Virus record (IMG/VR): IMGVR_UViG_3300008448_000375 | Coordinates: 1-32,068 of that record | From: a virus | Direction: 5' to 3' (one strand) | DNA: 32,068 bases | Shown: positions 1-32,068 of the stretch, piece after piece | Numbering within the stretch: position 1 is the first letter of the stretch | Layout: every line of letters starts with the position of its first letter | Notes under the pieces: generated by a model | Database searches by the model: none | Told to the model about the DNA's origin: nothing | What the model saw: the letters and a program-made list of their open reading frames with translations, nothing else | Translations under genes and position numbers: made by a program

Positions 1-78
1 AAATATCATCAAAATATCTCTTACCCGCCGAGAGAAATTTAATCAAAAGTGAAATCGAATGAGAGATCAGTTCGGGGC
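1..78. repeat. Terminal direct repeat, left copy
   Basis: These 78 bases are identical to 31991-32068. This either marks a circular molecule of 31,990 bp assembled with an overlap, or a short direct terminal repeat of a linear phage genome. A minus-strand reading frame runs unbroken through the joined ends, which supports real physical continuity of the two ends but does not separate the two cases. Confidence 0.97.
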
Positions 79-193
79 GGGCGAACAATAACAGAAAAGC
101 CAAAATCCCATAGACGTATTTAGGCATCATTCCCCCAAGGGTTAAACCGACAAGAAGACCGTGAACGAATAAATAAACGAAAAGATAGATCAT
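1..193 (-). CDS. Small two-helix membrane protein spanning the circular junction (N-terminal part)
   Basis: Reading the minus strand from the ATG at 193 gives a frame that leaves the window at base 1. If the ends are joined it stops at 31980, for 67 residues in all. The product has two hydrophobic stretches, about residues 3-24 (MIYLFVYLFVHGLLVG...) and 27-38 (YVYGILAFLLLFA), then a short charged tail ending KRYFDDISKM. That fits a small integral membrane protein such as a holin or superinfection-exclusion protein, but no family is recognised. No clear Shine-Dalgarno precedes 193. A GGGGGA lies just before two in-frame ATGs at 130 and 127, so a start giving a product one-third shorter is possible. 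It is the only candidate gene in bases 1-270 and opposes its neighbours. Confidence 0.5.
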   Translation of the reverse strand, partial: MIYLFVYLFVHGLLVGLTLGGMMPKYVYGILAFLLLFARPELISHSISLLIKFLSAGKRYFDDI

Positions 194-235
194 ACAAAAA
201 AGATCGACTGATTTGAATTAGGACTTAAATTTTAA

Positions 236-264
236 TTGCAAAAAAATAAAAAATTCCATTAAAT
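236..264 (+). promoter_or_regulatory. Weak candidate promoter before the first gene
   Basis: TTGCAA (236-241), 17 bases, then TTAAAT (259-264), seven bases before the ATG at 271. Each hexamer matches the sigma-70 consensus at four of six positions. No Shine-Dalgarno precedes 271, so if this promoter is real the message could be nearly leaderless. Bases 194-270 otherwise hold only AT-rich sequence. Confidence 0.25.
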
Positions 265-270
265 TGATAT

Positions 271-732
271 ATGGACAAACAACTACAAATTGCAATCAAC
301 GAACAATTAAAAAAAGAAATAGAAAAAGATCCTAGAATGAGATTCGCAAATAAATACAACACAGGGTTGAATCCTCAAGAATTTAATGAATTTTATAATT
401 GGGCTAAAAACAAATACGGTAGTCATGAAAATATTGTGAGAGAAATGGGTGCGTACGATATTCAAGGAGCATGGAAGCTACAAAATTCAGGAAAATCAAT
501 AGTAGATCCAAACACAGGTCATGGACCTGATACTTTTAAAAAGCCAAATCACATTACGTTTTCAAATCAATCTCAATACCACAATGAACAAATGCCTGGT
601 GGTAGTTGGTTTCAACAAGATAATAAATGGAAATTTAAACCATCGCAGACAATAATGCAACATTATACAAAGCCACAATTACAAGAATATTTTAATAAAA
701 ACGAAAAGGATGTAGATTTATTATTTGACTAA
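271..732 (+). CDS. Conserved phage protein of unknown function, 153 aa
   Basis: A soluble protein with no signal peptide or membrane segment. Residues about 62-100 carry the pattern YDIQGAWKL, then GPDTFKKPNHITFSNQSQYH, then a GGSW motif. I recall this arrangement (AWK ... PDTFKKPNHPTFS ... GG.W) from uncharacterised proteins common in tailed phages, often near structural genes; its role is unknown. It is separated from the next gene by an intrinsic terminator at 759-785, so it is probably its own transcription unit. No ribosome binding site is visible before the ATG. It may be a minor virion component, which is inference only. Confidence 0.8.
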   Translation: MDKQLQIAINEQLKKEIEKDPRMRFANKYNTGLNPQEFNEFYNWAKNKYGSHENIVREMGAYDIQGAWKLQNSGKSIVDPNTGHGPDTFKKPNHITFSNQSQYHNEQMPGGSWFQQDNKWKFKPSQTIMQHYTKPQLQEYFNKNEKDVDLLFD

Positions 733-758
733 AACTTTAATCATGGGAAATTATTTTT

Positions 759-785
759 GCCGGTGACCCCATACACCGGCGTTTT
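759..785 (+). terminator. Rho-independent terminator after the first gene
   Basis: Perfect 7-bp stem GCCGGTG (759-765) and CACCGGC (774-780) with an 8-base loop, followed by GTTTT. It lies 26 bases after the stop at 732 and just before the next ribosome binding site, so it can isolate gene 271-732 from the regulator downstream. Confidence 0.8.
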
Positions 786-799
786 ATATGGGAGGAAAT

Positions 800-1468
800 A
801 TGGAATTATCAACAATTAACAAAAGAACGATGACAAGTTTGGAAATAGCCGAACTTACAGGAAAGCGACATGATAATGTTATGGCAGACATTCGTAATAT
901 GCTTTCTACTTTATATGGAGAAGGGGGTCTCCTGAATTTTCAGGACACCTACCAAAACGAACAAAATAAACAACACTATCATATTTATAGACTTCTTAAA
1001 AGAGAATGTCTGATCCTAGTCTCAGGATATTCAGTAGAACTCAGAGCCAAAATCATTGACCGATGGGATGAATTGGAAAACGCTCCGAAAGACAGAACTC
1101 TCTTGATTGCCGAAGCCTTAATCATGGCAAATCAACTCATAGAAGAAAAAGATAAATACATCGCAGAACTAGAGCCAAAGGCAAAATTCACCAACGAACT
1201 CATCGACGGGGATGATAAGTTTAGAATGGATGAAGTCTGCAGTCTCCTTCATCTTACCATCGGGAGGAATAAATTCTTTTCAGTCCTTAGAGCTGATAAT
1301 ATTTTAAAATTAGACAACTCCCCTAAAAGGGAATATATCGATCAAGGATACTTCCATGTAATTCTCAAAGATACTCCGATTGGTAAAAAGACGGTTACAT
1401 TAGTCACTGGGAAAGGTCTCTATTGGTTAAGTCAAAGATACGATCATGTACGACTCAAAGCGATTTAG
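800..1468 (+). CDS. Rha-family regulatory protein with KilAC-like C-terminal domain (antirepressor-like)
   Basis: A 222-residue DNA-binding regulator. Residues about 13-31 (SLEIAELTGKRHDNVMADI) are the Rha-type helix-turn-helix. They are followed by the usual hydrophobic YRLLKRECLILVSGYS segment and a WDELE helix. From about residue 125 (AKFTNELIDGDDKFRMDEVC) to the end it resembles the KilAC domain of phage antirepressors. Such proteins modulate lysogeny or host-dependent growth in temperate phages. The ATG at 800 is preferred over 788 because GGGAGG at 790-795 lies just before it; the spacing is short at four bases. It sits directly upstream of the palindrome at 1485-1504, making it one candidate for the factor that binds there. 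No matching phage repressor or integrase was recognised in the window. Confidence 0.85.
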   Translation: MELSTINKRTMTSLEIAELTGKRHDNVMADIRNMLSTLYGEGGLLNFQDTYQNEQNKQHYHIYRLLKRECLILVSGYSVELRAKIIDRWDELENAPKDRTLLIAEALIMANQLIEEKDKYIAELEPKAKFTNELIDGDDKFRMDEVCSLLHLTIGRNKFFSVLRADNILKLDNSPKREYIDQGYFHVILKDTPIGKKTVTLVTGKGLYWLSQRYDHVRLKAI

Positions 1469-1471
1469 TAA

Positions 1472-1499
1472 TTGACTATTTATAATATTAGGATATTCT
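1472..1499 (+). promoter_or_regulatory. Candidate promoter for the terminase-portal operon
   Basis: TTGACT (1472-1477), 16 bases, then TATTCT (1494-1499). A perfect TATAAT also occurs at 1481-1486 but has no -35 at proper distance. The -10 lies inside the palindrome at 1485-1504, an arrangement also seen at the capsid promoter. The start codon at 1507 has no Shine-Dalgarno, so the leader must be very short. Confidence 0.45.
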
Positions 1500-1504
1500 A
1501 ATAT
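1485..1504. promoter_or_regulatory. Operator-like palindrome upstream of the small terminase
   Basis: ATATTAG-GATATT-CTAATAT: perfect 7-bp inverted arms with a 6-base spacer, ending two bases before the ATG at 1507. The same arrangement recurs at 20924-20943 (perfect) and 6246-6265 (13 of 14 arm bases), so a dimeric regulator is likely to bind here. Confidence 0.6.
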
Positions 1505-1506
1505 AC

Positions 1507-1908
1507 ATGGATTCAGAGACTCCAGATAAACGGACAGTAAACGGATTAATCCCTCAACCTCATGGGGGAGCTTTAAGAACTTCGGGACCAGGAAGACCGA
1601 AAGGGTCTAGGAACAGGGCAACTGTTATCCGTGAATTCATGGAAGCAAACACCAGAGAAAAAAACCCTTACACAAACGAGGAAATGACAGTCCTCCAAAA
1701 GATTACTCTTTCAATCATAGCTAAGGCGATGAAGGGCGATGTCATGGCGTACAATGCTTTAATGGATAACACTTTTGGGAAACTCAAAGACAAGATCGAA
1801 GTCGAGAACATAGCCGATGAAAACAATCCTCTGAATTTAATGAAGTTGGAGGACTTAGAAGAAATTGCAATTGTTGCAAGAAGAAATCGTAAATCAGATA
1901 GAGCATAA
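1507..1908 (+). CDS. terS: Putative small terminase subunit
   Basis: A 133-residue basic protein directly upstream of and overlapping the large terminase, the usual place for the DNA-recognition subunit of the packaging motor. Residues about 27-40 contain GPGRPKGSRNRAT, an AT-hook-like segment typical of DUF5681-type phage proteins that are often annotated as small terminases. It is followed by helical sequence with QKITLSIIAKAMKGDVMAYN. The assignment rests on position, length and the GRPKGS motif; no packaging site was identified. There is no visible ribosome binding site; the upstream 20 bases are an AT-rich palindrome instead. Confidence 0.7.
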   Translation: MDSETPDKRTVNGLIPQPHGGALRTSGPGRPKGSRNRATVIREFMEANTREKNPYTNEEMTVLQKITLSIIAKAMKGDVMAYNALMDNTFGKLKDKIEVENIADENNPLNLMKLEDLEEIAIVARRNRKSDRA

Positions 1909-3268
1909 ACTCTGGGAAACTGGTAGGCTTAAATTTATCTTACAGGATCATCAAATGGATCTTTGGGAGGCTTTTAATAATTCCAAGACTAAGAAGTATG
2001 TCCTCAACTGTTCAAGACGTTTTGGAAAGTCTTACTTACTTTGTGTCCTAGCCATCGAGCATGCTTTAAAAAATCAATATCATCATATTAGGTTTGCCGC
2101 ACCGACACAAAAACAACTTCGAGAGATTATTCAACCGATCATGGATAAGATTCTTTTAAACTGTCCTGATCAATTCAGACCTGTCTTTAAATCTCAAGAA
2201 TCTTTATATTTTTTTCCATCATCGAACTCATACATACATATAGCAGGATGCGATAATGGTAATGATGAGAACCTCAGAGGACACGAGAGTCATTTTAACA
2301 TCATCGATGAGGCTGGGTTTATTGATAATCTCGAATACTTAATCAAAGATATTTTACAACCTCAGACATTGACCACGGGAGGAAGGACGATCATATCAAG
2401 TACACCTCCATCGAGTCCCGATCATTATTTCCATTCTCTATCTATGGAAGCATCAAGGGAAGGGTATTACATTATAAAGACTATCTATGATAACACTATG
2501 CTATCACTAGACACGATTGAGGAGTATAAAAAAGAAGCAGGCGGGGCAAACTCTTCGACATGGAAAAGAGAATACCTTTGCCAATTTGTTGTGGATGAAT
2601 CAAGAGTGATTATACCTGAGTGGAACGATTCGCACATAGTCACTGATTCAAGGGATAATATGTTCCAATATTATCACAAGTATGTTGCCATGGATATCGG
2701 AGGAAGGGACAAGACAGCGATTCTTTTTGGATATTATGATTTCATGAAGTCTTTACTCTATATCGAAGACGAAGCAATACTTTCGAGGATCAACACAACA
2801 ACAAACGACATTGCTTCCTCAATTAAGGATAAGGAAAGTACTTTAGAATATTCTAATATTCGAATGAGGGTTGCCGATAACAATGCGATCATCATGCTCA
2901 ATGACTTACTCACAGACCACGACCTTCCATTCGTGGCGACTAAGAAGGACGAGCTTCATTCCATGGTCAATAGGCTACGTGTCTTTATAGCCGATGGACG
3001 ATTGAAAGTACACGAAAGATGCAAGGAATTGATAGGGTGTTTAGAATCTGCGATATGGAACAAACAGAGAAGGCAGTTTGATCGATCTGCACTCTATGGT
3101 CATTATGATGCACTAGCGTCTCTAATTTATTTACTGGAAAATCTTGACCAATGGACTAATCCGATCCCACCTCTTTTAGGGATTGACAAAGCAAATACAT
3201 TTGGTATAGAAAGAATATACAACGAGACAGACTCCAAAGAGAATTTAAGAAGGGCATTTAGAAAATGA
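1865..3268 (+). CDS. terL: Terminase large subunit
   Basis: The ATPase-nuclease of the packaging motor, 467 residues, a normal length. Walker A is CSRRFGKS at residues 49-56, preceded by the DHQ adenine-motif region at 28-30. Walker B is FNIIDEAG at 144-151, and the coupling motif SSTP is at 178-181. The C-terminal RNase H-like nuclease carries YVAMDIGGRDKTA, RVADNNAI and GHYDALASL, which hold the expected acidic residues. The start is uncertain. The TTG at 1865 overlaps the small terminase and keeps the Q-motif; GGAGG at 1848-1852 is 12 bases away. The first in-frame ATG, at 1954, would remove the DHQ segment. It overlaps the portal gene by four bases (ATGA). Confidence 0.95.
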   Translation: MQLLQEEIVNQIEHKLWETGRLKFILQDHQMDLWEAFNNSKTKKYVLNCSRRFGKSYLLCVLAIEHALKNQYHHIRFAAPTQKQLREIIQPIMDKILLNCPDQFRPVFKSQESLYFFPSSNSYIHIAGCDNGNDENLRGHESHFNIIDEAGFIDNLEYLIKDILQPQTLTTGGRTIISSTPPSSPDHYFHSLSMEASREGYYIIKTIYDNTMLSLDTIEEYKKEAGGANSSTWKREYLCQFVVDESRVIIPEWNDSHIVTDSRDNMFQYYHKYVAMDIGGRDKTAILFGYYDFMKSLLYIEDEAILSRINTTTNDIASSIKDKESTLEYSNIRMRVADNNAIIMLNDLLTDHDLPFVATKKDELHSMVNRLRVFIADGRLKVHERCKELIGCLESAIWNKQRRQFDRSALYGHYDALASLIYLLENLDQWTNPIPPLLGIDKANTFGIERIYNETDSKENLRRAFRK

Positions 3269-5211
3269 AATACTGGGCAACAGAAGACAAAGACACACTG
3301 GCAAGCGATTTAATGACAAGGGTTCAAAACTATTACAATTATTTAAGATCATCATCATTATTCGATCTTTACAGAAATTCGTATTATAACTACTTCAAAG
3401 CATCTCAACACATGGGAAACGTTTTATGGGTTGGACAAAATGCTGAGTATTCTAATATATCAATCAATCATTATAGAAACTTAATCCAACACAGACTTAC
3501 TCTCACAGTATCACAAAGACCGACATTCCAACCGAGAGCCACAAACACCGATTATAAATCACAAGCACAAGTGAAACTTGCTCATGGTCTTTTAGATTAC
3601 TACATGCGAGAGAAGAAGTTAGAACGATATATTAAGACTGCGGTTGAGTTTGCCTTAGTGTATGGAGAAGGATTCCTTCGAACAGATTGGGATGCACAGA
3701 TTGGAGAGGAATACGGAACGACTGAAAGCGGTGCAATCATTCGAGAAGGGGATATATCATTTAAGAATGGTTCTCCTATGGATATTATTAGGGATCCATT
3801 TGCTAGATCATGGCAAGACAACGATTGGGTAATTATGAGAACATTCCAAAACAAACACACACTGGCGGCTAAGTATCCAGAACTTGCCGATGACATAGTG
3901 GACTTGCAATTTAATTTTAATGATAAACTCAATGACATTATCGACTTCTCTATGTACACACCGTCTCTCTCAATGACTGACATCATTCCAGTTTATGAGT
4001 TTTTCCACAGGGACACAGCGGCTATCTCAGGCGGAAGGATGGTAACATTCTTAGATAATGAATTGGTATTGATTGATTCACCTCTACCTTATAGAGATAT
4101 ACCAGTCTATCGAATCAGTGCCGGTGATATGGACGGAACTCCTTTTGGTTACTCGGTAGCGTTTGACATCATGCCACTACAGAAAGCGATTGATAATCTC
4201 TATTCGACTATTCAGACAAATCAGGAAATGTTTGGAGTTCAAAATATCTTACTCCCAAGAGGATCGAACATAGGACTTGAAGAAATCGGTGGTGGACTTA
4301 ACATCATAGAGTATGACTCACAACTCGGCGCACCATCTCCATTGAACTTAACAAACACTCCGACAGAGATATTTTCTCAGATAAATAAATTAGAGCAAAC
4401 AATGGAAACTCTTTCGGGAGTAAACTCGGTAGCTAGAGGAAACCCAGAGGCATCATTAAAATCTGGATCTGCTTTGGCGTTGGTTGCTTCACAGTCTATT
4501 CAATTCGCTCAGATGTTACAACAGTCTTATACTCAATTATTGGAAGACGTTGGGACAAGTGTTATCAATATCCTAAAGGATTATGCAACAGTTCCGAGGA
4601 TAGCAATGATATCAGGGATTGCCAACCGAGGATATATGAAGGAATTCAAAGGCGATGATTTATCTATGATTAATCGAGTCATCGTTGACATGGGGAACCC
4701 TTTGAGTCAAACAACTTCGGGCAAAGTACAGATTGCAGAGTCATTAATTCAAGGCGGATTTATTAAGAACCCTGAGCAATACATTCAAGTATTAACAACG
4801 GGAAAACTTGATCCATTGATCGAAGGTGAACAGGCTGAACTTTTATTAATCAGAAGCGAGAATGAAAAACTAATTAATCTTGAGCCAGTAAATGCTATCA
4901 TTACAGACAATCACATGATGCACATTCAAGAACACAAGACAGTTCTAGCAAGTCCAGAGGCAAGAGAGAATCCTGAGTTAGTACAGAATGCCCTTGAACA
5001 TATACAAGAACACATTAACCTTCTTAAAACAGGTGATCCTGATGTTCTACAAATGACAGGATCCCAACCTATAAACCCCGCACCTATTAGTCCAGAATTG
5101 ACATCAACACAACCTCCAGTAGTGCAAGCCGCTGAGGAAGTGAATCTTCCAAGAATGCCAACTAATCCGCTAACAGGTGAACAATACAACATACCTAGTG
5201 AGGGAGTATGA
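3265..5211 (+). CDS. Portal protein
   Basis: A 648-residue protein starting at an ATGA overlap with the large terminase and ending at another with the scaffold, the classical terminase-portal-scaffold order. Family-typical sequence includes RNLIQHRLTLTVSQRPTF near residue 75, a GEGFLRTDWD segment near 135, the DPFARSWQD region and LSGVNSVARGNPEASLKSG near 385-405. The C-terminus (about 540-648) is helical and then Pro-rich and probably disordered. It would form the dodecameric ring at the capsid vertex through which DNA enters and leaves. Identification rests on length, context and these motifs. Confidence 0.88.
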   Translation: MKYWATEDKDTLASDLMTRVQNYYNYLRSSSLFDLYRNSYYNYFKASQHMGNVLWVGQNAEYSNISINHYRNLIQHRLTLTVSQRPTFQPRATNTDYKSQAQVKLAHGLLDYYMREKKLERYIKTAVEFALVYGEGFLRTDWDAQIGEEYGTTESGAIIREGDISFKNGSPMDIIRDPFARSWQDNDWVIMRTFQNKHTLAAKYPELADDIVDLQFNFNDKLNDIIDFSMYTPSLSMTDIIPVYEFFHRDTAAISGGRMVTFLDNELVLIDSPLPYRDIPVYRISAGDMDGTPFGYSVAFDIMPLQKAIDNLYSTIQTNQEMFGVQNILLPRGSNIGLEEIGGGLNIIEYDSQLGAPSPLNLTNTPTEIFSQINKLEQTMETLSGVNSVARGNPEASLKSGSALALVASQSIQFAQMLQQSYTQLLEDVGTSVINILKDYATVPRIAMISGIANRGYMKEFKGDDLSMINRVIVDMGNPLSQTTSGKVQIAESLIQGGFIKNPEQYIQVLTTGKLDPLIEGEQAELLLIRSENEKLINLEPVNAIITDNHMMHIQEHKTVLASPEARENPELVQNALEHIQEHINLLKTGDPDVLQMTGSQPINPAPISPELTSTQPPVVQAAEEVNLPRMPTNPLTGEQYNIPSEGV

Positions 5212-6194
5212 GTGAAGCAGAAACAGTAAGTTTTGAATCAACCGAAACAGATTTAATGGGACAAGATTATTTTCCCGAGGATTTTAGTTTTGGTGAAGAA
5301 GTAATTGAACAAACAGAACCAACAGAAACTTTAGAACAAATTAGTGAAGAGATTCCACAGGAACCAGTTCTTTCAAAGTCTTTCAAGGTTGGTGAAAAAG
5401 AATATAGTGTCGATGAAAACACTATAAGAAATTTCTTTCGAATCAAACCAGAAGAGAAACTAGATCAAGCGACATTCAACCGATATGTCACTGGATACAA
5501 AGAACACATCGGACGATCCACTTTAGCAACTGATCTTAATCAAACTAAACAAACCATGGAGTTACTTCTCAAGACTCTCAAAGAAGATCCTGCGAAAGTT
5601 TTGGAACTAGCCGGATACAATCCAAAAGAACTTGCTGAGTCTATACTTTATAAACACCTTGAAGAGGATTTAATGGATCCTTCCGAAAAGGAAAAGATGA
5701 CTCTCAAAAGAGAAAATGAAAGATTAATGAAGCTCGAAGAAGAAAGGCAAAGAGCAGAATTGGAATCAAGACAGAAAGTAGAGCTTGAACAAGCATATCA
5801 ATCTGTCACTCAAGAAATTATATCCGCACTTGATTCGAATCCTGACCTTCCTAAAACACCTAGTACAATTAAAAGAGCAATGTTCTACATGGCAAAGGCG
5901 ATGGAAAAAAATCTCCCGATTAAAGTAGATCAAGTCATGCCATTAGTCCGAGAAGACATTGAGACTGAAAACTTGGCGATGTTAAAGAATGCGACACCTG
6001 AGATGTTAGAAAAATTCTTAGGTGAAAAGAAACTCAAAGAGATCAGACAGCATGATCTCAATCGACTAAAGAAACAAACACCAAGTCCGAAGACTCAACA
6101 AATTGAAAAGCAGGATGTAAAACCTCAGTACATGACTAATGAAGAGTTCAGGAACATGGTACAAGAGAAAATGTCCAAAGTTTTAAAATTCTAG
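5208..6194 (+). CDS. Putative capsid scaffolding protein
   Basis: A 328-residue, strongly charged protein between portal and major capsid genes. The first 50 residues are acidic and low in complexity (ESTETDLMGQDYFPEDFSFG). A FKVGEKEYSVDENTI segment follows at about 58-75. Residues about 150-200 are a long coiled coil (LKRENERLMKLEEERQRAEL), and the C-terminus is basic and helical. Acidic N-terminus, central coiled coil and basic C-terminus are the usual profile of phage scaffolds, which guide capsid assembly and then leave. The stop is followed within 15 bases by a strong terminator. Confidence 0.8.
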   Translation: MSEAETVSFESTETDLMGQDYFPEDFSFGEEVIEQTEPTETLEQISEEIPQEPVLSKSFKVGEKEYSVDENTIRNFFRIKPEEKLDQATFNRYVTGYKEHIGRSTLATDLNQTKQTMELLLKTLKEDPAKVLELAGYNPKELAESILYKHLEEDLMDPSEKEKMTLKRENERLMKLEEERQRAELESRQKVELEQAYQSVTQEIISALDSNPDLPKTPSTIKRAMFYMAKAMEKNLPIKVDQVMPLVREDIETENLAMLKNATPEMLEKFLGEKKLKEIRQHDLNRLKKQTPSPKTQQIEKQDVKPQYMTNEEFRNMVQEKMSKVLKF

Positions 6195-6206
6195 TTTACC
6201 TCTATT

Positions 6207-6234
6207 TAGGGGGGAGAAATCCCCCTATTTTTTT
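6207..6234 (+). terminator. Strong rho-independent terminator between scaffold and capsid genes
   Basis: Stem TAGGGGG (6207-6213) with CCCCCTA (6221-6227), 7-base loop, followed by seven T residues (6228-6234). It ends the terminase-portal-scaffold unit. A TTGACA begins only two bases after the T-run. Confidence 0.93.
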
Positions 6235-6235
6235 C

Positions 6236-6263
6236 TTGACATCGAATATTAGAATGTCATAAT
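6236..6263 (+). promoter_or_regulatory. Promoter of the major capsid operon
   Basis: TTGACA (6236-6241, perfect) with a 16-base spacer and CATAAT (6258-6263), or an 18-base spacer and TAATAT (6260-6265). It lies directly behind the terminator and 134 bases before the capsid start codon, leaving a long leader. Its spacer and -10 are covered by the operator-like palindrome at 6246-6265. Confidence 0.8.
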
Positions 6264-6265
6264 AT
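6246..6265. promoter_or_regulatory. Operator-like palindrome inside the capsid promoter
   Basis: ATATTAG-AATGTC-ATAATAT matches the ATATTAG-N6-CTAATAT pattern at 13 of 14 arm positions and lies between and over the -35 and -10. A second inverted repeat, GAATATT (6244-6250) with AATATTC (6261-6267), overlaps it. Bases 6242-6255 are also the exact reverse complement of 2850-2863 in the large terminase gene. Confidence 0.55.
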
Positions 6266-6314
6266 TCTCAAATTCTAATCCTCTTGCCCTAAGGACTCGT
6301 AAGATTCCACCACT

Positions 6315-6327
6315 GGGGAAGGTGAGG
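6315..6327 (+). repeat. 13-bp leader motif shared with the ERF gene leader
   Basis: GGGGAAGGTGAGG occurs here in the capsid leader and exactly again at 22551-22563 in the leader of the ERF gene. In both places GGGGAA can pair with an upstream TTCC or CTTCCCC. A shared RNA-level control element is possible. Confidence 0.4.
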
Positions 6328-6396
6328 AAAACAAGACTCTCTTTCGAGATTCGACAAAACTCAAAATTAATTAAAGGAAAATTAAAGGAAATTATC

Positions 6397-7656
6397 ATGG
6401 CAGGCGAAACAACAGTAGCAAAACTTAACGGACTATTCAAGTACGTATTCGGCGAAGGGCCGATCAATCTAATCCCACAGAACACAAAACTTTTGAGAGC
6501 AATCCCGCTCCAAAAATCCAAGCCTCTTGGACGTTCTTACATCTTCCCAGTTATCGTCGCTGACGAACAGGGTTCAACTTTCAATACCGACGGATCTGCA
6601 TTTGCATTGAACGACGCAGTATCTATGCAAACCGAAGAAGCAAGTGTTCAAGGTGTTGAGATTGTTTATCGTGGCTCAATCTCTTACAAAGCAGTAAGTG
6701 CCGCAATCAATGACTCTCAAGCATTCGCAAACGCATTGGCTTTGAAAGTAGAAAGACTTTCTGAATCTCATGCAAGAGCGGCTGAGTTCCAACTTCTTTA
6801 CGGAGGATCTGGACTTGGTAATGTTTCTTCATTAACAGGAACCACAGGCGGAACTGCAACCGTTACCGTTACCGATGCAACTTGGGGCGATGGTATCTGG
6901 ACAGGATCTAACGGAATGAAACTTGATTTCTACCGTGCTGACGATTCTACAAAAATTAACTCTGGTGCACTCAGTGTAACTAGTGTGGATTATGACAACA
7001 AAAGAGTAGCCGTTTCTGGTGCTCAATCTGACATCAATCTCTTGACTGGTGCAACTGCTTATCTAGATTATAGAATTTATAAGTATGGTGCAAAGTCCAA
7101 TGAAATGGTTGGTATCAACAAAATCTTGACTACTACTACAGGAACACTCTTTGGAATCAACGTTGGAAGCTATGATTTATTCAAGCCTTCATCATATTCC
7201 ACTACTGGAACTTTGACTTTTGCTAAGATTCAATTAGCGGTAGTTCAGGCAGTAGGTCGTGGTTTAATGGAAGACGTTGTATGTTATGTATCACCTAAAC
7301 AATGGTCTAACCTTACTGCAGATCAAGCATCATTAAGAGATTATGACTATTCATACAATCCTAACAAACTTGAACAAGGTTTCTCACCTAACAACGTAAC
7401 ATTCTATGCGGCTAACGGTAAGATCAGTATCGAACCACATCCGATGGTAAAAAATGGCGATGCGTTCATTTTGCCAATCAACCGTTTCAAGAGAGTGGGA
7501 TCAACTGACATCACTTTCCAAAGACCAGGTAGAAAAGACGATTTCTTCCGTGATCTTGAAAGTTCTGCAGGTTATGAGTTAAGAACTTACTCCGATTTTG
7601 CAATCGTGTGTGAGGCTCCTTCTCGTTGTGTTAAGATTACAGGGTTCACAGCTTAA
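6397..7656 (+). CDS. Major capsid protein (HK97-fold type, inferred)
   Basis: A 419-residue protein in the expected place after the scaffold. The start at 6397 ([12 protein letters not shown]) is chosen because AAAGGA lies about eight bases upstream; the in-frame GTG at 6322 would add 25 unlikely residues. The sequence has the usual capsid features: [15 protein letters not shown] near residue 48, [21 protein letters not shown] (an E-loop or spine-helix type stretch), and a C-terminal [20 protein letters not shown]. Residues about 135-230 are rich in T, G and V with Ig-like or insertion-domain character. It has its own promoter and terminator-insulated leader, so expression can exceed that of the portal and scaffold. 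Codons look more GC-rich at third positions than neighbours, fitting high expression. Confidence 0.88.
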
Positions 7657-8894
7657 TGCCTGTTAGCCTTGGAGCAAATGGGGGTAGTTACAACTACCCT
7701 CAAGAAAATGATCCCGCAGGTTGGGGTGATGATGCGACTAATTGGGCGAGTGCGGTAAGTGCCGCCCTTTCGAATATCGGACTCGGTGGCACAGCGTCTG
7801 CCGATGCCGTTGTCAATATAATCTCAACAACTAAAGGGGTTTTGATTCCTCGGATGACTACTACTCAAAGGAATGCGATTGGTAGTCCTTCGACTTCATT
7901 ATTAATTTACAATACAACTACAACACAATACGAATTGTACACAGGGTCAACTTGGCAATCTTTAGCTTCATATATTAGTGGGACTCTCACTGTCACGGGT
8001 GCGGCTACATTACAAAGTACACTAGCAGTAAATGGCAATACTACACTCGGTGATGCCGGTGGGGACACTCTGACAATCACAGGAAATGCAGTTTCAACAC
8101 CTAACGGATTGAATATTGATTCTAATACTTTGGTTGTCGATGCTACTAATAACCGTGTTGGCGTTGTGACAGCTTCTCCAACAGTTGCTTTAGATATTAC
8201 AGGAGATATTAAGGCAAGTTCAACTATTCAATCTGCGAATGGAACTGCTACAGCTCCAGGAATTACATTCAGTGGGGATACCAATACAGGTATCTATAAT
8301 ATAGCGGCTGATACTATTGGCTTTAGTGCTAACGGAGCAGAGAGTGCGAGAATAGATTCTCAAGGTATTGAAATAATAGATGGTACTGCGGCGGCTCCAA
8401 GTTTAGCATTCAGTTCTGATCCTGATACTGGTGTATTTAGACCAGGTGCAAACCAATTTAGCATTGCTACAGGTGGAGTAGAACGATTCAGAATTGAATC
8501 AACTGGTCAGATTAAAGCAGTTTATGAATCACAAGTTGGAACTGATTATAATACTACTTTAGATAATGGTTATTTTTGTAGAGCTTGGGCATTATTTAAC
8601 GGGAATGATAATACTATTTATGCATCTGGAAATATAAGTTCGATAAGCAATGTAACATATAGTGGTAGAAAACAAATAAATCTTACTTCTCCTTTACCTG
8701 ATTCAAATTATGTAATTACTACATCAGCAGGGAAATTAGATTATAATGGTGGTAATGCTCCAAGATTACAGGCATTATCTAGTGGTGTGACATCAAATAC
8801 GTCTCAAATTGGAGTAGAATATGGTTATGTTACCACTTCAGCAACTGCGGGACTTACAACAGATGCTTATTTAGGGATAATGGTATTTAGATGA
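7656..8894 (+). CDS. Tail fibre or receptor-binding protein
   Basis: A 412-residue protein starting at a TAATG junction with the capsid gene. After an N-terminal part that probably anchors to the particle, residues 61-102 carry a motif widespread in fibres ([15 protein letters not shown] then YELYTGSTW). Residues 196-240 and 243-285 are imperfect tandem repeats of the form GTA.AP...FS.D..TG. Residues about 290-412 are a C-terminal domain with [13 protein letters not shown] and ISSISN, known from many fibre tips. From about base 8526 the DNA becomes visibly more AT-rich, suggesting the tip domain was exchanged. Two small genes of the fibre-assembly kind follow directly. Confidence 0.85.
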
Positions 8895-9157
8895 AAAGAA
8901 TAATATATAATTCAGAAATTGGTTTAATTATAATGACACCAAATAAATTTATCGAAGATGAATTTAAAAATGCAATAATGATTGGTGAAAAAGATGTTCC
9001 ATTTGGAATAAAATTTAAAATAATTGATTCATCAGACATACCAACCGAACCGATGGAAACATGGGAATTTGATTTATCTAACCCTAATGGGATAGGACTT
9101 TCACCTGAAGAATTTTATGCCAAATACCCTGAATACAAAAGATGGGCAGTTCAATGA
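8891..9157 (+). CDS. Small protein next to the fibre gene, possibly fibre-associated, 88 aa
   Basis: An ATGA overlap with the fibre stop codon indicates translational coupling. The protein is acidic and soluble, with [19 protein letters not shown] near the N-terminus and [20 protein letters not shown] near the C-terminus. The latter resembles the IDSSDIPT...[10 protein letters not shown] region seen in small phage genes downstream of fibres, which are sometimes called fibre-assembly proteins. No enzymatic motif is seen. Base composition is as AT-rich as the fibre tip, consistent with both having been acquired together. Confidence 0.7.
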
Positions 9158-9351
9158 TTATTGTAAATCAAGATAAATTAAAAAAACTGAATGATGAGAA
9201 GCGAATTAAAGAATTACAAACTTTATTGAATGATTCTGATTTTCGCATGAGTAAAGATTATTTCGATCAAATGTCATCTCAAGACCAAGACAAGTGGACT
9301 AAACAACGTAAAGCATGGAGAGATGAAATAAGAGGATTAAATGCCAATTAA
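9154..9351 (+). CDS. Putative tail-fibre assembly chaperone-like protein (Phage_tail_APC-like)
   Basis: A 65-residue protein starting at 9154 in an ATGA overlap with the previous stop; an in-frame ATG at 9142 would add four residues. The C-terminal half, with LLNDSDFRMSK followed by DKWTKQRKAWRDEIRGLN, resembles the short phage tail assembly chaperone-like domain (RxxLLxxxDW ... W...R.ALRD) common after fibre genes. It probably assists folding or attachment of the fibre, by analogy. The match is by eye and the length is typical. Confidence 0.65.
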   Translation: MIIVNQDKLKKLNDEKRIKELQTLLNDSDFRMSKDYFDQMSSQDQDKWTKQRKAWRDEIRGLNAN

Positions 9352-9493
9352 ATCAACTAAACAACTCAGGCTTATGCTAGGTGTAGCAAATAGTCCATCC
9401 TTTGCGAAGAAAGTAGGAATAAAACAATCTATAGGAAAGGAGATGGTTTCAAAGACTCCCAAGAAGAAAATGAAATCATTATTAAAGAAATGA
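9341..9493 (+). CDS. Small lysine-rich protein, 50 aa
   Basis: Overlaps the preceding gene by 11 bases and the next by four (ATGA). The product is MPIKSTKQLRLMLGVANSPS and then a strongly basic tail ending KTPKKKMKSLLKK. It has the composition of small nucleic-acid-binding or packaged basic proteins. No named family is recognised. It belongs to a run of four short genes (9154-9881) in the capsid operon, two very basic and then one very acidic. Confidence 0.6.
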   Translation: MPIKSTKQLRLMLGVANSPSFAKKVGIKQSIGKEMVSKTPKKKMKSLLKK

Positions 9494-9633
9494 AAGGTCT
9501 ATACAGTAATATTAACGCAAAAAGAAAACGGATCGAAGCAGGATCGGGTGAGAAGATGAGAAAGCCTGGAACAAAAGGTGCTCCTACAGCAAAAGCATTC
9601 AAACAAGCCAAAAAAACGGTAAGGAAAAAATAA
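9490..9633 (+). CDS. Small basic conserved phage protein, 47 aa
   Basis: Starts in an ATGA overlap and ends in a TAATG junction. The sequence MKGLYSNINAKRKRIEAGSG followed by EKMRKPGTKGAPTAKAFKQA is a pattern I recognise from many environmental phage genomes (KGLYANI.AKR.RI.AGSGE.MR.PG..GAPTA), always as a tiny gene near head genes. Function is unknown; the charge suggests binding to DNA or to the acidic neighbour. Conservation across phages makes it very likely a real gene despite its size. Confidence 0.75.
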   Translation: MKGLYSNINAKRKRIEAGSGEKMRKPGTKGAPTAKAFKQAKKTVRKK

Positions 9634-9881
9634 TGTACGACGAAAAGATGAAAGCTAAACACGAAGCAATTAAAAAGATCATTGAAGAAATGGATAATTT
9701 AATGATGGGCAAAATGATGCCTAAAGAAGAAGAAGAGGAAGAAGTTCCAATGGAAGTTAAGGTCATGAAGCTCGAAGCTAAGCCAGAAGAAGAAGAGGAT
9801 TACGAAATGGAATCCGAAGAAGGCGAATCTATCGACATGACTCCTATCAAGGAATTGAGAAAACGATTGAGAGGCAAATAA
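9633..9881 (+). CDS. Acidic small protein, 82 aa
   Basis: A strongly charged, Glu- and Met-rich protein. An N-terminal helix (KMKAKHEAIKKIIEEMDNLM) is followed by a run of Glu at about residues 32-37, acidic stretches to residue 68, and a short basic C-terminus (IKELRKRLRGK). No enzymatic motif. It is coupled to the preceding very basic 47-residue gene by TAATG and abuts the adaptor gene at 9882. The pairing of basic and acidic small proteins suggests they may interact, or that this one is a scaffold-like or DNA-mimic protein; both are inference. Confidence 0.7.
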   Translation: MYDEKMKAKHEAIKKIIEEMDNLMMGKMMPKEEEEEEVPMEVKVMKLEAKPEEEEDYEMESEEGESIDMTPIKELRKRLRGK

Positions 9882-10757
9882 ATGCCTGACTATACAACTA
9901 CTGGACTAATCGAACAAACAAAGCGGCGTATATCAATGCCGACATCTCAAAGTTTGATAACCACAGATAGATTCATTTCAATTCTTAATGATGAATTACA
10001 AACTAGAATCGTGCCTTTCCTTATGGCTTTTCGGGAAGAATGGTTTGTTGATTATGATGACTACTCAACCGACGGGGTGACTACTGAGTACACTATATCC
10101 TCAAAGGCAGTGGGTCATAAACTTAGAGACGTTCAATTATGGGATAATGGAAAGCAATATCTTAATGTACCTCGTTTGGCTCCTGAGCAACTAGCAGATT
10201 CATTTTATGGTTTTTATGTACAGAATGATAAGATCATTATATATCCTAACGCCCTAGACAATGGCAAGACATTAAGGTTAAGTTATTTCCGACGACTTAA
10301 TGATTTAGTATCTACTTCCTCGGCGGGATATATTGCAACAGCTTCGACTTCATCCGTGACAATATCCACAACACCACCGGCAACATTTACAAATAATACA
10401 TCCGTTGATATAATATCTCATAACTCTCCATTCGGTATAAAAGAAACTTTAATTATAAGTTCAGTCGTTGGTTCTACTGTTACATTCACGACTCCCACAA
10501 CTGCGGAAGCAGGGGATTATGTTTGTCTCAAAGGTGAGAGTGTTTATCCTGAAATTCCTATAGAATGTATTCCTATGCTATGCCAATCAGCAGGTATAAG
10601 AATCCTTGAAGCCTTGGGAGATACCGAAGGTTTACAAATTGCAATGGCGAATTATTTACAAATTGAACAGAGTGCAAAGGCTACACTATCCCCAAGAGTA
10701 GACGGTGAAGTTAAGAAGTTACAAAACAAAAGAAGATTGATGCGTTACATCTTATGA
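9882..10757 (+). CDS. Head-to-tail adaptor protein (P22 gp4-like or T7 gp11-like role)
   Basis: A 291-residue protein between the capsid genes and the large tail protein. The N-terminal part has LIEQTKRRISMP and DRFISILNDELQTRIVPFLM, typical of helical adaptor proteins that bind the portal. The middle has a beta-rich segment with YFRRLNDLV at about 138-146, and the C-terminus (PEIPIECIPMLCQSAGIRIL to KRRLMRYIL) is helical. This layout and the position before the 825-residue tail protein fit the adaptor that closes the portal after packaging. Residues about 150-215 are a Thr/Ser-rich insertion that may be an Ig-like decoration. Confidence 0.78.
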   Translation: MPDYTTTGLIEQTKRRISMPTSQSLITTDRFISILNDELQTRIVPFLMAFREEWFVDYDDYSTDGVTTEYTISSKAVGHKLRDVQLWDNGKQYLNVPRLAPEQLADSFYGFYVQNDKIIIYPNALDNGKTLRLSYFRRLNDLVSTSSAGYIATASTSSVTISTTPPATFTNNTSVDIISHNSPFGIKETLIISSVVGSTVTFTTPTTAEAGDYVCLKGESVYPEIPIECIPMLCQSAGIRILEALGDTEGLQIAMANYLQIEQSAKATLSPRVDGEVKKLQNKRRLMRYIL

Positions 10758-13231
10758 AGCAACAAGTCCTTAACTTAAAAGTTTCAGGTCTTTACACAAA
10801 CCCGAATCAATTTTCAGAGATTCCACAAGGTGCTTTATCGATAGCGGAAAATGTCGTTATTGATAAAGGATCTGTAATCGAATCAAGAAGGGGCTTTGAT
10901 AAATACGGAAACGCTTTATCAAATATAGATTCTATACATGACTTCCAAGATAAATTAATAGTACAGTATGGTACATCACTTGCTTATGATTCTGGTTCTG
11001 GTGTATGGACTAATTACTCAGGAAGCTATGAGCCACCTAGTGGGTTTAAGATGCGATCTGTTAAGCAAAATTCAAATTTTTATTTCACTACCGATGCAGG
11101 AATAAAAAAACTTTCTAACGTTACGGGAACCGTTGCAAGTGCGGGTGTTCCTAAGTGTTTAGATGGTGAAGTTTCTGTCAGTGGAACAAGTGGTGGATGG
11201 TTGAATAACAACCATACCGTTGCGTACAGAATGGTTTTGGGAATACAGGATACCAATAATAATTTGATCTTAGGAGCTCCATCTGGAAGAGCGATTGTCA
11301 ATAATTCATTAAGCGGAACAAGATCAACAACAGTTAAATTCTATATCCCATCGGGGCTTACTACTTCTTATTTTTATCAAGTTTATCGTTCTCCATCGAC
11401 ATCATCGGCTTCGATTGTCCCTAACGATGAGATGCAACTTATATACGAAAACAATATTTCTTCTACTGATATAACTAATGGATATATACAATTTAATGAT
11501 ATTAGACCCGATTCTTTGAAGGGTGCGTTCCTTTATACAAATGCAGGACAAGAGGGAATCTTACAAGCAAACGATCAACCTCCTTTGGCGTGTGATATTT
11601 GTAATTATAAACAAATGGTATTTTTTGCTAATACTACCACTAAACAAAGAAAGATATTTACTCTGATCGGGACAACTGCAACGACTGGAACGGTAGGGTC
11701 ATTATCTAGTGGAAATACTATTACAATCGGCGGCGTTACTTATACGGGAACAAGTGGAAGCGAGAATGTTTCTACTAATACCTTTAAGGTTTTCACAGCA
11801 GGAACTCCATCCGAGAATATAGAGAATACTTGTTTTTCATTATTAAGGGTAGTCAATCAATCCACATCGAATTCATCATACTATGGATATTATATCTCAG
11901 GATACAACGATTTACCTGGACAAATGCTTATTGAAGAAAGAGGGATTGGTGGAAATGCGATTGTATTCACTGCATCCAATGGAACAGCATTTAATCCCGT
12001 TATCCCTTCATCGGGAACAACTTACACATCTGATAATGAAGAAACACAGAATAGAGTTTATTATTCTAAACTAGGACAACCCGAAGCCGTTCCGATAGTT
12101 AATTATTTTAACATAGGATCAAAAGACTTCCCTATTCAACGTATTATTCCTTTAAGAGATTCGATATTTATTTTTAAAGAGGATGGGGTTTTTAGAATAC
12201 TAGGGGAAGATCCTACTTCTCTAAGAACTCAAATCTTTGACAATACAGCAACGATCATTGGAGCAAATACAGCAGTCGAATTAGCGAATACAATTTATCT
12301 TTATTCAGATCAGGGTGTTGTATCATGTTCTGATAATGGTCTGTCTATAATGTCCTTACCTATCGAGGATCAACTTTTCAAGCTCGAAGTCTTAACAGGA
12401 TTCACATCAACAGCTCACGCAGTTTCATACGAGAGCGATAGAAAATATATATTTTTTACCAAAACTCTAGCGGGGGATGCAAGTGCAACTCAGGCTTGGG
12501 TTTATAACCAAGTTACAAACGCTTGGACTAAGTGGTTACTAACTGCAACGTGCGGGTATGTTTTCGATGGGAAGATGTACTTCGGCGGGGCGAATGGATA
12601 TATATATCAAGAGAGAAAATCTTACTCAATAGCAGACTATAAAGACGAAGACTATGATGTTACAATTACGGGAGTTACAGGAACAAGTGTTGCTTTGAGT
12701 TCTGTTCTTAATGTCAATGTTGGAAATATTCTTTATCAATCAGGTTTAGATTCTTATATCTCTTCAGTATCGGGAACAACTGGATCAGGAGTAGTGACTG
12801 TTGAGGATGTAGGATTCACCACAGGGTCTGCCGTTGTTTATTCATCAATTCCTTGCCTAGTAGAATGGGCGCAAGAGTCTGCACAGAATCCTGGTATTTT
12901 AAAACACTTCCGAGAAGTGACTTTGCTTATGCGAAACTCGGAATTCAAAATTCTAGAAATAGGGTTCACTTCATCATTGGACGACAATCCTGAGTATGTC
13001 GAGATCGAACCAGAACTCGAAGGTCAATGGGGTTCATTCGCTTGGGGTTCTCAGCCTTGGGGTGGTGGATTAATCTCTCGTCCTGTACCTATTAGAACTT
13101 ACGTTCCTCTCACAAAATCAAGGGCTTCATGGTTATTCTTACGAGTACGATCAGACAAGAGCGAATCTAATTTTGCTATTGCAGGGGCTTCAATTATATT
13201 CACACCAATGAGCGAGCGTTTCAATGGCTAA
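10754..13231 (+). CDS. Large tail protein of the P22 gp10 (DNA stabilisation) / T7 gp12 type
   Basis: An 825-residue beta-rich protein coupled to the adaptor by ATGA. The N-terminus carries GALSIAENVVIDKGSVIESR followed by RGFDKYG, a hallmark of podovirus tail nozzle or stabilisation proteins. Later segments fit the beta-propeller: SIFIFKEDGVFRILGEDP near residue 475, then TIYLYSDQGVVSCSDNGLS. The C-terminus has PIRTYVPLTKSRASWLFLRV. This protein would form the tail tube or hub that plugs the genome and joins the fibre. Its presence, with no tape-measure gene, is the main evidence for a short-tailed virion. Confidence 0.85.
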   Translation: MKQQVLNLKVSGLYTNPNQFSEIPQGALSIAENVVIDKGSVIESRRGFDKYGNALSNIDSIHDFQDKLIVQYGTSLAYDSGSGVWTNYSGSYEPPSGFKMRSVKQNSNFYFTTDAGIKKLSNVTGTVASAGVPKCLDGEVSVSGTSGGWLNNNHTVAYRMVLGIQDTNNNLILGAPSGRAIVNNSLSGTRSTTVKFYIPSGLTTSYFYQVYRSPSTSSASIVPNDEMQLIYENNISSTDITNGYIQFNDIRPDSLKGAFLYTNAGQEGILQANDQPPLACDICNYKQMVFFANTTTKQRKIFTLIGTTATTGTVGSLSSGNTITIGGVTYTGTSGSENVSTNTFKVFTAGTPSENIENTCFSLLRVVNQSTSNSSYYGYYISGYNDLPGQMLIEERGIGGNAIVFTASNGTAFNPVIPSSGTTYTSDNEETQNRVYYSKLGQPEAVPIVNYFNIGSKDFPIQRIIPLRDSIFIFKEDGVFRILGEDPTSLRTQIFDNTATIIGANTAVELANTIYLYSDQGVVSCSDNGLSIMSLPIEDQLFKLEVLTGFTSTAHAVSYESDRKYIFFTKTLAGDASATQAWVYNQVTNAWTKWLLTATCGYVFDGKMYFGGANGYIYQERKSYSIADYKDEDYDVTITGVTGTSVALSSVLNVNVGNILYQSGLDSYISSVSGTTGSGVVTVEDVGFTTGSAVVYSSIPCLVEWAQESAQNPGILKHFREVTLLMRNSEFKILEIGFTSSLDDNPEYVEIEPELEGQWGSFAWGSQPWGGGLISRPVPIRTYVPLTKSRASWLFLRVRSDKSESNFAIAGASIIFTPMSERFNG

Positions 13232-13640
13232 AATACCCGCAGTAAAATCAATTAGAATTGAAGATATTTCTCCAGAGGCTCCTCAGTGGATAAATAATTT
13301 ATTAAGCCCATTGAATTCATTCATGGAAAATATATATTCTGCATTAATTAGAAACATTACATTCACCGACAACATTGCTTGCATGATAAAAGATATAGAA
13401 TTTAGAACTTTATCAACTTATACTTCTCAAGGATTCGATGCGATCAATATAACTAATACACTAAAAACATCGGCTCAAGGTTTGTTTATTATGCAATTAT
13501 ACAACTCCTCAGACCCTTACTCTATAATTACAAATGCCACAACACCTTTTTGGCTTGACGACAACGGAATTATCAAGATACAATATATCACAGGACTTGC
13601 AAATTCGACTCAGTATAAAGGGAAGGTATTAATAATATAA
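13224..13640 (+). CDS. Putative tail-associated structural protein, 138 aa
   Basis: Overlaps the large tail protein gene by eight bases and meets the next gene at TAATG. The sequence has WINNLLSPLNSFMENIYSAL near residue 22 and a beta-rich remainder ending GLANSTQYKGKVLII. Similar small proteins (LN.F...+..AL...ITF.+N) are often found after the tail nozzle gene in podoviruses, without assigned function. It is probably a virion component judged by operon position. No catalytic motif, signal peptide or membrane segment is present. Confidence 0.7.
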   Translation: MAKIPAVKSIRIEDISPEAPQWINNLLSPLNSFMENIYSALIRNITFTDNIACMIKDIEFRTLSTYTSQGFDAINITNTLKTSAQGLFIMQLYNSSDPYSIITNATTPFWLDDNGIIKIQYITGLANSTQYKGKVLII

Positions 13641-14914
13641 TGGCTTACATCATAGGAACGAAACGACCAGAAACTCAAGGAGAGCCTCAACAATTAGTTT
13701 CGGGAACTCCGTCAATGTTGGGACAAGGATCAACTGGAGTTCAAGCTCAAACAGGACAAGCCGCACCTTCTACGTTTACTAATCTTCAAAGGTATATCGA
13801 AGCCAATCAAGGAAATGTCGGTGGACTTGCTCAAGCTATCGAATCAAAAAAATCCTCTATTGAAAATCCATTTCAACAAGCGAAAACAGAAGCGGAAATA
13901 GCAAAACAAAATGTACAAAGTGCGATTGAAGGAAGAGGACAAGCTGAATCAAGTTTGAAAGCGGCGGTTGAAAAAGCAAGAACAGCTCCATCAACACTAG
14001 GAGCGGAGGAAGTTAAGAACATCCGAAACCTTGCAACAACTTTTAATTATGATCCATCACAAGTCTTGACACCACTAACAACAGCAGTAGCGGGGTTAGG
14101 TGGGAAAGCTCAGACATCTGCGGCAGGATTAGAAAACCTTGCAACAAGAGAAGGACAAAGACAAGCACTCATAGAAGCAAGACAAGCTCCACGTTCTTCA
14201 CTTGGTGGATTAGAACTAGACACTTTCCTACTTGGTGCGAGTCCAGAAGCACAATCAAGAGTACAGGCTTTGAATTTACCAACAAGAGCGAATGAATTAA
14301 GACAAGCACTTACGCCATTCCAAGAAAACATCACAGAGTTTCAAAAAACTAAAGGACTCACATCGGCTGATATACAAAATTTATTGACTGGTCAACAAAA
14401 AGCCGTTGCCTCTGAATTAGAAACTTCATTACCTTCTTTGATTGAAGAAAAAGCAAAACAAAATATAAATTTTGGAACACGACTTGCGAGAAGGCAAGCA
14501 TTACCAGGAGAGATTGAAAATCTAAGAACACAACTTGGTGAAATCAATAAACCATCTGACATAGATTTATTGACATCCCAACAACAAAGACAAAATATGC
14601 TGAGTGATTTTTTTTCATTAGCAACGCCTGAAAACCTTGGTGCATCTGTTTCGGGTTCAGGTGGAACCGTTAGACCGACAATGACAGAAACAGAAACAGC
14701 AAAAAGAGAAAGACTTAGACAAGCAAAACAAAATGAAATAAATGCTTTATTGAGCGAACAGGAAGGACTTTCGAATCTCGAAAAAGAACTAGCGACACAA
14801 AAAGCCGGTATCACTTACGGACAAGCACTAAGCCCTGAGCAAATCGCAAGATACACAGCGTTCGCACAACTAGCAGGACTTGATCCAACACAATTTTTAG
14901 GAAGGGTATCATAA
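13640..14914 (+). CDS. Putative internal virion / ejection protein, 424 aa
   Basis: A Gln-, Ala- and Ser-rich protein, mainly helical with long low-complexity coiled-coil stretches (AKTEAEIAKQNVQSAIEG near residue 80 and RERLRQAKQNEINALLSEQE near 355). It lies in the position of the ejection proteins of P22-like and T7-like phages, proteins packed inside the capsid and injected ahead of the DNA. Sequence similarity to a named family is not recognised, so the role is inferred from order and composition. It is coupled to the next gene by overlap at 14914. Confidence 0.65.
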   Translation: MAYIIGTKRPETQGEPQQLVSGTPSMLGQGSTGVQAQTGQAAPSTFTNLQRYIEANQGNVGGLAQAIESKKSSIENPFQQAKTEAEIAKQNVQSAIEGRGQAESSLKAAVEKARTAPSTLGAEEVKNIRNLATTFNYDPSQVLTPLTTAVAGLGGKAQTSAAGLENLATREGQRQALIEARQAPRSSLGGLELDTFLLGASPEAQSRVQALNLPTRANELRQALTPFQENITEFQKTKGLTSADIQNLLTGQQKAVASELETSLPSLIEEKAKQNINFGTRLARRQALPGEIENLRTQLGEINKPSDIDLLTSQQQRQNMLSDFFSLATPENLGASVSGSGGTVRPTMTETETAKRERLRQAKQNEINALLSEQEGLSNLEKELATQKAGITYGQALSPEQIARYTAFAQLAGLDPTQFLGRVS

Positions 14915-16002
14915 TGGCAACACTCGGGCAAATTTTAGGTACAGATACAACAGCCGCAGAAAATCAATACATTCAACAAATGCTTGGTACTTTGGCACTA
15001 CAACCCAAAGCTCCAACACTTGAACAGATCAACCTTCCACAGTATGGTGTAGGTGAACAGTTTCAATATGTCGGTGACTTTACTCCAGAGATGTTATCTG
15101 CAACGGAGTTAAGAGATCTTTTAATATCTCCTGAACTTCGTGCTCAAGAAATGGCAACACTCGACCAACTTAATCAAATCGTTTCAGGTGGTGGACTAAC
15201 TGACATTGATCGTGCAAGACTAGCAGAGATTAGAGCACAACAAGCCGCACAAGAAAGAGGCGGAAGACAAGCTATCCTTCAAGGAATGGCTCAACGTGGT
15301 CTTGGTGGTGGTGGAAGTGAATTAGCGGCTTACCTACAATCACAACAATCTGGAGCAGACCGTGCGGCGTTAGAAGGTGCACAGGTAGCCGCAGAAGCAC
15401 AGTCTAGACAACTACAAGCAGGATTACAAAGAGCGGGACTAGCGGGAAATATTGGCGAACGTGACTATACAAGACAAGCTCAAAAAGCAGAAGCTCAAGA
15501 TATTATTAATCGGTTTAATGTTCAAAATAAAAACTTAGCTCAAATGTCTAACCTTGAGAAACAACAAGCAATTTCTAATTTGAACAAACAACTAGCTCAA
15601 GCGAATATTGACACAAGACAGAGACAGGAGATTATGAATAAACTCCAAATCCCTATGTCTCAATATGGACTGACATCACAAGAGTCTGGAACCAAGCTAG
15701 GCTTATTAGGTCAAGCGGCTGGAACTAGGTTACAAGGTGCACAACAAAGAGCACAACAGATGCAACAGTTAATCGGAACAGGAATCCAGGCTGGTGCAAC
15801 TTACCTCGGTGGACCTGCTGGTGGTTTAGTAGTTGGAAATACTTTTATTCCTGGAGCAGAATCAAGAGGAAGTCAACTATTGAATACTTTATCATCTTCA
15901 AGTTATAATCCAATGAATTGGTTTTCATCACAACCAGCTACGACTGCTCAACCAGCTAACACTGCACAGCCAGCTACTACTCAAACTGGCGTTAGGAGAT
16001 AA
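14914..16002 (+). CDS. Putative internal virion / ejection protein, 362 aa
   Basis: A Gln- and Ala-rich helical protein. The region about 100-150 reads RAQQAAQERGGRQAILQGMA then QRGLGGGGSELAAYLQ, a Gly-rich hinge of the type found in many phage structural proteins of this position. Residues about 185-240 are coiled coil. Near residues 288-305 the sequence GAGATYLGGPAGGLVVGNTF-like Gly/Ala stretch is amphipathic and could insert into a membrane. The C-terminus is a Thr/Ala/Pro repeat (QPATTAQPANTAQPATTQ) that is probably disordered. The gene abuts the next ejection candidate at 16005. Function is inferred from context. Confidence 0.65.
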   Translation: MATLGQILGTDTTAAENQYIQQMLGTLALQPKAPTLEQINLPQYGVGEQFQYVGDFTPEMLSATELRDLLISPELRAQEMATLDQLNQIVSGGGLTDIDRARLAEIRAQQAAQERGGRQAILQGMAQRGLGGGGSELAAYLQSQQSGADRAALEGAQVAAEAQSRQLQAGLQRAGLAGNIGERDYTRQAQKAEAQDIINRFNVQNKNLAQMSNLEKQQAISNLNKQLAQANIDTRQRQEIMNKLQIPMSQYGLTSQESGTKLGLLGQAAGTRLQGAQQRAQQMQQLIGTGIQAGATYLGGPAGGLVVGNTFIPGAESRGSQLLNTLSSSSYNPMNWFSSQPATTAQPANTAQPATTQTGVRR

Positions 16003-16004
16003 CA

Positions 16005-17264
16005 ATGTCTGAAACTAATTTTAAAGATTTTACAGAAGATGAATTTCAAAAGTATTTTATTAATACATTAAGATCAGAAGGTACTTCTCCAACAGATATT
16101 TATGGAAGACAATTAGCTGATAGAGAATTATTAAATCTTACTAATCCAAATAAAAATGCAACTGGTGGAAAAGGTCTTGATCCTTTTACCCAAGCTGTTG
16201 CTGGAACTGTTGCAAATCGTGCTATTGATTATATGATAAATCCTAAAGTTTCAGAAACTACAACGACTCAATCAATTCCATCACAAATCCCTCAGATGCC
16301 TCAACAGTATGATACTTCTCCCTATCGTGCCCTTGACATTATAGGTGCTGGTATTGCTAGAAGACCAACTCAGGAAGGTTATTTCAATCAACTTGAGAAA
16401 ATGCAAAACGCAAGATTGGAAGACGCTTATAACAGAAGAACTGATACCGACGAGGCGAAGAATCTACAAGGATTGATCCAAAAAACATTTCCTAATTTAG
16501 ATAAAGATATCGTTTCCAAAATATCTCCTGACTACTTTTCGAAGAATTATCCATTGATTGCACAGATAGCAGAAAGAGAAACAAGTGCAATGTCTAAAGC
16601 TACTGGAGATCAAGAAGCTAAACAATTCATCAAAGAATTCTATCCAGAAATAAATCAAAAACAATTAAATTTAGTTAATGCTACAAACTATAAAGAGATT
16701 GCTAAAAAATTTGATGATATAAGAGCAAAAAAAGCAGTAAACCCACAAGCAAAAAAACTTGATGCAACTACTTTAAGAAAATCCCAAGAAGATGAAAATG
16801 CTACACTATCATATATAAATAAACTAAATGATATGAAAAAGTATATTGATTCAAATGGATTTAGTGTAAATGATGTTGAACTTGGAAATAAATATGCTGA
16901 TTTTTTAGCCGCATATAAAGAAGTAAACAAACTCGGTGCTTTGGATAGTGGAGTCCTACAATTAGTCAATAAAGCATTACCTGACCCAACAAGTTTGACA
17001 AGTTTCGGAAAAGATATTTTTTCATCTGATTTTAAGAATAATTATTTAAAAACAATAGATGAAATAAGCAAAAAATCAATAGATAGTTTTGCGAATTACT
17101 CTTCTATTACGGGTTATGAGCCAAAAGTCTTAACAAATAAATATTTAGAAAATCTAAAGGGTAATGAAAAAAAACAAAAATATGAAGAGGGTCAATTTTA
17201 CCCAGATGGTAAGGGTGGATATTTTAAATGGATGAATGGGAAAGCTGTCCCAGTTCCGAAGTGA
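16005..17264 (+). CDS. Putative internal virion / ejection protein, 419 aa
   Basis: A soluble, charged protein beginning MSETNFKDFTEDEFQKYFIN, three bases after the previous stop. It has a Pro/Gln-rich linker near residues 85-105 (SIPSQIPQMPQQYD) followed by helical sequence, and ends with GQFYPDGKGGYFKWMNGKAV. The last segment resembles a short beta motif found at the ends of phage structural proteins. The base composition is more AT-rich than the two upstream genes. No family is recognised; virion or ejection role is inferred from its place between such genes. Confidence 0.6.
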   Translation: MSETNFKDFTEDEFQKYFINTLRSEGTSPTDIYGRQLADRELLNLTNPNKNATGGKGLDPFTQAVAGTVANRAIDYMINPKVSETTTTQSIPSQIPQMPQQYDTSPYRALDIIGAGIARRPTQEGYFNQLEKMQNARLEDAYNRRTDTDEAKNLQGLIQKTFPNLDKDIVSKISPDYFSKNYPLIAQIAERETSAMSKATGDQEAKQFIKEFYPEINQKQLNLVNATNYKEIAKKFDDIRAKKAVNPQAKKLDATTLRKSQEDENATLSYINKLNDMKKYIDSNGFSVNDVELGNKYADFLAAYKEVNKLGALDSGVLQLVNKALPDPTSLTSFGKDIFSSDFKNNYLKTIDEISKKSIDSFANYSSITGYEPKVLTNKYLENLKGNEKKQKYEEGQFYPDGKGGYFKWMNGKAVPVPK

Positions 17265-17271
17265 GTAAACA

Positions 17272-18966
17272 ATGCCAGAAAAAATAACAGATCCAAAATT
17301 AATAAAAGAACTAGAAAGCAAAATGGGAAATGTTCCTGCTCCTGTTACAGATCCTAAATTAATAGAAGAGCTTAAAAATAAAGTCAATCCACCTAAGTCT
17401 TTATTGGAAAATATAGGAAGTAAATACAAAGCATTCTCTGAATCATTGGTTGAATCCATACCTGGAGCGACTCAGGCATTAAGTGCAATCGAAGCTCCTC
17501 TCCGTGGAATGTCTTATGATGAATTAGTCAGGAATACAAGAGCGGCACAGCAAAAAGCAAAAACAGAGGAACCGATGGCTTATGAAACTGCTCAAGCTCT
17601 AGCCATTGCTGGTCCTATGGCGGCAAGTATGGGGACATCGGCTGTCCCTAGTTTAGCGAAAGCGGCTCTTCCTACTTTAGCAAAATCAGTAGGTGCAGGG
17701 ATGGGACTTGGGTATCTCAATTCTGCTTTTGATCCTACTAAAGATGTTATGACAGAAACCGCACTAGGTGGAAGTATCCCTCTCACAATGAGAGCAGGGG
17801 GAAAGACTGCGAAGTTTGTTTATAATACTGGAAAGAATGCTCTTGAATGGGGAACTGGACAACTCTTTAATATTAGTCCAGAAGTACTTGGTAAATTGAG
17901 AGCAAACCCAAACTTGATTGATCAAATAAGTCAACTTCCATACGATCAACAAAAAGTCATGAATGACTATGTGAAGTTTTTTGAAAATTCTCCATATAGG
18001 AAAAGAGAGCAACAGGCTTTTGACAAAGCTGTTCAAGTATTCAATAAACCTCAAAATCTAAAAAAGACTATAGATTTAAAAATAGTTCAAGATGAGATTA
18101 ATAAAGCGTATGAAAATGTTCCTAAGGTCATGGGAAAAGCAGATACTCAATATCTAAAAGATGTTGATGATTATGCTGATAGATTCCGAGCAAAAGGAAA
18201 AGTTACTCCTCAAGAGGCTTTGGATATTTTAAGGTCTTTATATGCTGACACCAACTTTGGAGATTATGCACAAAAGACAGATAAGACTAATAACTTATTA
18301 AAAAATATTACTGCAAAATTACGCTCTGAAATTGGAAAACAAGTTCCTGAATATAATGTTTTAGCAAAAGATATGGAAAAAAATATTGTTGCCGCTAAGG
18401 AAATTGAATCAAAGTTTTTTAACGAAAAAATGAAAGATGTCTCTAAGATGTCTGGAACTTCTGCTAGGGTAGAACCTAAAAGCGTTGAAAGATTTATCAC
18501 AGAAGCAATGAAACCCACAAAGTCAGGTGAACCAAGTTCTGAATTTTTAAAAGCTCAGGAATACGGGAAAGAAATCGGCTATGGTAATTTCGGGGACATA
18601 GCAGAAAACGTGAGAATGCAGAATTACTTAGAATCAAGAAAAAATCAAGGTTCCAATATCATGTCACGTTTTGGACTTATGGGACTAGCAGGAGCATCAA
18701 TGGTTGATGATCCATTACTCAAAGGATTGATGATTGGAACTTCTGGTCTAGCAGGTGCGGCGGCTGAGCAAAAAGGCGGCAAAGCGGCTGGATATATCAT
18801 GAAGGGGATCAATGCTCCTGAAGAGATTATCAAAAAAGTTGGGAATACAAAATATGGTGCTCAGCTTAAAGATGCACTCTCAAAAGGAAATAAATCCTTT
18901 GCGACTACTCATTATCTTCTCTTACAAAGAGATCCAGAATACAGAAAACAAATAGAGGAAGAATAA
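17272..18966 (+). CDS. Putative DNA ejection protein with membrane-active region, 564 aa
   Basis: Last long gene of the virion block. The N-terminus carries two copies of TDPKLI.EL..K (residues about 4-16 and 24-36). Residues about 100-165 are Ala/Gly-rich (ALAIAGPMAASMGTSAVPSL then VGAGMGLGYLNSAF) and near 470-500 there is another such stretch (MSRFGLMGLAGASMVDD), both suited to membrane insertion. The rest is helical. This profile resembles the large injected proteins of podoviruses that help DNA cross the cell envelope. No lytic transglycosylase motif was found, so it is not a gp16-type murein hydrolase by eye. It overlaps the next gene at 18966 (TAATG). Confidence 0.65.
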   Translation: MPEKITDPKLIKELESKMGNVPAPVTDPKLIEELKNKVNPPKSLLENIGSKYKAFSESLVESIPGATQALSAIEAPLRGMSYDELVRNTRAAQQKAKTEEPMAYETAQALAIAGPMAASMGTSAVPSLAKAALPTLAKSVGAGMGLGYLNSAFDPTKDVMTETALGGSIPLTMRAGGKTAKFVYNTGKNALEWGTGQLFNISPEVLGKLRANPNLIDQISQLPYDQQKVMNDYVKFFENSPYRKREQQAFDKAVQVFNKPQNLKKTIDLKIVQDEINKAYENVPKVMGKADTQYLKDVDDYADRFRAKGKVTPQEALDILRSLYADTNFGDYAQKTDKTNNLLKNITAKLRSEIGKQVPEYNVLAKDMEKNIVAAKEIESKFFNEKMKDVSKMSGTSARVEPKSVERFITEAMKPTKSGEPSSEFLKAQEYGKEIGYGNFGDIAENVRMQNYLESRKNQGSNIMSRFGLMGLAGASMVDDPLLKGLMIGTSGLAGAAAEQKGGKAAGYIMKGINAPEEIIKKVGNTKYGAQLKDALSKGNKSFATTHYLLLQRDPEYRKQIEEE

Positions 18967-19145
18967 TGGAACACATTATCACAGTTTTTATTTTTATAGC
19001 GACAGTAGTGGTAGGATACTTTTCAGTCGTGAGAGAACATGAAAATAGAATTGTTAGACTGGAAACTAGATTGGACTCAATCAATGAGATGATGAGCGAG
19101 ATGCGAGCTGACATCAAGGAACTACTAAAACGTGACAAAACTTAA
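18966..19145 (+). CDS. Small membrane-anchored coiled-coil protein, 59 aa
   Basis: An N-terminal transmembrane helix (residues 4-22, ITVFIFIATVVVGYFSVV) is followed by a charged coiled coil with regular hydrophobic spacing (RIVRLETRLDSINEMM then MRADIKELLKR). It overlaps the lysis peptidase gene by 14 bases, so it belongs to the lysis group. The topology recalls a very short inner-membrane spanin or an XhlA-like accessory protein, but it is too short to be sure. A second 59-residue protein with the same layout lies at 31685-31864. Confidence 0.7.
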   Translation: MEHIITVFIFIATVVVGYFSVVREHENRIVRLETRLDSINEMMSEMRADIKELLKRDKT

Positions 19146-19707
19146 AAAATATCTCAAAGATAAATACAAATTAAACTCCACTCAATGGACTATCGTCGGC
19201 ATACGTGGTTTTGATTATGTTGATGGTAAGTTTGTCCAGAATAGTGATGAGATAGATCAATTTAATGATACTGTCTTGATAATGAAAGGAACTGAGGTGA
19301 GAGCGTATAGAGCAACCCTCGATCCTGGATTGACTTGGATTTTAAAACCTATGGCTGGTATTCTCGGAGCCGCTAGACTAGAGGAAGGATGCTACATGTA
19401 CCAACGAGGTAAACACAAGGGACATGATGCATTTATTCAGGCTGGTAAAGTAACTATTCGAAGAGATAAGAACAAAGATAAGAAGTGGACTATGGACGAA
19501 GAACAAGAAAGCGGATTTTTTGGAATTCATATTCATGCAAGATTCTCCTCTGGAAAGGTTGGGACGAACTCCGCAGGATGTACTGTCCTAGATTCTTTAT
19601 GGGATCAAAAAGACTGGAAAGAATTTCAAACTTTACTTTATTCTAGTTCACAAACAATTTTTCCTTATGTAGTAATTAATCAAGAAACGATGGATGGATT
19701 ATGTTAA
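19132..19707 (+). CDS. Putative endolysin: YkuD-like (L,D-transpeptidase-fold) peptidase with EF-hand-like loop
   Basis: A 191-residue protein starting at GTG within the previous gene. Residues 131-150 hold GIHIHARF ... VGTNSAGC, close to the catalytic pattern of YkuD-fold enzymes (His, then S.GC with Cys150). Similar phage and bacterial proteins carry FGINIH ... WSAGC. Residues 112-123 (DKNKDKKWTMDE) fit a 12-residue EF-hand calcium loop with D1, N3, D5 and E12. As no lysozyme or amidase was found elsewhere and a holin-like gene follows, this is the best endolysin candidate. It would cut peptidoglycan cross-links. There is no signal peptide, so release through a holin is expected. Confidence 0.72.
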   Translation: MTKLKKYLKDKYKLNSTQWTIVGIRGFDYVDGKFVQNSDEIDQFNDTVLIMKGTEVRAYRATLDPGLTWILKPMAGILGAARLEEGCYMYQRGKHKGHDAFIQAGKVTIRRDKNKDKKWTMDEEQESGFFGIHIHARFSSGKVGTNSAGCTVLDSLWDQKDWKEFQTLLYSSSQTIFPYVVINQETMDGLC

Positions 19708-19889
19708 AGAACTATTATAAACCAACTCCCGCAAAATATAGAAAACTTGGTGATGCTATCCTCGCCTCATCGACTGCAATGACTTTTGTTGGGATTCAAA
19801 CCGATGACAAGATTATAATGTATTTCTTTTTAATCCTTGGAACCGTTGGAAAGTTTTTGACTAATTTTTACACCGAGAGGGAAAAATGA
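19701..19889 (+). CDS. Holin-like membrane protein, 62 aa
   Basis: A short protein with a charged N-terminus (MLKNYYKPTPAKYRKLGDAI) and two hydrophobic segments, about residues 19-33 (AILASSTAMTFVGIQ) and 38-56 (KIIMYFFLILGTVGKFLTNF), ending in YTEREK. The pattern KYYKPTPxKxRKLGDALLAxS ... LxLGxxGKFLTNFF is one I recognise from phage holin-like proteins. Overlaps the putative endolysin by seven bases and the next gene by three. It would open the inner membrane for endolysin release; function is inferred from family resemblance and neighbours. Confidence 0.72.
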   Translation: MLKNYYKPTPAKYRKLGDAILASSTAMTFVGIQTDDKIIMYFFLILGTVGKFLTNFYTEREK

Positions 19890-20399
19890 ATGTCGCTATT
19901 GAAAGGTATTTTATCCCTATTATTCACTCCGATACTAGAATTTTTAATCTTAATTTTAGCTTTGTTCTCAGTTCTAATCATAGCTCCCGCTATCGTGTTG
20001 TGCAAGATCTTAATGGAGAAATCATTAAAGATGGCTTTACATCCATGGATGACGCTCTGGATTTTGTTCGCTATCATGAATATATGTTGTCGGACGATTG
20101 AGATCCAACCTGCGAGTGAGACAATAAACGCATCGATTAAGTTAGCCGAGACTATCGAAGATCCTATAAAAAAGGAAGTAATATCTTCTTCGCTCAAAGA
20201 CATGAAGGCAACGATAAAGACCCAAAGTGAAATCATTGAACAATACCAAAAAGACTTAGAGGATGCTAGACTCAAGGCAGAAGAAGCACAGAAAGCGAAA
20301 GGGTTAGTGGATGGGATTGTTACGATATTCTGGAGTATCATTGCACTCGGTGGAATTTATTTTTTAATTAAAATTATTAAAAGGATGGGGTTTGTATGA
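19890..20399 (+). CDS. Membrane protein with coiled coil in the lysis cluster, 169 aa
   Basis: Hydrophobic residues about 5-42 and 50-66 form one to three membrane segments, followed by a charged helical stretch (about 95-140, IIEQYQKDLEDARLKAEEAQ) and a final hydrophobic helix (about 143-162). It starts directly after the holin-like stop. A competing frame at 19886-20101 overlaps it and is less protein-like. An internal ATG near 20034 would give a shorter product beginning MALHPWMTLWILFAIMN, resembling a signal-anchor protein, so the true start is uncertain. A spanin-like or second holin role is possible. No family is recognised. Confidence 0.65.
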   Translation: MSLLKGILSLLFTPILEFLILILALFSVLIIAPAIVLCKILMEKSLKMALHPWMTLWILFAIMNICCRTIEIQPASETINASIKLAETIEDPIKKEVISSSLKDMKATIKTQSEIIEQYQKDLEDARLKAEEAQKAKGLVDGIVTIFWSIIALGGIYFLIKIIKRMGFV

Positions 20400-20485
20400 A
20401 ACTCAAATCAAAAAAAGCTCAGGCGATATATAAGACTGGACAAATATACGCTTCCAAAATAAAAAAAGTATCTGTATCAAAATAA
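20396..20485 (+). CDS. Basic micropeptide, 29 aa
   Basis: Starts in an ATGA overlap with the previous gene. It reads MKLKSKKAQAIYKTGQIYAS and ends KIKKVSVSK, with nine lysines in 29 residues. It fills the space between two genes that would otherwise be non-coding. Function unknown. Coupling and context support it, its size argues for caution. Confidence 0.45.
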   Translation: MKLKSKKAQAIYKTGQIYASKIKKVSVSK

Positions 20486-20495
20486 GGAGGTTATC

Positions 20496-20564
20496 ATGAA
20501 AAAGGCTAAAAAAGTAAAACCAATGTCTGGAAAAAAAGCACCTAGCGTTTCCAAGAAATGCTAA
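20496..20564 (+). CDS. Basic micropeptide, 22 aa, with near-perfect ribosome binding site
   Basis: AAGGAGG (20484-20490) stands five bases before the ATG, one of the best ribosome binding sites in the window. The product is MKKAKKVKPMSGKKAPSVSK followed by KC. Its stop overlaps the start of the LpxA-like gene (ATGCTAA at 20558-20564). It could be a functional peptide, or a translated leader that delivers ribosomes to the acyltransferase gene, which has no Shine-Dalgarno of its own. Confidence 0.55.
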   Translation: MKKAKKVKPMSGKKAPSVSKKC

Positions 20565-21178
20565 ATCAAATTCACCCCACTGCCATAATAAGCGATTCCG
20601 TGAAAATTGGCAGTGGGAACTATATCGGAGCTTACTCAATTATATCAGGCGATACAGAGATCGGTGATAATAATTACATCGCTTCTCATTCTGTCATTGG
20701 ATCACCTGCGGAACATAAAGATTATTTTGGTATTATAGGAAAAGTCATTATAGGGAATAATAATCGAATCAATGAATTTACGACGATAAATCAAGGGACA
20801 AAAAAACCCACTATTCTTCATGATAATATAGTAATGCTAAGAGGCGCCCATATAGGTCATGATTCTGAGATATATGACAACGTAACTATTTCATGTAATG
20901 TAATGATTGGTGGTCATTCAACTATATTAGAATATGCTAATATAGGACTAGGTGCGGTCTTACATCAATATAGCGTCATCGGGTCAGTGTGTATGGTTGG
21001 AATGGGTGCGGTTGTGATTAAGTCTTCCGAGGCTCGCCCTTGTATTACAATCGGAGGAACTCCCGCAAGGTTCATTAAAAAAAATATTGTCGGAATGATA
21101 CGTGCAAATGTTACTAACCAAGACCTTGAAGACCTGAATAAAAAATATGAAAGTTTACGTACACACTCTCGCCTTTAA
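20558..21178 (+). CDS. LpxA-like acyltransferase (left-handed beta helix)
   Basis: A 206-residue hexapeptide-repeat protein. It opens QIHPTAIISDSVKIGSGNYI as in UDP-N-acetylglucosamine acyltransferase (LpxA), continues with IGSPAEHKDYFG, and keeps the catalytic-type HIGHD (His98 and His101), GGH at 118-120, and LHQYSVIGSVCMVGMGAVV, followed by GGTPARFIKKNIVGM. E. coli LpxA is 262 residues; here the C-terminal helical domain is cut short. The enzyme family transfers an acyl chain from ACP to the sugar of lipid A. In a phage it may alter lipid A or another acylated sugar. It overlaps the next glycosyltransferase by 32 bases. An operator-like palindrome lies inside the gene at 20924-20943. Confidence 0.88.
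   Translation: MLNQIHPTAIISDSVKIGSGNYIGAYSIISGDTEIGDNNYIASHSVIGSPAEHKDYFGIIGKVIIGNNNRINEFTTINQGTKKPTILHDNIVMLRGAHIGHDSEIYDNVTISCNVMIGGHSTILEYANIGLGAVLHQYSVIGSVCMVGMGAVVIKSSEARPCITIGGTPARFIKKNIVGMIRANVTNQDLEDLNKKYESLRTHSRL
20922..20945. promoter_or_regulatory. Perfect palindrome inside the LpxA-like gene, third copy of the operator pattern
   Basis: CTATATTAG-AATATG-CTAATATAG: 9-bp perfect arms and a 6-base spacer, containing ATATTAG-N6-CTAATAT at 20924-20943. The spacer resembles those of the other copies. It lies within coding sequence and has no clear -35 beside it, so it might be a silencer or decoy site or partly constrained by the protein. Confidence 0.45.
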
Positions 21179-21863
21179 TCAACCTGAATTTGTAAGACTA
21201 GCAGGGGAAAACCTTAGAGTCACATCGGGACTAGAGAATGATCGATATAAATATGTCATCGTTGATTGCGGTTATCCTTTGCCATCGAAAAGTGAGAACT
21301 CAAAACAATTAAAAAAAATCGCAGATAAACTAAAAGCTGAATATTTACAAATTGAAAACCAAGGTGTTGCACAGAACTGGAATAAGGTCTTTGAGTACTT
21401 TAATCCAAGTTATAATGATATTGTGGTTGGAATGGATCCCGATTCGAGATCTGACACTTTCGGTTGGCTTAAAGATATGAAGACAGCATTCCAATTTAAA
21501 GAAGATGCTTTTTATGTCGGGATGAATCGTCCAGACTTTGAAGAATATAAAAGAGGAACACTTGTCGAGGGTGATGTAAACTTATTAAAATTTAATGAAT
21601 TAGTCGCTTGGTCGATGGGTGGATTTAGGGCGGGAATGATTAATGAGATCGGAGGGCTTGGACAATATAACGAGCGTTATGGTTACATAGAACATTATTG
21701 CTATGATAGACTTAAGCCTAAAGGCTATGATTTTTATTTATTGGCTGATCATTATGACTTGTCCCTGACATCTCCCGATCCTCAATACGAAGAATGGAAA
21801 CGACTATCAAGGACAAATCAAATCAATATTAGTTTTAATGATTGGTTAGGTGGTCGATCATAG
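21147..21863 (+). CDS. GT-A-type glycosyltransferase
   Basis: A 238-residue protein. It begins with a beta-alpha unit (MKVYVHTLAFNQPEFVRLAG), contains VAQNWNKVFEYFNP (about 74-87), and has the sugar-nucleotide DxD motif in VGMDPDS (Asp97 and Asp99). GGFRAGMINEIGGLGQYNER (from about 158) matches the acceptor-side region of family-2-like transferases. It would transfer a sugar from a nucleotide donor, most likely to host surface glycan. It overlaps the LpxA-like gene and is the last + strand gene before the central control region. The donor and acceptor cannot be read from the sequence. Confidence 0.78.
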   Translation: MKVYVHTLAFNQPEFVRLAGENLRVTSGLENDRYKYVIVDCGYPLPSKSENSKQLKKIADKLKAEYLQIENQGVAQNWNKVFEYFNPSYNDIVVGMDPDSRSDTFGWLKDMKTAFQFKEDAFYVGMNRPDFEEYKRGTLVEGDVNLLKFNELVAWSMGGFRAGMINEIGGLGQYNERYGYIEHYCYDRLKPKGYDFYLLADHYDLSLTSPDPQYEEWKRLSRTNQINISFNDWLGGRS

Positions 21864-22038
21864 ATTCGTAATGATCCGCAAAATCTAGGAGGAACATTAT
21901 CTCTGTACCTGACAAATCTTGCTTGAGACAAGCGAGAATATACTCTAGATAATACTCATAGCGTTCAATGGCTCCCTCTACGCCATAGGTTTTTGGCGAG
22001 AGGTAAAGGGGGAAAGACTTAACAATTTTATTGATCAT
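21835..22038 (-). CDS. Minus-strand ORF of unknown function, 67 aa
   Basis: A frame on the opposite strand to all neighbours, beginning MINKIVKSFPLYLSPKTYGV and ending LLDFADHYESMIDHLTNH. Its composition is protein-like, with a Tyr-rich helix (AIERYEYYLEYILACLK) and no low complexity. It overlaps the end of the glycosyltransferase gene tail-to-tail by 29 bases and faces away from the early promoter, the usual place for an early regulator in a divergent pair. No Shine-Dalgarno is visible upstream and no DNA-binding motif is clear. It could be spurious. Confidence 0.45.
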   Translation of the reverse strand: MINKIVKSFPLYLSPKTYGVEGAIERYEYYLEYILACLKQDLSGTEIMFLLDFADHYESMIDHLTNH

Positions 22039-22060
22039 ACTTTTTTATCGATTCTAGGGG

Positions 22061-22101
22061 AAAAAAACTGAAAAAAAAAGTGAAAAAAAATAAAAAAAAA
22101 A
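22061..22101. promoter_or_regulatory. Helically phased A-tracts upstream of the early promoter
   Basis: Four A-runs start at 22061, 22071, 22083 and 22092 and are seven to ten bases long, so they are spaced about one helical turn apart. Such DNA is intrinsically curved and can also act like an UP element for RNA polymerase. They end 22 bases before the TTGACA at 22124. The stretch 21864-22183 otherwise holds the minus-strand ORF and an imperfect stem-loop at 21975-22003. Confidence 0.6.
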
Positions 22102-22123
22102 GGAAAATAAATGTAAATAATCG

Positions 22124-22151
22124 TTGACATGTTTGGGAGTATGGTTATATT
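22124..22151 (+). promoter_or_regulatory. Main early promoter
   Basis: TTGACA (22124-22129), 16 bases, TATATT (22146-22151). It precedes the whole early block from 22184. Just downstream, GAGCG-TAA-CGCTC (22159-22171) is a perfect 5-bp hairpin that abuts the GGAGG ribosome binding site of the first early gene and may affect its translation. Confidence 0.78.
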
Positions 22152-22183
22152 GATACATGAGCGTAACGCTCGGAGGTACAAAA

Positions 22184-22525
22184 ATGACTACAAAAACTAA
22201 ATTAGATGTAAAATTCGGACTCTATAAGATCACTAAGGGATCTGAATCAATTAAGGTTTATTATACTGTTAAAGAAAATTCTATCGAAATTCAAGAAAAA
22301 TCCTACTATAGAGAAATCGGATCATTCTTCCCGAAAGAAACGGTTATAAATCATACTGATTATAATACTGACTATTTTGAAAAAAGCAGGGTTATATTGA
22401 CCCCAGAAACTAAAAATTATGAAGAAATTAGAAAACAGATTATAAATATAAAAAATAAACTAAAAGCAAAAAGAGACGCTCAAATCGCAAGATATAACGA
22501 AAAATTTAGATTAAGATATGCGTAA
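22184..22525 (+). CDS. First early gene, unknown function, 113 aa
   Basis: The start at 22184 is preferred over the ATG at 22157 because GGAGG lies seven bases before it; the earlier ATG sits inside the hairpin leader. The protein is lysine-rich and charged, beginning MTTKTKLDVKFGLYKITKGS. It is beta-rich in the first 60 residues, and the C-terminal third is helical (YEEIRKQIINIKNKLKAKRD). No family is recognised. Its place as first gene after the strong early promoter suggests a host-takeover or regulatory protein, which is inference. Confidence 0.75.
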   Translation: MTTKTKLDVKFGLYKITKGSESIKVYYTVKENSIEIQEKSYYREIGSFFPKETVINHTDYNTDYFEKSRVILTPETKNYEEIRKQIINIKNKLKAKRDAQIARYNEKFRLRYA

Positions 22526-22535
22526 TTCACTCAGG

Positions 22536-22557
22536 CTTCCCCGAGCAATCGGGGAAG
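22536..22557 (+). promoter_or_regulatory. GNRA-tetraloop hairpin in the ERF gene leader
   Basis: A perfect 9-bp stem, CTTCCCCGA (22536-22544) and TCGGGGAAG (22549-22557), closed by the stable tetraloop GCAA. It is followed by a second small hairpin GGGA-GTTAT-TCCC (22562-22574) and then GAGG and the ATG at 22587. There is no T-run, so it is not an intrinsic terminator. It is more likely an RNA stability or translation element. Confidence 0.6.
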
Positions 22558-22586
22558 GTGAGGGAGTTATTCCCACGAGGTACAAA

Positions 22587-23189
22587 ATGATCGACAAACT
22601 ATTAAGAGCACAAGCGGACTTTAAACCGCTTCGCAAAACTAAAGAAAATCCATACTTCCACAGCTCCTATGCAGGGCTTGATGATGTTATGGACTCAATC
22701 TCCGATTCACTTCGCAAGCATGGCTTAGTGATTACATCACAGAGTGTCCCGCACGAAAAAGGACTTTTGCTTACAACGTCAATTCATGACATAGAAAGTA
22801 AGCAATCAATTCAATCGTCTTTCTTTATCGCCGAACTTGATCCGCAGAAAATCGGATCTGGAATGACGTATGCAAGACGATATAACATTGTCAATCTACT
22901 CAATCTTGTAGCCGACGAAGACGATGATGGCAATCAAGCATCTAAGCCGACTCAAAAACCTTGGATAGATCCAGAGAAGCCAAAGTTTGATCAATCAGGA
23001 TCAGATCAAAATCACATGTTGCTACCAGGAGATGTCATTCCAAAATGGTGGTGGGATTTAAAGAAGACTGACTGGAAAGAAGCTGGGAAGTTTATGCCGA
23101 AAGGGTATGGAGCTAAAAAAGTAGATGGTAAATACATCGTTGCAGAGAGAGATCAAACGCCCATCAAATATGATGAGGATACTTTCTAA
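22587..23189 (+). CDS. ERF-family single-strand annealing protein
   Basis: A recombinase of the P22 Erf type, 200 residues, which anneals single-stranded DNA in phage recombination and genome circularisation. Early residues KTKENPYFHSSYAGLDDVMD match the ERF start. The hallmark GSGMTYARRYNIVNLLNLVA followed by DEDDDG is at about residues 90-115. The C-terminal part is a variable linker and a small KPKGYGAKKVDGKYI-type tail. The ATG at 22587 is chosen because GAGG lies six bases upstream; the frame is open from 22518, through the hairpin leader. It works with the PD-(D/E)XK nuclease at 23664, the usual exonuclease-annealase pair. Confidence 0.92.
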   Translation: MIDKLLRAQADFKPLRKTKENPYFHSSYAGLDDVMDSISDSLRKHGLVITSQSVPHEKGLLLTTSIHDIESKQSIQSSFFIAELDPQKIGSGMTYARRYNIVNLLNLVADEDDDGNQASKPTQKPWIDPEKPKFDQSGSDQNHMLLPGDVIPKWWWDLKKTDWKEAGKFMPKGYGAKKVDGKYIVAERDQTPIKYDEDTF

Positions 23190-23422
23190 TGAATAAAAAA
23201 TACACTTATCTCACAACACTCTTCCCCAAGGGGGAGGGTATTTTCTTATCGGATCTTAATGATAAAAGACGAGAGTTTATCATAGACGTCATATCAAAAA
23301 GTGATAGAATAATGATTGGGAAAAATCGTAAAGAAGATGATGGATCTATTATTCTCTTAGGAAGACAAAAAGTAGAAATCAAGTTATCTGATAATGAGGA
23401 ATTAAATGTTAAAGAAAACTAA
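23189..23422 (+). CDS. Unknown early protein, 77 aa
   Basis: Starts at TAATG with the ERF gene. The sequence begins MNKKYTYLTTLFPKGEGIFL and continues DLNDKRREFIIDVISKSDRI. It has a mixed alpha-beta pattern and a charged C-terminus, with no signal, membrane segment or known motif. The DNA at about 23220-23238 (CTTCCCCAAGGGGGAG) can form a hairpin within the coding region. Translational coupling to ERF suggests a recombination-associated role, but nothing in the protein proves it. Confidence 0.65.
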   Translation: MNKKYTYLTTLFPKGEGIFLSDLNDKRREFIIDVISKSDRIMIGKNRKEDDGSIILLGRQKVEIKLSDNEELNVKEN

Positions 23423-23567
23423 GAAAAACCAAAAAGAAATTGCTAAAATGATTCAGTGCGGAGAATATTATTTTCCAACTTTAAAAGATGCTCAAGATTT
23501 TTTGTTAAGAAAAATTCAGAGCAATCCGATAATGAGAGAAATTTATGGGAGAAAACAATGGAAATAA
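23406..23567 (+). CDS. Small basic protein, 53 aa
   Basis: An ATG inside the end of the previous gene opens a frame reading MLKKTKKNQKEIAKMIQCGE, then YYFPTLKDAQDFLLRKIQ and ending MREIYGRKQWK. The charged helix and aromatic residues are protein-like. It overlaps the next gene by ten bases. A shorter start at 23448 (MIQCGEYYF) is possible. No family is recognised. Confidence 0.55.
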   Translation: MLKKTKKNQKEIAKMIQCGEYYFPTLKDAQDFLLRKIQSNPIMREIYGRKQWK

Positions 23568-23677
23568 AAGAACAAATTAATGAACTTCTTGGAATGCTAT
23601 ATAACCCTGTCGTAAAAGCAAAGTTAAACGAACTCGAAGAAACTTATAAAGAGGAACTAGAAAATGATCAAGATTAA
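23558..23677 (+). CDS. Small acidic helical protein, 39 aa
   Basis: The ATG at 23558 has GGGAGA seven bases upstream, a good ribosome binding site. The product, MEIKEQINELLGMLYNPVVK followed by AKLNELEETYKEELENDQD, is one or two amphipathic acidic helices. It overlaps the nuclease gene downstream by 14 bases, so coupled expression is likely. It may be a small partner of the recombination proteins; this is inference. A longer frame open from 23456 is rejected for lack of a start signal. Confidence 0.6.
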   Translation: MEIKEQINELLGMLYNPVVKAKLNELEETYKEELENDQD

Positions 23678-24443
23678 TAGAGATCCTTCGGGACATTGGT
23701 ACAACAAAGACGGACAAGCAGTCCATACACAGACAAAGAAAGACGGAGGTGAGCGTAACACAACGCTCGCCGATGCGAGGAAACTTGGGCTTTATCCTTC
23801 GGTGACGACAATACTAAAACTAATTGCAAAACCTGAATTGGAAATCTGGAAACAAGAACAAGCTATTCTATCGGCTTTGACTTTACCACGGGTAGACGGA
23901 GAGACAGAATCAGACTTTGCAAAACGTGTAGTTAAGGACTCAGGAGAAACAGCAAAACAAGCCGCAGACTTTGGGACGACGATACACAATGTCATCGACA
24001 ATTATTATTCAGATGGATCTTATACAGAGACATACTCTGGAATGATTGCATCATTAAATAATATCTTTGACACTATGTCCTTGAGTCCGTACAGAATGGA
24101 AGAGGTCATCGTTGGTTCTGGGTTTGCAGGTAAATTCGATATGATGGCGAAGGACAAAGACGGAAAAGTCTGGGTGATAGATTTTAAAACTCAAGATTAT
24201 AAGGTCAAACCGAACGCATATGACGAATGGCTTTGGCAACTTGGAGCATATTCTTTAGATCGAGAGGTTGAGGATAATGTCTCTGGGGGAATCAACATTG
24301 TAATTAAAAAATCTAACATATCAGAAGTCTCGACGGTGGTATATGATCGTACTCAAATCGAACACGGTCGGAGAACATTTTTAAAGATTTTTGAATTATG
24401 GAAACTTTTAAAAGGTTATGATCCTTTAGTGGTTGACAAGTAA
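23664..24443 (+). CDS. PD-(D/E)XK nuclease (Cas4/RecB-like exonuclease)
   Basis: A 259-residue nuclease of the phage recombination type. Motifs in order: GTTIHN (His108), EEVIVGSGFAGKFDMM with Glu146 or Glu147 and Asp159, VIDFKTQ with Asp173 and Lys175 (the core D...DxK), and WLWQLGAYSL with Gln192. It would degrade duplex DNA from ends to make single strands for the ERF annealase. Overlaps the 39-residue gene upstream; GAGGAAC provides a ribosome binding site. It is followed by a 144-base gap before the replication gene. Confidence 0.87.
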   Translation: MIKINRDPSGHWYNKDGQAVHTQTKKDGGERNTTLADARKLGLYPSVTTILKLIAKPELEIWKQEQAILSALTLPRVDGETESDFAKRVVKDSGETAKQAADFGTTIHNVIDNYYSDGSYTETYSGMIASLNNIFDTMSLSPYRMEEVIVGSGFAGKFDMMAKDKDGKVWVIDFKTQDYKVKPNAYDEWLWQLGAYSLDREVEDNVSGGINIVIKKSNISEVSTVVYDRTQIEHGRRTFLKIFELWKLLKGYDPLVVDK

Positions 24444-24467
24444 GATAGGAGACATAAAAATAAGAAA

Positions 24468-24502
24468 GCCCCAGAGAATTGGTAGAAAATTTTCTCTGAG
24501 GC
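24468..24502 (-). terminator. Stem-loop between nuclease and replication genes, terminator-like on the minus strand
   Basis: GCCCCAGAGAA (24468-24478) pairs with TTCTCTGAGGC (24492-24502) with one mismatch (C opposite A) and a 13-base loop. Read on the + strand it is followed by AAAACC, not T. Read on the minus strand it is followed by TTTCTTATTTTT, as in an intrinsic terminator. It may stop antisense transcription out of the replication gene or be part of a small RNA. The remaining 24503-24587 holds a weak hairpin (GCTTT-TATT-AAAGC) and the ribosome binding site. Confidence 0.4.
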
Positions 24503-24587
24503 AAAACCTTGGAATAGATAGATTTTAGTTTTCGCTTTTATTAAAGCAATACTATTTTCTATTTATTCCTTCAAACAAGAAGGAAAA

Positions 24588-25508
24588 ATGAAAGAGCTAA
24601 AACCCAATTTCACCCAAGTGCCCAACGTTCTTTTAGATGAATTTATGAGTCAAGTGGACTCAGATACATTTAAAGTCCTCATGGTAATATGCCGTAAAAT
24701 TTATGGCTATCATAAAGATAGTGATCGAATATCATTAAGCCAGTTACAAAACATTTCTGGACTTTCCCGAAAGATGGTCAAAAAAGCCATTAGAATCCTC
24801 ATAGAACGAAAAGTTTTATATATCTTAGAGAATGAGACCAGAACCCATGCACGTCGATATACGTTGATTCTAAGCGAAAATTCGACGTGGATCCCTCAGG
24901 AACCCTCAGTGGATCCCGTAGGAACCCTCAGAGGATCCCACAGAGACCCTCAGGAGGATCCCACAGAGACCCTACAAAATAAAAAGAAAGAAAATAAACA
25001 AAATATATTTTTAAATAAAGAAGCAGAATTCCAAAAAAATAAACATAATGAAATTGCAGTAAAGGAATATGTAGTAAACAACAGTATAGGAGATGTCCAA
25101 CCTAGTAGAATAACGAATCAAATCAATGAGTGGTTTATAACTTTATGGAAGGAATACTATAAAATGCCCTATAAGGCAGATTTATTTGAAACGGAAAGAC
25201 TTGCCGTGGAATTAAATCATGATTGGGAAAGTTTTTTATTAATTGTTAAGAGTTACCAAGACGACCCCTTTTGGGCAAAAATAAGTATGAGTCCAAAAAT
25301 GTTAAGGAAGGCTTGGGACAAACTTGGATCACGGGCAAAGGTGTCCGAGGAGCAAATGAGAGAAATTCGTAAAATGGAGATAGACACTTATGAGAAGAAA
25401 CTACTAGAACACGAACAACATAAAAAAGAATTAAAACAAACAGCCGATAACTGGAAACCTTGGAATCTTAAAGAAGATTTTGAAAAAATGATAGGGGGGA
25501 AGAAATGA
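24588..25508 (+). CDS. Replication initiator, phage O-protein type
   Basis: A 306-residue protein. Residues about 1-90 form the winged-helix N-terminal domain of phage replication O proteins: PNFTQVPNVLLDEFM, VLMVICRKIYGYHKDSDRIS, and SLSQLQNISGLSRKMVKKAI. Residues about 100-130 are encoded by four tandem iterons (24887-24975). This is where lambda and its relatives keep their origin. The C-terminal part (WFITLWKEYYKMPYKADLFE and on) would bind the host helicase or loader. As no phage helicase or polymerase is found, it likely brings host DnaB to the origin. AGAAGGA precedes the ATG. Confidence 0.87.
   Translation: MKELKPNFTQVPNVLLDEFMSQVDSDTFKVLMVICRKIYGYHKDSDRISLSQLQNISGLSRKMVKKAIRILIERKVLYILENETRTHARRYTLILSENSTWIPQEPSVDPVGTLRGSHRDPQEDPTETLQNKKKENKQNIFLNKEAEFQKNKHNEIAVKEYVVNNSIGDVQPSRITNQINEWFITLWKEYYKMPYKADLFETERLAVELNHDWESFLLIVKSYQDDPFWAKISMSPKMLRKAWDKLGSRAKVSEEQMREIRKMEIDTYEKKLLEHEQHKKELKQTADNWKPWNLKEDFEKMIGGKK
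24887..25030. other. Candidate replication origin: four iterons plus AT-rich region inside the initiator gene
   Basis: Four tandem copies of a 22-23 base unit begin at 24887, 24909, 24931 and 24954. All share G(T/A)GGATCCC followed by (C/G/A).(C/T)AG.(A/G)ACCCT. Copies 1 and 2 start GTGGATCCC; copies 3 and 4 are nearly identical (GAGGATCCCACAGAGACCCT). The third unit is 23 bases, so the last copy is read in another frame. This suggests selection on DNA and not on protein. About 55 bases made almost only of A and T (24976-25030) follow on the downstream side, as in the lambda origin. Confidence 0.82.
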
Positions 25509-25729
25509 AAGAATTAATAAAATTTATTAAAATTGATGTAGAAATGTTAGAACATTTTAAAAAACAATATAATTCAAAATGTGATGAAGTGCTCACGAAA
25601 AGTTTTAATTATGAATTTTCTAGCCCTGACTATCAATACTATACAGGATATATAGCTGGACTTAGTTCATCCAAAACACTAATAGAATATTTAGATTATA
25701 TTTACAAAGAACAAATTGCGGAGGATTAA
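25505..25729 (+). CDS. Unknown early protein, 74 aa
   Basis: Coupled by ATGA to the replication initiator. It is a helical, Tyr-rich, slightly acidic protein: MKELIKFIKIDVEMLEHFKK, then YYTGYIAGLSSSKTLIEYLD. It has no motif I recognise. A GGGGGGAAGA stretch before the ATG gives a good ribosome binding site. Confidence 0.65.
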   Translation: MKELIKFIKIDVEMLEHFKKQYNSKCDEVLTKSFNYEFSSPDYQYYTGYIAGLSSSKTLIEYLDYIYKEQIAED

Positions 25730-25730
25730 A

Positions 25731-25883
25731 ATGGCAGACATAACAATGTGCAACAACCATGAATGTATATTAAATAGTGATTGTTATCGATTCAATGCAG
25801 AGCCTAATCCATATTGGCAAAGCTGGAGCTATTTTGAGCCAAGCGGAGAAACTTGTGATTATTATATAAAGGGAAACAAATGA
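25731..25883 (+). CDS. Cys-rich small conserved phage protein, 50 aa
   Basis: MADITMCNNHECILNSDCYR followed by FNAEPNPYWQSWSYF and a C-terminal CDYY. Cysteines at residues 7, 12, 18 and 42 with a Pro-Tyr segment between them match a small protein widespread in phages (MADITMC....CP....CYRF.A.PN.Y.QSYF ... C.YF). It probably binds a metal or is a small treble-clef-like fold; function unknown. GCGGAGG lies upstream and it overlaps the next gene by four bases. Confidence 0.75.
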   Translation: MADITMCNNHECILNSDCYRFNAEPNPYWQSWSYFEPSGETCDYYIKGNK

Positions 25884-26089
25884 ATCATCTAAAATATTAT
25901 CATTTAGGAATAAGAGAAATAAAAACAATAATAGTTGAATGTAGTATATATGATGAAAAAAAAATTGAAGATGAAAGTTCTTATAAAATAGTTTTGGATG
26001 TTCCATTTAGACTTAAACGTGAACCAGCAAAGTTTGCAAGATCAGTCTATAAGCAATTAAAAGAAGAAATGTGGAGGATACCAAAATGA
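25880..26089 (+). CDS. Unknown early protein, 69 aa
   Basis: ATGA overlap with the previous gene. The protein is charged, with a beta-rich N-terminal half (HLGIREIKTIIVECSIYDEK) and a basic C-terminal helix (RLKREPAKFARSVYKQLKEE). No signal, membrane segment or known motif. It overlaps the YopX-family gene by four bases, so the three small genes 25731-26505 form a coupled string. Confidence 0.65.
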   Translation: MNHLKYYHLGIREIKTIIVECSIYDEKKIEDESSYKIVLDVPFRLKREPAKFARSVYKQLKEEMWRIPK

Positions 26090-26505
26090 GAGAAATTAAA
26101 TTTAGAGTGTGGGATGAAGAAGATCAAAAAATGTATTATGATATGTGCTATATTCCTGATTGGGGTTTTATTAAGAATGGATATGAGGATTGCCCATGGG
26201 CAGATACTTTCGAGAGTCGAATTGTTATGCAATGCACTGGGGTCAAAGACGCTAATGGAAAAGAAATATATGAAGATGATATTCTTATTTATGACTTAAT
26301 TATTCCAAATGTTTATTTGATTGTGAAATGGTATAAAGATGCTGGTGGCTTTTTTTTATATGATAAAGAAAGCCTAAATAATGACACTTATTGGAATGAT
26401 CTGTATTTTGGTAAAGAATGCGAAGTGGTTAGTAATAAATACGAAAACCCTGAATTAATGGAGAAGATAAATGGAATGGATGAACGTGATAGTAATGATA
26501 TGTAG
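26086..26505 (+). CDS. YopX-family protein
   Basis: A 139-residue protein. MREIKFRVWDEEDQKMYYDM is the typical YopX start, and the middle carries QCTGVKDANGKEIYEDDILI followed by YD, the family hallmark (TGLKDKNGKEIYEGDI). YopX proteins are common in phages of many bacteria and their function is unknown. The start at 26086 is chosen because GGAGG (26073-26077) lies eight bases upstream; an ATG at 26071 would place the ribosome binding site inside the gene. Confidence 0.92.
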   Translation: MREIKFRVWDEEDQKMYYDMCYIPDWGFIKNGYEDCPWADTFESRIVMQCTGVKDANGKEIYEDDILIYDLIIPNVYLIVKWYKDAGGFFLYDKESLNNDTYWNDLYFGKECEVVSNKYENPELMEKINGMDERDSNDM

Positions 26506-26548
26506 TCTCATTATAGTGACTGTGGCTATATTAATTTATATGGAGTAA
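26471..26548 (+). CDS. 25-residue single-pass membrane micropeptide
   Basis: MEWMNVIVMICSLIIVTVAI followed by LIYME. Almost the whole peptide is one transmembrane helix. It begins inside the end of the YopX gene in another frame and ends four bases before the next gene. No clear ribosome binding site apart from the GGAGAAG before it at about 26458-26464. A second 25-residue membrane peptide with the same VxxLIY core occurs at 27861-27938. Confidence 0.45.
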   Translation: MEWMNVIVMICSLIIVTVAILIYME

Positions 26549-26551
26549 GAT

Positions 26552-26815
26552 ATGTGTGCTATGTGTGATGATACTTTATATGTCCCTGTTTGGGATTTAA
26601 AAAATGGTCAAAGTGTTCATGGAAAAGAACAGTTCAACAAACTGGGAGAGCCTGAATATACTTTTAACTACGTCGTTCCTTGTAATAAATGTTTTCCTGA
26701 GTTTGCAAGAAAACATAATGGTTATATGGAAAAAATTAGTGATGCAAGAAAGTCGGGAAATGATGTTGCATTATTAGAATTTAGATCAAAACTAGAACAG
26801 AATTGGAAACGATGA
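26552..26815 (+). CDS. Small protein with two CxxC motifs, probable zinc-binding, 87 aa
   Basis: MCAMCDD (Cys2 and Cys5) and PCNKCFP (Cys44 and Cys47) make a four-cysteine site suited to zinc, with a basic helical C-terminus (EKISDARKSGNDVALLEFRS). Such zinc-ribbon proteins often bind nucleic acid. Similar N-termini occur in many phage early genes. ATGGAG precedes the start. It overlaps RusA by four bases. Confidence 0.72.
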   Translation: MCAMCDDTLYVPVWDLKNGQSVHGKEQFNKLGEPEYTFNYVVPCNKCFPEFARKHNGYMEKISDARKSGNDVALLEFRSKLEQNWKR

Positions 26816-27165
26816 AATTCACAACTAACACAAAACCTGTTCCTATAAATGCGAAACTTAAACGAGGCAAAGGGAAGACATTATTTTTGTCCTCTGTATA
26901 TCGGGATACTTGGAATGCAATCTATATGGAATGGAACTCTCAAGCGATTAAGAATCAATATACTATATTTGATCCAACGATTCCTTTAGAAGTGCATATA
27001 GAGTTTGAGTATTTTAAGATGGACGTGGACTCACTTATTAAGCCTATCTTAGACGTATTGGAAGGACTCGCCTATCATAATGACAAACAAGTTGTTAGGG
27101 TAGTATGTGAAAAGATGAGATCGACAATTCCTAGACTGCAAGTGATTATTAAGAAGTATGAGTAG
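26812..27165 (+). CDS. rusA: RusA-family Holliday junction resolvase
   Basis: A 117-residue enzyme, normal for RusA. The family pattern D.D...K...D.L.G....ND is visible as Asp71, Asp73, Lys77, Asp81 and Asn90-Asp91 in the segment starting KMDVDSLIKPILDVLEGLAY. It would cut four-way junctions as a dimer, finishing recombination started by the ERF and nuclease proteins and clearing branched DNA before packaging. The ATG at 26812 is in an ATGA overlap with the preceding stop; a TTG at 26803 is unlikely. Confidence 0.92.
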   Translation: MKFTTNTKPVPINAKLKRGKGKTLFLSSVYRDTWNAIYMEWNSQAIKNQYTIFDPTIPLEVHIEFEYFKMDVDSLIKPILDVLEGLAYHNDKQVVRVVCEKMRSTIPRLQVIIKKYE

Positions 27166-27574
27166 AATCTATAAAAAGTATATAGACAACTGCGTTGAAT
27201 GTCCTCACTATTCGTGGGGATGGTGTGGGGATCTTTCGAAAAAACTATCACATGCAATTGCAAAAATGCAAGTCGATAGAGAATGCAAACTTGAGAGAGA
27301 GAAGAGATCTAAACCTCAAAATAATTATTACTGGGGTGTTGTGATTGATATCCTCTCAAAAGAATGGGGATATACTAAGGAAGAAACCCATGATCTTTTG
27401 AAGGTACAATTCCTTACCGAAAAGAACATCGGAAAACCTGATCGGATAAGATCGACAACGAGTCTTGACACAAAGGAAGCTGAGGATTATTACTTTGCAA
27501 TAAGACAATGGGCAATTACAGAATGGGGAATAAATATCCCAGAACCGAATGAACTCGAGAACGAAAGAACTTAA
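27158..27574 (+). CDS. NinB-like or related phage recombination-associated protein, 138 aa
   Basis: Overlaps RusA by eight bases. The N-terminus has four cysteines in zinc-like spacing (Cys12, Cys15, Cys23 and Cys43). It is followed by KRSKPQNNYYWGVVIDILSK at 49-68, a pattern (RS.PQN..YWG) shared with NinB/Orf-type and other phage proteins next to RusA or HNH genes. The C-terminal part, EETHDLLKVQFLTEKNIGKP, is conserved in the same group. A recombination mediator role is possible; the assignment to NinB is tentative. Confidence 0.6.
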   Translation: MSRIYKKYIDNCVECPHYSWGWCGDLSKKLSHAIAKMQVDRECKLEREKRSKPQNNYYWGVVIDILSKEWGYTKEETHDLLKVQFLTEKNIGKPDRIRSTTSLDTKEAEDYYFAIRQWAITEWGINIPEPNELENERT

Positions 27575-27857
27575 TAAACTTAAAAGAAAATTCCATTCAC
27601 TTTATGAAAGGTGTTTAGTTTGCGGAAAGACACCCATAGACATGGCTCACTTAATAGGACGAAATGTATCCTATAAAGACGATAACGGGAAAGAAAAGAA
27701 TGATCCTACATCAATAGATAATGTATTTCCATTATGTAGAATTCATCATTCGGAGTATGACAAAAACACTAATTCAGATAAAAGAATAGAATGGTTAATT
27801 AAAAAAGGTCTTTATCAATATTCTGATAGACTTAAAAAAATAGTAAATAATTATTGA
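27549..27857 (+). CDS. HNH-type nuclease or zinc-finger protein, 102 aa
   Basis: Residues 22-25 CLVC, 33-36 AHLI, then NVFPLCRIHHSEYD at 59-72 with Cys63, His66 and His67. This fits a treble-clef HNH fold with a structural zinc and catalytic histidines. It starts inside the previous gene (26-base overlap) with no clear ribosome binding site, so translation is probably coupled. In this position, beside RusA, such proteins may process recombination intermediates. It is not next to the terminases, so a packaging role is less likely. Confidence 0.78.
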   Translation: MNSRTKELNKLKRKFHSLYERCLVCGKTPIDMAHLIGRNVSYKDDNGKEKNDPTSIDNVFPLCRIHHSEYDKNTNSDKRIEWLIKKGLYQYSDRLKKIVNNY

Positions 27858-27860
27858 CAC

Positions 27861-27938
27861 ATGAACGGATATGAAGTTTTCTCGGTATTGAGTTTAGTTG
27901 TTATATTAATTTACATTATATTGGAGAATGAAAAATGA
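27861..27938 (+). CDS. 25-residue single-pass membrane micropeptide
   Basis: MNGYEVFSVLSLVVILIYII followed by LENEK. A short polar start, one transmembrane helix and a charged end. It lies in the only gap of this gene string and overlaps the DUF1566 gene by four bases (ATGA), which is how most real genes here are joined. It pairs in size and core sequence with the peptide at 26471-26548. Confidence 0.5.
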   Translation: MNGYEVFSVLSLVVILIYIILENEK

Positions 27939-28222
27939 TAGAATGGCAAGAAGATGCACCAAAGAATCCAATGACTTGGGAAGAGGCTATTGAATATGCA
28001 AAATCATTAGGAGATGGATGGAGACTACCGACAAGAGGGGAATTATGTGATGCGTATGATAATTTTGTTGATGGATTTAAGAAAAACAATTATTGGAGTT
28101 CGAGTACGTATGCCCAGAATACTAACTATGCCTGGAGCGTCGATTTCATCTATGGGGGTGTGCCCCTCAATGCTAAGACTAACAGCTACTATGTGCGTTG
28201 TGTAAGAGAGATAGGAGAATAA
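27935..28222 (+). CDS. DUF1566 / Lcl C-type-lectin-fold protein, 95 aa
   Basis: Essentially one domain. MTWEEAIEYAKSLGDGWRLP at 13-32, YWSSS at 53-57, AWSVDF at 66-71 and the closing YYVRCVR at 85-91 are the DUF1566 hallmarks. The domain has the C-type lectin fold, used as the variable protein by several diversity-generating retroelements. The part after base 28092 is more GC-rich than the rest and its variable-looking residues lie at surface positions of such proteins. It probably binds a ligand; its partner is unknown. It is an early gene and not a fibre, which is odd for a receptor-binding role. Confidence 0.85.
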   Translation: MIEWQEDAPKNPMTWEEAIEYAKSLGDGWRLPTRGELCDAYDNFVDGFKKNNYWSSSTYAQNTNYAWSVDFIYGGVPLNAKTNSYYVRCVREIGE

Positions 28223-28223
28223 A

Positions 28224-28847
28224 ATGAACGCAAAAGATGAAATAGAAATACTTACAAAAATTAAACATATTGAAGTAGAACTGTCAGAACTAAAAGCATC
28301 ACTATCCCTACCATTAAATAGTATGAGCTTAAAAGAATTTTATAAAAACACAGTAATAGAACTAAACGGTTGTAAATACTTCAACAACCAAGCAGTGATA
28401 GATAAATACTGTAAACTTTATGCTGATGAAGTAATGAAAGAAGAGCAATCAAAATTAAAACGATGGGAACCATATAAAACAGGCTATTATATAGATACTA
28501 ATGGCAATATCTACTGGATGGATGATATAGATTATGATTATCCTGCACCGCATAATTGTTTTCGCACTAAACAACTAGCAAAACTCAGAGCCAAACAAAG
28601 ACAAGCGGAGGATGAACTATTCAATATTTGGGAGCATTTGGTAGGTGATTGGCGACCTGATTGGGATGATAAAAAAGCAAAGTATTATGTTTTTTATTTT
28701 ACTAAAGATAAAAGAGAACAAATTTATGCCGCTTCAGATTTAATTATTTTGCCAATATATAGATATTTTCCAAATGATAAAATGGCGATTAAGCAATACG
28801 AACTAGCAAGCGATCATGCTAAGGCTTACATGAGAGGGGAGTTTTAA
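28224..28847 (+). CDS. Unknown early protein, 207 aa
   Basis: AGGAG lies six bases upstream. The N-terminal 30 residues are a coiled coil (EILTKIKHIEVELSELKASL). The middle carries WEPYKTGYYIDTNGNIYWMD and FRTKQLAKLRAKQRQAEDEL, and the C-terminal half is rich in aromatic residues. Similar proteins with a display-like YYID.NG.I segment followed by FKT...A occur in many phages without function. It ends at TAATG with the next gene. No catalytic motif is seen. Confidence 0.75.
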   Translation: MNAKDEIEILTKIKHIEVELSELKASLSLPLNSMSLKEFYKNTVIELNGCKYFNNQAVIDKYCKLYADEVMKEEQSKLKRWEPYKTGYYIDTNGNIYWMDDIDYDYPAPHNCFRTKQLAKLRAKQRQAEDELFNIWEHLVGDWRPDWDDKKAKYYVFYFTKDKREQIYAASDLIILPIYRYFPNDKMAIKQYELASDHAKAYMRGEF

Positions 28848-29143
28848 TGACAGCGAAAGAAGCATCAATTAAATACGGATTTCAAGAAGTAGAATTAAGG
28901 GAACTCAAACGTAAAGGAATTTTACACGTTGATTCTAAAAATAAATATGATGAAATTGAACTTCAAAAATATTTTGAACAGTTTTGGGATGAGCATATAT
29001 CAAGAACTGAAATGAATAATATATATGTAATTAGAGGAACAAGATTCACTCGACTCTTAAAAGATGGTATAATTATCCCAAAGGGGAAATACTACGATAG
29101 AAAATCTTTTATGGAATTTGTAGAACAGGAGAAAAAAAAATGA
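28847..29143 (+). CDS. Small helix-turn-helix-like protein, 98 aa
   Basis: MTAKEASIKYGFQEVELREL followed by KRKGILHVD at the N-terminus resembles the MerR/excisionase-type winged helix (choose-start, helix, basic turn). The C-terminal half repeats the theme (RFTRLLKDGIIIPKGKYYDR followed by KSFMEFVE). It may bind DNA. Overlaps the neighbouring genes by one and four bases. No other motif is seen. Confidence 0.6.
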   Translation: MTAKEASIKYGFQEVELRELKRKGILHVDSKNKYDEIELQKYFEQFWDEHISRTEMNNIYVIRGTRFTRLLKDGIIIPKGKYYDRKSFMEFVEQEKKK

Positions 29144-29436
29144 AAACACCAGAATGGCAACGTAAAGAAGGAAAGGCAAAGAAAGGCGGGCTTAATGAGA
29201 AAGGGCGTAAATCTTATGAAAAAGAAAACCCTGGTTCAGATTTAAAGCCTCCAGTAAAAAAAGGTGATAATCCTAGACGAGCTTCATTTTTAGCACGAAT
29301 GGGAAACATGCCTGGGGCAGAAAGAAAAGATGGTAAGCCGACTAGACTTTTAAAATCATTACAGGCTTGGGGTGCATCGAGTAAAGCAGACGCTAAAGCT
29401 AAAGCGAAAGCGATATCTAAGAGAAACAAAAAATGA
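29140..29436 (+). CDS. Basic conserved phage protein, DUF6321-like, 98 aa
   Basis: A very basic protein (AKAKAKAISKRNKK at the end) with GGLNEKGRKSYEKENPGSDL then KPPVKKGDNPRRASFLARMG and NMPG. This pattern (GLN.KGR.SY ... LK.PV ... R+.SF.ARM.GMPG) is widespread in phages and annotated only as a domain of unknown function. It may bind nucleic acid. CAGGAG lies upstream. It overlaps the winged-helix gene by four bases. Confidence 0.78.
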   Translation: MKTPEWQRKEGKAKKGGLNEKGRKSYEKENPGSDLKPPVKKGDNPRRASFLARMGNMPGAERKDGKPTRLLKSLQAWGASSKADAKAKAKAISKRNKK

Positions 29437-29633
29437 AAGAACTCACCGAAAAGCAATTAGACATTTTACAATTTCTTATAGAATTCATGAAGGAAAATAA
29501 ATATTGTCCATCATTAAGAGAGATTGCAGATAATTATCAAGTAACACCTAAAGTAATTTTTGATCAATTAAATGCACTAGAAAAGAAAGGTTATATAAAA
29601 AGAATCTCAAATAGGAGAATTGATATATTATGA
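29433..29633 (+). CDS. Stand-alone LexA-type winged-helix protein, 66 aa
   Basis: MKELTEKQLDILQFLIEFMK, then CPSLREIADNYQVTPKVIF and ALEKKGYIKRISNRRIDIL align with the LexA DNA-binding domain (LT..Q..+L.FI ... G.PPS+.EI...... ..V...L..L..KG.I). The whole protein is this domain; the LexA self-cleavage and dimerisation domain is absent. It may bind LexA-box-like or phage operators without responding to SOS. ATGA overlap on both sides. Confidence 0.82.
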   Translation: MKELTEKQLDILQFLIEFMKENKYCPSLREIADNYQVTPKVIFDQLNALEKKGYIKRISNRRIDIL

Positions 29634-29929
29634 GTTTTCAAACTTTGTACAGAAAATCTATTCAAGAAGCCTTTGAAGAATTTGATCGAACAAATCCGCA
29701 AGTCTATGAAATGTTTATAAGTTATTTCCATGAAGCCTTGAGAAAGAAAAAATCTAAAATATCTTTTAAACTTATTATGAATCGGATAAGATGGGAGTAT
29801 TATATCAACACAAAAGATTTTACTAATTTTAAAATCAATGATGCCTATGGCTCAAGGTATGCACGAAAGTTTTTAAATGAATTTCCGCAACACAGTGACA
29901 AGATACAACTAAGGACTCTTAGAGCATGA
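29630..29929 (+). CDS. Conserved phage protein of unknown function, 99 aa
   Basis: A helical protein: FEEFDRTNPQVYEMFISYFH then KISFKLIMNRIRWEYYINTK, then INDAYGSRYARKFLNEFPQH. The arrangement F...NP.VY..F ... S...I...IRWE ... +.ND...+YAR.F is common in phage genomes and has no known function. It overlaps both neighbours by four bases. Its conservation with RusA- and HNH-containing early regions suggests DNA metabolism, but this is inference. Confidence 0.78.
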   Translation: MSFQTLYRKSIQEAFEEFDRTNPQVYEMFISYFHEALRKKKSKISFKLIMNRIRWEYYINTKDFTNFKINDAYGSRYARKFLNEFPQHSDKIQLRTLRA

Positions 29930-30522
29930 CAGGAAATATTCATGAAGATATAATTCTATTCGATAAATGGAGGGAAGAATATAATAGTCTTAACCATGAA
30001 CAACAAAGAGATTTTTACAACGAAATAGAGAAATATTATCCAGAACAAAAATCTTTTACTTTGTCAAACTATGATTACCTTTTTGCAAACTTTCAAGATG
30101 TTTCCGTGACTGAGATCGGAGGGTGGAAGGGAGAGCTTGCTGACTATTGTCTAAGGAAGTACTTTATAAAATCATGGACTAATTTAGAAATCACATCCGA
30201 AGCAATTAATAAATCTGTATGTCATGATGAAAGATATAAACCTATACTTGTAAATTTTAATTGGATGGACAATACGACAATCGAAACGGATGTTTGTCTG
30301 GCTTCTCATGTAATAGAACATCTATCAGATAATGACTTGATTAAATTAATTAAATGTATAGAAAGCAAAGTGATTTTATTTGAGGCGCCTATTTCACATA
30401 CTGAAAATGATTGGAAAGGTTATCCAGGAACACACATTTTGAAAATGGGATGGGACAAGATCGATTCACTAATTGACGGAAAGAAAACTATTTTACATGA
30501 TTCGAGGATGTATGAGAGATAA
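29926..30522 (+). CDS. Putative class I SAM-dependent methyltransferase
   Basis: A 198-residue protein. Motif I is VTEIGGWKGELADYCL (Glu63 to Gly69), an acidic residue typical of ribose binding follows in NLEIT (Glu88), and CLASHVIEHLSDNDLIKLI (124-142) is the post-motif region of class I enzymes. It has no DPPY, DNA target-recognition domain or RNA-binding domain, so it is unlikely to be a DNA methylase. It stands just before the GT-B glycosyltransferase and may methylate a sugar or other small acceptor. The catalytic target cannot be read from sequence. Confidence 0.68.
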   Translation: MTGNIHEDIILFDKWREEYNSLNHEQQRDFYNEIEKYYPEQKSFTLSNYDYLFANFQDVSVTEIGGWKGELADYCLRKYFIKSWTNLEITSEAINKSVCHDERYKPILVNFNWMDNTTIETDVCLASHVIEHLSDNDLIKLIKCIESKVILFEAPISHTENDWKGYPGTHILKMGWDKIDSLIDGKKTILHDSRMYER

Positions 30523-30730
30523 GAAGAAACTAGAAGAAGAATATGGGAAACCTTTGTACCAATGGAATGAGGTTGTCATTTTATTATCTATGGGAGAAAA
30601 CAGAGCAAAAGTTTATTGTATAGAAAATAAAATTAAATCTGTCCATCGTGGATACTACGACAAAGCAACTATCGATAAACATAAAGCAAAACTACTAAAG
30701 GAACGAATGAATGAAAGTAAGCATAACTAA
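30512..30730 (+). CDS. Small DNA-binding-like protein, 72 aa
   Basis: The start at 30512 has GAGG four bases upstream and overlaps the methyltransferase by 11 bases. An upstream TTG at 30473 is less likely. The sequence KPLYQWNEVVILLSMGENRA followed by KVYCIENKIKSVHRGYYDK resembles a MerR/excisionase-like helix-turn-helix with a basic wing. It ends in a basic helix (KHKAKLLKERMNES). It overlaps the glycosyltransferase by 20 bases. A regulatory role is possible. Confidence 0.6.
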   Translation: MRDKKKLEEEYGKPLYQWNEVVILLSMGENRAKVYCIENKIKSVHRGYYDKATIDKHKAKLLKERMNESKHN

Positions 30731-31700
30731 CGAATTCGCCGCAGGTGCGGTTGGATGGTATCGAGGACATGGTGTCATAGGACACTTGGGGATAGATTAT
30801 AAAACTCCAGAGAATCAAAATTGGGTTGAAATGATGGACACTTCGATTCAGTTACTTATAAGACCATGGAACCAAAGATTCAATTCTCTCATATATATAT
30901 CAGAGTTAAATAATGTCCCTGTATGGTCTGATTATGATGACGACTATCTTGACATTCCAGAACACAACCGAGCTTTTCCGATATTAAAAAAACATGAACC
31001 CAACTTTGAAGAAATCACAAAAGGGATAATTAAGAAATCGAATGTAGTGACTGTCACAACTGAATTCTTACGAGATAAGTTCATTCAATATAATCCGAAT
31101 ACAATTATAATCCCTAACGCTTTTAATGATTTTCGATATAAGTTACCAGAGGCTCCAAGTGAGAATCAAAAGATTCTTTGGAGAGGAACAGATTCTCATA
31201 AAATGGATTTGGTACACTTTAATGAACCGATAAAGATGGTAAACCATCATTCTAAAGACTGGGAATGGTATTTTAATGGGAATAATATTTGGTGGTTTAC
31301 CTTAGGTATGAAAAATACTTACGAAGCTGAGGAAGTTGATATTCATATTTATTTTAATGCACTCAGAGAGATCCAACCCTCAATCGTCATGGTTCCATTA
31401 ACTGATGAGACATTCAACCATGCTAAATCAAACATTGCTTGGATTGAAGCGACATACGCAGGTGCAACTTGTCTAGCTCCTAACTTCCCAGAATGGAGAA
31501 GGGAAGGGGTGTGTAATTATAATGATGAGAAAGATTTCCGAGATAAACTTGAAAAACTTATGAATGATCCATCGTACAGAAGAAAACATTGGTATGATTC
31601 AAAGAAATACATAGAGGCGCACCTAAAACTTTCTCATGTAAACAAATCGAGATTAAATATAATTAACAACTTCGGGAGACATGAATGGAAACCATTGTAA
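30711..31700 (+). CDS. GT-B-type glycosyltransferase (family 4-like)
   Basis: A 329-residue protein, about normal for a compact GT-B enzyme. The N-terminal domain has AAGAVGWYRGHGVIGHLG and VWSDYDDDYLDIPEHNRAF. A linker with NTIIIPNAFNDFRY and KILWRGTDSHKMDL begins the C-terminal Rossmann domain. The donor-binding region is KSNIAWIEATYAGATCLAPN followed by FPEWRREG, matching the E..A.G...+A.. pattern of family 4. It probably adds a sugar to a surface polysaccharide. AAAGGAA lies upstream. It overlaps the next small gene by 16 bases. Confidence 0.82.
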   Translation: MKVSITNEFAAGAVGWYRGHGVIGHLGIDYKTPENQNWVEMMDTSIQLLIRPWNQRFNSLIYISELNNVPVWSDYDDDYLDIPEHNRAFPILKKHEPNFEEITKGIIKKSNVVTVTTEFLRDKFIQYNPNTIIIPNAFNDFRYKLPEAPSENQKILWRGTDSHKMDLVHFNEPIKMVNHHSKDWEWYFNGNNIWWFTLGMKNTYEAEEVDIHIYFNALREIQPSIVMVPLTDETFNHAKSNIAWIEATYAGATCLAPNFPEWRREGVCNYNDEKDFRDKLEKLMNDPSYRRKHWYDSKKYIEAHLKLSHVNKSRLNIINNFGRHEWKPL

Positions 31701-31864
31701 TAAGTGGAATGATCACAGGCGTATTGATAGCAGGGCTTTTTGTATGGAGGGATATTAAATTGAGATCCTTACCCAACGAGACGAATAACCTAGAATCAAG
31801 AGTAAATGAATTAGAGAATAAGATATCTCAAATATACCTAAGACTAGCAAATAAAAAATCTTGA
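31685..31864 (+). CDS. Small membrane-anchored coiled-coil protein, 59 aa
   Basis: Begins inside the glycosyltransferase gene (16-base overlap) with GGGAG upstream. Residues 4-20 (IVISGMITGVLIAGLFV) are a transmembrane helix, and residues about 36-56 (NLESRVNELENKISQIYLRL) are a perfect-looking coiled coil. Length and layout equal those of the lysis-cluster protein at 18966-19145 although the sequences differ. It is the last gene of the early block, ahead of the terminator at 31942. Possibly a membrane tether or accessory lysis protein. Confidence 0.65.
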   Translation: METIVISGMITGVLIAGLFVWRDIKLRSLPNETNNLESRVNELENKISQIYLRLANKKS

Positions 31865-31941
31865 CTAAGTTTATGAATGGGATAAGATAAACTTGGTAGC
31901 ATTAAGCAAGCCAAGTTCATTCGACTCCTAGCGAATACAGC

Positions 31942-31969
31942 GTGCAGTCTGACAATACTGCACATTTTA
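31942..31969 (+). terminator. Probable terminator of the early operon
   Basis: GTGCAGT (31942-31948) pairs with ACTGCAC (31957-31963) around an 8-base loop, followed by ATTTTAT. The T-run is short. It is the only good stem-loop with a T-rich tail between the last early gene and the circular junction. Another stem, AACTTGG with CCAAGTT, lies just upstream at about 31889-31916. Confidence 0.6.
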
Positions 31970-31971
31970 TA

Positions 31972-31999
31972 TTGACATTTTACATCTTAGAAATATCAT
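31972..31999 (+). promoter_or_regulatory. Candidate promoter at the circular junction
   Basis: TTGACA (31972-31977), 16 bases, TATCAT (31994-31999). It points into bases 1-270 of the circular map, toward the gene at 271, and runs antisense to the junction-spanning minus-strand ORF. The -10 lies in the terminal repeat (4-9 in the other copy). Confidence 0.5.
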
Positions 32000-32068
32000 C
32001 AAAATATCTCTTACCCGCCGAGAGAAATTTAATCAAAAGTGAAATCGAATGAGAGATCAGTTCGGGGC
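31980..32068 (-). CDS. Junction-spanning membrane protein, C-terminal part
   Basis: Continuation of the minus-strand frame that starts at 193. In this copy of the repeat it runs from 32068 down to the TAA at 31980-31982 and codes for the last residues (SLLIKFLSAGKRYFDDISKM and upstream). The frame is open across the join, and the 11 bases outside the repeat supply the last three codons, including the stop. Confidence 0.5.
   Translation of the reverse strand, partial: PELISHSISLLIKFLSAGKRYFDDISKM
31991..32068. repeat. Terminal direct repeat, right copy
   Basis: Identical to bases 1-78 over all 78 bases; see the left copy. Confidence 0.97.

Follow-up and report, generated by a model that had tools for sequence, protein, structure and literature searches.

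A recurrent 20-bp palindrome of operator-like form overlaps the capsid promoter of a small tailed phage

In the lambda-type cI/cro systems, a palindrome of about 17–20 bp is repeated in clusters around divergent repressor genes and overlaps phage promoters. LexA boxes of the SOS system, with the sequence CTGT-N8-ACAG or GAAC-N4-GTTC, are likewise dyads over promoters. The stoperators of Cluster A mycobacteriophages such as L5 and Bxb1 are lineage-specific repressor sites in a scattered arrangement, of which one lies at a promoter and the others in transcribed regions (PMC6550527, PMC9283540). Each is an asymmetric site of 13 bp; there are many of them, most in the same orientation (PMC6550527). 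A comparison of the 32,068-nt stretch of viral DNA analysed here (the window) with these systems shows likenesses to each. As with the lambda-type operators, a palindrome of this length is repeated and overlaps a phage promoter, but its copies are spread over 19 kb in the late region and the target is the capsid promoter. No CI/Cro gene is recognised in the window, nor a divergent pair of the kind. The dispersal over a promoter and transcribed regions within one phage lineage is shared with the stoperators, but four symmetric 20-bp sites fall outside the stoperator definition, and no repressor of the Cluster A stoperator type is recognised in the window. As for the LexA boxes, a dyad lies over a promoter and a LexA-type DNA-binding domain is encoded in the window, but the palindrome differs from both boxes and the LexA-like protein lacks the dimerising protease domain.

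The virus record carries a 78-base direct terminal repeat and is thus probably a complete genome, of about 31,990 bp. It comes from a small tailed phage with rha, small (terS) and large (terL) terminase, a P22-like portal, a presumed scaffold, capsid, tail genes and holin/lysin, followed by two sugar-related genes, ERF recombinase, PD-(D/E)XK nuclease, replication protein O, NinB, RusA, HNH and the LexA-type domain. The features considered below are collected in Table 1.

Table 1. Palindrome copies, promoter elements and genes discussed in the text (window coordinates).
Feature	Position	Strand	Remarks
Rha/KilAC (phage_pRha + ANT) regulator gene	800..1468	+	PF09669 3e-20, PF03374 7e-14; adjoins copy 1
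Palindrome copy 1, ATATTAGGATATTCTAATAT	1485..1504	.	In the 38-bp gap from rha to the small terminase start (1507); 0 arm mismatches
Small terminase-like gene	1507..1908	+	DUF5681 (below curated cut-off); ahead of terL; downstream of copy 1
Palindrome copy 2, ACTTTAGAATATTCTAATAT	2840..2859	.	Inside terL, encodes TLEYSNI; 2 mismatches
Intrinsic terminator, stem-loop then T run	6207..6227	+	End of the terS-terL-portal-scaffold unit
Capsid promoter, TTGACA-N16-CATAAT	6236..6263	+	-35 at 6236-6241, -10 at 6258-6263; 11/12 match
Palindrome copy 3, ATATTAGAATGTCATAATAT	6246..6265	.	Between and over the capsid promoter -35/-10
Extra inverted half-site, TTCTAAT	6273..6279	.	Downstream of the capsid -10; conserved in L004
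Major capsid-like gene	6397..7656	+	Follows portal and scaffold; 88% identical in L004; downstream of the copy 3 promoter
Palindrome copy 4, ATATTAGAATATGCTAATAT	20924..20943	.	Inside the LpxA-like gene, encodes ILEYANI(G); 0 arm mismatches
66-aa LexA-type winged-helix DNA-binding domain, without protease domain	29433..29633	+	PF01726 7e-17; 3k2z LexA 1e-11

An earlier note on this DNA had listed four copies of ATATTAG-N6-CTAATAT, and a motif scan of the whole window returns exactly these: the arms show no mismatch at 1485-1504 and 20924-20943, one at 6246-6265 and two at 2840-2859. The spacers were described there as alike, which is confirmed, and because they are alike the true unit is a 20-bp palindrome and not just its arms. 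The consensus, ATATTAGAATATTCTAATAT, is itself a perfect palindrome, and all four copies lie within three mismatches of it (1 for the copy at 1485, 2 at 2840, 3 at 6246 and 1 at 20924). Copies 2 and 4 have a common centre as well as common arms. Copy 3 with its flanks (6244-6267) reads GAATATTA-N8-TAATATTC, a perfect 8+8 dyad. A further arm match with two mismatches is found at 20428, with a spacer unlike those of the other copies.

The palindrome family goes beyond chance. Perfect copies of the 14 arm bases are expected 0.003 times per dinucleotide-shuffled genome. Since this word had been picked after looking, the search was widened to all words. For any 7-bp dyad word with a spacer of 0–12, at least three near-perfect copies, at least two of them perfect, occur in 0.7% of shuffles. 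The intergenic pair at 1485 and 6246 alone gives P = 0.009, any dyad recurring with at most one mismatch within about 1.5 kb of intergenic DNA being observed in 0.9% of shuffles. Once the centre is included the case becomes stronger than the earlier estimate. The expected number of sites within three mismatches of ATATTAGAATATTCTAATAT is 0.01. When every near-palindromic 20-mer is searched, a four-copy family is found in none of 7,695 shuffled genomes under three null models (0/2142 dinucleotide, 0/2283 local dinucleotide and 0/3270 codon-plus-intergenic shuffles, the last preserving the proteins), while three-copy families occur in 0.3–1.1% of shuffles. The same search of 83 real phage loci of at least 10 kb gives one three-copy family and no four-copy family. 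Chance as the full explanation of the four copies is rejected by the three null models and the real loci.

Copy 3, at the capsid promoter, is the strongest of the four. The promoter starts eight bases past the terminator stem-loop, its hexamers have the 16–18 bp spacing of the sigma-70 type (TTGACA-16-CATAAT), and the 8+8 dyad, inside the polymerase footprint, fills its spacer and -10. A TTGAC -35 with the palindrome over the -10 had been claimed both here and ahead of copy 1. This holds at 6236 but not at 1472, where the match (TTGACT-16-TATTCT, 9/12) is at chance level, with 43 promoter matches of the 9/12 type found against 46.8 expected. The distance from TTGAC to the dyad is also different, 8 bases at 1472 versus 5 at 6236. 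Copy 1 ends two bases ahead of the terS ATG.

The only close relative found, L004, is a 5.4-kb sequence with 79% DNA identity, colinear with 2465-7828 of the window. It covers two of the four sites, those in terL and at the capsid promoter, and retains the arms of both. Its capsid site, TTGACATCGAATATTAGAAAGTTATAATATTC, has both arms intact, changed spacer bases and TATAAT as the -10 (12/12). From TTGACA to TTAGAA the two phages are identical; bases between the -35 and -10 that are not needed by the polymerase are also unchanged, inside an otherwise less conserved intergenic region. The right arm of copy 3 departs from the consensus once, C14 to A, and this departure is common to both phages. 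It turns TCTAAT towards TATAAT, as expected for an operator overlapping a -10. The downstream inverted half-site TTCTAAT is possibly part of the site.

On the earlier note's own test, the motif is present at the same promoter in the close relative. It is absent in distant relatives (portal identity at most 54%), where the terminator and TTGACA are kept. In the wider family TTGACA lies about 150–170 bases ahead of the capsid gene and often follows a terminator, in loci that are related and whose counts are not independent; several relatives have a terminator-like stem upstream of the capsid gene, at about -180 to -206 from its start. Beyond L004, 1.1 Mb of portal relatives holds no 20-mer within three mismatches and six sites within four. 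None of the relatives' loci searched has a diverged palindrome family of its own with at least three copies at 20 bp. Only L004 matched a promoter-plus-dyad pattern search over IMG/VR, searches with the small terminase and the LpxA-like protein gave no further motif-carrying relatives, and a scan of genome contigs turned up two MAG contigs, with distant portals only. Since the promoter is shared with distant relatives but the palindrome is not, the palindrome is this lineage's addition to an older capsid promoter.

We consider it probable that the four copies are operators, that a single dimeric DNA-binding protein recognises ATATTAGAATATTCTAATAT, and that it represses the capsid promoter and uses the other copies as roadblocks or accessory sites. 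The simplest meaning of a dyad that covers a -10 and promoter spacer is repression by a dimer bound there, and from this established behaviour of promoters we infer repression here. One dimeric protein would bind at all four copies. The occupied 6246 site, filling the spacer and -10, would block RNA polymerase at the capsid promoter and keep capsid transcription repressed, either until late infection or during a carrier state. Copies 1, 2 and 4, in the transcribed late region, would most likely serve as roadblocks to elongation or as accessory or looping sites rather than as further promoters. The protein may come from the host or from the phage, in the latter case as Rha/KilAC, the LexA-like domain or another, unrecognised protein. 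The earlier proposal, a dimeric regulator that switches two late units together, is partly supported by these results. Its regulator agrees with a repeated dyad of the dimeric-regulator type over a conserved capsid promoter, the arms of which are unchanged in L004. The two-promoter late regulon is not supported, as the 1472 promoter is at chance level, half of the copies (those in terL and the LpxA-like gene) are intragenic and none of the relatives, L004 included, extends to the terS site. What is left is an operator-like family with one well-supported promoter site.

The two coding copies could have a different origin. It is conceivable, though unlikely, that the pair at 1485 and 6246, which is significant on its own, represents real operators and that the copies in terL and the LpxA-like gene arose by chance from the AT-rich codons of LEYSNI (2840) and LEYANI (20924). 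For these proteins and this codon usage, P is 0.03 for a perfect coding copy and 0.20 for one with at most one mismatch. The LpxA-like copy fits an ordinary hexapeptide-repeat stretch and, on its coding P = 0.03 alone, could be a chance product. Against such a mixture, the four-copy 20-mer family appears in no shuffle, including the 3,270 that keep the proteins. Furthermore, the terL site has only one mismatch in its L004 homologue, with the five inner codons TTA GAA TAT TCT AAT unchanged (P about 0.05 from codon conservation), while the codons of the portal peptide EYSNI, which carries only half the site, drifted from TCTAATATA to TCAAACATC in the same comparison. A purely coding origin of the arms is possible for single copies and disfavoured for the whole set. 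With the frozen terL codons and the set-level test, copies 2 and 4 are assigned to the family with moderate confidence.

Less plausible, in our estimate, is that no regulator exists and that the capsid promoter is an ordinary one of the sigma-70 type, with an AT-rich -10 that is self-complementary by chance, the other copies also being due to chance. The -10-like words TAATAT and ATATTA do pair with each other, three-copy families appear in some shuffles, and it is the promoter and terminator, not the palindrome, that the wider family conserves. The lack of any four-copy family in the shuffles and the real loci argues against this, as do the bases conserved in L004, which reach beyond the -35 and -10.

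The inverted repeats are very unlikely to act as mRNA hairpins, for instance by masking the small terminase start (1507) in its message. Copy 1, so close to the ATG, can fold into a hairpin of 8 bp (-5.5 kcal/mol with flanks) and copy 4 folds at -8.7, but copies 1–3 fold no better than shuffles (z -0.95, -0.55 and -1.47), the 6246 site is upstream of the expected start and so outside the transcript from that promoter, and no Rfam family is matched. A packaging signal of the pac/cos type, read by the small terminase, is scarcely credible even with copy 1 adjoining terS and copy 2 in terL, because packaging sites are normally one locus and here the best conserved copy coincides with a promoter at a distance of 4.7 kb and another copy is 19 kb away.

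For the preferred reading, in which a dimeric protein binds all four copies, Rha/KilAC is a candidate binder by position only. Its ORF opens at 788, and GGAGG favours the ATG at 800. The 66-aa LexA-like protein is a second candidate. Both had been named before as candidates for the regulator, and we find no sequence or fold evidence tying either to the palindrome. In 605 kb around 37 rha homologues (25–64% identical, so that specificity may differ), no 20-mer match is found at up to four mismatches. The AlphaFold model of Rha (mean pLDDT 78.7, pTM 0.43) has a predicted C-terminal region of helices followed by a beta hairpin; its PDB fold matches are mostly winged-helix MarR/PadR proteins, none of them significant (best E 0.04), and Rha has no sequence relative in the PDB. 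Our literature search found nothing on a Rha/KilAC operator or on this palindrome. In the window, the palindrome is absent from two other good-looking promoters (22124 and 31972) and from the region before any regulator gene, so that autoregulation is not evident.

A bolder picture, which we hold to be improbable, is that the late capsid stage of a phage with no recognisable CI is run by dispersed symmetric operators, at the capsid promoter and as roadblocks in late genes, read by a Rha/KilAC-type protein. If true, Rha/KilAC, a widespread but poorly understood family, would thereby acquire a DNA target and a part in controlling late genes. The operator family itself, if real, would provide an exact DNA target for fishing out the regulator of capsid expression in small uncultured phages and would allow DNA binding by Rha/KilAC proteins to be tested.

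Operator sets in individual metagenomic phage genomes are within reach of the blind search for palindrome families. The one three-copy family among the real loci, AATTTAAGATATCTTAAATT in L036, has sites that flank a CI-type helix-turn-helix repressor gene, next to which lies a small Cro-like gene. This placement around a cI/cro-like pair indicates that the search detects genuine operators and provides an unplanned positive control. A low-complexity A/T palindrome is present three times in the full record of G003.

Upstream of the capsid gene in the wider family, a TTGACA is observed about 165 bp before the capsid start (e.g. TTGACAAATAAAAATAGTATGGCAAAATTC), often preceded by a terminator. This is the case in the phage loci L006, L054-L056, L058, L059, L061, L063, L065 and L066. 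The capsid-upstream TTGACA is older than the palindrome. The two further promoters of the window both lack the palindrome; AGTATGGTTA occurs both in the one with TATATT and in the L006 capsid promoter, and the one with TATCAT extends into an exact 78-bp direct terminal repeat (1-78 = 31991-32068). Given such a repeat, the contig probably represents the whole genome, about 31,990 bp long and circular or terminally redundant.

Further promoters and sugar-related genes of the window
Feature	Position	Elements
Good intergenic promoter	22124-22151	TTGACA-16-TATATT
Good intergenic promoter	31972-31999	TTGACA-16-TATCAT
LpxA-like hexapeptide acyltransferase gene and glycosyltransferase-like neighbour	20558-21863	
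Additional sugar-transferase-like gene	30711-31700	

In locus L036, three copies of the palindrome AATTTAAGATATCTTAAATT surround the genes for a CI-type repressor and a Cro-like protein (L036:8420-9283), and are likely operators of this prophage. A half-copy of the window's palindrome, TATTCTAATAT, lies in the portal gene (3448-3458) and encodes the peptide EYSNI; its silent positions are not kept in the close relative L004.

These sugar-related genes of the window are possibly cargo modifying the surface. No close relative of the LpxA-like gene was found in IMG/VR. Immediately upstream of rha, a GC-rich, strong terminator-like stem is formed by 758-781. Judging from the GGAGG at 790, rha probably begins with the ATG at 800 and not at 788.
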